Made by a program: the position numbers and the translations under genes. Positions 1 through 53,250 of a stretch of DNA of 53,250 nucleotides are shown in pieces (position 1 is the stretch's first letter; each line of letters begins with the position of its first letter). The notes below the pieces were generated by a model, which saw only the letters and a program-made list of their open reading frames with translations, was not told the DNA's origin and ran no database searches. Origin of the DNA: Deltaproteobacteria bacterium (GTDB lineage: Bacteria; Desulfobacterota; Desulfomonilia; UBA1062). The DNA is taken from assembly GCA_015486075.1 (NCBI GenBank), contig WFSG01000001.1, forward strand, positions 1-53,250, given 5' to 3'.

Positions 1-363
1 GAGATCAGTTATGGGTGCAAAGGGCACGTACGGATCGTATGTCTTGGCTGCAGTAGCGGCTGTAGTGGCTGCTGTTGTAGCCAAGTCAGCTGCCTGGGCG
101 GCACTGTAGCCCAGACCCTGATAATAGGCATTGTACTGGGCATAGGCCTGCGTATAGGTTGCATTATAAGAGAATGTGGGTATAAACTCGCCACCTATGT
201 GGGCCTCTGCCCCGTATGCCCCTTTTAGTATATCCGGCTGCTTGAAATACCTACCCTCCATCCTGTACGAGCCGTGCAGCTTGAGCTGTACAGCCCATGC
301 TGGAAAACTAAAGCCCATGGCAATAAATGCCAGTAAAACTACCTTTAACCATTGTTTTCTCAT
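1..363 (-). CDS. secreted beta-barrel/porin-like protein, N-terminal part (cut by window edge)
   Basis: The frame is open from the ATG at 363-361 down to base 1 (121 codons) and runs off the left edge. The first 24 residues form a clear Sec signal peptide: MRKQW, a hydrophobic stretch, then a FPAWA cleavage site. The mature protein starts VQLKLHGSYRMEGRYF, which looks like a first outer-membrane beta-strand; a strand rich in Tyr, Ala and Gln follows. A strong AGGAGG lies 5 nt before the ATG. The likely role is an outer-membrane porin or surface protein, similar in style to the alginate-export-type porin at 46394-47782. The C-terminus is missing, so the family cannot be fixed. The Ala/Thr-rich segment around residues 90-106 (AATTAATAA) is unusual for a barrel and could be a loop. 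Confidence 0.7.
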   Translation of the reverse strand, partial: MRKQWLKVVLLAFIAMGFSFPAWAVQLKLHGSYRMEGRYFKQPDILKGAYGAEAHIGGEFIPTFSYNATYTQAYAQYNAYYQGLGYSAAQAADLATTAATTAATAAKTYDPYVPFAPITDL

Positions 364-701
364 ACACCCCTCCTAAAAAATTTATTTTTATCCTTAAGGC
401 AGGTCAATTTAGTGCATCCTCGTTGCTTCCCCCCTACCTTCTTAACAGCCCCTAACTAAAAAATAACAGCCAATACTAGATCCCACCAAAACACTTGTTC
501 AACACGTCAATTTAGCGAATATCGGTCCTCATGAAACATAAAAGTATAAAAAACCGTTAATATATATACAAGTTACATGCCATAATGAAAGACACCATAA
601 AATCAACTAGTTGAGATCAAGTGCATCTTGCTGTGTTGTATTTCCACAACAAAATAGCATCCTTAGGTTGCGTATTTACAACAATAGCAAGTCCGATACG
701 C
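364..701. other. AT-rich intergenic region with palindromes and a direct repeat
   Basis: There is no gene here. It holds the leader of the minus-strand porin-like gene, a perfect 12-bp palindrome TCAACTAGTTGA at 603-614, a hairpin TGTTGT-ATTTCC-ACAACA at 634-651, and a direct repeat GTCAATTTAG(T/C)G at 403-414 and 506-517. Read on the minus strand, each repeat gives CTAAATTGAC, so both could supply -35-like TTGAC elements. No protein can be tied to the palindrome. Confidence 0.5.
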
Positions 702-2468
702 CTACTCGAGGTATTCCTCGAAGCCGGGCACAATCTCTGTTTCATTTTCATCCTCTTTCTTACCCTCCTCTTCTACTTGCTTCTCACGCGTTTTTGTCAG
801 GTCGAGCATCTTCTCCTCCCCAACATACTTGGTATCAACAATATCGGATATCTCTAGCATACTCTTTACCAGGTCTCTAATCCTCAGGGCTTCTTTCTTT
901 ATAGCATTGAGGGCACGAACAGCCTCCTCGTCCTTAACCGTGCCTGAACCTTCAAGCATGTCTACCTTCAGGAGTATGGTGGTCAGCGGTGAATTTATCT
1001 CATGGTTTGCAGCTATTGCGGCCTTGGACACAGCAGCGAGCCTCTGCGCCTTTATGTTCTTTGTCACAAGTATTGCCCTCTGTATGGCCTGGGAAGCCAC
1101 TTCGCCCACGGTTCTCAAAAGCAGCCTCTTCTGGGCCTCATCCAAAACCTTGACATCTTTCTGGTATATGGCTTCAATGATGCCAATGGTCTTGGAATCC
1201 ACTCTTAGTGGCGCATAGAACGTGCTTGAAGACGTGGGGTAGATGCCGTTCGTCCTCTTCAGCAACTCCTTTGTAGCGCCCATGGTGCCCGAGCGTGTAC
1301 TGATGTCATCGCCTATCCAGAACGACTCCGTTACCATCACCCTAAGCCTGTTGAGCCTTACTATGCACCTGGCCTTCTGGCATTCCATGGCGGTCAGCAA
1401 CTGCGTTGTAACTATGCTGGCTATGTCGGTGAGCTTCATGGATGACTGGAGTAGCGTGCTCATCTGGTTTAGGTGTGAGAGTTCCACGGTCCGCCTCTCT
1501 AAGGCTAGCTTTTTCTGCTCCAGGTCAAGGCTCAACCTGCCAAGCCTGGCGTTTGCCACCTGTAACACCTCGAAGTACGTCTTGGGCTCAGCCTTTGGTA
1601 TACCTAGCTCACTGCTTATGGCATCTATGTTTTTCTTGAGGGAAATCGAGATGTCCTGTATGTCCTGGCTGGTTAGCCCAAGGCTGGTTAGCATGCCTGG
1701 ATCCACGAAACCAGCCTGGTTCTTGGTTATACCGAGCCCCAGGTGGTTGCATACCATGTCTGCAACGTGAACAACCGCACATAGCCTGTGCGTCTCAGAC
1801 GATGCGATCTCCCCGTAGGCAATGGAATGGTGCATGCCAACGCTGTAGGTAAGCAACTGGGGCAGGTTCCATCTCTCCGTCAGGTATTTCCCAAGGCTTG
1901 CGTGGTCTATGCCCACTATATCCCTTTCCACGTCTATTATGTCAGCACCTCCCCTTTCCATTGCCTTGAGTACAGCAGCATACTCCTTGTTCCTGCATAT
2001 GTTCTGATCTATCACCACCTTGGCTATGTCATGCAACAGCCCGGCCATAAAGGCATCCTCGGCAAGAGGGGGCAGCACCTTTGTAGCCATCATCTTTGCA
2101 GCAACTGCGCAGGATATGCTGTGTTGCCAGAAGCGGTACAGGTCAATGGTGTTCTTGTTCTTCTCTGTAAACATGTTGACCACAGATATGCTCAGCACTA
2201 TGCTCTTCAGCACGTTGAGACCAAGTATGACAACGGCACCGCTTACCGTGGAGATCTCCTTTATCCTCCTGTAAAAAGGCGAGTTTGCAAGTCTCAGCAC
2301 CTTTATTGCAAGGGCCTGGTCCTTTTCCACAAGCCTTGCAATCTGGCTGGCATTCACATTGTCATCCAGGCCCTTTTGCATGATTGCCGTGGCAATGGCA
2401 GGAAGCGTGGGGATCTCTGCTATCTCGTCCACAATACGGATTATGTCTTCCATGCTCCGCTGTTTCAT
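702..2468 (-). CDS. HDOD-GAF signalling protein with an orphan HisKA-type H-box
   Basis: This is a 588-residue cytoplasmic signalling protein. Residues about 10-240 form an HDOD domain (GLLHDIAK near 147, PTLP near the start), usually a scaffold for regulatory interactions. A coiled-coil follows at about 305-345, then a GAF-like sensor domain at about 345-465. Residues 475-545 look like a histidine-kinase dimerisation helix pair with an intact H-box (ANHEINSPLTTIL, His about 489). No HATPase domain follows; the protein ends in a charged tail (KKEDENETE). It could be a phosphoacceptor or dimerisation module served by another kinase. The hairpin 706-721 overlaps its 3' end but lacks a T-tract. 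It is transcribed divergently from ispG. Confidence 0.85.
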   Translation of the reverse strand: MKQRSMEDIIRIVDEIAEIPTLPAIATAIMQKGLDDNVNASQIARLVEKDQALAIKVLRLANSPFYRRIKEISTVSGAVVILGLNVLKSIVLSISVVNMFTEKNKNTIDLYRFWQHSISCAVAAKMMATKVLPPLAEDAFMAGLLHDIAKVVIDQNICRNKEYAAVLKAMERGGADIIDVERDIVGIDHASLGKYLTERWNLPQLLTYSVGMHHSIAYGEIASSETHRLCAVVHVADMVCNHLGLGITKNQAGFVDPGMLTSLGLTSQDIQDISISLKKNIDAISSELGIPKAEPKTYFEVLQVANARLGRLSLDLEQKKLALERRTVELSHLNQMSTLLQSSMKLTDIASIVTTQLLTAMECQKARCIVRLNRLRVMVTESFWIGDDISTRSGTMGATKELLKRTNGIYPTSSSTFYAPLRVDSKTIGIIEAIYQKDVKVLDEAQKRLLLRTVGEVASQAIQRAILVTKNIKAQRLAAVSKAAIAANHEINSPLTTILLKVDMLEGSGTVKDEEAVRALNAIKKEALRIRDLVKSMLEISDIVDTKYVGEEKMLDLTKTREKQVEEEGKKEDENETEIVPGFEEYLE

Positions 2469-2537
2469 CCCCTTACTTATCGTGAACTCAACCTCTAATC
2501 TTGAGTATTGTCCCGCGATATGTTACTTCGAAGGTTG

Positions 2538-3602
2538 ATGATAATTAAGAGAAAGAAAACAAGGAAGATATACCTTGGCTCTGTTGCCGTGGGAGGAGAT
2601 GCCCCTGTAAGTATACAGTCCATGACCAACACGCTTACAACGGACGTGGCAGGGACGCTCACGCAGATAAGGGCACTGGAGGATGCTGGCTGTGATATAG
2701 TAAGGGTAAGCGTACCGGACGAGGAATCATTAAAGGCATTCAGGCGTATAAAAAAGGAGGTGCAAATACCCATTGTTGCAGATATACACTTTGATTACAT
2801 GCTTGCCATTGGTTCCATAGAGGCCGGTGCTGATGCCATAAGAATAAACCCAGGTAACATAGGCAGCAGTAAAAGGCTTGCCGAGGTGGCAAGGGCCGCT
2901 ATCTCGGCCGGGATACCCATAAGGGTTGGCGTAAACACGGGATCGGTAAAAAGGAAGGTGCTTGAGGCCCATCAGGGTGACCACGTAGCAGCCCTGGTGG
3001 ATACTGCCAGGCAATACGTTTCAATGGTAGAAGACATGGGGGTCAAGGCCATAAAGGTCTCTCTCAAGTCACCTGATGTGCTCGATACGATTGATGCATA
3101 CAGGGCATTTTCCACTGTATCCGACTGGCCGCTTCATCTGGGGGTAACAGAGGCAGGCACGTTATTTTCAGGTGCAATAAGGAGTGCTCTGGGTATCGGC
3201 GCCTTGCTGCTGGACGGTATAGGTGACACCATAAGGGTATCGCTATCTGCTGACCCTGTGAAGGAGGTTATTGCCGCAAGGGTACTACTAGAGAGCATAG
3301 GCCTCAGAAACGAGGGTGTAAGGGTGGTTTCGTGCCCTACCTGTGCCAGGGCAAACGCAGACATAGAATCCATTGCAACAGAGGTGGAGAACGCGCTTTC
3401 GGGCATAAGAAAACACATGGTGGTCGCCGTTATGGGCTGTGTCGTTAACGGGCCCGGAGAGGCAAGGGATGCTGACATCGGCGTTGCATGCGACGAAAAG
3501 GGAGGCGTGCTGTTTAAACATGGCAATCCCGTAAGACGCCTGGCAAAGCAGGAGATAGTGAAGACCATACTGGAAGAGGTGGAAAAGGAGAGCAGTACAT
3601 GA
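2538..3602 (+). CDS. ispG: 4-hydroxy-3-methylbut-2-en-1-yl diphosphate synthase
   Basis: IspG (GcpE) reductively removes hydroxyl and opens the ring of methylerythritol cyclodiphosphate in the MEP isoprenoid pathway. Family landmarks are all present: VQSMTNT-like PVSIQSMTNTLTTDV near the N-terminus, VADIHFDY, RINPGNIG, LGVTEAG, and the C-terminal [4Fe-4S] motifs CPTC and GCVVNGPGEA. At 354 residues it is the usual bacterial length without the plant/Chlamydia insert. I prefer the ATG at 2538, which has GAAGG just upstream; ATG 2520 and TTG 2508 are in frame but lack a ribosome-binding site. Its stop overlaps the proS start (ATGA), so the two are translationally coupled. The promoter must lie in the short gap shared with the divergent HDOD gene. 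Confidence 0.95.
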   Translation: MIIKRKKTRKIYLGSVAVGGDAPVSIQSMTNTLTTDVAGTLTQIRALEDAGCDIVRVSVPDEESLKAFRRIKKEVQIPIVADIHFDYMLAIGSIEAGADAIRINPGNIGSSKRLAEVARAAISAGIPIRVGVNTGSVKRKVLEAHQGDHVAALVDTARQYVSMVEDMGVKAIKVSLKSPDVLDTIDAYRAFSTVSDWPLHLGVTEAGTLFSGAIRSALGIGALLLDGIGDTIRVSLSADPVKEVIAARVLLESIGLRNEGVRVVSCPTCARANADIESIATEVENALSGIRKHMVVAVMGCVVNGPGEARDADIGVACDEKGGVLFKHGNPVRRLAKQEIVKTILEEVEKESST

Positions 3603-5317
3603 AACTTTCATCCATGCTTTTGAACACGCTCAAGGAGGATCCAAGGGATGCAGAGGTACCGAGCCACAGGTTGATGCTGAGGGCAGGTATGATAAAGAGG
3701 CTTGCAAGTGGTATCTACTCCTACCTCCCATACGGGCTTAAGGCCTTAAGGAGGGTGGAAAACATAGTAAGGCAGGAGATGGACAATGCCGGGTCCCAGG
3801 AGGTACTCCTTCCCGGTGTGCAGCCCTCTGAGCTATGGAAGGAAAGCGGCAGGTGGGACCTGTATGGAAAGGAACTCCTGAGGTTCAAGGATAGGAAAGG
3901 GGCGGAGTTCTGCCTTGGTCCAACTCACGAGGAGGTGATAACCGACCTTGCCAGGCGAGAGGTTACATCTTACAAGGACCTGCCCTTGATACTTTACCAG
4001 ATCCAGACCAAGTTCAGGGACGAGATAAGACCTAGGTTCGGCATAATGAGGGCAAGGGAATTCATCATGAAGGATGCGTACTCGTTTGACAGAGACGACG
4101 CATCTGCCGAAAAAAGCTATGAGATAATGTTTAATACTTACGAGCGCATATTTAACAGGTGTGGACTCGATTTCAAGCCTGTCGAGGCAGACACAGGCTC
4201 CATAGGAGGAAGCTTTTCCCACGAGTTCATGGTGCTCGCCGAAACGGGTGAAGACATGATACTGAGCTGCAACAACTGCAAGTATGCGGCAAATGTTGAA
4301 AGGGCAGAGAGCCTAGGGCCAGATAGCATAGGTTTTAGCCAGGCACCCAAGGGTAAACCAAACAAGGTTCACACGCCCGGGGTTAAGACCATTAGCCAGG
4401 TGTGCGAATTCCTCGGTGTGAAGCAGGAGAAGCTGGTTAAGACCTTGGTATATAACACAAGTAGCGGCCCTGTTGCTGCCATGGTAAGGGGTGACCACGA
4501 TGTAAACGAGGCAAAGCTAAGGACGCTGCTAGGTGTTAGCTGGATTGAGCTTGCAGATGATAAAACGGTCCAAGAGGTTACCGGTGCCCCTGTCGGCTTT
4601 GCTGGGCCTGTCGGACTTGGCATCAAGGTAGTGGCAGACCTCTCCCTGGTGGATGGCAGCCCATATGTCACAGGAGCAAACGAAGAAGACTACCACCTAA
4701 CCAACGTATGGCTGTCCAGGGATGCAAGGATTGACTTGGTAGGAGACATCCGCTTTACCCAGCCAGGGGAGCCGTGCCCCAGGTGCAAGAAAGGTACACT
4801 GCAAGGTATCAGGGGCATAGAGGTCGGTCACGTCTTCAAGCTGGGGCTCAAGTATTCAAAGGCCATGAACGCGGTGTTTACTGACGTGGACGGCGAAGTA
4901 AAACCAATGGTTATGGGCTGCTACGGCATAGGTATAGGGAGGACCGTTGCCGCTGCAATAGAGCAGAACCATGATGATTCCGGCATTATCTTCCCCGTGT
5001 CCATTGCCCCTTACCCAGTGCTCGTGCTCCCCGTGGACGTGAAGCAAGGCCCAGTGATGGAGCATGCGCTACGCATATACGAGGATCTCAAGACCGCGGG
5101 CATTGATGTAATGATGGACGACAGGGATGAAAGGCCGGGCGTAAAGTTTAAGGATGCAGACCTCGTGGGGGTGCCCTACAGAATAACCGTGGGCAAGAGA
5201 TCCCTGGACAGGGGAGTCGTTGAGGTGAAGGAACGCTCGACCGGCAAGGTTGAGGACGTTAACCCCGACAACGTGGTGGGTTATTGCAGATCTATATTGA
5301 AGGACAAGGGTAGTTGA
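3599..5317 (+). CDS. proS: prolyl-tRNA synthetase
   Basis: Class II aminoacyl-tRNA synthetase that charges tRNA-Pro; 572 residues, the bacterial-type length with the insertion (editing) domain between motifs 2 and 3. Visible landmarks include the N-terminal KLSSMLLNTLKEDP, motif 1 around VPSHRLMLRAG, motif 2 with KFRDEIRPRFGIMRAREF, the editing-domain stretch around residues 230-390, and motif 3 GCYGIGIGRTVAAAIEQ. The C-terminal anticodon-binding domain begins near IAPYPVLVLPV. It starts at the ATGA overlap with ispG and ends 1 nt before the TTG start of rel, so ispG-proS-rel form one transcription unit. Confidence 0.97.
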   Translation: MKLSSMLLNTLKEDPRDAEVPSHRLMLRAGMIKRLASGIYSYLPYGLKALRRVENIVRQEMDNAGSQEVLLPGVQPSELWKESGRWDLYGKELLRFKDRKGAEFCLGPTHEEVITDLARREVTSYKDLPLILYQIQTKFRDEIRPRFGIMRAREFIMKDAYSFDRDDASAEKSYEIMFNTYERIFNRCGLDFKPVEADTGSIGGSFSHEFMVLAETGEDMILSCNNCKYAANVERAESLGPDSIGFSQAPKGKPNKVHTPGVKTISQVCEFLGVKQEKLVKTLVYNTSSGPVAAMVRGDHDVNEAKLRTLLGVSWIELADDKTVQEVTGAPVGFAGPVGLGIKVVADLSLVDGSPYVTGANEEDYHLTNVWLSRDARIDLVGDIRFTQPGEPCPRCKKGTLQGIRGIEVGHVFKLGLKYSKAMNAVFTDVDGEVKPMVMGCYGIGIGRTVAAAIEQNHDDSGIIFPVSIAPYPVLVLPVDVKQGPVMEHALRIYEDLKTAGIDVMMDDRDERPGVKFKDADLVGVPYRITVGKRSLDRGVVEVKERSTGKVEDVNPDNVVGYCRSILKDKGS

Positions 5318-5318
5318 C

Positions 5319-7442
5319 TTGACAATACGCATTAACGACATCATGGATGCGGTGTCATCCTACATGCCTGATGTGGACAGAAATCTGATAGAGAAGGCAT
5401 ACGTATTCTCCGCGAGGATTCACCAGGGACAGATACGGCTTAGCGGTGAACCTTACCTGAACCATCCTCTCGAGGTGGCATGGATAATAACACAGATGAA
5501 GCTTGGCACTGCCTCAGTGGCAGCAGGCCTGCTTCACGATACCATTGAAGACAGCCTCACAACGGTCGACGATATAAGGGCAGAGTTCGGGGAGGAGGTC
5601 GCATTCCTAGTTGATAGCTTGACAAAGATCAGCATGATCAACTTCCGTTCCAGGGAAGAGCAACAGGCAGAAAACTTTAGGAAAATGATACTTGCAATCA
5701 GCAAGGACCTCAGGATACTGCTCATAAAGCTAGCCGACCGCCTGCACAACATGCGTACCCTACAGTATCACAAGCCTGATGCACGTTACAGGATAGCAAG
5801 GGAGACCCTAGATATCTATGCACCCCTTGCCAACAGGCTGGGTATACACTGGGTACAAAGGGAACTGGAAGACCTAGGCCTTAAATACACGGACCCCGAG
5901 GGGTATAGCACGCTCAAGGCAAGCCTAGATGCAGAGATAAAGGAAAAGGACAAGTACCTTAAGGACATAATGGAAAAGCTAAGGGTTGAACTGGGGAAAT
6001 ACGGACTCAAGGGGGATATAGTAGGCAGGACAAAGCACATATACAGCGTGTATCAGAAGCTCAAGCGGCAGGGAATACCGTTTGAGAACGTGTACGACAT
6101 ACTCGGGGTAAGGATAATACTCAACACCATTGGGGAATGCTACGAGGCGCTTGGTATCATACATTCCATGTGGATGCCCATACACTCAAGGATAAAAGAC
6201 TTCATCGCCATGCCTAAAGAGAATATGTATCAGTCTTTGCACACCACCGTGATAGGTCCACTTGGAGAACGGATAGAGATACAGATAAGGACGCACGAAA
6301 TGGATTTCATCGCCAATGAAGGCATAGCCGCCCACTGGCGCTACAAGGAAGGAAAAAGGATAAGTGAGAAGGATGGTGAGAAGTTCTCTTGGTTGAGGCA
6401 GCTCTTGGAGTCTCAGAGTGAACTGAGAGACCCAAGGGAGTTTCTACAGTCGCTCAAGATTGACCTATACCCCGAGGAGATCTACGTGTTCACCCCGGGC
6501 GGTGACATATTGAGATTCCCCATTGGTGCAACACCTCTTGACTTTGCGTACAGCGTTCACACGGAACTGGGGCATCACTGTAAGGGTGCAATGGTAAACG
6601 ACCAGATAGTACCGCTCAACTACGAGTTAAAAAGCGGGGACATAGTAAAGATACTAAAGTCATCAAAGGCCACGCCCAGCAAGGATTGGCTCAGGATAGC
6701 AAAAACCACAAGGGCACGAAACAAGATAAGGACATGGCTCAGGGCACAGGAAAGGGAACAAAGCATAAATCTAGGAAGGGAAATGTTGGAAAAGGCCCTG
6801 GCAGGCTACAGGAAAAAGGGTGAGGTGAAAGAGCCTGACCTGGACAGGCTCGCAGGGGAATTCTCTTTGAAGTCAGGTGATGAGCTACTGGCTTCGCTGG
6901 GATTCGGAAGGATATCCATACACCAGGCAATGCACAAGATAGTTCCCGAGTCAGAACGTGCATTGCCCAGGAAGAGAAAGCCCAAGAAGAAGACCGAGGA
7001 AACCGGTGTCAGGGTAAAGGGCGTGGAGAACCTCTTAATAAGGTTTGCAAAGTGCTGCAGGCCACTCCCAGGTGATGACGTGGTAGGGTTCATCACAAGG
7101 GGAAGGGGGATAACAGTTCACAGGTCGAACTGCCCTTATGTAGTAGCATCTGATCCGCAAAGGCTTGTGCCAGTAGAGTGGGACACGGAGTCAACGGAGG
7201 AACACGAGGTAGAGTTCTCGGTAATCTGCAGGGACAAGCCAGGCATGCTTGGTTCCATCACTGCAGTCATCGGCGCCGAGAACGTGAACATAACAAAGGC
7301 AAAGGTACAATCGCTCTCCACTGGAAATGCCAGATGCGTGTTCAGAGTCATGGTCAAGGACCTTCCCGAGCTAAAGGGCCTCTTCAAAAAGATACACGGC
7401 TTAAAGGGAGTGGAAAACATAGAGAGACTCCAGTCTTTCTAG
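5319..7442 (+). CDS. rel: bifunctional (p)ppGpp synthetase/hydrolase (RelA/SpoT family)
   Basis: Stringent-response enzyme of 707 residues. Domain order: HD hydrolase (H49, LLHDTIED with H73-D74 intact), synthetase domain with the R-I-K-D signature at 291-294, TGS at about 385-445 (IYVFTPGGDILRF), a Cys-containing zinc-finger/helical part (FAKCCRPLPGDDVVGF) and a C-terminal ACT domain (CRDKPGMLGSITAVIG). The RxKD motif, rather than ExDD, together with the intact HD pair predicts both synthesis and hydrolysis, as in Rel/SpoT. The start is TTG at 5319, with AAGGG upstream; family alignment from memory supports this position over the ATG at 5343. It is the last gene of the ispG operon. Confidence 0.95.
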   Translation: MTIRINDIMDAVSSYMPDVDRNLIEKAYVFSARIHQGQIRLSGEPYLNHPLEVAWIITQMKLGTASVAAGLLHDTIEDSLTTVDDIRAEFGEEVAFLVDSLTKISMINFRSREEQQAENFRKMILAISKDLRILLIKLADRLHNMRTLQYHKPDARYRIARETLDIYAPLANRLGIHWVQRELEDLGLKYTDPEGYSTLKASLDAEIKEKDKYLKDIMEKLRVELGKYGLKGDIVGRTKHIYSVYQKLKRQGIPFENVYDILGVRIILNTIGECYEALGIIHSMWMPIHSRIKDFIAMPKENMYQSLHTTVIGPLGERIEIQIRTHEMDFIANEGIAAHWRYKEGKRISEKDGEKFSWLRQLLESQSELRDPREFLQSLKIDLYPEEIYVFTPGGDILRFPIGATPLDFAYSVHTELGHHCKGAMVNDQIVPLNYELKSGDIVKILKSSKATPSKDWLRIAKTTRARNKIRTWLRAQEREQSINLGREMLEKALAGYRKKGEVKEPDLDRLAGEFSLKSGDELLASLGFGRISIHQAMHKIVPESERALPRKRKPKKKTEETGVRVKGVENLLIRFAKCCRPLPGDDVVGFITRGRGITVHRSNCPYVVASDPQRLVPVEWDTESTEEHEVEFSVICRDKPGMLGSITAVIGAENVNITKAKVQSLSTGNARCVFRVMVKDLPELKGLFKKIHGLKGVENIERLQSF

Positions 7443-7553
7443 ATAGAAGGTCCTAGTTGGAAAAGGATTTTCCTAGATTTAGTGCTTGCAGGCGTATAAT
7501 TTAGCCTAGCTATATTATTCTAAGAGACTACTTTTACATCAGGCCAAGGCTAC

Positions 7554-7742
7554 TCAGGGTTTAACTACCCTGCCTGACTTTATGCATTGCGTACACACCC
7601 TGAGCCTCTTTACCCCCGTGGGTGTCTTAACCCTTATTTTCTGGAGATTTGGTAGCCATACCCTCTTTGTCCTGTTGTTTGCATGGCTTACATTATTGCC
7701 AACAAGAACTCCCTTTCCACATATCGCGCACCTTCTAGCCAT
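7554..7742 (-). CDS. rpmB: 50S ribosomal protein L28
   Basis: Small basic ribosomal protein of 62 residues, full length for the family. It starts [10 protein letters not shown] and contains the typical SHANNRTKR and LPNLQKI segments. Cysteines C5, C8, C50 and C53 form two CxxC pairs, so this is the zinc-binding C+ form. AGGAG lies upstream of the ATG at 7742-7740. A small inverted repeat CAGGGT/ACCCTG (7555-7572) covers the stop codon but is not followed by a T-run. It lies 56 nt downstream of the tRNA-Leu gene on the same strand and may share its promoter. Confidence 0.95.
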
Positions 7743-7798
7743 GATCTATCTCTCCTACTACCAGGGGAAGATCCGTGTGTCCCCATAGATTCGATTTA

Positions 7799-7885
7799 TG
7801 GTGCCGAAGCCGGGATTTGAACCCGGACGGGAGTTACCCACCACCCCCTCAAGATGGCGTGTCTACCAAGTTCCACCACTTCGGC
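7799..7885 (-). tRNA. tRNA-Leu (anticodon GAG)
   Basis: On the minus strand the acceptor stem GCCGAAG pairs with CTTCGGC, and the 3' ACCA is encoded. The D-arm region resembles GGTGGAACTTGGTAGACAC, as in E. coli tRNA-Leu. The anticodon stem-loop is CCATC-TTGAGGG-GGTGG with anticodon GAG. A long variable arm (class II) and the T-arm GGGTTCAAATCCC follow. The length of 87 nt fits tRNA-Leu. It reads CUC/CUU codons. Confidence 0.97.
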
Positions 7886-7903
7886 ATTGCCCCTTGCTCA
7901 TAA

Positions 7904-7955
7904 CAATCAAATTCATGCATGTCAATATTGAATTGGCTGACCAGACCTCTACACT
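7904..7955. promoter_or_regulatory. divergent promoter region of tRNA-Leu/rpmB and tetR, with candidate TetR half-operator
   Basis: Minus strand: TTGACA (complement of 7920-7925) and TATGAG, 17 nt apart, point at tRNA-Leu. Plus strand: TTGAAT (7928-7933) and TACACT (7950-7955), 16 nt apart, point at tetR. Between them, CATGCATGTCAAT (7914-7926) is identical to 13 nt of the SDR-operon palindrome at 17562-17575 and its flank. This suggests a shared operator, although part of the identity is simply the -35 TTGACA. A second palindrome, TCAATATTGA, overlaps at 7922-7931. Confidence 0.45.
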
Positions 7956-8003
7956 TTTAATTTGTTTGTTTTCATGTTACCTAAACCGGAAGTAAGGAGA
8001 CAA

Positions 8004-8633
8004 ATGGTGGGTACCAAGGAGAGAAGAGCACGCGAAAGGAAGATGAGGAAGAACCAGATACTGGATGCTGCAAGGGAGCTCCTTGCGGAAAACGGCATTG
8101 CCGGCACTTCCATGAACCAAATAGCAGAAAGGGCCGAGCTCAGCGTGGGTACCCTGTACATATACTTCAAGAACAAGGAAGATCTGTACGCGTCCCTTCA
8201 GGAAGAGGGCCTGGAAATACTATATAACAGCATTGCAAAAGCGGTGAAAAAGGGCGGGACACCGATAGAGAGGCTAAAGCAGATTGCAAAGGCTTATCTC
8301 AGGTTCAGTAACAAAGAGAAGAACTACTTCGAGATAATAAACTACTTCCTGACCACGCCTGAAATTGTGTTCCCCCCGGAATTAAAGGAAAGGATAGATT
8401 CGCACGGGAACAGGATTATAAGCCTTGTTGAAGGCATATTCAGGGAAAGTTCAAGCAAAGCCTATGTACCTGAAAAGGAGCTCAGAAGGCATGCAATAGT
8501 GTTCTGGTCGAGCATACATGGGCTTCTGCAGTTCAGAAAGCTGGAGTCGACCATCCTTAAAGGCATGGGCTTCCTGGACATATACCTCTACTGTGCCGAG
8601 ATAGTGCTTAAGAGCTTCAAGGCTAACTCATAA
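8004..8633 (+). CDS. TetR/AcrR-family transcriptional regulator
   Basis: This 209-residue repressor-type protein carries a classic N-terminal TetR helix-turn-helix: ILDAARELLAENGIAGTSM, IAERAELSVGTLYIYFKNKEDLY. The C-terminal ligand-binding half (from about residue 65) has no recognisable effector signature; similar proteins often sense acyl-CoA or other hydrophobic ligands. I chose the ATG at 8004 because AAGGAG lies just before it; upstream in-frame codons have no such site. It is convergent with the AOR gene (11-bp overlap of 3' ends). The nearby operator-like sequence is shared with the SDR promoter at 17.5 kb, so a local catabolic regulon is inferred. Confidence 0.88.
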   Translation: MVGTKERRARERKMRKNQILDAARELLAENGIAGTSMNQIAERAELSVGTLYIYFKNKEDLYASLQEEGLEILYNSIAKAVKKGGTPIERLKQIAKAYLRFSNKEKNYFEIINYFLTTPEIVFPPELKERIDSHGNRIISLVEGIFRESSSKAYVPEKELRRHAIVFWSSIHGLLQFRKLESTILKGMGFLDIYLYCAEIVLKSFKANS

Positions 8634-10455
8634 CCTTTTGCACAAGCCCTAGCTCTATCAACCTGTCCAAGGATGGCACGCCTCTGCTGTCCCAGCCCCT
8701 TAGTTCATAGTACTCGTCCAGCATGCTATCCAGCCTTTCCAGTGGTACGTACCTGCCTTTTGAGGGACCACTTGGTATGGGCTCATGGGTTACCCTGTAT
8801 GGAAGCGTGTCGCTCTCTCTGTCCAGACCCCTACTCGTACCTATTAGCCTTTCCAGATTGTATATCCTTTCGGCAACCAGTTCTATATCTGCTGCATCCC
8901 TGTCAAGGCCCGTGACGTACCTCAGGAGGTCTGCAGTTCGCCCACTGATCTCCATGCCCAGCACCCTTTCCTGGACAAACCTGCATATTACTAGAGAGTC
9001 CCCAAGCGTTGAGTTGTGCTGGCTTTTTATACAGTACTTGGCTGCATCCTCAAAACCAGGGTCCTTGGCCGGATCATCCTCTGGATACAAGGGCCTTGCA
9101 TCCTGGTGGCTCCCTCCCCTCGTGGATGTTGCGTAGGCAAGACCCATGGTCCTTATACCCCTTGCAGAATGTCCTGCTATCTCCAAGGACCTGGCCGTAT
9201 GTAAAAACCTTCCAGAATCCTTGCCTATTACGCGGGCAAGCCTCTGCGAGCCCATAGATAAAAGATCTCCTACCGGTGAAGACTTTAAAGCTGTTTCCCT
9301 TACCAGCTCGGCCAGGCCATGCCAGTCCCCGAATTTGAGTTCCACTCCACCCAGGTCTTCCCTCTTAAGGAGCCCCCTCTCCACACATTCGGTTAGAAAG
9401 GCAAGTGTAACACCGAAGCTTATAGTATCCATCCCCATCTCGTCGCAGGCAGCATTGGCATTGATTATGGAGACGAGGTCAGGGTTACCTAGCATGGAGC
9501 CCATTGAATAGAGTGTCTCGTACTCGGGTATCTTTACTTGTGTGCCCCTGAACATGCCTGATGGTACGCTTACCATCTTTCCACATGCGATGGGGCACCC
9601 GTGGCATGCAACATCCCGTATCTTCAACCTTGCTATCTCTTGTGCACGTATACTGGACGCACCATCAAATGTTTCGGACATGTTGTTCCGGGTCATCAGC
9701 TTACCCTTTGAGTTTATCATCTCCACGAGGAACGACGTACCATATTTCTTCAACAAGCCGATACTTGACTTTAGCTCAGGTGAATGTGTACGCATGAATT
9801 CCCTGAGTCCATCGGGATCGGCAACTACCGGCCTTTTGCCACCCCTTGCAACCACCGCCTTTAACATCTTTGAACCAAGCACGGCACCAAGCCCTCCCCT
9901 GGCCGAGATGCTTGTCCTAAACCCTGAACATACAACCGACGCAAAGAGCACCTGTCTCTCGCCGGCAGGTCCTATAATAGCCGCTTCAACCTTGCCATCT
10001 TTATGCCTTATGCGCTCAAGTGCTTCACCCGTTGTCAGCCCCCATATATCTCGAGCATCCCTTATCAAGATATTACCGTCATCTACCATGATGTACACGG
10101 GCGAATCTGCCTTACCCTTGATGGCAAGGTAATCATAGCCGCTTCTCTTCAAGGCTGCGGCAAAGTTACCACCAAAGTTGGAATCGAAGAAAAACCCGGT
10201 GATGGGTGATATGGATGCCATGTGCCCCCTGCCAGAACCCCAGAAAGGCGTTGCAGTAACGGGTCCTGTTGCAATTACCACAACATTCTCCTCGTCAAAC
10301 GCCCCGGTGCCAGGGGAGACAAGGTCATATATTACCTTTCCAGCAAAGCCGTTACCACCAACAAAGTCCCAGGCAAGATCCTCTGCAAGCGTGTCCGTGC
10401 TTACCTTGCCAGTGCTCAGATCTACCAGTGCTACCTTACCCATATATCCGTACAT
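8623..10455 (-). CDS. aor: tungsten-containing aldehyde:ferredoxin oxidoreductase
   Basis: AOR-family enzyme of 610 residues, predicted to oxidise aldehydes to carboxylates with ferredoxin, or reduce acids in reverse. The N-terminal domain contains GGNGFAGK, ATGPVTATPFWGSGRGH and ARGGLGAVLGSK, typical of the bis-pterin tungsten site. The [4Fe-4S] ligands are complete: C284, C287, C291 (CHGCPIAC) and C491 (DSLVIC), matching the positions known in the Pyrococcus furiosus enzyme. GAGGAG precedes the ATG. It shares its region with an alcohol dehydrogenase and transporters, fitting alcohol/aldehyde catabolism. A heptad repeat array fills the gap upstream, so it may have its own promoter. Confidence 0.93.
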   Translation of the reverse strand: MYGYMGKVALVDLSTGKVSTDTLAEDLAWDFVGGNGFAGKVIYDLVSPGTGAFDEENVVVIATGPVTATPFWGSGRGHMASISPITGFFFDSNFGGNFAAALKRSGYDYLAIKGKADSPVYIMVDDGNILIRDARDIWGLTTGEALERIRHKDGKVEAAIIGPAGERQVLFASVVCSGFRTSISARGGLGAVLGSKMLKAVVARGGKRPVVADPDGLREFMRTHSPELKSSIGLLKKYGTSFLVEMINSKGKLMTRNNMSETFDGASSIRAQEIARLKIRDVACHGCPIACGKMVSVPSGMFRGTQVKIPEYETLYSMGSMLGNPDLVSIINANAACDEMGMDTISFGVTLAFLTECVERGLLKREDLGGVELKFGDWHGLAELVRETALKSSPVGDLLSMGSQRLARVIGKDSGRFLHTARSLEIAGHSARGIRTMGLAYATSTRGGSHQDARPLYPEDDPAKDPGFEDAAKYCIKSQHNSTLGDSLVICRFVQERVLGMEISGRTADLLRYVTGLDRDAADIELVAERIYNLERLIGTSRGLDRESDTLPYRVTHEPIPSGPSKGRYVPLERLDSMLDEYYELRGWDSRGVPSLDRLIELGLVQKVMS

Positions 10456-10609
10456 GCCCTACTCCTCTGCGCCTGCATGTGGGATTATTTAACCACAGGC
10501 ATCGTTCTCCCTGGTTAATGCTTTTAGGTGCCATCCGTGGCGCGTTGGAAAAGCCGTCAGCATTAACCTCTCAGCGATCAGGTTATTTACCCAGCACCTC
10601 TGTGCCTAT

Positions 10610-10766
10610 CTCTTAACCTTTTGCTTTTTTCCTTTTTTTGCCCGGCACCTGTGCCTTACGCCTTGTCTTTTACTTTGTGCCTCTGCGCCTTTGTCCCTTT
10701 GTGCCTAAGGCCTTGAGCCTTCTACCTTATGCCTTACACCTTAAACCACCTTATACCTTTATCATA
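10610..10766 (-). repeat. GGTNNNR heptad element, copy 1
   Basis: On the minus strand this reads as successive 7-nt units (GGTATAA, GGTGTAA, GGCATAA, GGTAGAA) and then GGCACAAAG-type units. A degenerate form of the central block (GGTGCCGGGCAAAA) lies at about 10629-10650. The first units are inside the end of the adh gene: its stop codon TAA is part of a GGTATAA unit. The array fills the space between adh and the aor promoter region (10456-10610), where I see no other feature. See copy 4 for the full element. Confidence 0.85.
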
Positions 10767-11761
10767 ACCTTTATTGCCTGGCCTGTGTCTATTCTTTCCC
10801 TGAACACACGTGGAAGATCATCTAGCCCTATCCTGTCTGTAACAAGTGGCCTGCCGTCGAGCTTGCCTTCTTTCATGTGTCCTAGGCATTCTTTGTTTTC
10901 CTCGTGCGTGTTTGAGTATGCTCCAGTCAGCCAGGGTTCCTTGAAATTGAGGGATATGGGCATTATGGTCTCATCTCTCATTATCATGCTTATAACGCAT
11001 ACTGTCCCAGCCACGCTTACCATGTTCATGGCATTCTGTATGGCACCACGGGACCCGGAACACTCGAAAACAGTATTAAAACCCCTTGAATCGGTAACCG
11101 CCATGATCTTGTCGTAGAAACCATCTTCCATTGGGTCGAAGACCGCATCTGCCCCGAGTTCCAATGCCAGTTTTCTCTTGTGCTCAAAAGGCTCAGACAG
11201 GTAGATTGGACCAAGTCCGTAAAGCTTTAATATCTCTACCAGGGCAAGCCCCACGGCTCCACCGCCTATCACGAGGGCAGAGCCTTCAGATGCCCTTGAG
11301 CATCTTAACCCATGTAGCGAGGTCGCAAAGACCTCTGCTAGGGCGGCATTCACGTAATCCACCTCGTTGGGTACTGGTATGAGCATGCCTGGGTATACCT
11401 TTACGTACTCGGCAAAGGCACCGTCAAGGTCACCTATACCTATGCTTCTCCTGCCCACCTGGCATAGGTAAGGCTTGCCCATAAGGCATTCCCTGCATTT
11501 TCCACAATAGGTAGGTCGTATTATCACGCGCATTCCTTTGTCAACTCCCCTAACATCCTTACCTGTGTCCTCTACGAAACCGCTTACCTCGTGTCCAAGG
11601 ACAGCACCGTCCCTTAAGGAGCCACTCTTAACCATGGAATGGTCTGATCCGCAGAAACCCACATTTACGACCTTTACCAGCACCTGGTCAGGATCAAGCC
11701 TAGGAATGGGTCTTTCTTCCACGACAAGTCCCTTTGACCTGTAATATGCAACTACTTTCAT
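10751..11761 (-). CDS. zinc-dependent medium-chain alcohol dehydrogenase
   Basis: MDR-superfamily dehydrogenase of 336 residues. Catalytic-zinc ligands are C37 (GFCGSDH) and H57-E58 (GHE); structural-zinc cysteines are C86, C89, C92 and C100 (YCGKCRECLMGKPYLC). A Rossmann fold begins at GGGAVGLAL near residue 167. Substrate preference cannot be read; the closest style is threonine/sorbitol/glycerol-type polyol dehydrogenases. It follows the DASS transporter gene by 14 nt, so import and oxidation of a substrate may be linked. The C-terminus KVMIKV runs directly into a heptad repeat that supplies the stop codon. Confidence 0.9.
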   Translation of the reverse strand: MKVVAYYRSKGLVVEERPIPRLDPDQVLVKVVNVGFCGSDHSMVKSGSLRDGAVLGHEVSGFVEDTGKDVRGVDKGMRVIIRPTYCGKCRECLMGKPYLCQVGRRSIGIGDLDGAFAEYVKVYPGMLIPVPNEVDYVNAALAEVFATSLHGLRCSRASEGSALVIGGGAVGLALVEILKLYGLGPIYLSEPFEHKRKLALELGADAVFDPMEDGFYDKIMAVTDSRGFNTVFECSGSRGAIQNAMNMVSVAGTVCVISMIMRDETIMPISLNFKEPWLTGAYSNTHEENKECLGHMKEGKLDGRPLVTDRIGLDDLPRVFRERIDTGQAIKVMIKV

Positions 11762-11775
11762 CTACATACCCCCTC

Positions 11776-13302
11776 TCAGTAAGTGTAAACACCGGTCAGG
11801 GGCCCAAGTAAGGCTATGACCAGAGTAAGCAGTATTGATATTACAATGGACATCATGACCCCTGCCTTTGCAAAGTCCTTTATACTGAAATACCCTGCTG
11901 TGTATGGTATCACATTAGTCGGGCTCTGAGTGACAAGTATAAAACCAAGCGAAGATGTAAATGCTGCAGGGCCAACAAGTATCCACGGATCCATGGAGAA
12001 ACCCTGTGCAAGTGAGATGAGTATTGGGATAACCACGATCCCAGTCACCGTGTTGCTGGCAAGGAAGATCTTAATGACCATCACAGAGGCAACGACAGCA
12101 AATATGAGTACAAGCGGGCCAAATGACTTAACGCCACCAAGAAAGGTGAGTGACAACCACCTTGCAGCACCAGTGTGAAAGGTCATCATGCCAAGTCCAA
12201 GTGACGCCATTATCAGTATGATGCTATCCCATGATATGTGCCTGGAGGCCCTCTCCCATGACATCACGTTGAACGGGGGCAGGAACAGAAGCATCCCACC
12301 AAGGATAGATACCATGCTTATGGGCAGGTCTATGCTTCCGCCTGTTACTGTCTTTATAACGGGATTGAATATCCACAGGGTTATTACTATGCCAAATACG
12401 ATCATGGTAGACTTTTCATCGCTGGAAAGTCTACCTAGTCCTGCCAGCTGTGTCTTTATGTCTTCCTTGGCAATGGGTATTCTCTTTGTCTCCGGAGGAA
12501 ACATGAGCAGTAGTAATGCCCAGCCAAAGGGTATAAGCATTAGAGATGCAGGTATACCGATCTTCATCCATTCCAGGAAGGATATGTTAACACCGCACAG
12601 GTCCCTCATAAAGTTAATTGCAATGGGATTGGGACCGCTACCCGCCGGAGTTGCTATGCCCCCGAACCCCGGGCCCCAGCAGGTGGCTATCATGAGCGCC
12701 TTGCCGAAATTGCTTTCAAGGGGCTTGGCATCCATGTTCTTGAGTATGCCTACACTAACAGGTAGCAGTATGGCTGCTACGCCCACGTTCGATATCCACA
12801 TGGAAAGGATCGTGCCAAGTACGAGAAATCCAAGTATCACCATCTTCGTGCTGGTACCCATCAGCCTGAGCATCAGTAGGGTCATGCGTTTTCCAAGGGA
12901 TGTCTCGGTAAATGCACCGGAGAGTAGAAACACGCCTAGGAAAAACAAGATAAGGTCGTTCCCGAAACTCATCCTGACTATCTCCTTGTAACCCGCTGCA
13001 ATGCCGTGAATCCTAACAATGTCACCATGCCTGATGATGGTCATACCGTCTGTCACACCTAGCACGGGCATCATCAGCATAACCATTACAGCTGTTATGT
13101 GGAAAGGCACGACCTCGGTTATCCAGTATATTATGGCAAGTAACAATAATGCCAAGCACATCCTTCCAGATTGGGTTAGAGCTACTTGCTCGGCCCCAAC
13201 ATGCATAGCCCGGGGGAGCGGCATGTTGATCACCAGTGCAAACACCACGAGACCCAGCACAATGTATGTTATCTGCCTTGTCCTTGACTGAGGTTTTTTC
13301 AC
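11776..13302 (-). CDS. DASS-family (SLC13) sodium:anion symporter
   Basis: Integral membrane protein of 508 residues with about 11-13 hydrophobic segments. It has the family pattern of an N-terminal ALLLLAIIYWITEVVPF helix, a SNVGVAAILLP hairpin-type motif near residue 170, and a related C-terminal SPTNVIPYTAGYFS motif. Members carry di- or tricarboxylates or sulfate with Na+. The start is GTG at 13302, supported by AGAGGTGAT. It precedes adh by 14 nt and follows the MFS gene by 84 nt on the same strand. The substrate is unknown; co-location with dehydrogenases suggests an organic acid. Confidence 0.88.
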   Translation of the reverse strand: MKKPQSRTRQITYIVLGLVVFALVINMPLPRAMHVGAEQVALTQSGRMCLALLLLAIIYWITEVVPFHITAVMVMLMMPVLGVTDGMTIIRHGDIVRIHGIAAGYKEIVRMSFGNDLILFFLGVFLLSGAFTETSLGKRMTLLMLRLMGTSTKMVILGFLVLGTILSMWISNVGVAAILLPVSVGILKNMDAKPLESNFGKALMIATCWGPGFGGIATPAGSGPNPIAINFMRDLCGVNISFLEWMKIGIPASLMLIPFGWALLLLMFPPETKRIPIAKEDIKTQLAGLGRLSSDEKSTMIVFGIVITLWIFNPVIKTVTGGSIDLPISMVSILGGMLLFLPPFNVMSWERASRHISWDSIILIMASLGLGMMTFHTGAARWLSLTFLGGVKSFGPLVLIFAVVASVMVIKIFLASNTVTGIVVIPILISLAQGFSMDPWILVGPAAFTSSLGFILVTQSPTNVIPYTAGYFSIKDFAKAGVMMSIVISILLTLVIALLGPLTGVYTY

Positions 13303-13386
13303 TGAATATCACCTCTTGATCCTAGTAAGGTATCCACAGAAAGGCTTATGCCAATGTAACTTGCTTGCATGCATTCTACCATAATT

Positions 13387-14676
13387 TCATTCCTCCGCAC
13401 TCAGCCTTATCTTCTCTACCTTTTCCATGTCTGAATCGTAGAAAAAGGAACCAATGAAGTAGAGGATGCTTGCAACCAGGGTGAACAGAGGCACCACGGT
13501 TAGTGCCGTGTGTATACCGTACCTGTCGGACAACATGCCCACCACCACTGGGCCCGTGGAGCTGCCGAGCAGATTTTGCACAATTACGCATAGGCTATAC
13601 GATACTGCCCTGAGGCCAGGGTGCACGACATCCTGTGTCACCGCAGCTGCTGCAGGTACAAAGGCAGCTGCGCATACACCCCCCACCAGGAAAGCCATGT
13701 ACTGTATACTACCCTTGAGAAAATAAAAGGCCACGAAGAAGACAAGCGCGGTTACAAAAGAAGATATTGAACTGAACACGAGCCTTGCATTGGATCGCCT
13801 CTTAAGCCACGTATCCGCAATGAAACCACCCAGTGGTGAGCCTATGATGGCAAGTAGCAACACAAGGCTTGCTTTCATGCTCGCCTTGTCCATAGGTAGA
13901 TGCTCTGTCCTGTAGAAATATGTTGGGAGCCAGCTCAAAAGGGCCGTGGTCACAAAGGTATTACCAGAGAAGGCGAAATAGGTGAGCATCAAAGATGGCG
14001 TGCCAACGAATTCGCGCATGATATCCTTGTACTTCATCCTGGTCTTCAGGCTACCTCGGTTGGTTGCTACTGTCTTTACAAGGTCAACTGTCTTGTAATC
14101 CTTTATCTTGAAAAACAGCACCGCCACTATGAAACCCGGCAAGGCAACAATACCAAATGCGTGCCTCCAGCCGAATTGTTCGGCAATGACCCCACCTATC
14201 ACTATGCCTAGTGCGCTGCCAAGGGGTATGGATGCATTCCATATGCCCATGGCCATAGCCCTTTTCTTGGGCGGGAAAAGAGCTGACATAAGGGCAGTGC
14301 CACCAGGTGCATAGCCTGCCTCTCCAATGCCGACCGTGGATCTCAGTGCAAAGAGCTGGACAAAGTTCCTTGTGAATGCACATAGGCCTGTTGCTATGCT
14401 CCATATTACGGCCATAATGCCTATGCTCTTTCTCCTGCTCCACCTGTCAACCACCACTGATGCAGGGATCGAGAAGGCTATTATCGACCAGTAAACAGCC
14501 GATACAAGCATACCGCACTCAGTATCTGAAAGACCCCAGTCATGCTTGAGAAAAGGAAAAAGCGAGACAACCACAAGGCGATCTATGTAATCAAACATGT
14601 AGACAAGGAAAAGAAGGGAGAACACGAAATAGGAATATCCCTTGGAGACCAGGTACTCTTCACTGTTGTTATTCAC
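13387..14676 (-). CDS. major facilitator superfamily transporter
   Basis: A 429-residue protein with 12 predicted membrane segments. MFS signatures are visible: MFDYIDRLVVVSLFPFLKHDWGLS in helix 1, the loop 2-3 motif with DRWSRRKSIG, and GIGEAGYAPGG in helix 4-5. The style resembles the anion:cation/hexuronate symporter group, so an organic acid is a plausible substrate. The start is GTG at 14676, with GGAGGG upstream. It may form an operon with the DASS and adh genes downstream. Confidence 0.88.
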   Translation of the reverse strand: MNNNSEEYLVSKGYSYFVFSLLFLVYMFDYIDRLVVVSLFPFLKHDWGLSDTECGMLVSAVYWSIIAFSIPASVVVDRWSRRKSIGIMAVIWSIATGLCAFTRNFVQLFALRSTVGIGEAGYAPGGTALMSALFPPKKRAMAMGIWNASIPLGSALGIVIGGVIAEQFGWRHAFGIVALPGFIVAVLFFKIKDYKTVDLVKTVATNRGSLKTRMKYKDIMREFVGTPSLMLTYFAFSGNTFVTTALLSWLPTYFYRTEHLPMDKASMKASLVLLLAIIGSPLGGFIADTWLKRRSNARLVFSSISSFVTALVFFVAFYFLKGSIQYMAFLVGGVCAAAFVPAAAAVTQDVVHPGLRAVSYSLCVIVQNLLGSSTGPVVVGMLSDRYGIHTALTVVPLFTLVASILYFIGSFFYDSDMEKVEKIRLSAEE

Positions 14677-14694
14677 TATACGATCCCTCCCTTC

Positions 14695-14970
14695 TCCTTG
14701 CCTGTTGCCAGATCTAAGACCACAGGCTGTTTGATAGCTTCCAGATCTCAGCTATTAGCAATCAATCTTCAGTCAGTATTCTAAACAAATACAAGGTCTT
14801 AGGTTTAAGGTGACGGGTTCATCAAGGAAGGCTGCAGCAAATCGTCCAAGTCCATTGTCAGTTGCCCGTGGCTAACATCGTACCTGTGTTCTCCAGCAGG
14901 ACAGCTGAGAGTACCAGCCCTTTGCCTTGCACCTTAAACCCTATACCCTATACCTTGTTCTCAACCTTTA
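14695..14970. repeat. heptad element, copy 2: degenerate, with opposed arrays
   Basis: The gap between the ThDP enzyme and the MFS gene holds two heptad runs facing each other. GGTCTTA-GGTTTAA-GGTGACG lies on the plus strand at 14794-14814, and units such as GGTATAG, GGTTTAA and GGTGCAA read on the minus strand at about 14920-14966, abutting the ThDP gene stop. The left part (14695-14780) resembles the AGATCTCAGCT-type end of other copies. The whole 290-nt gap has no gene. Confidence 0.6.
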
Positions 14971-16665
14971 ATACGCCTTGTAACTGCCGAGGTTTGCCAG
15001 GGCAACGCTACCTGGGCTTATGGTGGTCGGGTCTGTCATCACGTTTATGCAGGTGGTCTTTCCTGATGCAAAGGCCTCTTCTAGCGCAGGCCTTATGTCA
15101 TCTGGTTTCTCCACCTTGATGCCCTTGCCTCCCAGGGCCTCGACCAGCTTGTGGTAGTTCACCTCGCCTATGTACGAACCCTCCTTTATGGCATGCCCTA
15201 TCCTCAGCTCCTGGCTGTGCCTTATCATACCCCAGCCCAGGTCATTACTTATAACCACCACTATGGGAAGCCCCTTACGGATCGATGTCTCAAATTCCAT
15301 GAAGTTAAAACCAATGGAACCATCACCTGTTATAAGGCAGACCCTCTTGTCCGGGTTCATGAGCTTTGCCGCGTTGGCATATGGTAATCCAACGGCAAGG
15401 CAGCCATAGAGACCAGAGTCAAGATAATGCCCTGGCTTCCTTATCATCCTCGTGAGGCCCATCCATATCTGCGTATCCCCCCCATCTGCAACCACTATGT
15501 CATCATCACGATCCATAAAACTGTCCACCTCCCTTGCCAGCCTCATGGGGTGAATTGGTACGGCCTCGCTTTCCCAGTCCTTTGCAGCATCTTTCTTTGC
15601 ATCCCTGTCCGCCTGCCTGAGTTCATTTACCCAGGGAGCAAATCTCTGCCTTAGCTCCTCGGTCATGGACCTCTCGCTCACAATGGCATTGCACTGCTCC
15701 ATGAACAGACCAGCATCGCTCACAATGCCAAGATCTATCGTCCGATTCCTGCCTATTTCTTCAGGCATAATGTCCACCTGTACTACCTTTGCCTCTTTCT
15801 TGAATATCTCGCCGAATATGTAGTACAGGCTCAGCCGGGTACCTAGTAGTATCACGAGATCCGCGTTGGAGTTGGCGTATAGCGCTGCCCCCGGCCTGAT
15901 GGCAAGCGATGATTCAAAGCACAGCTCGTGCGTGTCAGGTATTGTACCCCTACCCATGCTAGAGGTGAATGCCGGTATACCAGTTGCTTCCACGAACCTG
16001 GTGAGTTCTTGAGACGCATCTGCATACCACGCACCGCTCCCAGCGATGATAACGGGTTTCTCCGAACGTGATATCATGTCCATCAGGCTAATGGCGCCTT
16101 TTACGTCAACTGCACGGGTATCGAGCTGGGTATGGTTCCTCTTGACACCTTCTTCGCTGGTCTCAGAGTTCAGCACGTCAACAGGCAGTTCAAGGTAAAC
16201 AGGACCTGGTCTCCCACTGATAGCTGTCCTGTATGCCATGTCAACAAACTCGGGTATCCTCTCCGGCTTGGGGCAAACAAGGGCCTTCTTTACCATAGGT
16301 TCTATTACAGGTAACTGGTTCATGTCCTGGAGATCCAGCTTTTCTATAGATTCCAGCCCAACACAGCCCGATATTAGCAAAAGTGGCGAGTTGGCAAGCC
16401 TTGCATTTGCAATGGGCGTAAGCGCATTTGTGAAACCAGGGCCTGCTGTAACCATTGCAACCCCTGGCCTACGCATGGTCCTTCCGTATGCCTCTGCCAT
16501 GAACACGGCAGCCTGCTCACTCCTGGTGTCGAAGAGCTTCACGCGTGTATTCTCTAGGTACTGGTATATGGGAGTAATGTGTCCTCCACTAAGAGTGAAA
16601 ATGTAATCAATACCCATGTCCACCAGTGCCTGCGCTGCCAGTGATGCCCCGATAGTTTTACCCAT
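14968..16665 (-). CDS. ThDP-dependent enzyme, acetolactate synthase / 2-hydroxyacyl-CoA lyase type
   Basis: A 565-residue member of the POX/AHAS-like thiamine diphosphate family. E50 (FDTRSEQAA) matches the conserved Glu that activates ThDP. Central domain and PYR-domain motifs include TAGPGFTNAL and GRPGPVYLELPVDV. The ThDP-Mg motif is GDGSIGFNFMEFETS followed by SND about 27 residues on. The PYR-domain layout resembles 2-hydroxyacyl-CoA lyase and oxalyl-CoA decarboxylase more than biosynthetic AHAS, and no regulatory subunit gene is adjacent. AAGGAGG precedes the ATG. It lies 17 nt downstream of the SDR gene, so a dehydrogenase-lyase pair acting on a hydroxy- or keto-acyl substrate is inferred. 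Confidence 0.82.
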   Translation of the reverse strand: MGKTIGASLAAQALVDMGIDYIFTLSGGHITPIYQYLENTRVKLFDTRSEQAAVFMAEAYGRTMRRPGVAMVTAGPGFTNALTPIANARLANSPLLLISGCVGLESIEKLDLQDMNQLPVIEPMVKKALVCPKPERIPEFVDMAYRTAISGRPGPVYLELPVDVLNSETSEEGVKRNHTQLDTRAVDVKGAISLMDMISRSEKPVIIAGSGAWYADASQELTRFVEATGIPAFTSSMGRGTIPDTHELCFESSLAIRPGAALYANSNADLVILLGTRLSLYYIFGEIFKKEAKVVQVDIMPEEIGRNRTIDLGIVSDAGLFMEQCNAIVSERSMTEELRQRFAPWVNELRQADRDAKKDAAKDWESEAVPIHPMRLAREVDSFMDRDDDIVVADGGDTQIWMGLTRMIRKPGHYLDSGLYGCLAVGLPYANAAKLMNPDKRVCLITGDGSIGFNFMEFETSIRKGLPIVVVISNDLGWGMIRHSQELRIGHAIKEGSYIGEVNYHKLVEALGGKGIKVEKPDDIRPALEEAFASGKTTCINVMTDPTTISPGSVALANLGSYKAY

Positions 16666-16682
16666 ATTTCATACCTCCTTTT

Positions 16683-17504
16683 TTATAGTTCCATTAATTG
16701 ACCGCCCGTTATGTTAATGGCTTGGCCAGTCATGTAAGACGACTCGCTGGATGCAAGAAAAGCCACGAGCGATGCTACCTCTGCAGGTTCGCCTATCCTT
16801 CCCAGGGGTATGGTCTTGCACATCTCCTGTACCCTCTCCTCCACGGTTGCTCCTAAAAACCTTGCCTCCAGAGAAAATCTCCATCTCTCGAGATCTGTCA
16901 TTATCTGACCTGGGCAGATTGCATTCACCCTTATTCCGGACGGTGCCAGTTCCCTTGCCATTACCTTGGTAAGCATTATCACTCCGGCCTTTGCCACTGC
17001 GTAGGCACCGTTAAAAAGGGGCGGAACCTTTCCCGCCCTTGATGCCGTGTTAATAATGCTACCTCCCCTTTTCAGCATCATCGGTAACAAGGCCCTTGAT
17101 ACCCTGAACGTACCGTGGAGGTTAGTATCTATGGTCCTCATCCAGGCCTCCTCGTCGTAATCCGCCACGGACGATGGTACCCCAAAGGACGCACCTGCGT
17201 TGTTGCACAGTACGTCCAGGCCCTCAAAGTTCTTGTCAACAATATCTGCCATCTCGCTTACAGAAGAGCTGCTTGTTATGTCCACGCTTACAGGTATGAC
17301 CTTTACACCAAACCCGCCTGCAAGTTCCTTTGAAATCTCTAGCATCTCTTCCCACTGATCGCCGGTGGACACAAGCATCCCAAGGTCTGCTATAACTATG
17401 TGCATCCCGAGTGAAGCAAGCTTACTTGCAATAGCATAGCCAATGCCTGTCTTCTTGCCTGAACCTGTTATAAGGGCTACCTTGCCTTCTAGGTCATTGT
17501 ACAT
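16683..17504 (-). CDS. short-chain dehydrogenase/reductase (SDR)
   Basis: Classical SDR of 273 residues. The cofactor motif is TGSGKKTGIG near residue 14, followed by CNNAG. The catalytic Tyr and Lys lie in AYAVAKAG, with Ser in IINTASRAG. The C-terminal MTGQAINITGG is the family end motif. An Asp (IADLG) after the second strand suggests NAD preference. It is the first gene of a two-gene unit with the ThDP enzyme and has the clearest promoter in the region. AAGGAGG precedes the ATG at 17504. Confidence 0.9.
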   Translation of the reverse strand: MYNDLEGKVALITGSGKKTGIGYAIASKLASLGMHIVIADLGMLVSTGDQWEEMLEISKELAGGFGVKVIPVSVDITSSSSVSEMADIVDKNFEGLDVLCNNAGASFGVPSSVADYDEEAWMRTIDTNLHGTFRVSRALLPMMLKRGGSIINTASRAGKVPPLFNGAYAVAKAGVIMLTKVMARELAPSGIRVNAICPGQIMTDLERWRFSLEARFLGATVEERVQEMCKTIPLGRIGEPAEVASLVAFLASSESSYMTGQAINITGGQLMEL

Positions 17505-17544
17505 GGTACCTCCTTCTTACCTATACTGAACATATTCCATAAAC

Positions 17545-17576
17545 TGAATAATATTCATTAATGACATGCATGTCAA
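17545..17576 (-). promoter_or_regulatory. SDR-operon promoter with overlapping 14-bp palindromic operator
   Basis: The minus strand shows TTGACA (complement of 17571-17576) and TATTAT (complement of 17548-17553) with exactly 17 nt between them. The perfect palindrome TGACATGCATGTCA (17562-17575) covers the -35 and spacer, the right place for a repressor. A second inverted repeat TGAATA-A-TATTCA (17545-17557) covers the -10. The same CATGCATGTCAAT occurs next to tetR at 7914-7926. Confidence 0.65.
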
Positions 17577-17681
17577 TGCTTTTTTTTAACAGTAGGTAAC
17601 GGTCTTACAGCGGGCTACTTTAAAACAGACTTGTTCACCAGGTTTTTCCCCTTATGCCTTGGTCTTAGCTGAAGGTTATCC

Positions 17682-19487
17682 TCACCCTTCGAATAGTTCG
17701 GGCTGCATCTCTACGGTAAGGCCGTCGTTGTTCTCCAGCCTAATGGCTAGGGTCTCTACCTTTGGAAGTTCGTAGGCAAAGAAATACCTGAGTGCATACA
17801 TCTTGCCCCTGTAAAAACTGAGGTCCGCATCAATGGGCCCTGACTTAAGCGCTTCATGGGCAACAATACCCTGCAGCAACCACTGCCAAGCAATGGCAAT
17901 GATCCCGAACAGCTCTAGGTAAAGCGTGGCATCTGCCAAGAACAGTTCAACCTCTCCCTTGACGGCAATCCCCACGAGGTGGGTTGTTATACCTTTAAGC
18001 CTTTCCAGCGCGTTCTTTAGGTTCTTTGCATAGGACACAAGCTCTTGTTCCTTCCCAGCTTTTTCAATGGCCTTTTCTACCTCTTCAACAAAAACCTGGA
18101 AGGCCCTGCCATTGTTCCTGGTTACACTCCTCCCAAGCAGAGTAAGCCCGTGTATGCCCGTTGTACCCTCGTGTATGGGATGTATCCTTATGTCCCTGTA
18201 GTACTGGGCAAGCGGAAATTCTTCGCAATAGCCGTATCCTCCCAGACACTGCAGGCCCTGAGAGACCGACAGAACACCCATCTCCGATGGGTAACTTTTT
18301 ACAACGGACGTAAGGACCTCTAGTAAAAGGCTGTATCTCTCCTTCTCCTCGCCATCAAGTACCATCTCAAGGTCTCTGTACTTGCTGCACTGGAATAACA
18401 GGGAAAGCGATCCTTCAACCACTGATTTCTGGAATAGTAACATGCGCTTTACATCGGCATGCTCTATTATAGGCACCTGTGGAAGGGTAGGATCCTTTGA
18501 GGTAAGCCTCCTTCCCTGTGGCCTCTGCTTGGCATATTCAAGGGCAGCGTAGTATGCAGCCGTTGCAATGGCTGTTGCACCCATGCCTACACCTATCCGG
18601 GACTCGTTCATCATCTGAAACATGTACATGAGCCCTTTGTGGGGTTCTCCCACCAAAAAGCCCCTGCAATCATCGTTTTCCCCAAGGCTCAGCTGGTTGA
18701 TGGGACACCCCCTGTAGCCGAGTTTGTGGTAAATACCTGCCACGTTTACATCGTTGGGAACAAGCTCCCCTTTCTCGCCTATCCTCTTGTTCGGCACCAC
18801 AAATAACGATATACCCTTTACTCCTGCAGGCGCACCCTTTATCTTTGCAAGGAGCAGCTGGATCACGTTGTCCACTCCGTCGTGCTCGGATGCGGATATA
18901 AATATCTTCTGGCCCTTTATCCTGTAATATCCCTTGTCTGTGGGCTCTGCGGTCGTGGTGATATCTGCTAGTGAACTACCTGCCTGCGGCTCGGTGAGTG
19001 CCATGGTACCCTGCCACTCACCGCTGAACATCCTAGGCACGTAGGTATCTATGAGTTCCCTTGACCCAAAGGATGTTATGAGCCTGGCAGCACCCGTGGT
19101 AAGACCCGGATAAACGCTAGCAGAATAATTTGCAGCGGCAAATATAAAGTTTGAGACAAGGCTGATCATTATAGGAAGCTGCTGCCCCCCGAATTCAAAT
19201 GGGGCATCCGCTCCTATCCATCCACCCTGGCCACATTCCCGCATGAATTCCCTCACAACAGGATGTACCTTTACCATGCCATCAACGAGCTCGGGCTGGT
19301 TTTTGTCCATCTCGTCAAGCACGGGATAAAGCATGTCTTTCCCTATCCTGAGGGCCGTCTCCATGACCATGTCAAACATTTCTCTTGTATGCTCCGAGTA
19401 ATAGGGATACTTAAGCAGTTCAGTGACATCGAATACCTCGTATAGTAAAAACCTGAGGTTCCTCTCGCTTACGAATCTCTCTGCCAT
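17682..19487 (-). CDS. acyl-CoA dehydrogenase, large C-terminally extended type (1)
   Basis: Flavoprotein of 601 residues; typical short-chain ACADs have about 380, so this is the longer group with an extra C-terminal helical domain. FAD/substrate motifs are MALTEPQAGSSLADI (about 163-177) and KIFISASEHD. The presumed catalytic base is E440 in IHEGTTGI. It forms the trans-2 double bond in an acyl-CoA and passes electrons to ETF. The substrate chain length cannot be read. It is transcribed alone on the minus strand, downstream of the RND operon and upstream of the SDR gene. A related but distinct paralogue lies at 25692-27563. Confidence 0.9.
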   Translation of the reverse strand: MAERFVSERNLRFLLYEVFDVTELLKYPYYSEHTREMFDMVMETALRIGKDMLYPVLDEMDKNQPELVDGMVKVHPVVREFMRECGQGGWIGADAPFEFGGQQLPIMISLVSNFIFAAANYSASVYPGLTTGAARLITSFGSRELIDTYVPRMFSGEWQGTMALTEPQAGSSLADITTTAEPTDKGYYRIKGQKIFISASEHDGVDNVIQLLLAKIKGAPAGVKGISLFVVPNKRIGEKGELVPNDVNVAGIYHKLGYRGCPINQLSLGENDDCRGFLVGEPHKGLMYMFQMMNESRIGVGMGATAIATAAYYAALEYAKQRPQGRRLTSKDPTLPQVPIIEHADVKRMLLFQKSVVEGSLSLLFQCSKYRDLEMVLDGEEKERYSLLLEVLTSVVKSYPSEMGVLSVSQGLQCLGGYGYCEEFPLAQYYRDIRIHPIHEGTTGIHGLTLLGRSVTRNNGRAFQVFVEEVEKAIEKAGKEQELVSYAKNLKNALERLKGITTHLVGIAVKGEVELFLADATLYLELFGIIAIAWQWLLQGIVAHEALKSGPIDADLSFYRGKMYALRYFFAYELPKVETLAIRLENNDGLTVEMQPELFEG

Positions 19488-19694
19488 ACATGGCCTCCAT
19501 ATGTATTATTTTGTACTTATACGCCCATAGTCAGGGCAAGGCTGTGCGCCTTATATTACAAAGCTTCTGGACAAAATCCTGACATTACACCTCAGCCCTT
19601 TGCCATCTAAGTTCGTAGAATACTCAGGCTAGGCTGTCAAGTACTTACCTCTAGCAGCAATGGAAAGACACCTAATCCCCGTCAGATAGGGTAC

Positions 19695-22600
19695 TTACGC
19701 CTTCTTAACAGTACCGCGCCCCAGTAACGGTACCATCACCAAGGTACCGAAAAGTCCAGAGATCAACCCGCCAATCACGGTCCTTGCAAAGGGCTGGAAT
19801 ATCCTTGATCCAACTCCCATGCCAATGGCAGCTGGTATGAGTGCAAAGATGGTGGTAAGAGACGTAAGTAATATCGGCCTTAGTCTTACTGATATCGCCT
19901 TGAACAGGGCCTCTTCCCTGGTACTGGCTGAATCCGCCATCCTGTTTGCATAATCAACAAGCACTATGGCATTGTTAACAGCTATACCTGCCAGTGTTAT
20001 AACCCCCATGCCAACAGATATATCAAGGCCTTGGCCTGTTATGAAAAGGGCTACCCCTGCACCCACCATGGTAAAGGGGATGGTAACCAGTATCACAAGG
20101 GGCTGTAACCAGGAGCGGAACTGCAGAATCAGTATAAGGTATATGAGGATAAGAGCTGATACCACCACGAAGCCCATCTCGGCAGCGGTCTTCATCAGGA
20201 CCTTGTACTGGCCTGTAAAATCTATGCTATACCCCTTGGGAAGCCTTAACGATTTGAACTTGTCCTTTAGACGGGATACGGCTGCAGGTATACTCCCTTC
20301 CACCTCGGCAACCAGTGTTACTTCTCTCTGGCCGTTTAGTCTGGTGATTGCTGGTTCAGTTTGCGTAACACCTATATCTGCCACATTCCCCAGGGGTACT
20401 ATCTGCCCTGCACGGGTCAATATAGGCAATTTTCTCAGTTCCCTGACATCAAAGGGCCTGGGCCAGTCAAGGGCCAGCATTACAGCTATGTCCTGGTTTT
20501 GCTTTATTATCCTTGTTACCTCGATGCCGTTGAAGGCGCATTCAACCATGCCAAGCACATCACCGGAGCTTATTCCGTAAGACCCTAGCCTTTTGTAATC
20601 CGGCCTTACAACTATTTCCGGCCTTCTTATCTTGGTATTGTTAACGATGTTGGACAAGGCCTTGTCCCTGGACATAATGGCCTCAACCTTACGGGCTAGG
20701 TATGATAGCTCATTTAGATCAGGACCGTACACGGTAACCCCGAACAAGGCGGCAAGGCCAGAGAAGCTTTCGTCTATCTTTTCCTGCGTGGGCTGGTGGT
20801 AAAGGAACACCACGCCTGGTATCCTTGAATATGCCTTCTTTAGAGATGCCATTATCTCAACCGCCTGTTCCTTCCTCGCTGACCTTGGTTTCAACTTTAT
20901 CAAGAGCTCACCCCTGTTCACACCCTCCACCTGTGGACCCACACCGGGTGAGCCTGTCCGCCTGTAAACACAATAAACGTCGGGATTGGAAAGTGCAATC
21001 CTGTCGAGTTCATCACCGATTCTATTGCTTTCAGTAAGGGCTGTGCCGGGTGGCATCACGTATTCTATGAGTAAAGCACCCTCGTCTATGGGAGGTAGCA
21101 ACCGAATCCTCCCGGTAAGTAGCACTAGGCCTGCCATAGAGAGAGACAAGACAGCCAAGATAATTACCACTCTCCTGTGCCCAAGGCAGAAGCCAAGCAC
21201 CCGCCTTAATAACCTATCCATGTATCCAATGAATCGTGCACCCATGAAATCCCGTGTTATCGTTCCTGGCTTTAGTCTCCCAAAAAGAACGGGAACAAGA
21301 CTCAAGGATAGCAAAAGGGAGATAACGAGTGCCGAGCTAATGGTTAGGCCAAAGGGTTTCACAAACACTGCCACTATGCCCGAGACCAAAATAAGTGGTA
21401 GAAAAGCGGCAACCGTGGTTAATGTACCAGAAGCATCAGGCCCTGCTATCTCCAACGTACCGTCCACCGATGCCTTGCAAGCTTCTTTGCCCTGTAAAAA
21501 ATGCCTGTATATGTTCTCAGCAACAACAATGGCATCATCGACAACCATGCCTATTGCAAGAGCAAGTGCAGACATGGTTATCACATTGAGACCTAGTCCG
21601 GACACCCACATAAAAGCCAAGGTTGCAAGGAGCGTAACAGGGATTGTGAGGGCCACTATAAACGTTGGGATTATTGAACCTAGGAAGAAATACAGCACCA
21701 AGATTGCCAGCATGGCCCCTATCACAAGGTCACGGACTATCTCGTCCCTTGCCTGTTGGACGATCTCTGACTGGTCATAAAACTTCTTTATCCTAGTGCC
21801 CTTGGGGAAAAGGCCTTTTAGGCCCAGCATAGCCTTGTCCACGCCCCTTGCAACCTTGATCGTGCTTGCTCCTGGTTGTTTTCTTACAACAAAGGCAACC
21901 CCAGGGATTCTATCACCTCTTACAACGTAGTGCCTTGGCACAAGGCCTTTCCTTACCTCGGCAATTGAACCAAGGGCCACGCTACTACCATCCCCTAGCC
22001 TTATGGACAACGAACGTATATCATCAATATCCTTGAACCTAGCGTCAGATCGTATAAGGTATTCCCTTGAAGAACGATCAAGGTATCCTGCAACGCTCTC
22101 TATGTTGTTATCCCTTAGTAGCCTGTCTATGTCCCCTATGCCAAGATGCATGTGTGCAAGTACCCTAGGTCTTACCCGAACTATGAATGCCCTGGTGTCA
22201 CCGCCCAGCACCTCCACGAAAGAAACACCTGGCACGTCCATCAGGCGCCCACTTATACGGTGTATAACCGTGTTTCTCAAGGTAACCGTGTCACTTCCGT
22301 AGGCCACGTAGCCGCATATCTCGCTAAGAGTCATGCCTATGCTCTCCAGTGTAGGGATCACATCACTAGGTAGTACGCCACGCAGCCTTGCAAGCCTTGC
22401 CTGCACGACCTGGCGAGCATCTTTCACCTTGGTGCCCCAGCTGAATTCTACTGTTACCTGGGAAATACCCTGGACAGAGGTGGAGCTTACGCGCATGACT
22501 CCGTTTATTGTCCTCATCTCGTCTTCAATGGGCTTTGAGACAAGGAGTTCCATGTCCTCTGGTGCTGCACCCGGATAGTGCGTTATTATATTTACAACAG

Positions 22601-22730
22601 GTATATCCAGGGATGGAAACAGGTCAACCGGCATATGCGTCTCGGCATATATACCGCCAAACAAGATGATTACCAGTACAATAACAGTTACGAGAGGCCT
22701 TCTTACAATAAATTCAAGGAGATTCCTCAT
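19695..22730 (-). CDS. RND efflux pump inner-membrane transporter (1)
   Basis: A 1011-residue protein with the RND layout: TM1 (VTVIVLVIILFGG), a large periplasmic loop, a TM2-TM6 bundle, a second loop and a second bundle. The proton-relay Asp pair is in TM4 (ALAIGMVVDDAIVVAENI), as in hydrophobe/amphiphile exporters; metal pumps of the CusA type usually lack this DD. MFP and outer-membrane-factor genes lie directly upstream with overlapping starts/stops (TAATG and ATGA), making a complete tripartite operon. The exported compound is unknown. Confidence 0.93.
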   Translation of the reverse strand: MRNLLEFIVRRPLVTVIVLVIILFGGIYAETHMPVDLFPSLDIPVVNIITHYPGAAPEDMELLVSKPIEDEMRTINGVMRVSSTSVQGISQVTVEFSWGTKVKDARQVVQARLARLRGVLPSDVIPTLESIGMTLSEICGYVAYGSDTVTLRNTVIHRISGRLMDVPGVSFVEVLGGDTRAFIVRVRPRVLAHMHLGIGDIDRLLRDNNIESVAGYLDRSSREYLIRSDARFKDIDDIRSLSIRLGDGSSVALGSIAEVRKGLVPRHYVVRGDRIPGVAFVVRKQPGASTIKVARGVDKAMLGLKGLFPKGTRIKKFYDQSEIVQQARDEIVRDLVIGAMLAILVLYFFLGSIIPTFIVALTIPVTLLATLAFMWVSGLGLNVITMSALALAIGMVVDDAIVVAENIYRHFLQGKEACKASVDGTLEIAGPDASGTLTTVAAFLPLILVSGIVAVFVKPFGLTISSALVISLLLSLSLVPVLFGRLKPGTITRDFMGARFIGYMDRLLRRVLGFCLGHRRVVIILAVLSLSMAGLVLLTGRIRLLPPIDEGALLIEYVMPPGTALTESNRIGDELDRIALSNPDVYCVYRRTGSPGVGPQVEGVNRGELLIKLKPRSARKEQAVEIMASLKKAYSRIPGVVFLYHQPTQEKIDESFSGLAALFGVTVYGPDLNELSYLARKVEAIMSRDKALSNIVNNTKIRRPEIVVRPDYKRLGSYGISSGDVLGMVECAFNGIEVTRIIKQNQDIAVMLALDWPRPFDVRELRKLPILTRAGQIVPLGNVADIGVTQTEPAITRLNGQREVTLVAEVEGSIPAAVSRLKDKFKSLRLPKGYSIDFTGQYKVLMKTAAEMGFVVVSALILIYLILILQFRSWLQPLVILVTIPFTMVGAGVALFITGQGLDISVGMGVITLAGIAVNNAIVLVDYANRMADSASTREEALFKAISVRLRPILLTSLTTIFALIPAAIGMGVGSRIFQPFARTVIGGLISGLFGTLVMVPLLGRGTVKKA

Positions 22731-23815
22731 TAATCTGGTACCTTGTAAACCCTGTTGAAGTCCTTGTAAAAGAGTTCGTATGCGCCCTTGACCACCACAT
22801 TATCCTTGTCCTTTAATCCGGATACTATCTCTACCCAGCCTTTTGACGAGAGCCCCTCTTTTACCTTCCTCTTGGTATAGCTGTTCGTACCATTCTCAAC
22901 GAACACGTAAGCATTTCCATCTACATCATGCATGACAGCGTCTTCGGGTACAGCAAGGCTTGATCTGTGCTCTGATAGAAAGAGTACCCCGTTGACGATC
23001 TCCCCAGGTTTTAGGTACCTGTCGATATCCCTGGAGACTATCCATGCAACACTTGCACCTGTGGACACGCGCTCGGGCAATACCCTTGTAAGCACACCTT
23101 TAATCACCCTACCATCAGCGTAGATGTCAGCACTCTTACCATTGAGCCTAGCCCTGTGCGGAGGAAAAAGCCTTGCAACTACCAACATGCGGGTGGGATC
23201 TATCACCCTTGCAAGGATGGTTCCCTTTTCCACGTCTTGGCCGGGGCTTACCCTGCGTTCCGTGAATACACCATCCATGGGTGATGTGACCATGCTCGCT
23301 GCGCTCAACGAGCTTAGCTCGGATCTGGCATTGGCCAGATCCGATTCAACCTTTGCCTTCGTGGCCATGGCAGCGTCAAGCTCATCCTTTGTTGAAATAC
23401 CATCCCTGAAGGCCTGTTGCTTTCTTCTAAGCCTATCCTTGGAGATCTTCAGACGTTTCTCAAGGGACGAAATCCTCTCTTTCAAGGAGACTAGCTTGGC
23501 ATTCATGGTCGGACCTCCCAGGTTAAATAAAGGCATGCCTTTCTTCACTTCTGATCCGTCTTGCACGAGGATAGAGATTACCCTGCCCGGCCTTAGTGCA
23601 ATAATATTCACTGCGTATTTGCATCTGACTTGACCTGAAAACCAGAGGTTGTCACTGAAGGTCATGTGGCTAGGTTTGGCTGTTACGATCTGGTTCGAAA
23701 CAGTTGGGTCACTGGGTTTAAACTGCCCTGGCAAGTGCCCCAAGAGATGGTGCGTAACCAAGACGACAAGAACCATCGAGACGACAAAAGTAATCCCTGC
23801 ATAAAACCTCCTCAT
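22730..23815 (-). CDS. RND periplasmic adaptor (membrane fusion protein) (1)
   Basis: A 361-residue HlyD-type adaptor. It has one N-terminal membrane anchor (ITFVVSMVLVVLVTHHLLG), a biotinyl-lipoyl-like half around PGRVISILVQDGSEVKKG, a coiled-coil hairpin (KERISSLEKRL...ANARSELSSL), and the second lipoyl half SPMDGVFTERRVSPGQDVEKG. It links the inner-membrane pump to the outer-membrane channel. Its ATG overlaps the stop of the TolC-like gene (ATGA), and its own TAA overlaps the pump gene ATG. Confidence 0.92.
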   Translation of the reverse strand: MRRFYAGITFVVSMVLVVLVTHHLLGHLPGQFKPSDPTVSNQIVTAKPSHMTFSDNLWFSGQVRCKYAVNIIALRPGRVISILVQDGSEVKKGMPLFNLGGPTMNAKLVSLKERISSLEKRLKISKDRLRRKQQAFRDGISTKDELDAAMATKAKVESDLANARSELSSLSAASMVTSPMDGVFTERRVSPGQDVEKGTILARVIDPTRMLVVARLFPPHRARLNGKSADIYADGRVIKGVLTRVLPERVSTGASVAWIVSRDIDRYLKPGEIVNGVLFLSEHRSSLAVPEDAVMHDVDGNAYVFVENGTNSYTKRKVKEGLSSKGWVEIVSGLKDKDNVVVKGAYELFYKDFNRVYKVPD

Positions 23816-25314
23816 CTTTTATCCCCCCTATCCAGCATGTGCCCCTGGGAACATTCCAAGGTGTGCGGGATGTATTCACCAGATGCTATCTCGAGTGCAA
23901 TTCCTAGTTCATACAAGTCCTTTTCAAGCGTCATTGATTTCAACCTCAATGTATATAGCCTGCTTAACGCCGTGTAATAGCCGAGCCTGGCGCACCCACT
24001 CCTGTTCAACGCTCGCTGATAACCTTTAACTGTCTTTTCCATGGAAAAGATGGCAGGCTTAAGGCCATAATACTGGTCTCTAACAGATCTCATGCGAGAT
24101 AAAATTAGTGCAATATCGGATCGGGCCTCAAACAGGCGTGCCGAGTACTCATCAAACAATGCCCTTCTAGTTGCCTTCTCAAGTGCCACCCTGCCCTGTG
24201 CCCTGTCAAAGAAAGGCAGCTCAATATTCACGCCCAGCCCCTGAGTCTTAACCCTGTCCGTGTCCCTTGAACGCAACAGTTTCAGTCCTATATCGGGAAA
24301 GGCTGAGAGCACGGCCTGTCTGAGTCTCTGGTCTTCGCATTCATAGCCCTTCTTTAGTGCCACCAGGTCAAGCCTTCTATCGTCAAGCCCAGCCACGAGA
24401 AAGGCCCTTCCCGGGATATCATTCCATCCAGAAAGTATGATATTATCTTGTAACTTCACCAGCCTTCCGGGTGGAAATCCAAGGATGCGATCCAGCATGA
24501 GGGCATCTCTTTCCTTCTCTTGTTTGGCCTCTATAAATCTCTGCCTTGCCTCTTCGAAAGACGCATAAGAGTTTGCCACTGCAAGGGTATTCTTCTCACC
24601 AAGCCTCAGCCCATCTTCCATCAATGCCCTTATCTTGCCCGCGTTATCAAGTGCCTTCTTTGCTGTCTTAAGCTTCCTTTCAGCTACTATAAGCCTGTAT
24701 ACTGATAGCTTGGCTGCTTCTGCCACCTGCCATTCCTTCCATGCCACGTCCAGGGCCACCGACGCCTCGTGCGCCTTGGCCGCCCTAAGACTTGCATCCC
24801 TTGTAATAAGGGCCTTTAAGTCCCAGCTGATACCTAAGTCGTAGGCATTTGACCTGTGGTCAACATAAGTCCCCACAGGTGCTTCAAGGGTGTAAGAAAG
24901 TTCCGGATTAGGTAATATCCCTGCCAATAAGACCTGGGAAGAGGCTATACCTTTCCTGTCTCGTATTGCCTTGAGCTCCGGATTTACCAGGACTGCCACC
25001 ACAGCAGCTTCATCTGGAGAAAGGCCATCTTTGTAATCAATCTTGACAGGTCTTAATACAGGATGCTTGATCTTCTCAGCCTTTACGGCTAGCTCGCTCA
25101 TCAAAGGTGGCACAAGGTTTTTCTCAACCGCATCGTGGTCTAGAGGCATGGGCCTGTACCTAGCACAACCTCCTGTTATGATAACAATACTTATCGTGCT
25201 TAGGAGAACTAAAAGCCCACGGTGAGTACTTAGTATCACATCAGATATCAGACCTTGGTGAACCATGTATCTTCGCACCCCTATGTCCCATATTTGCATT
25301 CTGTATTGAGGCAT
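23812..25314 (-). CDS. outer-membrane efflux lipoprotein, TolC/CusC-like (1)
   Basis: A 500-residue outer-membrane factor with two OEP repeats, rich in long helices (RDASLRAAKAHEASVALD; RGRVALEK-type segments). A hydrophobic stretch (GLLVLLSTISIVIITGGC) ends in a possible lipobox Cys near residue 50, so it may be lipid-anchored like CusC. The signal then begins unusually late; the ATG codons at 25299 or 25266 would give a more normal leader, and none has a strong ribosome-binding site. First gene of the RND operon. Confidence 0.85.
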   Translation of the reverse strand: MPQYRMQIWDIGVRRYMVHQGLISDVILSTHRGLLVLLSTISIVIITGGCARYRPMPLDHDAVEKNLVPPLMSELAVKAEKIKHPVLRPVKIDYKDGLSPDEAAVVAVLVNPELKAIRDRKGIASSQVLLAGILPNPELSYTLEAPVGTYVDHRSNAYDLGISWDLKALITRDASLRAAKAHEASVALDVAWKEWQVAEAAKLSVYRLIVAERKLKTAKKALDNAGKIRALMEDGLRLGEKNTLAVANSYASFEEARQRFIEAKQEKERDALMLDRILGFPPGRLVKLQDNIILSGWNDIPGRAFLVAGLDDRRLDLVALKKGYECEDQRLRQAVLSAFPDIGLKLLRSRDTDRVKTQGLGVNIELPFFDRAQGRVALEKATRRALFDEYSARLFEARSDIALILSRMRSVRDQYYGLKPAIFSMEKTVKGYQRALNRSGCARLGYYTALSRLYTLRLKSMTLEKDLYELGIALEIASGEYIPHTLECSQGHMLDRGDKR

Positions 25315-25530
25315 CTTATAAACTATTATTCAATGTTATTAATTATTACATTATTCGCCTGACATGTTAACCTATTACTTATCTTAAGATTACCAAGCGG
25401 CAATGTGAATTAGTCCTCCGTGGTAGGTTATAGACTCTGTTATCAGGAAAACGTACGGGCATAAGGCGAAAGGCATAAGGTACAAGGTAAAAAGCTATCA
25501 GCCTTCGGGTTTCTATTTGTCAGCCTCTCG
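25315..25530. repeat. intergenic region with a small heptad fragment (copy 3)
   Basis: Bases 25315-25440 are AT-rich and probably hold the promoter of the RND operon. At about 25455-25495 the plus strand reads GGCATAA, GGCGAAA, GGCATAA, GGTACAA, GGTAAAA, followed by GCTATCAGCCTTC, which resembles the far end of the long copies. This fragment is mosaic and, unlike most copies, does not lie at the 3' end of a gene in the GGT orientation. The structured stretch to the right is listed separately. Confidence 0.6.
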
Positions 25531-25678
25531 CCTGCCGGACCTATGCAGGACACACTTATTGACCTCTCCCCAGAACACGGAAAGAGGTGAGATGCCCCTG
25601 ACACCAAACCGACTTACCATTGGAAACTGTGTTCCGGTCAAAGGACCTGTTGTGAAAACCAGCGGACTCTCAGGGGCA
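25531..25678. other. compact structured intergenic stretch, possible ncRNA or structured 3' UTR
   Basis: Three successive inverted repeats sit between the acyl-CoA dehydrogenase stop and the heptad fragment: CCTGC/GCAGG (25531-25549), ACCTCT/AGAGGT (25562-25588), and TGCCCCTGA (25593-25601) pairing with TCAGGGGCA (25670-25678). The last pair encloses a perfect GGTC-AAAG-GACC hairpin (25636-25647). The pairing works for either strand. No convincing protein frame or known RNA family is recognised. Confidence 0.4.
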
Positions 25679-25691
25679 AGGGGGATCCATG

Positions 25692-27563
25692 CTAGTATGA
25701 CTCAAAGATGGTCTCTGCTATCTCAACAGGCGTCTTATCGCCTGTTTTAACGGCTTCGCAACGTCCCTTTATGGTAGGTAATATGTTCGATGCGAAGTAC
25801 TTTGCTGAAGCGACCTTACCCTGATAGAAAGCCACCTCGGAATTCTCTGCTGCAAGGGCATTCTGCTTCTCTTCTGAACCCTCCACACCTGCTTCCTTAT
25901 ATATACTCTCCAGCTTGTCCAAGGCTATCGAAGCAGCATCCAAGAGTTGCCACCCAACAACAAGGTCACCGAATATCATGAGATATGGCCTTGCATTCAG
26001 CACCGGGATAATATAATCGGCACTCCTGCCCCAGTTGCCAAATTGCATGGTTAGGTCAGTCACGGCATTAAACGCCTCCTCAAGTTTCTCAACGTAACCG
26101 CCTAATTTCCCTTTACCTTTTACTTCTTGGATGGTGTTACCGATGGCGCCAAAGAGGTTAATAAGGTTTTTCCCCTTCTTTGCACCTAGCTTTCTGCCTA
26201 CAAGATCCAGAGACTGGATATAATTGGTTCCCTCGTAGATAGTGGCGATCTTCGCATCCCTTACGTATTGTTCCATGGGGTAATCAGCGGTGTAGCCATA
26301 GCCCCCGTGTATATCCATGCCAAGTAGACATATATCTACTCCCTTGTCCGAGCAATAAGCCTTTATAATAGGCGTTAGAATCTCAACAAATCCCTGCAAC
26401 CTTTCTCTTTCTTCCTCATCCTCAGTGACACGGGCCATGTCCAGGCAGTATCCCACGAAGTAATTCATTGCTCGCATACCCTCGATATGTGACTTCATCC
26501 AGAGAAGCGAGCGCCTGATATCAGGATGCTCTATGATCCTGACAGGGGACGCAGCATGATTTGCCATGTCTTCTACCTTCCTGAACTGTATCCTCTCCTT
26601 GGCATAGGCCACTGAATGCTCGTAGGCTACTGACGCGAAGCTTAAACCCTGCATGCCAGTCGCCAGCCTAGCTTCATTCATCAGCTGGAACATGATCTTC
26701 ATGCCTTCACGTTCATTGCCAAGAAGTTCGCCTATGCAGTTGCCATTCTCACCAAAATTAAGCGTGGCAGTTGCAGAGCCTTTTATTCCCATCTTGTGCT
26801 CAAGGTTACCTGTAACCACATCGTTGAATTCCCCAAGACTACCGTCATCGTTTACCCTGTACTTAGGAACTATAAATATAGATATACCCTTTGTCCCCGG
26901 TGGATCTCCTTCTATCCTGGCAAGGACCGGATGTATAATCTGTTTGGTTAGATCATGATCTCCCGATGAGATAAAGCACTTGGTACCTGTAATGCTGAAC
27001 GTACCATCTGGAAGCCTCTTGGCCTTTGTCCTCAGGTTACCAACGTCACTTCCTGCGTTGGGCTCTGTTAGACACATGGTGCCTGACCACTCACCGCTGA
27101 ACATCTTGTACATGTATTTTTCCCTCTGTTCATCGGTACCATAGGTGGCTATAAGTGCCGCAGCACCCAGTGTCAGACCAGGATACATCATGAAGGCATA
27201 GTTTGCCGCGCCAAACAGCTCGTTGCATGCGGTATGGACAGTAAGCGGCATGCCCTGCCCCCCAAACTCTGGCGGGACCACAGCGCTCAGCCAGCCTGCC
27301 TCGCAGTACTTCCTGTAAGGCTCGTGAAAACATTTCGGCGCATAGGCCTTCCCGTCCTCGAACACAGCAGGATCTTCCTTGTCAGCAACCTCATAGGTCG
27401 GAAGGATCTCTTCCACTGCAAACTTCTCGGCCTCTGTGAGCATCATGTCCACGAGATCCTTGGAATAATCCTTGTACTGCTCGTACGAAAAAAGCCTTTC
27501 AATACCTAGCTGTTCATAAAGAATAAATCTCTGATCCCTAGTGTTAACCAGTGAATTCCCCAT
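25692..27563 (-). CDS. acyl-CoA dehydrogenase, large C-terminally extended type (2)
   Basis: A 623-residue flavoprotein of the same long ACAD group as the gene at 17682-19487. Motifs are MCLTEPNAGSDVGNL (about 163-177) and KCFISSGDHD, with the presumed catalytic base E444 in IYEGTNYIQ. The C-terminal helical extension runs from about 470. The start is the ATG at 27563, which has GGAGG 8 nt upstream; a longer frame exists but its first 26 residues do not look like family sequence. It has its own AT-rich upstream region (27564-27812) and no co-transcribed partner; ETF genes are not in this window. Confidence 0.92.
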   Translation of the reverse strand: MGNSLVNTRDQRFILYEQLGIERLFSYEQYKDYSKDLVDMMLTEAEKFAVEEILPTYEVADKEDPAVFEDGKAYAPKCFHEPYRKYCEAGWLSAVVPPEFGGQGMPLTVHTACNELFGAANYAFMMYPGLTLGAAALIATYGTDEQREKYMYKMFSGEWSGTMCLTEPNAGSDVGNLRTKAKRLPDGTFSITGTKCFISSGDHDLTKQIIHPVLARIEGDPPGTKGISIFIVPKYRVNDDGSLGEFNDVVTGNLEHKMGIKGSATATLNFGENGNCIGELLGNEREGMKIMFQLMNEARLATGMQGLSFASVAYEHSVAYAKERIQFRKVEDMANHAASPVRIIEHPDIRRSLLWMKSHIEGMRAMNYFVGYCLDMARVTEDEEERERLQGFVEILTPIIKAYCSDKGVDICLLGMDIHGGYGYTADYPMEQYVRDAKIATIYEGTNYIQSLDLVGRKLGAKKGKNLINLFGAIGNTIQEVKGKGKLGGYVEKLEEAFNAVTDLTMQFGNWGRSADYIIPVLNARPYLMIFGDLVVGWQLLDAASIALDKLESIYKEAGVEGSEEKQNALAAENSEVAFYQGKVASAKYFASNILPTIKGRCEAVKTGDKTPVEIAETIFESY

Positions 27564-27812
27564 GCTTAAAACCTCCATTAATTTTTTGTATCTTTTAACA
27601 ATAAACCAAGGCCACCTCACCCTAGATACAACTATGTACATGGAGACTGCGGAGAATACAAACTACGCAGATTCGGATAGCCCCCCTTAGATTCTCTATA
27701 TTGTACCATAGAACATATTCGTTTGAAAGCTAAATTTCTCCCATAAAATGCTTAACAGTCCTCATTGAGGATCTATAAAAAATATTTAATAGTGCTACCA
27801 TTAAGAACACAT

Positions 27813-28199
27813 TCACAAGCCTGATTTCACGAACCTTGTTGCCAGGGATATCCTCTTATGACCCGAGACGCGAAGCACATCCAGTACTTTTACCACCCTG
27901 TAGTATGGTATGTCCCTCTGGGCCTCTATAATTATATCCCTGTCTATTGGAAGAGATCTTGCTGCCTCCATGCTGGATCGCTTTCCATCCAGGAATATAC
28001 CGTTACTTGCTATGACAACGTAAACGGCTTGTTTTGTAATGTGTCCACCTGTTGAGGCCTCGGGCAGGGTAACTCTTGTCTGCCTTATTGGCTCACCCAT
28101 GGAAAGAAGAAAAAATATAAGGAGCAGAAACACCACGTCTACCAGGGGTGCAATGTCAAGTCTTGTTATGTCCTTATCCTTCTGCCTTCTGAACCTCAC
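27813..28199 (-). CDS. exbD: ExbD/TolR-type biopolymer transport protein
   Basis: About 128 residues with one N-terminal membrane helix carrying the proton-path Asp (LDIAPLVDVVFLLLIFFLL), then a small periplasmic domain. With ExbB it forms a proton-driven motor that energises TonB-type or Tol-type outer-membrane processes. I prefer the GTG at 28199, preceded by AGGGGG, which overlaps the exbB 3' end by 26 nt; an upstream start at 28268 would add 23 atypical residues. No TonB or TonB-dependent receptor is visible here. Confidence 0.85.
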   Translation of the reverse strand: MRFRRQKDKDITRLDIAPLVDVVFLLLIFFLLSMGEPIRQTRVTLPEASTGGHITKQAVYVVIASNGIFLDGKRSSMEAARSLPIDRDIIIEAQRDIPYYRVVKVLDVLRVSGHKRISLATRFVKSGL

Positions 28200-28806
28200 G
28201 GCTTCCCCCTTTAAGGTATTCAAGGATCCTTGAGCTTGTCTTCTCCATCTCGCTGAGAAGGTAATCACTCCTCGCTATGAGAAAACGATAAGCTATGTAT
28301 ACGGGTATACCTATGGAAAGCCCGGCTGCAGTTGTTATGAGCGCTTCAGATATACCGGATGCCAGCATCTGGCTGTGCATGCCTTGTATGCCTATAGCAT
28401 TAAAGGACTTTATCATGCCAGAGACCGTGCCAAGCAATCCAAGTAAAGGGGATATCGTGGCAATCGTCCCAAGCACGTCGATGTATCTCTCGATTGTGTA
28501 AGCAGCCCTTGTGCCTGCCTCTTCCATGTAATCCTTTATTATTGCCCTTGGCATACTCACATTCCTGGCTGCTGCCAATACAACAAGGCATATGGGTGAC
28601 GTACTCCTCTTACATAATTCTTCCAGGTCGCCAAGCCTGCCCATCCTTATAAGCCGTTCCATCTCCTGTACAAGATCGGATGGTATTATATTGTCCTGCC
28701 TTAAAGAATATAGCCTTTCCAGAAAGATCGCCACTGCGATTATTGAACAAACAAGCAGAGGCCACATCATGGGGCCCCCCTTTAAGAATAATTGCCATAG
28801 TGTCAT
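28174..28806 (-). CDS. exbB: MotA/TolQ/ExbB-type proton channel protein
   Basis: A 210-residue inner-membrane protein with three membrane segments: WPLLVCSIIAVAIFLERLY, and the pair around VLGTIATISPLLGLLGTVSGMI and GISEALITTAAGLSIGIPVYIAY. The TIATISPLLGLLGTVSGM motif is diagnostic for the family. I chose the ATG at 28806 with GGAGG 4 nt upstream; a longer open frame further upstream is not family-like. It is first in a two-gene unit with exbD and divergent from the isomerase-lipase operon. Confidence 0.9.
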   Translation of the reverse strand: MTLWQLFLKGGPMMWPLLVCSIIAVAIFLERLYSLRQDNIIPSDLVQEMERLIRMGRLGDLEELCKRSTSPICLVVLAAARNVSMPRAIIKDYMEEAGTRAAYTIERYIDVLGTIATISPLLGLLGTVSGMIKSFNAIGIQGMHSQMLASGISEALITTAAGLSIGIPVYIAYRFLIARSDYLLSEMEKTSSRILEYLKGGSREVQKAEG

Positions 28807-28864
28807 ACTTCCTCCCCGGATACAGGCTCGGGCAAGTCTATCGCATAACATGAAAACATTCAAC

Positions 28865-28893
28865 TTGGTTTGTAAGGACTTACCCTGTATAAT
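28865..28893 (+). promoter_or_regulatory. sigma70-type promoter of the isomerase-lipase operon
   Basis: TTGGTT (28865-28870) and a consensus TATAAT (28888-28893) are separated by 17 nt. Transcription would start near 28900, giving a leader of about 50 nt with a GAGGAGG ribosome-binding site before the ATG at 28949. Confidence 0.65.
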
Positions 28894-28948
28894 AATATAT
28901 CTAGCAAGCATTTCAATAATGCAACGACTACCTATGAGGAGGTTTTGC

Positions 28949-29662
28949 ATGGCTCTTGTAGAATATACCATGGAAGACAGGGTTGCAGTGCTAACCATGA
29001 ACAGCGGGGAGAATCGGTTTAACCTGGACTTTCTCGGGGCATTTCTGGATGCCCTCGATGAAATAGAAAACAAGACAGACGCAAATGCACTAGTAGTACG
29101 CTCATCACACGAAAAGATATTCTCGAACGGAATAGACTTGGAGTGGCTGCTCCCGTACATCCAGAGGGGAGATAAAGTAACGCCAAAAAAGTTTATATAT
29201 ACTCTGAACAAGCTCTTGAGAAGGGTGCTCATCTATCCCATGCCTACCATTGCTGCCATAACAGGGCATGCGTTTGCAGGAGGTGCCATACTCTGCTGCT
29301 GTTTTGATTTCCGATTCATGCGATCTGACAGGGGGTTCTTCTGCTTTCCCGAGGTCGACCTAGGAATACCCTTCCTACCCGGCATGGTAGCCATAGCAAA
29401 AAAGGCTATCCCCATGTACAAGTTTGAGGAGATGAAATACACGGGCAAGCGTCTCACTGCTGAAGAATGCGTGGAACACCATATAGTAATGAAGGCTTGC
29501 CACATAAACGACCTCATGGACGAGGCCTTAAGCTTTGCGAAAGGCCTGAACAAGAGACGGGAGATAATATCCGCCATGAAAGAAGGCATGTACGATGACA
29601 TCGTGCATATCATAGATGAAAAGGATCCATCAGTAATAGAGACCGGGAGGTTTAACGTGTAA
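28949..29662 (+). CDS. enoyl-CoA delta-isomerase-like crotonase (plant ECI type)
   Basis: A 237-residue crotonase-fold protein. The segments HEKIFSNGIDLEWL, MPTIAAITGHAFAGG and FMRSDRGFFCFPEVDLGIPF closely resemble plant delta3,delta2-enoyl-CoA isomerases as I remember them. The first hydratase glutamate (after the GG of the oxyanion loop) is replaced by hydrophobic residues, while the second (FPE) is kept; this fits an isomerase rather than a hydratase. Its role would be to move double bonds during unsaturated fatty acyl-CoA oxidation. The ATG at 28949 has GAGGAGG upstream. It overlaps the lipase gene by one base (TAATG). Confidence 0.8.
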   Translation: MALVEYTMEDRVAVLTMNSGENRFNLDFLGAFLDALDEIENKTDANALVVRSSHEKIFSNGIDLEWLLPYIQRGDKVTPKKFIYTLNKLLRRVLIYPMPTIAAITGHAFAGGAILCCCFDFRFMRSDRGFFCFPEVDLGIPFLPGMVAIAKKAIPMYKFEEMKYTGKRLTAEECVEHHIVMKACHINDLMDEALSFAKGLNKRREIISAMKEGMYDDIVHIIDEKDPSVIETGRFNV

Positions 29663-30744
29663 TGACATGTAGTCTTACAGTACTGGCCGGGGATAGGGCA
29701 TACAGGAAGATAAGGGATCAAGGCCTTAGAAAAGAAGATGTACGGATAGTGGCCGGTGCAGCGGGTGGACCCAAGTGGTTGGTCTTAAACGGGCTGGACA
29801 GGGCCATATTCTTTTACTGGTTACAGGACAACAAACGCGAGAAACCCCTGTTTCTCATAGGTTCTTCCATAGGTACGTGGCGGTTTGCGGCCATTGCGCA
29901 AAGGCATGCAGAAAAAGCTTACAATGGTTTTGAGGATGTCTACATACACCAGAGATACACGCACAGGCCCACCCCGAAAGAGGTGTCCGAGGAGGCAAGG
30001 CGCATGCTCTCGCTCTACATGGGCCAGCAAGGAATAAAGGATATACTCTCGCATCCATACATGCGCCTGAACATCATGACAACACTGTCAAGACCAATAG
30101 TATCCATGAAAAACACCAAGGCCCTATGGCCTCCAGTTATCCTTGCCGCAATACTCAACTCCTTTAATAGAAAAAGCCTGGGCCTTTTTTTTGAGAGGAC
30201 CCTTTTCTACGACAGGAGAGACAGACCACCCTTCTTTTCAATGAGCGGGTTCCCTATAAACAGGATCCCCCTTTCTGAAGAGAATGTGAGACCTGCCATA
30301 CTGGCCTCAGGATCCATCCCCATTGTAATGAACGGTATAAAGGACATACCAGGAGCGCCTCCAGGGGTATACAGGGACGGCGGCATTATTGACTACCACC
30401 TGGACATACCCTTTACAAAAGACGATGACTCCATCGTGCTATTTCCTCACTACATGGACAGAATAATACCCGGATGGTTTGATAAACCCCTCAACTACAG
30501 GCGCCCTAACCCATCGAACATGGAAAACGTTATACTCTTGTGTCCCTCAAGGGACTTCGTAGAGAGGCTTCCATACTCCAGGATACCCACGAGGGACGAT
30601 TTCAAGATATTCAAAGGCAGGGACAAGCAGCGCATCACATACTGGAAAAAGGTGGTAGCTGAAAGCAACAGGCTAGGTGACGAATTTCTGGACATGGTAG
30701 AGAAGGAAACCATAGGGGAAAAGATTAAAAAGCTCTCAGTTTGA
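29662..30744 (+). CDS. patatin-like phospholipase/acyl hydrolase
   Basis: A 360-residue protein with the Ser-Asp dyad of patatins: the nucleophile elbow G-S-S-I-G at 67-71 (Ser69) and the DGG motif in VYRDGGIIDYH (Asp about 238). The oxyanion-type AGAAGGPKW lies near residue 32. No signal peptide is seen, so it should act in the cytoplasm on membrane lipids or lipid stores. Translational coupling to the isomerase gene suggests that it releases acyl chains for beta-oxidation. A long heptad element begins a few bases after its stop. Confidence 0.85.
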   Translation: MTCSLTVLAGDRAYRKIRDQGLRKEDVRIVAGAAGGPKWLVLNGLDRAIFFYWLQDNKREKPLFLIGSSIGTWRFAAIAQRHAEKAYNGFEDVYIHQRYTHRPTPKEVSEEARRMLSLYMGQQGIKDILSHPYMRLNIMTTLSRPIVSMKNTKALWPPVILAAILNSFNRKSLGLFFERTLFYDRRDRPPFFSMSGFPINRIPLSEENVRPAILASGSIPIVMNGIKDIPGAPPGVYRDGGIIDYHLDIPFTKDDDSIVLFPHYMDRIIPGWFDKPLNYRRPNPSNMENVILLCPSRDFVERLPYSRIPTRDDFKIFKGRDKQRITYWKKVVAESNRLGDEFLDMVEKETIGEKIKKLSV

Positions 30745-30751
30745 AAAGCTA

Positions 30752-31003
30752 GTGGGGTATAGGGTGCAAGGTATAAGGTATAGGTCTCAGGTATCGGGTT
30801 CCAGGTGCCGGGTAAAAGAAAAAAGCACAGAGACACAAAGTTTAAGGACATGGTGCAAGGTATAAGGTACAAGGCAAGGCACAGAGTAAAACAAGTGTAA
30901 GGTGTAAGGTATAGGGTCGATAGGTAAAAGCATGGGTGGTAACAGTCTTGAAGACAGAAGTGCTGTGTATCATGTAAACAACGTGGCCGCTGAGGGCTGA
31001 AAG
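30752..31003 (+). repeat. GGTNNNR heptad element, copy 4 (long form)
   Basis: Read 5' to 3' after the lipase stop, 7-nt units GGTATAG, GGTGCAA, GGTATAA and GGTATA lead into the conserved central block at 30783-30841 (units GGTCTCA, GGTATCG, GGTTCCA, GGTGCCG, GGTAAAA, then a purine run and CACAGAGACACAAAG). More heptads follow (to 30916). A distal module at 30930-31003 contains AACAGTCTTGAAGACAGA and GAGGGCTGAAAGCC. The same order is seen, inverted, in copies 5, 6 and 8. The 334-nt gap between lipase and HAD genes contains nothing else recognisable. Confidence 0.9.
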
Positions 31004-31078
31004 CCAACTAAAACATAGGTTGGTTTGAGAAAATAGAAGCTCACCAAGACTGAGGTTTAGAATAAAAAAGGATAATAC

Positions 31079-31876
31079 ATGAAGCCCATATCCAAGATCT
31101 CAATCGAAGAATGCAACGCCATAGAAGTGATATTCTTTGATATAGATGATACCTTTACACTGGACGGCAAGATTCCAAAGGAATCGTACGGGGCGCTGTG
31201 GGCATTGAAAGATGCAGGGTTGGCCCTGATACCTGTTACCGGCAGACCCGCCGGGTGGTGTGACCATATTGCCCGCATGTGGCCAGTAGATGGTGTCATC
31301 GGCGAGAACGGGGCCTTTTATTTCTACTACGACGATGAAGAAAGAAGGCTCAGGCATAGGTATTTTTTTCCACCTGACCAGGTGGAAATGGAAAGGGCAG
31401 AGTTAAATAGCATAAGGGAGGAGATCTTGAAACGCGTGCCAGGTGCAGGCCTTGCATCTGACCAGGCATACCGCATCTTTGACCTGGCGATAGACTTTGC
31501 CGAGGACGTAGGTCCCTTACCTTCAAGTGCAGTAGACAAGATCTGCAAGATATTTTCGGATCACGGGGCGAGATACAAGGTGAGCTCCATCCATGTGAAC
31601 GGCTGGTTCGGAGACTATGACAAGCTCACCATGGTTAACTTCTTCATGCAGGAAAGGCTGGGCATTGAGCCCGAAGAAGCTGTTAGAACGGCCTTGTTCG
31701 TGGGCGATTCCCCGAACGACGAGCCTATGTTCTGTTACTTCGGGCTCAGCGTGGGTGTTGCCAATGTAACAAGGTTCAAGGATACATTGAAATACCTTCC
31801 GACGTACGTCACTAAGGCAAGGGGTGGTATAGGATTTGCGGAGATGTCAAGGATTATACTTAAAAAGAGAAAATAA
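31079..31876 (+). CDS. HAD-superfamily phosphatase (Cof/MPGP-like, type IIB)
   Basis: A 265-residue HAD hydrolase. Motif I is F-D-I-D-D-T with nucleophile Asp21 and Asp23, motif II the T in PVTGRPAGW, a conserved Lys (KLTMVNF) provides motif III, and motif IV is FVGDSPNDEPMF. A cap domain of type C2 lies between motifs II and III. Proteins of this group remove phosphate from sugar phosphates such as mannosyl-3-phosphoglycerate or sucrose/trehalose phosphates; the exact substrate cannot be read. It precedes the flavoprotein-DUF362-kinase operon by 24 nt and may belong to it. Confidence 0.85.
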   Translation: MKPISKISIEECNAIEVIFFDIDDTFTLDGKIPKESYGALWALKDAGLALIPVTGRPAGWCDHIARMWPVDGVIGENGAFYFYYDDEERRLRHRYFFPPDQVEMERAELNSIREEILKRVPGAGLASDQAYRIFDLAIDFAEDVGPLPSSAVDKICKIFSDHGARYKVSSIHVNGWFGDYDKLTMVNFFMQERLGIEPEEAVRTALFVGDSPNDEPMFCYFGLSVGVANVTRFKDTLKYLPTYVTKARGGIGFAEMSRIILKKRK

Positions 31877-31900
31877 TAAGCTTAGGGAAAGGAGCAATAT

Positions 31901-33604
31901 ATGTCGGTAAAGGGCTTTAGCAGGAAATCCTGGCGATCCATACTCAAATGGGGAGACCCAAACTATTTCAATCCACCAAAGAAACGGCTCATAAACTACA
32001 TGAAAGAACACCTGGGTGTAAGAGAAGAGGACATCTCAAGGCCCCACCTACCAGGCCTTGAAGAGGTCAAGGTAGATAAGAAACCAAGTCTAGATGAGAA
32101 GGCCCTCAAGGACATTGAGAACATTGTAGGCAAAGAGAACGTGGACACATCGGACTACGAGAGGGTAAGGCACAGCATGGGTTATACCTACATTGACATT
32201 GTGAAGTTGAGGCTAGAGGATGTGAAGAACCTTGTGGATTGCGTGGTATACCCGAGGGACGAGGACGATGTGGTGAAGATCCTCAATTTCTGTGACAAGA
32301 ACAAGATCCCCATCATAGCGTTCGGAGGAAGGTCTGGTGTTTCAAGGGGACTTGAGCCCACTAAGGGCGGGCTAAGCCTTGACCTCACAAGGCACATGAA
32401 CAAGGTGACGAGCGTGAACGAGCTCAACATGAGCGCAACAGTACAGCCAGGTATATTTGGACCCGACTACGAGGCATACCTGAATAACTACAGGACGCCA
32501 TATTCAACCACTGGATATACCTGCGGGCACTTCCCGCAGTCCTTCGAGTATTCAACTGTGGGTGGATGGGTTGTAACAAGGGGTGCAGGCAGCCTGTCTA
32601 CGGGATACGGCAAGATAGAGGACATGGTGCTGGGCCTTAGATTTGCAACACCGAAAGGCATGATAGTAATAAGGGACTACCCCAGGGCAGCAACCGGGCC
32701 TGACTTGAGACACGTTGTTATAGGGAGCGAGGGGACACTCGGAGTACTTACCGAGGTCACGCTCAAGATATGGCGCTTCAGACCATCTAATAGGGTCATG
32801 TTTTCGTTCCTGTTCAAGGACTGGGAAAACACGGTCGCTTGCATGAGGGAGATAATGCAGGGCGAGTTTGGTGTGCCCCATATGTTCCGCATATCCGATG
32901 CAGAGGAAACTTCCATTGCATTCATGGTAGAAGGTATTACAGGCACGCCCATTGACAAGATACTCGAACTAAGGGGTTTCGTTGACGGCAAGAGGTGCAT
33001 CATGATAGCGGCGACAGAGGGCGACAAGGACAGGGGCAGACTCATAAAGAAAAAAGCAAGGGCCCTGGCAAAGAAACACGGAGCAATGAGCCTGGGCTCA
33101 ATTGCAGTAAAGGGATGGTACAAGCACCGCTATGCAGACCCGTACCTTAGGGAGGATCTCATGGACATGAAGGTGATGACAGACACCCTTGAGACCTCCT
33201 GCACGTGGGATAACATAATGCAGGTATGGTCTGGCATGCGTGAGGCAGTGAAGGCAAGGCCCAATTCAATATGCATGGTACATGCCTCGCATGCGTACGA
33301 AAACGGTGCAAACCTCTACGTCATATTCATATCAAGGATAAAGCCGGGCGACGAGGTAGATGATTACCTTAACTACCAGAGCGCAATAATTGAGGCCATA
33401 ATAAAAAACGGTGGAAGCCTTTCTCATCATCACGGCGTTGGAAAGATGCTGGCCCCTTGGTACGAAGACTATATGGGTAAGACCTCGATGGGGCTACTGA
33501 GGGCAATAAAGACACATTTGGATCCAAACAATATAATGAACCCGGGTGGCACGCTTGCCCTTGATTTCAAAGGCAAGAAGGGGAGACCACTTCCGGCTAA
33601 GTAA
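31901..33604 (+). CDS. FAD-linked oxidase, alkyldihydroxyacetonephosphate-synthase-like
   Basis: A 567-residue flavoprotein of the VAO/PCMH fold. The FAD-binding domain includes IAFGGRSGVSRG, GYTCGHFP and TGPDLRHVVIGSEGTLGVLT. The C-terminal half ends with HHH (509-511, SHHHGVGK) and the LDPNNIMNPGG end motif. The early WG motif, the triple His and the overall length match alkyl-DHAP synthases, which exchange the acyl chain of acyl-DHAP for a fatty alcohol to make ether lipids; related bacterial proteins may instead oxidise glycerol-like or hydroxy-acid substrates. AAGGAG precedes the ATG. It is followed after 11 nt by DUF362 and then an FGGY kinase. Confidence 0.8.
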   Translation: MSVKGFSRKSWRSILKWGDPNYFNPPKKRLINYMKEHLGVREEDISRPHLPGLEEVKVDKKPSLDEKALKDIENIVGKENVDTSDYERVRHSMGYTYIDIVKLRLEDVKNLVDCVVYPRDEDDVVKILNFCDKNKIPIIAFGGRSGVSRGLEPTKGGLSLDLTRHMNKVTSVNELNMSATVQPGIFGPDYEAYLNNYRTPYSTTGYTCGHFPQSFEYSTVGGWVVTRGAGSLSTGYGKIEDMVLGLRFATPKGMIVIRDYPRAATGPDLRHVVIGSEGTLGVLTEVTLKIWRFRPSNRVMFSFLFKDWENTVACMREIMQGEFGVPHMFRISDAEETSIAFMVEGITGTPIDKILELRGFVDGKRCIMIAATEGDKDRGRLIKKKARALAKKHGAMSLGSIAVKGWYKHRYADPYLREDLMDMKVMTDTLETSCTWDNIMQVWSGMREAVKARPNSICMVHASHAYENGANLYVIFISRIKPGDEVDDYLNYQSAIIEAIIKNGGSLSHHHGVGKMLAPWYEDYMGKTSMGLLRAIKTHLDPNNIMNPGGTLALDFKGKKGRPLPAK

Positions 33605-33615
33605 GGAGAATCTGG

Positions 33616-34989
33616 ATGGCAAGCAAAAAGATAGTGTCCATCGTAAAGGGACAAAGGCCGTTTACTGCCTTGAAGATTGAAGAGATGGTCAGGAAGGCGG
33701 TTGAACTCGTAGGTGGTCTTTCTGAAAAGGTAAAGTCTGGCGATCACGTTGTCATAAAGCCAAACCTATTTGCCCCCTACCCACCCCCGGTATCCGTTGA
33801 CAGGAAGGTCATAGCATCAGTGGTAAGGTTGGCAAAAGAGCTCGGTGCAGCAAAGGTTACGGTTATAGAGGGTGTAAGCGTGGGTACACTAATGAAACGG
33901 ATAAACCTTTACTCAAAGTCCCAGGACATGGCAAGGGGCCTCACCAGCATCGAAGTTATGAAGCTACTGGGCGTGAAGAAAGCGGTTGAAGATGCAGGGG
34001 GAGAGGTAATTGGCCTTGAGGATGCAGAAAAGCTGCACGTAGACATAAAGGGTGGGAAGGCCCTGCACAGGGTTAATTACCCAAGGCTAGTACTTGATGC
34101 CGATTGCTTCATAAATATACCAGCAATGAAGACACACACCATGACCATGGTCACACTTGCCATAAAGAACCTACAGGGTCTGTTAGATGAAAAGGACAGG
34201 TACTTCTCGCACAGGGACGACCTTGATCAACACATGGTGGACATCAACAAGATAAGGCTGCCTGATTTTGTAGTCCTTGACGGGCTAATAGGCATGGAAG
34301 GTATGGGTGCAGGGGAGACAGGAAGTCCGGTCGAGATGGGTATCATAATGGCTGCAGAAGACCCGGTCTCAATCGATAGCATTGCCTCCATGTGCATGGG
34401 CATAGATAATCCACTCATAGTGGGTACAACCAGGATAGCTGCACACGATGGCCTCGGCATTGCAAATCCCTTTGAGATAGAGGTTAGGGGTAACGCGGTT
34501 GAAGATGTAAAGAGAAAATTCCTTTTACCCTTCAATTATACCCAGCCCATTGATACGCTAGTGACAGGTGTCTACCCGAACATTGACCTTTATATAGGTG
34601 GGGCATGCCCCACATGCTGGCTCATGACTGCGCTGGTAGAGGGAACGCTTGGGTCAATACCAAAGAGGTTTACCCTCATAGTAGGGGTCGACCCAAAGGT
34701 TCCACCAGGTTTCTCACCCGATCTGGAGCACACTTTTTTCCTGGGAGATTGTGCATTGAGCACTTCCGGGGACCTCAAGGAGATAAGGAACGCGATGTTG
34801 CTAGCCGGGATAGATAACTTCCTAGGAGGTTGTCCACCGTACGAGCCTGCTCTGGTAAAGCTTGAGAGTATACTTATGGAAAAGGGATATATAAATGAGG
34901 GAGACCTTATAAACAAGGCCAGGGAACAGCAGAAAAAATTCTTTGATTATTATAAAGGCCAGGACGAGACATGGGAACCTGACCTTTAA
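33616..34989 (+). CDS. DUF362-domain protein
   Basis: A 457-residue soluble protein of the DUF362 family: VVIKPNLFAPYPPP near residue 47, PAMKTHTMTMVTLAIKNLQG near 173, and VLDGLIGMEGMGAGETG near 220. Conserved cysteines appear in GACPTCW, GDCALST and LGGCPPYEP, possibly for metal or Fe-S binding, but the 2[4Fe-4S] domain found in some members is absent. The biochemical role of the family is not settled. Gene spacing of 11 nt on either side shows it is co-translated with the flavoprotein and the FGGY kinase. Confidence 0.8.
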   Translation: MASKKIVSIVKGQRPFTALKIEEMVRKAVELVGGLSEKVKSGDHVVIKPNLFAPYPPPVSVDRKVIASVVRLAKELGAAKVTVIEGVSVGTLMKRINLYSKSQDMARGLTSIEVMKLLGVKKAVEDAGGEVIGLEDAEKLHVDIKGGKALHRVNYPRLVLDADCFINIPAMKTHTMTMVTLAIKNLQGLLDEKDRYFSHRDDLDQHMVDINKIRLPDFVVLDGLIGMEGMGAGETGSPVEMGIIMAAEDPVSIDSIASMCMGIDNPLIVGTTRIAAHDGLGIANPFEIEVRGNAVEDVKRKFLLPFNYTQPIDTLVTGVYPNIDLYIGGACPTCWLMTALVEGTLGSIPKRFTLIVGVDPKVPPGFSPDLEHTFFLGDCALSTSGDLKEIRNAMLLAGIDNFLGGCPPYEPALVKLESILMEKGYINEGDLINKAREQQKKFFDYYKGQDETWEPDL

Positions 34990-35000
34990 GGAGGTATGCC

Positions 35001-36560
35001 ATGGGTGAAAAGAATTACATTATAGCCATTGACTCGGGTACGCAGAGTGTAAGGGCAATACTGTTCGACAGGGATGGCAACGAGCTGGCAAGTGCCCAGG
35101 CACCCCACGAACCTTACTTCTCGCTAAAGCCTGGCTGGTCTGAGCAGAGACCCGAGGACTATTGGGAGAAACTCCTAAGGGTCACGAATGAGCTCATGCA
35201 AAAGGTAGAAGTAAACAAGGACGAGATAGCAGGCATAGGCATAACCACGCAGAGAGGGACATTAATACCCCTTGACGCAGAAGGTACTCCCCTGAGACCA
35301 GCCATCATATGGCTTGACCAGCGGACCACTGCCGAGCCACCCGAGCTTGGCACGGGGGCAAAGCTACTCTTTGGTATAGCAGGACTGTCCGACGCCATAA
35401 GGTATGTCCAGAAGAACTCAAAGTTCGTCTGGATAAGGGCAAACGAGCCAGAGGTCTACGGTAAAACATACAAGTTCGCCCAGGTATCCGGCTGGTTTGT
35501 GAAAAAGCTCACTGGCGAATTCAAGGACTCGGTCGGCATGGTTACTGGTCTCTGGCCCCTTGATTACAAGAAGCTCAAGTGGCACTCGTTAAAGCCAGCT
35601 TACACGGCCTTTGGCATCAGCAAAGAACAGTTATTCGACCTGTATACACCTGACACCATCCTGGGTTACGTCACCAAAGAGGCTTCAACTGAGACGGGGC
35701 TTCCAGAGGGTCTTCCCGTGGTTGTAGGTGGAGGGGACAAGCAGTCAGAACTATTGGGGGCAGGCGCAATAGAGCCTGATATCGGGGTGATAAGTTTTGG
35801 TACGGCAACTGCCATGGAGGTAATAACGAGAAAATACATAGCAGACAAGAAACTCAGGTTTTTCACGTGGCCTGCTGCTATTACAAATGCGTGGGACATC
35901 GAGATGTTTATATACAGGGGCTTCTGGATGGTAACATGGTTCAAGCAGGAGTTCGGCCAGCGGGAAGCCATGGAGGCTGAGAAAAGAGGCGTGGCACCTG
36001 AGGTAGTCTTTGACGAGATAATAAAGGATATACCACCGGGTTCCATGGGCCTCATGCTTCAGCCTTACTGGACACCCATGGTCTACGAAAAATACGCAAA
36101 GGGTTCCATCATAGGCTTCGGTGATGTCCACACTAGAGCTCACGTGTACAGGGCCATACTCGAGGGCCTTGGGTACGAGCTTAGAAGACTCTACGAATTC
36201 GTACACGAGAGAACAGGCAATGAACTGAAAGAAATAAGGGTCGGAGGCGGTGGATCAAGAAGCGACGTTGCCGTTCAGATAGCGGCCGACATCTTTAACC
36301 TTCCAGCGTATAGGCTTGCCACACACGAGATATGTGCCCTGGGTGCAGCAATCGATGCCGCTGTTGCAGTTGGCATGTATACAAGCTTCGAAGAGGCGGT
36401 CTCGCACATGGTAAGGAAAGGAAAGGCCTTTGAACCTGACCCCAGAAACCATGTTATATACGAGGAACTCTACCAGGGCGTGTACAAAAAGACATACAAG
36501 GCCCTGGAGCCCATGTACGAGAAGATAGCAAAGGTAACAGGCTATCCCCCTGATGATTAA
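35001..36560 (+). CDS. FGGY-family carbohydrate kinase
   Basis: A 519-residue kinase with the sugar-kinase actin-like fold. Phosphate-1 motif is AIDSGTQSVRAILFD at the start; GIGITTQRGTLIPLD and WLDQRTT match the substrate loop; GVISFGTATAMEV and the C-terminal RVGGGGSRSDVAVQIAAD and CALGAAIDAAVAVG motifs give the adenosine pocket. It resembles glycerol/xylulose kinases, and the partner genes favour a glycerol-like or alkyl-glycerol substrate; this is inference. AAGGAGG precedes the ATG. It ends the operon. Confidence 0.87.
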   Translation: MGEKNYIIAIDSGTQSVRAILFDRDGNELASAQAPHEPYFSLKPGWSEQRPEDYWEKLLRVTNELMQKVEVNKDEIAGIGITTQRGTLIPLDAEGTPLRPAIIWLDQRTTAEPPELGTGAKLLFGIAGLSDAIRYVQKNSKFVWIRANEPEVYGKTYKFAQVSGWFVKKLTGEFKDSVGMVTGLWPLDYKKLKWHSLKPAYTAFGISKEQLFDLYTPDTILGYVTKEASTETGLPEGLPVVVGGGDKQSELLGAGAIEPDIGVISFGTATAMEVITRKYIADKKLRFFTWPAAITNAWDIEMFIYRGFWMVTWFKQEFGQREAMEAEKRGVAPEVVFDEIIKDIPPGSMGLMLQPYWTPMVYEKYAKGSIIGFGDVHTRAHVYRAILEGLGYELRRLYEFVHERTGNELKEIRVGGGGSRSDVAVQIAADIFNLPAYRLATHEICALGAAIDAAVAVGMYTSFEEAVSHMVRKGKAFEPDPRNHVIYEELYQGVYKKTYKALEPMYEKIAKVTGYPPDD

Positions 36561-36636
36561 AACAAACCGCCAGTTGCCAGGTATAAAACCGTAGGTTGGG
36601 ACGAATTCTAACCTTGGCAAAAATCCGTCTTTGCTT

Positions 36637-36920
36637 GAAAGAGCTATAAGCCAGCCCTCAGCCTCCAGATTATTTTACCTGATTGCTGAAACCTCTGTCT
36701 TCAAAACAGTTACCCATACCCTTACCTATCATACCCTACATCTTGCACCTTATACCTTGTACCTTACACCTGTTTTACTTTGTGCCTCTGTGCTTTTTTC
36801 TTTTCTTTTACCCGGCACCTGGAACCCGATACCTGAGACCTATATCTCTTACCTTGCACCTTATACCTGTCTTACTTCGTCCTTTTGTGCCTTTGTGCCT
36901 TGGCTTCTGCCTTGCACCTA
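36637..36920 (-). repeat. GGTNNNR heptad element, copy 5 (long form)
   Basis: On the minus strand it starts at the fmdE-like stop codon: TAG overlaps GGTGCAA. GGCACAAAG-type units follow, then GGTATAA, GGTGCAA and the central block (36779-36840). A second heptad run GGTACAA, GGTATAA, GGTGCAA comes next, and the distal module with GTTTTGAAGACAGAG lies at about 36695-36712. The element fills the gap between the convergent kinase and fmdE-like genes (36561-36917); nothing else is recognisable there. Confidence 0.9.
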
Positions 36921-37571
36921 GTCATTATAGCTGAAGCAATCAGGGCATACTTTTTTCCCGTCTTCCAGCCTTGCATAGTTCTCTGCAACAGCTTCCCCAC
37001 ATTTTTCGCATACCTCGAGTTTAAAACACGCACCCTTGTTTTCGACCTTGTAATCAAAAGGACCCTCTATCTCTAGAAAGTCTTCCAACTTGAGCCCGAA
37101 TGGCCTCTTGAAGGCAGCCTCTGAAGCATCCAGCGGTACATCGGTGGGCTTTATACCCTTGATCCTATATTCTGATATAAAAGGCGCTTCATATACCTTT
37201 TTTATAAACTCGGCCTTTATCTTAACCTTCACGGCCTTTCCCTTTAGTTTGTCCACTACCATGAATGACCACTTGCCCTTTGGTTCCTTTTTCATGATTC
37301 CCTTGCCAAAGGTACAGCCTGTTGCAAACTGCACCCCGTCTGAGAAGCACCCTGCAGCGTGGCGTTCCCCTGCATATATGACAACGAACTTGTCCATGTC
37401 CCTCTCGCGCTCAGACCCGAGTGCCTTTAAAGCTGCAAGGCCTGCCCTGAATCCAACAGGCATTGCACCGCACAGGTGCCCGTGGATATTAAGGCCAGAA
37501 TAGAGTAATTCCCTTTCTTCGTCCGTAAGACCCTCAATAGAATTGGCTATTTCCTTATGTCTTGTAAACAT
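36918..37571 (-). CDS. FmdE-like protein with C-terminal zinc ribbon
   Basis: A 217-residue protein whose N-terminal two thirds match the FmdE family (INIHGHLCGAMPVGFRAGLAA, YAGERHAAGCFSDGVQFATGCTFGKG). FmdE was named as a molybdenum formylmethanofuran dehydrogenase subunit, but many bacterial members stand alone and may serve molybdo- or tungsto-enzyme metabolism. The C-terminal CEKC...CPDC is a typical zinc ribbon. The ATG at 37571 has AGGAGGTG upstream; the GTG 9 nt earlier is part of that site. No formylmethanofuran dehydrogenase genes are nearby. It follows a TSUP transporter gene on the same strand. Confidence 0.85.
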   Translation of the reverse strand: MFTRHKEIANSIEGLTDEERELLYSGLNIHGHLCGAMPVGFRAGLAALKALGSERERDMDKFVVIYAGERHAAGCFSDGVQFATGCTFGKGIMKKEPKGKWSFMVVDKLKGKAVKVKIKAEFIKKVYEAPFISEYRIKGIKPTDVPLDASEAAFKRPFGLKLEDFLEIEGPFDYKVENKGACFKLEVCEKCGEAVAENYARLEDGKKVCPDCFSYND

Positions 37572-37619
37572 ATATAACACCTCCTGTATCCATTTATCTA
37601 CGATGGTTTAGAATGTGTC

Positions 37620-38426
37620 TCAAATACCATGCCTCGAGTAACATGCATTGATTACCATCAATACAGCTGCCAAAAAGGTCGTATAGGCAAAAAGGCCTTT
37701 AAGATACTTGGGCTTTACCTTCATCGTGTACCTCCCTCCAAGCATGCCACCTGCTATGGCGATGGTTGCAAGGGGAACGGCCCAGATGGGATCGAAATCC
37801 CCTTTGAGGGCATGGCCCAGAAATCCCATAAATGCGGTTGAGCCGATGAGCACGGATGCCGTACCCACAGCTATGTGCATGGAAACACCACATGCCAGTA
37901 CCATAAGGGGCACCAGGAAGGATCCGCCGGATACGCCCATCATACCGGCACCAAAGCCTATGAACAGTACGATAACTGGTGCAATCCACAGGTTTACAAC
38001 GTAGGTGCCCTGTGATGACCTGATTTGCCAGTAGCCAAATCTTTTGGCTTCAATATCCTTCTTGGGCTCTGGTACAGGCTTGAGCATGAGAAAACCTGCC
38101 AGTACAAGCATGCATGCAAAGGTAATTTTCAGGGTGAAACCCGTGAACAGGTGAGATGCATAACCGCCTAAAAAGGCTGCGACAGCGGTGAGAGGTCCTA
38201 TAAACAAAGCAAGTGGCCAGGATATAACCTTGTTCTTCTGAAAAATGAACAGGGCTGAGAACGCTGTCATGAATAGCATGAACTGGCCAGTGGTAGCTGC
38301 CTGGTGCATGGGAAGGCCTGCAAGAACCAGGATCAGTACATAAAAATTGCCCCCACCACGGCCTGCCATTGTCATGACAACGGCAATTGTAAATACAATG
38401 CCACATACAATAAAAAGTTTCAGCAT
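37620..38426 (-). CDS. TSUP-family (TauE/SafE) anion permease (1)
   Basis: A 268-residue membrane protein with about eight hydrophobic helices in two halves. The duplicated family motif is visible as MTMAGRGGGNFYVLILVLAG and GFGAGMMGVSGGSFLVPLMV. TSUP members export or import sulfite, sulfoacetate, thiosulfate or other organosulfur anions. AGGA precedes the ATG. It is divergent from the ArsR gene with a shared 91-bp promoter region, and 48 nt upstream of the fmdE-like gene. Confidence 0.88.
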   Translation of the reverse strand: MLKLFIVCGIVFTIAVVMTMAGRGGGNFYVLILVLAGLPMHQAATTGQFMLFMTAFSALFIFQKNKVISWPLALFIGPLTAVAAFLGGYASHLFTGFTLKITFACMLVLAGFLMLKPVPEPKKDIEAKRFGYWQIRSSQGTYVVNLWIAPVIVLFIGFGAGMMGVSGGSFLVPLMVLACGVSMHIAVGTASVLIGSTAFMGFLGHALKGDFDPIWAVPLATIAIAGGMLGGRYTMKVKPKYLKGLFAYTTFLAAVLMVINACYSRHGI

Positions 38427-38460
38427 ATATTTGTCCTAAGATGTTCCTAACTCAAAACAT

Positions 38461-38510
38461 TTCGGGTGTCAATTGGTATTTGACTATTTGGCCATAAAGC
38501 CATATACTAA
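38461..38510. promoter_or_regulatory. back-to-back promoters of TSUP-1 and arsR
   Basis: Plus strand: TTGACT (38480-38485), 17 nt, TATACT (38503-38508), pointing at arsR. Minus strand: TTGACA (complement of 38467-38472), 17 nt, TAGGAA, pointing at the TSUP gene. The two -35 hexamers form an inverted repeat GTCAA-N7-TTGAC at 38468-38484, a natural site for a dimeric ArsR repressor that would shut both promoters. Confidence 0.6.
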
Positions 38511-38517
38511 ACACGTT

Positions 38518-38814
38518 ATGAAAAAAAGGGGAGATTACAGGCAATTTGCAAAAATACACAGGGCATTGGCAAATGAGGCCAGGCTTATGATCGTAGAAAG
38601 CCTAGAGAAAAGGGAACGCACGGTCGGGGAACTCACAAAGTTAATAGGCCTTGACCAGTCCACTGTATCTAAACACCTCTCTATACTACTTTCTGCAGGT
38701 ATAGTGGACAATAGAAAACAGGCCAATAATGTATATTATAGGCTCCTCATCCCTTGCGTTATGGACATGTTTTCGTGCACAATGAAGGTGCTTGAGAAAA
38801 GACGATCCCTATAG
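38518..38814 (+). CDS. ArsR/SmtB-family regulator with a Cys pair
   Basis: A 98-residue winged-helix repressor: RALANEARLMIVESL, then the recognition region GLDQSTVSKHLSILLSAG and the wing VDNRKQANNVYYRL. Cysteines C80 and C87 in the last helix (IPCVMDMFSC) could bind metal or react with sulfur species. I chose the ATG at 38518: it gives the normal family N-terminus, and the strong promoter would start transcription about 3-5 nt before it, so the mRNA would be nearly leaderless, which agrees with the lack of a ribosome-binding site. An in-frame TTG at 38473 lies upstream of the promoter. Confidence 0.85.
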   Translation: MKKRGDYRQFAKIHRALANEARLMIVESLEKRERTVGELTKLIGLDQSTVSKHLSILLSAGIVDNRKQANNVYYRLLIPCVMDMFSCTMKVLEKRRSL

Positions 38815-38886
38815 GGACCATAATGCTAGGTTATTTAGTTAAGTTAGAGTTTGTGATGCAGAAAAAGAGGTGGTATCTATAAAATA

Positions 38887-39576
38887 ATGATGTCCTCTGA
38901 TCTATTGCATTATGCTAGCTATGATATTGCACAGGAAGCAAAGAGGTTACTAGAGCCATACCTAATGCCCAGGACCCTAAAGGCAGGCACCCTTCTCTGG
39001 CGGGAGGGTGATACAGACGGCATGCTTGTGTCTATCGTGTCAGGAAAGGTAAAGATATTCAGGATACTTCCAGATGGAAAAGAGATAACCCTTTATATAT
39101 TCGGTGACGGTGTTGTATTTGGTTTCATGCCATTCCTGGACGGGGCACCCTATCCTGCAAATGCCCAGGCAGTAGTGGATACGGACGTACTCGCAATGCC
39201 TAGGTCATCGTTGTTACAGGTAATAAAGAAAAATCCAGACGTAGCCTTGATTCTAATACAGCACCTTTCAAAGAGACTCCGCGAGGCCTTTGACCAGATC
39301 GAAAGGCGCTCGAGCAGGGGCACGCTGACAAAAGTCGCTTCAGCCCTTTTATCCCTTTTACCTGAAGGGCACGGACAAAGAGCAGGCCTTATCATTACGC
39401 TTCCCCTACCATCAAGGGATTTTGCATCTCTACTAGGAATTACACCTGAAAGTTTCTCTAGGAGTATCACCAAGCTGGCAGAAGAAGGTACTATAGAACG
39501 CATGCCTGGAACCAACAGGTTCCATGTACAGGATATCAAAAGACTTGAGGATGTTGCAAACCTTATTGTCCTGTAG
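38887..39576 (+). CDS. Crp/Fnr-family regulator (HcpR-like)
   Basis: A 229-residue regulator with an N-terminal cyclic-nucleotide-binding-like beta-roll (GTLLWREGDTDGMLVSIVSGKVKIF), a dimerisation helix, and a C-terminal Crp-type helix-turn-helix (SRDFASLLGITPESFSRSITKLAEEGTIE). There are no cysteines at all, so it is not an oxygen sensor of the FNR type. A perfect ATTGACCTAGGTCAAT site lies 14 nt after its stop; this matches the consensus I remember for HcpR (wTTGACCnnGGTCAAw), a nitrosative/energy-metabolism regulator of Desulfovibrio and Geobacter. It lies between arsR and the TSUP-RND operon on the same strand. Confidence 0.85.
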   Translation: MMSSDLLHYASYDIAQEAKRLLEPYLMPRTLKAGTLLWREGDTDGMLVSIVSGKVKIFRILPDGKEITLYIFGDGVVFGFMPFLDGAPYPANAQAVVDTDVLAMPRSSLLQVIKKNPDVALILIQHLSKRLREAFDQIERRSSRGTLTKVASALLSLLPEGHGQRAGLIITLPLPSRDFASLLGITPESFSRSITKLAEEGTIERMPGTNRFHVQDIKRLEDVANLIVL

Positions 39577-39590
39577 AGAAACACATGACG

Positions 39591-39606
39591 ATTGACCTAG
39601 GTCAAT
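39591..39606 (+). promoter_or_regulatory. perfect HcpR/FNR-type palindromic operator
   Basis: ATTGACCTAGGTCAAT is a perfect 16-bp palindrome with the TTGAC-N4-GTCAA architecture of Crp/Fnr-superfamily sites. Its centre is at 39598.5. A weak -10 (TGTTAT, near 39626-39631) would put it around -41.5, the class II activator position, for the TSUP-TolC-MFP-RND operon. The adjacent Crp/Fnr gene is the likely source of the ligand protein. Confidence 0.7.
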
Positions 39607-39640
39607 GCATAATCTTAATCACGACTGTTATTTGTTGATA

Positions 39641-39688
39641 GGCATAAGATAGAAGGCTCAATACAGAATGACTGAGAGCTGAAAGTTA
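39641..39688 (+). repeat. heptad element remnant (copy 9)
   Basis: A short plus-strand run of GGCATAA, GATAGAA and GGCTCAA is followed by ACTGAGAGCTGAAAG, which matches the far-end module of copy 4. The central block is missing. It lies in the leader of the TSUP-RND operon, between the HcpR-type site and the first ATG. Confidence 0.5.
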
Positions 39689-39709
39689 ATAAAAAAGGAT
39701 CTTGTTGGC

Positions 39710-40459
39710 ATGACCATACCCCTTGTAGCAGGCTTGATAACCTTTGTATTTACGGCACTACTTACCATCGCAGGGGTAGGCGCAGCGTTCATATTGATCC
39801 CTATCTTCATTGCCCTCGGCATAGAGATACACGTATCCATGAGCACAGCCTTACTCCTCAATTCCATAGCCATGGTATTTGCCTCGTACAGGTTCATAAA
39901 GAACAGGCTCATCATGTGGAAGGTTGCCATACCTATTCTCGTTGTCGCAACGTCGCTATCCCCGCTTGGGGCATATACGAGCCAGTTCCTAGACAGAACA
40001 GTGCTCCTCTGGATGTTCACAGGTTTTCTACTGTTCGCCGCCTACATGATGCTCTTCTACGAATCAAAGGAAAAGGAGGAAATGAGCTCAAGGTCAAGGC
40101 AACTTGTAAGCGGTATCTCCGTGGGGGCATTCGCAGGCTACCTTGGAGGGCTACTCGGCGTTGGCGGGGGCAACTTCATAGTCCCTGTCCTCGTATGGCT
40201 CGGCTTCAACCCGAAGAAGGCGTCTGCAACCACCTCTTTCATAGTCATATTCTCTTCCTTCTCGGGCTTTCTTGGCCATGCAACGCTCGGCCACATGGAA
40301 ATAAAACTCCTCGTGTTCACGGCCGTTGGGTCAGCATTGGGTGCTGTTATGGGCTCATGGCTCATGACAGATAAGCTCAACAGGAAACAGGTAAAGCTCA
40401 TAATCGGATTAGTACTACTCGGCATAGCTGCAAAGATGATATGGAATCTGTTAAGATAA
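39710..40459 (+). CDS. TSUP-family (TauE/SafE) anion permease (2)
   Basis: A 249-residue membrane protein with about eight helices and the duplicated TSUP motif (FTALLTIAGVGAAFILIPIF near the start; GGLLGVGGGNFIVPVLVWLG at about 145). A paralogue of the gene at 37620-38426, but in an operon with an outer-membrane channel, adaptor and RND pump. AAGGA lies 10 nt before the ATG. Export of a sulfur-containing anion is the family expectation; the actual cargo is not shown by sequence. Confidence 0.87.
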   Translation: MTIPLVAGLITFVFTALLTIAGVGAAFILIPIFIALGIEIHVSMSTALLLNSIAMVFASYRFIKNRLIMWKVAIPILVVATSLSPLGAYTSQFLDRTVLLWMFTGFLLFAAYMMLFYESKEKEEMSSRSRQLVSGISVGAFAGYLGGLLGVGGGNFIVPVLVWLGFNPKKASATTSFIVIFSSFSGFLGHATLGHMEIKLLVFTAVGSALGAVMGSWLMTDKLNRKQVKLIIGLVLLGIAAKMIWNLLR

Positions 40460-40476
40460 GCAGGTATATAAGATCA

Positions 40477-41757
40477 ATGGCAAAAAAAATAAGCGTCCTA
40501 TGCGTTGCTGCATGCCTTATTTTTATATCAGGCTCCTATGCAATGGACATAACAACGCTACTCAAGGCAACGAAGAAACAGCCTAGTATAAAGGCAAGCG
40601 AACTTCTCATAACCCAGAGGTCATACGAGGTAAAACAGGCCTACGCATCGCTATTTCCAAGTTTCAATGCGTTCGGGAGCCTGGAATCATACAACTCGCC
40701 CACAAATCTCAGGCCCCTCCCTCCTACCGAGGTCAACATAACTGCGGGCGAATCCATCCCTTTTTCAGATGACATACTACGCTATGGCGTAACGCTAAAG
40801 ATGCCAGTGTTTGTAAAGAGTCTGTATACGCTTGCTTCCAAGATGAAGCTACTAAAAGAACAGGCAGAGTACAAAAAACAGATAGATACCATAGAAAAAG
40901 AGGCATCCCTCATTTCCCTAAACAGCACTCTGCAGTATCTCAATGGCCTTGAGAAGGCCATTGATGCAAGACTGAAATCACTTTCAGAGACAAAGGAGCG
41001 GGTAGAAATAGAGGTCAGTAGTGGCAGGGCCCCGGAAGCCAAGCTCCTCAAGATAGAAAAACTGGTAAACGAGCTTGAACGACAGAGAAACGAGATAGAT
41101 ACGCAAACGCTTGACGTAAAAAAAGGCATACGCACGTTGACCAATATCAGGCTTGCTTCCGCAGTACCCATGGAGATGGTCGGCAGTATAGAACCCGGTG
41201 AGTTCATAAAAATACACATGCTCCAAAAACAGGTGGGCGCCCTCAAGAAAGAATCTCAGAGAACAAGGGAACTCCTGTGGCCATCACTCTACTTTGAAGG
41301 AGTGCTTTCAGATAACAGGGGGGAAGCCTATAATACTCATAGGTACATCAAGAGAACATATAACTATTTACGACTGGTCCTTGAAGTGCCCCTGTTCCAG
41401 AAGTCCATATACGAGAAGGCCCATATTGCAAGGACCAAGCTGGCCCGGGCGCAGATGGAACTCGCCCAGGAAAGGATTAACCTAGCCTCACTTGCGGATG
41501 ACCTTCACGAAAGATTACCCATCATTTACAGGTCCATAGAGCTAGCAAGGACAGACGTAAAAAACACGACAAGGCTTCTCGGCATAGCAAAGGTGGCCTT
41601 CAAAAACGGGAGAATGACAACGGAAGAATATCTTAGGTACGAGGCAGACGTGCTCAAGGCCGAAAGCAACCTTTACAGGTTCGAGAGCGAGCGGTGGCAG
41701 GTCATAGCACAGCAGGCCTTGTTATACGGTAGAGACCTTATAGGGGTGATAAGATGA
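40477..41757 (+). CDS. outer-membrane efflux protein, TolC-like (2)
   Basis: About 426 residues, rich in long amphipathic helices with two OEP-type repeats (VKQAYASLFPSFNAFGSLES; GLEKAIDARLKSLSETKERVE). From the ATG at 40477 it starts with a clean signal peptide (MAKKISVLCVAACLIF, cleavage near GSYA). An in-frame ATG at 40441 would overlap the TSUP gene and lengthen the leader by 12 residues; it is less likely. It lacks the lipobox seen in the first OMF. Its stop overlaps the adaptor start (ATGA). Confidence 0.85.
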   Translation: MAKKISVLCVAACLIFISGSYAMDITTLLKATKKQPSIKASELLITQRSYEVKQAYASLFPSFNAFGSLESYNSPTNLRPLPPTEVNITAGESIPFSDDILRYGVTLKMPVFVKSLYTLASKMKLLKEQAEYKKQIDTIEKEASLISLNSTLQYLNGLEKAIDARLKSLSETKERVEIEVSSGRAPEAKLLKIEKLVNELERQRNEIDTQTLDVKKGIRTLTNIRLASAVPMEMVGSIEPGEFIKIHMLQKQVGALKKESQRTRELLWPSLYFEGVLSDNRGEAYNTHRYIKRTYNYLRLVLEVPLFQKSIYEKAHIARTKLARAQMELAQERINLASLADDLHERLPIIYRSIELARTDVKNTTRLLGIAKVAFKNGRMTTEEYLRYEADVLKAESNLYRFESERWQVIAQQALLYGRDLIGVIR

Positions 41758-42908
41758 TCAATAAATGGAGAAAGATTATCACGTGGTCAGTAGTTGTCCT
41801 ATTAATACTTGCAGGGGCAGGCCTTGTAATAAAGAGAAAGAAGGCCTTATTCAGAGCAAAGACTCCCAAGGTATTACCTGCCGTTGTTGACCTCGTAAAG
41901 GTCGTTAAAAGGCCTGTAAGACTTACTTTGCCTGCCATGGGTATCGTGAAATCTGACACCTCGGTTACGATCTCGACCAAGGTGAGTGGCAGGGTCACTA
42001 AGGTCTTCAAGGTAGAAGGTTCTCCTGTAAAAAAGGGAGAGATAATTGCAACTATAGATAATATTGATCTCAAGACAAGAAAGAACAACCTTCTACTAAA
42101 GGAAGCAAATATAGACTATGAGATTGAATCAAAGAAGGCATCCCTTGCATCGCTTAAGATTGCACTTGCCAATGCAAAGGCAACGCATGCAAGGACAAAG
42201 GAACTCCTGCATGTAAAGGGCGCATCCATTGAGGAATATCAGGCAGAAGAGACAAAGATAGCATCTATCGAGGCGCAGGTAAAGGCCACAGAGAACGCGT
42301 TAGAGACGCTGAAGAACAGCAAGAAAATGGTGATTGAGGACATCAAGGACGTAGAGAACCTCCTTACCTACACAATAATAAAGTCACCAGTAAGGGGTAT
42401 CTGTGCAGAGAGATATGTAAACCAAGGTGACATGGTATTGCCAGGCAAACCGCTTTTCAGGGTTACCCAGGAAAAGGGGCTGTATCTGAGCATAAGACTG
42501 CCATCGGATCTGCACGCAGACCACGTACTTCTGAAGGGCAAAATAATGCCCCTCGTGTCAAAGGCCATTGCCAGTAGAAACGGCCTAAAGGAATACAGGG
42601 CAGATCTTCCACCGGGCCTTTGTGCGGTCGAAGGTGAATACATGAATGTCTCAATCGTCACGTTCAGTGGTAGTGCAGGTCTAGTCCCCGTTAACGCCAT
42701 ACTGAGCAAGGGCGGTAAAGATTACGTGTTCACCTATGATGGTAACGGAAAGGTAAGGGAAATACCTATCACCATCCAGGCACGCGGCGTGGAGGGGGTT
42801 ACAACCTTACAGGACCTCACGGGAAAGACCCTCATCTATGCCATGCCAGACATCTTGCTCAGGGTTGCAACAGGAGTACCCGTAAAGATAGCTAGTTACA
42901 CGGACTGA
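41754..42908 (+). CDS. RND periplasmic adaptor (membrane fusion protein) (2)
   Basis: A 384-residue HlyD-type adaptor with an N-terminal anchor (IITWSVVVLLILAGAGLVI), a lipoyl half (SGRVTKVFKVEGSPVKKGEIIATI), a coiled-coil hairpin (residues about 110-200) and the returning half (SPVRGICAERYVNQGDMVLPGKP). Beta-barrel and membrane-proximal domains follow. It starts at the ATGA overlap with the TolC-like gene and is followed after 16 nt by the pump gene. Confidence 0.92.
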   Translation: MINKWRKIITWSVVVLLILAGAGLVIKRKKALFRAKTPKVLPAVVDLVKVVKRPVRLTLPAMGIVKSDTSVTISTKVSGRVTKVFKVEGSPVKKGEIIATIDNIDLKTRKNNLLLKEANIDYEIESKKASLASLKIALANAKATHARTKELLHVKGASIEEYQAEETKIASIEAQVKATENALETLKNSKKMVIEDIKDVENLLTYTIIKSPVRGICAERYVNQGDMVLPGKPLFRVTQEKGLYLSIRLPSDLHADHVLLKGKIMPLVSKAIASRNGLKEYRADLPPGLCAVEGEYMNVSIVTFSGSAGLVPVNAILSKGGKDYVFTYDGNGKVREIPITIQARGVEGVTTLQDLTGKTLIYAMPDILLRVATGVPVKIASYTD

Positions 42909-42924
42909 AAGACAAGGAGAATCT

Positions 42925-45900
42925 ATGTTTGATTTCTTCTACAAGAGGCCATACCTTCTTTACAGTATAATTACAGGTCTCTTTGTAATGGGGATATTCG
43001 GGCTCATCACCATGCCCAAAAATCTCTTCCCAGACAGCGATAGACCAACGGTCGTGGTGATCACCGAGGTACCAGGAGCAACTCCGAACGTTGTAGCATC
43101 CACGGTATCAAAGCCCATAGAACAGGAACTCAGCACCATCTCCCTTGTAAGGGAGGTTAGCTCCACAAACATAACGGGCATGTCCGTTGTCACGGCAGAG
43201 TTTGAATATAGAAAAGGCCTTGATGCAGCGGCAGTGGACGTTAACAACTCCATAAACAAGGTAAGGGCAAAGCTACCGAGGTATGTCCATCCCTCCATAT
43301 ATACCTCGGGCTCGTTTACTCTACCCGTGGATGTCTTTGCCATGAGCCCGGCCTCAAAGGGAATCGACCTTTCTGACATAAGAAAGATTGCCGAAAGTGA
43401 TGTTAAACCCGCCCTTCTTAGGGACCCGGAGATAGGTAACGTCGAGGTGTTTGGTGGTTACCAAGGTGCAATCACCATAAACATAGATCCCTACAAGGCA
43501 AAGGCATCTGGCATAACTTTAAACAGGATAATAAATCTCATTTCAGGGATTAACCGTGATATTCCACTTGGCTTCGCAAAGGCTAAGGATAAGTACTATA
43601 GTATAACGTATTATGGTGAAAGGGACAGTGTCAGCAAGCTCAGAGAGCTTACCATGGCGCCCAACGTAAAGTTGGGTGATATTGCCACAGTACGTTGGGA
43701 GTATAAGAAAAGGTTTTCTGCGTACCTCGGCAACGGTAGGCCAGCCATTGCCATATCCGTGCAAAGGGCACCCGGTGGTAGCGTTCTTGACACGAGTAAG
43801 GCAGCTAGAAAGATAATAAGGGGACTTAAAGAGCGTTACAAGAACATCCGCTTCGAGCTTACGGACACACAGAGGATTGTAATAGACACTGCAAACAGGA
43901 ACATGCTTGATGCCTTAAGAGACGCTATCATATTCACGCTCATAGTGATACTTATATTCCTCGGTAATATAAGGGCAATGACAGCGGCCCTTGTATCCAT
44001 ACCCATGGTTTTTTTCTCTACCATGGCAATAACCTGGATCATGGGCGGTGAGCTCAACATAGTGATCTACACGGCGATTATCCTTGCACTCGGCATGCTC
44101 GTGGACGATGCCGTTGTGGTACTGGAAAACATCGAGCGCCATCTAAGCAGCCTGAAGCAAGACCTCAACACGGCAGTGGTACAGGGAACCAAAGAGGTAA
44201 TAGCCCCTGTGTTTGCAGGTACCATCGCGACCATATCCATCATGTTCCCATTGCTATTTGTAGGCGACTTCCCCCAGAAGATATTCAGGCCCTTGGTCGA
44301 GACACTCATCATTGCACTTATTGCATCCTATTTCCTCTCCATCACCTTTATCCCCAGTTTCTCCGCTTACCTCTACAGAAAAGGGGCCAAGAAATCCAGG
44401 GTAGAACAATGGCTCGAATCCCTGTACCAAAGGAGCTTTGGACGGTTGATAAAACCCTATGTATCAATACTCGAGTACTCCGCAGGCAAGAATGCCATCC
44501 TAAGAAAGACGGTCATGACCCTTGCAGTTGTCCTGCTATTTTTCTTAAGCCTCAGGGGAATAATGCCCGTGATAGGTAGGGACCTGATGCCACCCATGGA
44601 TACTGGCATTATAATGGCTCACGTAAAGTTTAGTAGTAACGAGACCGTGGACGAGGTTTTAAAACGCATAAGGCCTTTCACAAAATGGCTACATACCCAG
44701 AAAGAGGTTGTTATGAGCTCCATCTCGTTCGGGAGCGAGCCGGGTGTACTCTCGCTTGGCAAGGGGTCCTTACCAACAGAAGCCACTATGAGCATAAACT
44801 GCGTGGACAGGTTCAAGAGGAAAAAGAGCATATGGCAGATCGAGGATGAGATAAGACACCACCTAATGCAGCTTAGGGACACAAAGGCAGTAGATGTCTA
44901 CGATTTCGGTGCAACGGCCATATCCAGCATAAAGGCACCCATTGATGTGAGGCTCATGGCAGAGGATTATAATATCCTGCCCGGCGTTGCCAACGAAGTG
45001 GCAAGACAACTGGAGAAGGTAAAAGGCCTTAAGTCCATAAACACGAGCTGGGACAAAGATCTCACCGAGGTCAGGATAGATATAGATCCCAACAGAGCAC
45101 TGGAGTATGGTCTTACACCGGCTCAGATCGCTTACCAGATGCCCCTCAAGGGTTATCCAGTGACATTGAGCTCAAACCTAGTCTCCATGCAGACACAGTT
45201 TGTGCGCCTGTACTTCACCCATCCCTACGCTGAGTCCATTGATAGCCTGAGGTTGATACCCATACAGACGCCAAGGGGACCAGTGCCCCTCACTGCCCTT
45301 GCATCCATCCATTATGGTCTCACCTCTGCAAAGGTGGAAAGGGATAACATGCTCTACAGTATCGATGTCAATGCCTACAGGGCAAGGAGACCTGTATCTA
45401 TACTCACATCTGATACGAATAACGTCCTGAAGAAGGTGGACACCTCGGGTGTTGTGCTCAGCCAGGAGGGTGATATAAAGCAGTTGAAGGATAGCTTCTC
45501 AAGGATGATTAAGGGTACAGGCCTGGGGGTTATCTTGCTCCTCATGGCACTTATTGCCATATACCGCTCGGTCAGGATGGCAATTGTCATGATACTGGTG
45601 CTGCCTCTTTCCATGATCGGCGCTGCGTGGGCAATGCTCATATTCCACAAACCTAGCTGCATGCCGAGTTTAGTAGGTATCATGCTGCTATTTGGTATCA
45701 TAATAAAGAACTCTGTCTTACTAATTGACTTCTATCAGGAGTTCAGGAAAAAGGCAGATCCATTTGAGGCAGCAAAGGAGAGCGTGAGAATAAGGTTCAG
45801 GCCTGTTTTCATGACAGCCTTTGGTACGATTGCCGGCATGATCCCTATTGCGCTGGAATGGGCAGTGGGCCTCGAGAGATTATCACCTCTTGCGGATGTA

Positions 45901-45987
45901 GCCATAGGGGGCCTTATCGTGGGTACCATACTAACGCTCGTATACGTGCCCATGTTTGCCTACACCGTTGACACCAAGAATACTTAA
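42925..45987 (+). CDS. RND efflux pump inner-membrane transporter (2)
   Basis: A 1020-residue RND pump. TM1 is LYSIITGLFVMGIFGLITM; the TM4 proton-relay pair is in ALGMLVDDAVVVLENI; the second half mirrors the first (GLGVILLLMALIAIYRS, LVGIMLLFGIIIKNSVLLIDF). The DD pair places it nearer to hydrophobe exporters than to metal pumps. AAGGAG precedes the ATG. It is the last gene of the TSUP-OMF-MFP-RND operon. It is only distantly like the pump at 19695-22730, so this is not a recent duplication. Confidence 0.93.
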   Translation: MFDFFYKRPYLLYSIITGLFVMGIFGLITMPKNLFPDSDRPTVVVITEVPGATPNVVASTVSKPIEQELSTISLVREVSSTNITGMSVVTAEFEYRKGLDAAAVDVNNSINKVRAKLPRYVHPSIYTSGSFTLPVDVFAMSPASKGIDLSDIRKIAESDVKPALLRDPEIGNVEVFGGYQGAITINIDPYKAKASGITLNRIINLISGINRDIPLGFAKAKDKYYSITYYGERDSVSKLRELTMAPNVKLGDIATVRWEYKKRFSAYLGNGRPAIAISVQRAPGGSVLDTSKAARKIIRGLKERYKNIRFELTDTQRIVIDTANRNMLDALRDAIIFTLIVILIFLGNIRAMTAALVSIPMVFFSTMAITWIMGGELNIVIYTAIILALGMLVDDAVVVLENIERHLSSLKQDLNTAVVQGTKEVIAPVFAGTIATISIMFPLLFVGDFPQKIFRPLVETLIIALIASYFLSITFIPSFSAYLYRKGAKKSRVEQWLESLYQRSFGRLIKPYVSILEYSAGKNAILRKTVMTLAVVLLFFLSLRGIMPVIGRDLMPPMDTGIIMAHVKFSSNETVDEVLKRIRPFTKWLHTQKEVVMSSISFGSEPGVLSLGKGSLPTEATMSINCVDRFKRKKSIWQIEDEIRHHLMQLRDTKAVDVYDFGATAISSIKAPIDVRLMAEDYNILPGVANEVARQLEKVKGLKSINTSWDKDLTEVRIDIDPNRALEYGLTPAQIAYQMPLKGYPVTLSSNLVSMQTQFVRLYFTHPYAESIDSLRLIPIQTPRGPVPLTALASIHYGLTSAKVERDNMLYSIDVNAYRARRPVSILTSDTNNVLKKVDTSGVVLSQEGDIKQLKDSFSRMIKGTGLGVILLLMALIAIYRSVRMAIVMILVLPLSMIGAAWAMLIFHKPSCMPSLVGIMLLFGIIIKNSVLLIDFYQEFRKKADPFEAAKESVRIRFRPVFMTAFGTIAGMIPIALEWAVGLERLSPLADVAIGGLIVGTILTLVYVPMFAYTVDTKNT

Positions 45988-46055
45988 GCATGCACCATAA
46001 AAGAATTAATCAGGGTAGCTAAGGATACTATAATTATATGAAAAATATCATTGGA

Positions 46056-46390
46056 TATCGGGTTTAAGGTATAAGGTAAAAGAGCTGTCAGCTTACATTA
46101 GCTCTCAGCCTTAAGGTTACTTACTCGGCACCCGATATTTCTGTCTTCAAAGTGTTACCCATGCCCTGACCTATCGACCCTATACCTTACACCTTACATT
46201 TGTTTTACTCTGTGCCTTGCCTTGTACCTTATACCTTGCACCATGTCCTTAAACTTTGTGTCTCTGCGCTTTTTTCTTTTACCCAGCACCTGGAACCCGA
46301 TACCTGAGACCTACACCTCTTACCTTACACCTTACACCTTAAACCTTGTACCTTATACCCTACACCTTTGTGCCTTACGTCTTAAGCATA
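46056..46390 (-). repeat. GGTNNNR heptad element, copy 6 (long form)
   Basis: On the minus strand, starting a few bases after the porin stop, units GGCACAAA, GGTGTAG, GGTATAA, GGTACAA, GGTTTAA and GGTGTAA lead to the central block (46255-46311). A second heptad run follows (GGTGCAA, GGTATAA, GGTACAA). The distal module contains ACACTTTGAAGACAGA near 46141-46156, and GAGAGCTAATG near 46096-46106. A short plus-strand GGTTTAA-GGTATAA run lies at the outer left end (46062-46075), so both ends carry heptads in opposite sense. It fills the gap between convergent RND and porin genes (45988-46393). Confidence 0.9.
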
Positions 46391-46393
46391 CAT

Positions 46394-47782
46394 TCACATC
46401 AACCCGGTGGAGAATTTGTATTCCCACTGTAAGAACAGCCAGTTTGCCTGCTCTGCAGATACCATTCTCTTGGTAAACTCGTCTGGCCAGAAGTGACCAA
46501 AGCCTAACTGTACCTGAGCAGTATCTGTGTAATCGAACCTGGCGACAATATCGAATTCCTTGCCCACGTCGTCCCCAGCAAGGCCTGTCTTGTCCCTGTA
46601 TGCCTTTGCGTTAAGGGACCAACCGTCTCTCTTTTCAGCGAGCCAGAACTTGTGGAATTCTGCTTTTACATACGACCTCTCGCTTGGTCTAAGCTTAAGA
46701 TTTATCTGTGCATCCTCTATGTTCTGCCAGCGGAAAAGGTTCATCCTGCCGTACATCTTGTCCCTTGCACCGAACGCGCCATCGAACCTGCCATGATCAT
46801 GGTCATAAGGGTTGGAATCACCCGAGGCATAGCTATACTCGAAGCTTATCCCCGGGGACATAATAACATTCTTTATTGTGTACCCCAAGAGCATATGGTA
46901 GGCATAGGCCTTTATATCATCATCTGCATAGTCACCGAACTGCCTTACATATGTAAAGTCCCAATCAAGACCCATTAGATCTTTCTTGTATGCCCGGAAG
47001 CCCACATACCATGAATCGAGGCTGCCATACAAACCATCTTCCCCCTTGTACCTCCTATGATTGTCCCTCTTTGTCATGAAGAAGGGCTCAAGGGCTATAC
47101 CACACATGTTTTCAGGCAGGTCTACGTGAGAATACATGCCAAGAGACTCGTAAAAATGGCGATGTTTCAAGCTGAATTCATCGGGGTTGTGTATCATGGT
47201 CCTGCCATAGTACACGTCTACGAAACCATGGTTAAACTTGTAAGAAGTCCTTATGGCATCCCAGATCCACCTCCCGGTATTACCCCACTCTCCTGGACCG
47301 AACACCCTTTTATCACCAAAGAATATCCTCTGCCTGCCGGCCTTGAGTGTCAAGGGCAGATCAAAAACCCCCTTTGTTTCTATATATGCCTTCCATATCT
47401 CCCACCTGTCCTTGTAAGGGTTGTTCTCATCGCCCAGAGTCGAATTGTAGAACGCGCTGTCTGGTATGGCCAGATCCCATGCCTCGGCATCCTGCATCCA
47501 TAGTGCAAGGTGAGTTGTATAGCTTGGCAGGTAGTCGAACCCGGCTCTGAAGCGTCCAAGCAGGAATGCATCGTCGTTTGAAGAACCCTGCGGCGGGTTA
47601 TCCCCGTAATACTTCATGTTGAAATCGTCCTGGAACTCGTATCGAAATCGCAAATCAGTACCGAACCTTAGGCTGGCATCCTTAGCATGTGCAATGCTAC
47701 AAAAAAGGATAGAGGCCAAAGATAAGATTACAACTGTTAGAGACAGCCTGAAAAAATCCCGCATTCTAAAACATATACACAT
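46394..47782 (-). CDS. outer-membrane porin, alginate-export (AlgE-like) type
   Basis: A 462-residue beta-barrel protein. From the ATG at 47782 a signal peptide (LSLTVVILSLASILF, cleavage near SIAHA) is followed by alternating aromatic strands: LRFGTDLRFRYEFQDDF, LTLKAGRQRIFFGDKRVFGPGEWGN, and a C-terminal barrel strand. The RQRIFFGDKR-GPGEWGNTGR segment is typical of the alginate-export porin family, which despite its name includes general anaerobe porins. GGGAGGG lies 4 nt before this ATG; the ATG at 47797 lies upstream of that site and lacks one. It is divergent from the ferredoxin-AOR operon. Confidence 0.83.
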   Translation of the reverse strand: MCICFRMRDFFRLSLTVVILSLASILFCSIAHAKDASLRFGTDLRFRYEFQDDFNMKYYGDNPPQGSSNDDAFLLGRFRAGFDYLPSYTTHLALWMQDAEAWDLAIPDSAFYNSTLGDENNPYKDRWEIWKAYIETKGVFDLPLTLKAGRQRIFFGDKRVFGPGEWGNTGRWIWDAIRTSYKFNHGFVDVYYGRTMIHNPDEFSLKHRHFYESLGMYSHVDLPENMCGIALEPFFMTKRDNHRRYKGEDGLYGSLDSWYVGFRAYKKDLMGLDWDFTYVRQFGDYADDDIKAYAYHMLLGYTIKNVIMSPGISFEYSYASGDSNPYDHDHGRFDGAFGARDKMYGRMNLFRWQNIEDAQINLKLRPSERSYVKAEFHKFWLAEKRDGWSLNAKAYRDKTGLAGDDVGKEFDIVARFDYTDTAQVQLGFGHFWPDEFTKRMVSAEQANWLFLQWEYKFSTGLM

Positions 47783-47842
47783 ACGGCCCTCCCACATATT
47801 AAATTAATCTCTTCAAATATAACCATAATCACTACAAGAAAC

Positions 47843-47858
47843 ATTGATGTATGTCAAC
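47843..47858. promoter_or_regulatory. candidate Crp/Fnr-family site between porin and ferredoxin-AOR operon
   Basis: ATTGATGTATGTCAAC contains TTGAT-N4-GTCAA, nine of ten bases of the FNR half-site consensus, and keeps the TTGA...TCAA frame of the HcpR-type site at 39591-39606. It lies about 140 nt before the ferredoxin ATG and 61 nt before the porin ATG. A coincidental match is possible. Confidence 0.4.
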
Positions 47859-47997
47859 ATATTATGTCTCAATAAACATACATAGCTAGGGTATGGCATC
47901 CGTCTCTGGAAAAAAGACCTTTTGATATTTAAGGAAAGTATGGTAAAATTTTTCCAGAAGTGCAACTTGTCGTGTAATTCAGTTACTAGGGGGCATT

Positions 47998-48234
47998 ATG
48001 AAGAGGTTCTTGATAGAGGTCAGGCCAGAGCTTTGCACAGGTTGTCTTAGGTGTGAGCTTGCCTGTTCCGAGGTCTATACAGGTGCGTTCAACCCATCTG
48101 CAGCAAGGATCAAGGTGCAGGTGTCAGACAATGAATGTTCCATATCCTTTACCGAGGACTGTACTTACTGTGGCATCTGCGTAGACCACTGTTTTTACGA
48201 TGCATTGAAAAAGAGACTGGAGGAGAAAGCATGA
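47998..48234 (+). CDS. 2[4Fe-4S] ferredoxin-type electron-transfer subunit
   Basis: A 78-residue protein with two cluster motifs: C13-x2-C16-x2-C19-x3-C23 and C55-x2-C58-x2-C61-x3-C65, plus an extra C47. The spacing between the motifs is longer than in clostridial ferredoxins and resembles the small iron-sulfur subunits that accompany AOR-type enzymes. AGGGGG lies 4 nt before the ATG. Its stop overlaps the AOR-family gene (ATGA), so it is most likely the dedicated electron acceptor or donor of that enzyme. Confidence 0.92.
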   Translation: MKRFLIEVRPELCTGCLRCELACSEVYTGAFNPSAARIKVQVSDNECSISFTEDCTYCGICVDHCFYDALKKRLEEKA

Positions 48235-50084
48235 AGCTCGGAGGCTTTGCAGGAAGGATCCTTATCGTTAACCTGTCTACTGGTGAGACAAGGTATGAGC
48301 CATTGGATTATGGACTTGCAGAGAAATTTCTGGGTGGACTCGGTGTTAGCCTAAAACTGTATTATGACATAGTAAAGCCGGGCGTACCCCCTCTTTCCCC
48401 GGAGAACCCTGTTGTCCTTGGCACTGGGCCACTCGTTGGTACAGACCTCCCTGCAACGTCACGCGTGTACGCAATAACCAAGCTACCCCAGAGCAAGGCG
48501 GTTGCATGGTGCGGCGGCGGCGGGATGAACTTTGGTTGCATGTTGAAAAATGCAGGCTACGATAACGTGATAATAGAGGGCAGATCTGAAAAGCCCGTCA
48601 TCCTCAAGATATTCGACGACGAGGTAGAGATCCTCGATGCAGGCGACTTCTGGGGTAAGGGTGTGAAGGATACGTGCAGCCGTCTGTGGGACACATATGG
48701 CAGGCCCACTGGCATAATAACAATAGGACAGGCAGGCGAAAACAAGGTTATATTTTCCATGGCATACATAGAGGGCGCTGCCACCATGGGTAGGGGTGGC
48801 CTTGGCGCTGTCTTGGGCTCAAAAAACCTTAAGGCCATCATAGTAAAGGGATCAAAGGGCATACAGGTGGCGGACAGAAAAAGGTATAGGTCTGTTAGGG
48901 ATAGGTTACTTAAGACCATGCGCGAGTACCCTTACCTAAAGGAGTGGCAAGAGCTAGGGCTAATGAAATCCTTGCCTTTCTTTCCCATGGACCTTTACAA
49001 AAAGGTAAAGAAAAGGAGGCTAGCATGCGTGTCATGTCCCATAGGAGACAAGGACGTGATCGAGATAAAGGACGGTCCTTTGAAGGGCACCGTCATACGC
49101 TCCACTTCAATGATAAACCTTATAACACCCATGGTATATGGTCTCAAAGACTACAGGGAGGCGATAAAATGCGTTTCCATACTTGATGACTTTGGGATGG
49201 ACATGTTTGAATTCTTCGGTGTGTTGAGCTTCACAAAGGACCTCATAGAACAGGGTGTAATCGCGCCAGAACAGGCTCAGGACAAGATCAAGGTCGACTC
49301 CCTTGAATCCGTTGAGATATGGGCAAAAAAGGTGTGTTTCAGACAAGGTTTGGGCGATCTCCTTGCAGGTGGTTTTAACGCTATATTGGATACATTCGGT
49401 GACATGGCAAGGCCCCATGCACCCTACATCATAAGGGGCATGCTGCCCTACACTGGGCCACGGGGGCCCTTACCCTGGGAACTATTCGGCACAATGGAGT
49501 TAGGCCAATCACTCGACCCCAGGGGTCCACACGTAGGCGCATCTGGCTCTCCTACCTACTTTGCAAGAAGACCACTAGACCAGTTCCCGCGTCACCTAAG
49601 GAGGATGGGCGCACCCGAAGAAGCCATAGAAAGGATCTTACCCTCGCTGGGTTCACCAGAAGACGAGGAGTCCCTCAAGGTAGGTAGGCTCCTTACGTAC
49701 TCGCATAACTGGTTCAGCGCCCTTGGTTCCCTGGGTATATGTGCAAGGGCGCAGATAAACCGGTTCTACAACGCAGAGACTTGCTCCGAGGCCTACTCGT
49801 CGGTTACAGGTATAGAGACCACTAAAGAAGAGCTAATGATGAAGGCGGAGAGGGTCTGGAACCTCTTGAGAATAGCCAATGTAAGGGAAGGCTTTGCCAG
49901 GAAAGACGATACCTTACCTGACAAGTGGTTCGAAGCACCTCCATTCAAAAACTACGTGACCATGAAACCCATAACTAGACAGGATGCCGAACGCATGCTA
50001 GAAGACTACTACGATGAAAGGGGCTGGGACAAAAGAACTGGTATCCCAACAAAAGAAAAACTAGCGAAGCTCGGCCTGGAATAG
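48231..50084 (+). CDS. AOR-family tungsten/molybdenum oxidoreductase with altered Fe-S ligand set
   Basis: A 617-residue AOR-family protein: GFAGRILIVNLSTGETRYEP, GTGPLVGTDLPATSR and GRGGLGAVLGSKNLKAI are the pterin-domain landmarks. The [4Fe-4S] binding motif reads C266-x2-C269-x3-D273 (CVSCPIGD), so the third cysteine is Asp; the fourth is present as C504 (GSLGIC). The region where AOR has a glycine-rich loop reads AWCGGGGMNFGCMLK, with two extra cysteines. It forms an operon with the ferredoxin just upstream and could be an aldehyde oxidoreductase or a relative of BamB-type enzymes. The product end DYYDERGWD-KRTGIP is typical of the family. The two AORs in the window are clearly different subfamilies. 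Confidence 0.9.
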   Translation: MKLGGFAGRILIVNLSTGETRYEPLDYGLAEKFLGGLGVSLKLYYDIVKPGVPPLSPENPVVLGTGPLVGTDLPATSRVYAITKLPQSKAVAWCGGGGMNFGCMLKNAGYDNVIIEGRSEKPVILKIFDDEVEILDAGDFWGKGVKDTCSRLWDTYGRPTGIITIGQAGENKVIFSMAYIEGAATMGRGGLGAVLGSKNLKAIIVKGSKGIQVADRKRYRSVRDRLLKTMREYPYLKEWQELGLMKSLPFFPMDLYKKVKKRRLACVSCPIGDKDVIEIKDGPLKGTVIRSTSMINLITPMVYGLKDYREAIKCVSILDDFGMDMFEFFGVLSFTKDLIEQGVIAPEQAQDKIKVDSLESVEIWAKKVCFRQGLGDLLAGGFNAILDTFGDMARPHAPYIIRGMLPYTGPRGPLPWELFGTMELGQSLDPRGPHVGASGSPTYFARRPLDQFPRHLRRMGAPEEAIERILPSLGSPEDEESLKVGRLLTYSHNWFSALGSLGICARAQINRFYNAETCSEAYSSVTGIETTKEELMMKAERVWNLLRIANVREGFARKDDTLPDKWFEAPPFKNYVTMKPITRQDAERMLEDYYDERGWDKRTGIPTKEKLAKLGLE

Positions 50085-50169
50085 AGACACACTGTTTGCT
50101 TTCGTACATAGGCCATTCCATTACCCGGCAAAATAATGTATACCACTGTGAAAAAGCCAGGAGACAAGA

Positions 50170-50889
50170 ATGAGTACAAGGCCTAAGGTGTCCGTTATAA
50201 TACCCGTAAAGGACGAGGAAGATAACATCTTCCCACTGATAGACGAGATAACAGATGTCATGGGGTCAAACCCTAAAGAGCTGGAGATACTCTTTGTCGA
50301 CGATGGTTCCGGGGATTCCACACTGGAACGCATCAAGCAGAGGGCAGAGAACCTACCAACAGTACACTGGATATCCTTTGATAGAAATCACGGGCAGACA
50401 GCTGCCTTTGATGCAGGCCTGAGGGAAGCAAGGGGTGAGATACTCGTGATGATGGATGGCGACCTACAGAACGATCCGGGTGATATACCAAGCCTGTTAG
50501 AGGGTCTCGACAGCGCGGACATGGTTGGTGGTTATCGTGTCAACAGAAAAGACAACATCATCCGGCTTATATCTAGCAAGATAGCAAATACCATACGCAA
50601 CTGGGCAACCCACGAGGACATAATAGACGTGGGTTGCTCGCTCAGGGCCATGAAAAGGGAGTGCATAGAAAACGTGAAACTTTTCGAAGGCATGCACCGA
50701 TTTTTTCCAACGCTTGTAAAGCTGGAGGGTTTTCGTACAGCGCAGATACCTGTTAACCACCGACCCCGCAAGTATGGCAAGGCCAAGTACGGAATTTCTA
50801 ACCGCATGTTTAAGGCACTAGTGGACCTGTTCGCGGTTGTATGGATGCAGCATCGCTACATTCATTACGTCATAAGGGAAAGGGGCTAA
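50170..50889 (+). CDS. GT2-family glycosyltransferase (polyprenyl-phosphate sugar type)
   Basis: A 239-residue GT-A fold enzyme. It starts with VSVIIPVKDEEDNI and contains VDDGSGD (nucleotide-binding Asp) and MDGDLQNDP (metal-binding DxD-type), then RPRKYGKAKYGISNRM near the C-terminus. It resembles dolichyl- and undecaprenyl-phosphate mannose/aminoarabinose synthases but lacks the two C-terminal membrane helices of the longer forms. AGGAG precedes the ATG. It is followed after 1 nt by the Lab_N gene, so it should supply a lipid-linked sugar to the glycosyltransferase downstream. Confidence 0.88.
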   Translation: MSTRPKVSVIIPVKDEEDNIFPLIDEITDVMGSNPKELEILFVDDGSGDSTLERIKQRAENLPTVHWISFDRNHGQTAAFDAGLREARGEILVMMDGDLQNDPGDIPSLLEGLDSADMVGGYRVNRKDNIIRLISSKIANTIRNWATHEDIIDVGCSLRAMKRECIENVKLFEGMHRFFPTLVKLEGFRTAQIPVNHRPRKYGKAKYGISNRMFKALVDLFAVVWMQHRYIHYVIRERG

Positions 50890-50890
50890 T

Positions 50891-51166
50891 ATGAGCAAGT
50901 TCTGGCTGGTATTTGGTTTCGTTGGACAGGCTGTCTTCAGTGCAAGGTTCCTGGTGCAGTGGCTAGCATCAGAAAAGGCAAAGAAAAGTGTTATACCCGT
51001 TGCATTCTGGTGGCTTAGCTTATGCGGAGCAGCAATACTACTCACCTATGCCATTTACCGAAAAGACCCTGTCTTTATCTTGGGCCAGTCAACGGGCTTT
51101 CTCATATACTCGAGAAACCTATACTTCATATTCAGGGACAAGACTAGAGAGAGACTGGAGGCGTAA
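50891..51166 (+). CDS. small Lab_N-domain membrane protein
   Basis: A 91-residue protein with about three membrane segments, matching the lipid-A-disaccharide-synthase N-terminal (Lab_N) domain: GFVGQAVFSARFLVQWLASE, then VPVAFWWLS-type helix and GQSTGFLIYSRNLYFI. Stand-alone versions commonly sit between a GT2 and a membrane glycosyltransferase. As I recall, the domain is grouped with PQ-loop/SemiSWEET-like proteins, so a role in moving or handling the lipid-linked sugar is possible but unproven. AAGGGG precedes the ATG. Its stop codon is followed at once by a heptad element. Confidence 0.85.
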   Translation: MSKFWLVFGFVGQAVFSARFLVQWLASEKAKKSVIPVAFWWLSLCGAAILLTYAIYRKDPVFILGQSTGFLIYSRNLYFIFRDKTRERLEA

Positions 51167-51168
51167 AA

Positions 51169-51300
51169 ATAAGGTATAAGGTTTAAGGTGCAAAGTAAGA
51201 GATATAGGTCTCAGGTATCGGGTTCCAGGTGCCGGGTAAAAAAAAGAAAAAAGCACAGAGATACAAAGTAAAACAGGTGTAAGGTACAGGGTATAAGGCT
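51169..51300 (+). repeat. GGTNNNR heptad element, copy 7
   Basis: Plus-strand units GGTATAA, GGTTTAA, GGTGCAA begin 8 nt after the Lab_N stop. The central block follows at 51207-51269 (GGTCTCA, GGTATCG, GGTTCCA, GGTGCCG, GGTAAAA, purine run, CACAGAGATACAAAG), then GGTGTAA, GGTACAG, GGTATAA. The distal module is absent or degenerate (51300-51350). It separates the Lab_N and ArnT-like genes, which would otherwise form one operon. Confidence 0.88.
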
Positions 51301-51372
51301 AAATAAGGACATTACTTGCTATTAGCCTTGCATTCCTTATCCTGTATGCCTTAAGTTGCTATAAAGATCTGC

Positions 51373-52833
51373 GTGAACTTGAAAACGTTGAAAGAGAAAT
51401 TGGGTAATACACCTGACTGGCTCAGGATTTTAATCCTGGGACTCGTGCTAATGCTCCCCACGCTGGGAATAAGGCCACTGTGGCTACCTGACGAAGGTAG
51501 GTATGCAGAGGTCGCAAGGGAGATGATTGTAACTGGAGACTGGATAACCCCGCACCTGAACTTCTCTCCGCATTTTACAAAGCCACCGCTTACCTATTGG
51601 CTTACAGCGATATCGCTTATGGCCTTTGGGAAAAACGCATTTGCAGCACGGCTTATAAGTGCTCTTAGCCTTATAGGAACAGCAATTGTCACATATCTAC
51701 TTGCAATAGAGCTTGGCAGAAAGAGGTCTGCCCTTGTTGCCGGCATTATACTTCTTACGTCCCTCATGCCATTTTTTGCTGGGAACCTAATCACCACCGA
51801 CATGCTACTTACGTTCTGGGAGACCCTGGGTATATACCTCATGTGGAGGTGGTACAACCAAGGAGTGGATGCAGGCAAAATATACCTGTACGGTTCATAC
51901 GCTGCCCTGGGCCTTGCATTCCTCACAAAGGGTCCTGTAGGAGTGCTGGTGCCCCTTATGGCATTTGCTGGCTACTGCATATACGTAAAGGACTGGTCTA
52001 TACTAAAACGGAGCCTTACAAGGTGGTCCATACTTGTATTCTCACTCATTGCATTCCCATGGTTCATAGCTATTGTCACAATTCACAAAGGTCTCCTGGG
52101 GTATTTGCTAGGCAACGAGGTGGTGGGACGTGCATTTACCAATATTCACCATAGGAACAATACATTCTTGATATACCCTGTTGTTCTAACCCTAGGATTT
52201 CTTCCATGGGCTGTATTCCTGCCCTCTGCCTTGAAAAGGGCATTTCCACTGGCAAGGTTAAAGGATCGTACAATAAGGCCTGACAATGCATTCCTGATGA
52301 GCTGGATCCTTTTACCCCTTGTCTTCTTCTGCATTGTAAAGTCGAGGCTAGCGCTTTATGTCCTTGACCTGTTCGTTCCTATGGCCATAATCACCGCAGG
52401 CCACCTAGTGCCAGAAGATAAAAGCACCCCTGTCAGCGGAAAGATCTCATTAAAGAAACCAGGCATCTATAGGCTTGCATCACTAATGGTAGTTGCCCTG
52501 CTTTGCCTCAATGTCTTTGCAACACACTTTCCGTCTTCACAGAACCTCTACCCCGTAGTGAGGGCAATCAGGTCAAAGGCCGATGGCCAAGACTACAGGG
52601 TTTATTCAAACCGGAGGCATATATACACGATCGACTTCTATCTGGACAAGAAAGTAAATTATGTTATCGATTTCACGCCCTTTCTAAAAGATAAGAAACC
52701 ATGCTTTATAGTGCTTAACATGCACTCCAGGAATGCTGACCCACCGCGAGTCATCTCAGAGAACTCCGAGTTCGTAACTAACTACTTTGAATACTGGGTC
52801 TTTTACAGGCCAGGGACAGGGGGCACTAGCTAG
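51373..52833 (+). CDS. ArnT/PMT-like integral membrane glycosyltransferase
   Basis: A 486-residue protein with about ten to eleven membrane helices and a C-terminal soluble tail. The first periplasmic loop carries LPDEGRYAEVAREM, the acidic motif of GT-C enzymes of the ArnT/PMT type (donor lipid-linked sugar). HFTKPPLTYWL and LTKGPVGVLVPL are further family motifs. It likely transfers a sugar from undecaprenyl phosphate to lipid A or another envelope acceptor, completing the GT2-Lab_N pathway. The start appears to be GTG at 51373; no clear ribosome-binding site precedes it. Confidence 0.87.
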   Translation: MNLKTLKEKLGNTPDWLRILILGLVLMLPTLGIRPLWLPDEGRYAEVAREMIVTGDWITPHLNFSPHFTKPPLTYWLTAISLMAFGKNAFAARLISALSLIGTAIVTYLLAIELGRKRSALVAGIILLTSLMPFFAGNLITTDMLLTFWETLGIYLMWRWYNQGVDAGKIYLYGSYAALGLAFLTKGPVGVLVPLMAFAGYCIYVKDWSILKRSLTRWSILVFSLIAFPWFIAIVTIHKGLLGYLLGNEVVGRAFTNIHHRNNTFLIYPVVLTLGFLPWAVFLPSALKRAFPLARLKDRTIRPDNAFLMSWILLPLVFFCIVKSRLALYVLDLFVPMAIITAGHLVPEDKSTPVSGKISLKKPGIYRLASLMVVALLCLNVFATHFPSSQNLYPVVRAIRSKADGQDYRVYSNRRHIYTIDFYLDKKVNYVIDFTPFLKDKKPCFIVLNMHSRNADPPRVISENSEFVTNYFEYWVFYRPGTGGTS

Positions 52834-52845
52834 GTAAAGAAACTA

Positions 52846-53165
52846 GCTGTCAGCTCTCAGCCTTCAGGTTATTTTACCTGATATCTGAAACCTGATACCT
52901 CTGTCTTCAAGACTGTTACCCATACCCTTACCTATCATACCCTACACCTTAAACCTTACATTTGTTTTACCTTGCGCCTCTGTGCCTTGCCTTGTACCTT
53001 ACACCTTATACCTTGCAACATGTCCTTAAACTTTGTGTCTCTGTGCTTTTTTCTTTTACCCGGCACCTGGGACCCGACACCTGAGACCCATATCTCTTAC
53101 CTTGAACCCTGTACCTTGCACCTTAAACCTTATACCCTTATACCTTACGCCTTGAGCCTTACGCC
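52846..53165 (-). repeat. GGTNNNR heptad element, copy 8 (long form)
   Basis: The most complete copy. On the minus strand from right: GGCGTAA, GGCTCAA, GGCGTAA, GGTATAA, GGTTTAA, GGTGCAA, GGTACAG; then the central block (53031-53088); then GGTATAA, GGTGTAA, GGTACAA; the GGCACAGAGGCGCAAGG segment; more heptads; and the distal module with ACAGTCTTGAAGACAGAG near 52900-52917 and GAGAGCTGACAGC near 52847-52859. It fills most of 52834-53200; no gene is seen. Confidence 0.9.
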
Positions 53166-53200
53166 TCCTTATTTTAACTGGATGCTGAACGCTTATAGCT

Positions 53201-53243
53201 AAAACAAAAAGATCCCCTCGGGCCTATCCAGCCCAAGGGGATC
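53201..53243 (-). terminator. Rho-independent terminator of a minus-strand gene beyond the right edge
   Basis: On the minus strand a 13-bp stem (53231-53243 pairs with 53211-53223, one G-U wobble) encloses a 7-nt loop and is followed by a T-rich tract (complement of 53201-53210, TTTTTGTTTT). The wobble pair exists only in minus-strand RNA; on the plus strand it would be an A-C mismatch, so the orientation is clear. It is the only convincing intrinsic terminator I found in the window. Confidence 0.9.
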
Positions 53244-53250
53244 CCCTAAA

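Follow-up and report, generated by a model that had tools for sequence, protein, structure and literature searches.

A repeated core block within a longer, modular repeat of the G-rich heptad-array family in a Deltaproteobacteria bacterium

Five near-identical blocks of ordered heptads lie among variable heptad repeats in the window, i.e., the whole stretch of DNA analyzed here (53,250 nt of contig WFSG01000001.1 from a Deltaproteobacteria bacterium). They raise the question of whether this core is a unit in its own right, recognized or transcribed as such while the surrounding arrays grow and shrink, as a preliminary description proposed, or a piece of something larger. In order to answer it, the copies were compared with each other, with the other heptad arrays of the genome, with a genome of the same genus, and with similar repeats in other organisms.

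The core block and the repeat around it

The five blocks are present where the preliminary description had placed them, two on the forward and three on the reverse strand. The heptads GGTCTCA, GGTATCG, GGTTCCA, GGTGCCG, and GGTAAAA are found without change in copies 1, 2, and 4, with the variant GGTGCTG in copy 3 and with GGTGTCG and GGTCCCA in copy 5; as described, they are followed by a purine run of variable length and then by a CACAGAG(A/G)(C/T)ACAAAG-type sequence. In the sense direction, a typical array of this genome consists of a stop codon, an A-block (GGTNYAR)n, an A-rich linker (AAAAGATACA or AAAGAAGACAA), and a C-block (GGTNYCR)n, after which come a GGTAAA-purine run and CACARAG words, often with a second round; GCTGA words end many arrays. 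The following features were delineated in the window:

14795-14954, no strand assigned: two short heptad arrays with four GGT units apiece, oppositely oriented, within the gap 14677-14967
30745-30960, forward strand: copy 1, a long element (A-block, core, second and third A-blocks, long linker) that starts right after the stop of the ORF 29662-30744 (forward)
30783-30841, forward strand: core block of copy 1
36652-36917, reverse strand: copy 2, behind the stop of the ORF 36918-37580 (reverse), in a convergent gap
36779-36840, reverse strand: core block of copy 2
46100-46393, reverse strand: copy 3, behind the stop of the ORF 46394-47797 (reverse), in a convergent gap
46255-46311, reverse strand: core block of copy 3, GGTGCTG variant
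51167-51298, forward strand: copy 4, directly after the stop of the ORF ending at 51166
51207-51269, forward strand: core block of copy 4
52830-53200, reverse strand: copy 5, close to the contig end, with the opposing ORF 51373-52833 (forward)
53031-53088, reverse strand: core block of copy 5, GGTGTCG and GGTCCCA variants
53204-53246, reverse strand: intrinsic-terminator-like hairpin (GATCCCC..GGGGATC and a T run), read from the sequence, before copy 5 in the sense direction

The block recurs far more often than chance would allow: the 2.3 Mb genome contains five exact matches of the 21-mer GGTATCGGGTTCCAGGTGCCG and none of its reversed control. BLAST with copy 5 as query returned 65 matches in the genome, and a sixth full copy was located on another contig (C12:20014-20269). 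At C21:57, the four core heptads are near-identical and have a different continuation. The exact 27-nt core had no match in the named genomes searched, a set that may not include the genome itself. The start of another contig (C22:180-262) is 99% identical over 83 nt to the last array of the window (53118-53200) and continues into the same terminator-like hairpin, which is why C22 may be the adjacent contig; several contigs terminate within arrays.

On the stop-codon side of the core (hereafter left), the heptads vary in number and order among copies, in agreement with the preliminary description. That description had also held the core to be conserved far better than the heptads around it, a comparison that covered the block and its nearest heptads only, and had proposed an alignment of all copies and a comparison of rates between core and flank as checks. 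In the six-copy alignment, the differences per compared site amounted to 0.034 in the 58-nt core, 0.289 in the 38 nt to the left, and 0.177 in the 78 nt to the right. The contrast with the left side is strong, the core being significantly less variable (column permutation, 0/20,000), whereas the contrast with the right side does not hold throughout: when copies 1, 3, and 6 are considered, the core (4/174 differences, 0.023) is no better conserved than the right 78 nt, several heptads included (4/234, 0.017), and the claim is not confirmed for them.

Two versions of the right-hand side exist, one in copies 2 and 4 and another in copies 1, 3, 5, and 6, the latter with approximately 46 additional nt between the CACARAG words, so the value of 0.177 is partly due to misalignment. 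Further right, the joint TAAAACARRTGTAAGGT is common to all six copies (0.067 differences per site), and the long linker GATAGGT..GGGTAA..AAGACA is common to five of the six. Since conservation continues rightward, the block is part of a longer repeat of approximately 230-300 bp; the conserved unit exceeds the block, and its edges are mosaic. A somewhat stronger constraint may still act on the core, as conservation to the right weakens once copies 2, 4, and 5 are included. Taken by itself, the core is probably nothing special and is of little importance.

The array family in this genome and in a same-genus genome

Runs of at least three GGT at 7-nt spacing were searched in 315 kb of the genome, a sample picked to contain arrays, the densities of which therefore differ from genome averages; 148 were found vs. 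9 in the reversed control, and they merge into 71 arrays, nearly all of them intergenic. Among the contigs examined, array matches were concentrated on short contigs and contig ends. The sampled genome holds 55 C-blocks of at least three units, seven of the core-type version and 48 with other unit numbers (3-13) and heptad orders. As the preliminary description held, the arrays gain and lose 7-nt units.

The order of words is nonrandom even after removing all copies but one: a CT word comes first in 11 cases vs. 4.5 in shuffles (p = 0.001), and GCCG comes last in 13 vs. 7 expected (p = 0.009). This residual bias points to a common descent of the arrays. At positions 4-5 of GGTNYCR, CC was never found (0 vs. 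11.5 expected) and TT was rare (6 vs. 16.5 expected). Among 395 genomes of the phylum, a list from which the same-genus genome is absent, the grammar pattern AGATACAGGTNNCRGGTNNCRGGT was detected in the genome itself only.

Some individual arrays stand out. Whereas the arrays elsewhere are degenerate, C35:135055-135145 is a perfect run of 13 GGTGCCA units and seems to have expanded very recently. Two arrays on contig C4 (1013-1305 and 4141-4333) lie behind genes with an identical last 24 nt (CTCATCTCAGGGCACGGTGGATAA), suggestive of a duplication that included both the gene end and the array. Contigs classed as viral (IMG/VR) also carry heptad arrays, with several word types.

A genome of the same genus (G001; ~80% DNA identity and the same gene order) was used to follow three of the sites. 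At the copy 4 site it carries an array with the same order of modules (A-block, C-block, CACAAAG, AAGACA, A-block), the C-block of which reads GGCGCCG GGCGCCA GACATCA GGCACCA GGCGCCA, i.e., is built of GGCNYCR words. The copy 2 site is reduced to ~103 bp with a hairpin (CCAGGCACCAG..CTGGTGCCTGG). At the copy 3 site (G001:C10:2594-5219, L320), ~2.6 kb of other sequence is present, and its terminal array keeps the long linker motif and is devoid of the core. The G001 stretches that were read contain none of three core pieces searched for. Judging from these sequences, the copy 4 site was probably occupied before the two species split; as the core of copy 4 matches that of five other sites in its own genome and differs from its orthologue, copying between resident arrays is the simplest account, although copy 4 could alternatively have been inserted independently at a favored site. 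The module order kept in two species and the biased word order could reflect selection.

Position, polarity, and folding of the arrays

Simple length or hexamer rules, rather than a gene finder, were used for ORF calling, and the start positions of the ORFs are unreliable. In same-direction gaps of the genome, the array nearest the upstream stop is in sense orientation in 20/22 cases (p = 1e−4). Where a gap contains two arrays (six cases), a sense array is always followed by an inverted one. Counted per array (same-direction gaps, arrays of at least five units), the bias of 18 sense to 7 antisense (p = 0.04) is weaker, since each pair contributes an antisense second array. First units lie mostly 6-35 nt past the stop, and the distance to the sense stop is at most 27 nt in 15/24.

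For other genomes, at least 120 stretches matching AAGGTNYA x5 were considered, the organism labels of which include Desulfobacterales, Bacteroidetes, Planctomycetota, Acidobacteria, and Proteobacteria. Cultured organisms are among them, e.g., Terrimonas ferruginea, Psychromonas, and Salinimicrobium. Among the matches listed, arrays in convergent gaps are nearer the sense gene's stop by 21:2 (21/23, p = 7e−5), with a median distance of 15 nt to the sense stop vs. 127 nt to the opposing one. The corresponding ratio was 6:5 for RGCTGAN, the comparison family taken from viral contigs (other comparison families there offered too few intergenic cases). Same-direction gaps among the matches listed lean the same way, though not significantly (28:17, p = 0.14). 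To check for an artefact of polarity, the arrays within called ORFs, left out of the count, were looked at individually; at most about three of them could hide the end of an opposing gene and reverse the convergent count. A role of A-blocks as backup stops was rejected: stops in three frames were found in 13/23 arrays vs. 46/236 controls, but the first two units are not enriched in stop words (p = 0.47).

The sense strand has a purine fraction of 0.67-0.71, with G at 0.28-0.32 and C at 0.10-0.14, hence an antisense RNA would be C-rich and G-poor. Predicted RNA folding of single arrays is not clearly beyond that of ordinary intergenic DNA (window copies, z from −0.8 to −2.5; control mean, −1.2), with a few single arrays deviating from the control mean. 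Two-array co-directional gaps have strong z values in 4/6, and only about −2 at C16:20605 and C1:14677. Sense and inverted arrays at C16:40544-40938, C21:5814-6290, C31:1852-2302, and C40:8837-9339 have predicted RNA hairpins with z from −5.6 to −9.8.

Known heptad repeats and competing explanations

The closest known repeats are GGGAATC of Xanthomonas and GGGGA(C/T)T of Nostoc, which prefer the coding strand just behind stops, have no known role, and, at a given site, vary in number and sequence among closely related species (Rehm et al. 2015, PMC4692102). The arrays described here share with them this preference in placement, the 7-base period, G-richness, dispersed intergenic position nearer the 5′ neighboring ORF, and inverted pairs, but have tracts of two instead of three or four G and several word types in recurring order. 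Repeats of the former type have G-tracts of at least three, able to form G-quadruplexes, and a preference for four units (PMC4692102); quadruplex-type tracts were not found in the arrays here, the units being GGT, which gives GGG only after a unit whose last base is G. Cyanobacterial STRRs (cited in PMC2670836) resemble the arrays in their 7-bp units, variable copy number, and occasional position near gene 3′ ends; STRRs form hairpins in inverted arrangements, and here four of the six inverted pairs are predicted to fold strongly. Degenerate 7-bp tandem units in variable number are indeed what we found, yet STRRs have other words, and most of our single arrays lack a distinct hairpin.

Other systems are more distant. 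The degenerate heptads of the Nostoc tRNA-Leu intron lie inside the intron, unlike the arrays here (PMC3488679). Geobacter metallireducens has 49 copies of elements with four GGGACCG heptads, predicted to be regulatory (PMC2700814), which are likewise G-rich, dispersed, and multicopy, but are also found within genes and have a fixed number of four units and another word, GGGACCG not being the unit here. The TAACTGA repeats of Beggiatoaceae are exact units mostly just upstream of start codons (MacGregor 2015, PMC4679880); they too are dispersed intergenic heptad direct repeats and occur in unrelated phyla, but the units here are degenerate, with a different word and placement. We judge the arrays a variant of a known, unexplained kind of G-rich heptad repeat. 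In a limited search of the open-access literature, no description was found of ordered multi-word modules, of the change of words between two species at a shared site, or of the stop-codon polarity of AAGGTNYA across phyla, for which earlier reports may exist elsewhere.

We consider it likely that the core is part of a recently copied version belonging to a dispersed family of modular, G-rich heptad arrays. The likeness of the core in six places would have arisen when a tract containing it was copied between pre-existing arrays by gene conversion or template switching, a route suggested by the mosaic edges and by the array that the same-genus genome has at the orthologous site. Alternatively, the copies could have been pasted independently at preferred sites. 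Copying of the arrays by a reverse transcriptase was set aside, as no RVT_1 reverse transcriptase was found in the genome. The 7-nt units would be gained and lost most likely through slippage and recombination between repeats. A purine-rich sense transcript just past the end of translation would favor RNA:DNA hybrids, which may drive repeat growth without benefit. Such hybrid-driven growth is, in our view, the likeliest of the accounts of what the arrays do, with a mild effect on transcription beyond the gene end being possible; the mechanism of placement is much less certain than the statement of a copied family.

The reading of the arrays as a pure mutational product, in which functionless G-rich repeats accumulate in sense orientation just past stops through slippage in the RNA:DNA hybrids formed once the ribosomes are off the transcript, is compatible with a copied family and is the favored mechanism for placement, although as a full explanation we hold it only tentatively. 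It would account for the placement and strand of the arrays, the purine-rich sense strand, and the many word versions. Furthermore, many bacterial genomes have an excess of sequences with a heptad period, for which polymerase slippage has been proposed (cited in PMC4692102). Heptad repeats have no accepted role. The mutational reading fits less well with the module order conserved between species, with second arrays that are antisense near the next gene's start, and with the restricted words at positions 4-5, as random slippage products would have no obvious reason to avoid CC and TT there.

Also compatible with the observations, but unlikely, is a one-way barrier, through which the G- and purine-rich sense RNA would pass, while C-rich antisense or read-through RNA would bind Rho and end before the gene, with inverted pairs acting as hairpin terminators. 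The C-rich antisense RNA, the full Rho gene of the genome (696 bits), the anchoring of arrays at the sense gene's stop, and the mostly strong folding of inverted pairs (two at about −2) are in its favor. However, a terminator-like hairpin already precedes copy 5, and neither the 7-nt spacing nor the fixed words follow from a C-rich strand. Rho is not known from most cyanobacteria, so the barrier would extend poorly to Nostoc. Nostoc arrays are nevertheless placed alike (PMC4692102).

We regard as very unlikely the proposal of the preliminary description that selection maintains the core as a binding site or small RNA while the arrays around it drift. The core does have the lowest substitution rate of the compared segments across all six copies, and the order with CTC-ATC first and GCCG last recurs in other arrays. 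Nevertheless, recognition or transcription of the core as a unit is made less credible by the equal conservation of the right side in copies 1, 3, and 6, by the absence of the exact core from most arrays of the genome (48/55 C-blocks are of other types) and from the same-genus arrays read, including the core-less array of G001, and by single arrays having no clear RNA fold and the window no Rfam match (0 at the gathering score). A MITE- or REP-like non-autonomous element moved by a transposase is highly improbable: near-identical dispersed copies of 230-300 bp and a short inverted arm (GTCTT..AAGAC) at one end would suit it, but the six-copy alignment shows neither sharp ends common to all copies nor an obvious terminal inverted repeat or target duplication, the sense/stop bias is strong, a related array already occupies the copy 4 site in the same genus, and the genome has no RVT_1.

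What reaches beyond this genome is the polarity of the arrays. The sense orientation directly past the stop in unrelated phyla, which RGCTGAN does not share, narrows the candidates to processes linked to transcription or to the end of translation, and can be tested with existing RNA-seq data. The change of words between two species at a shared site likewise makes the concerted evolution of arrays testable. A wider reading, which we consider quite unlikely, is that degenerate G-rich heptad arrays are a widespread polar 3′-end element, stop-anchored and in sense orientation in many phyla, in which the order of modules persists from one species to another while words shift together (GGT to GGC), so that rhythm and order would be read rather than a fixed sequence.
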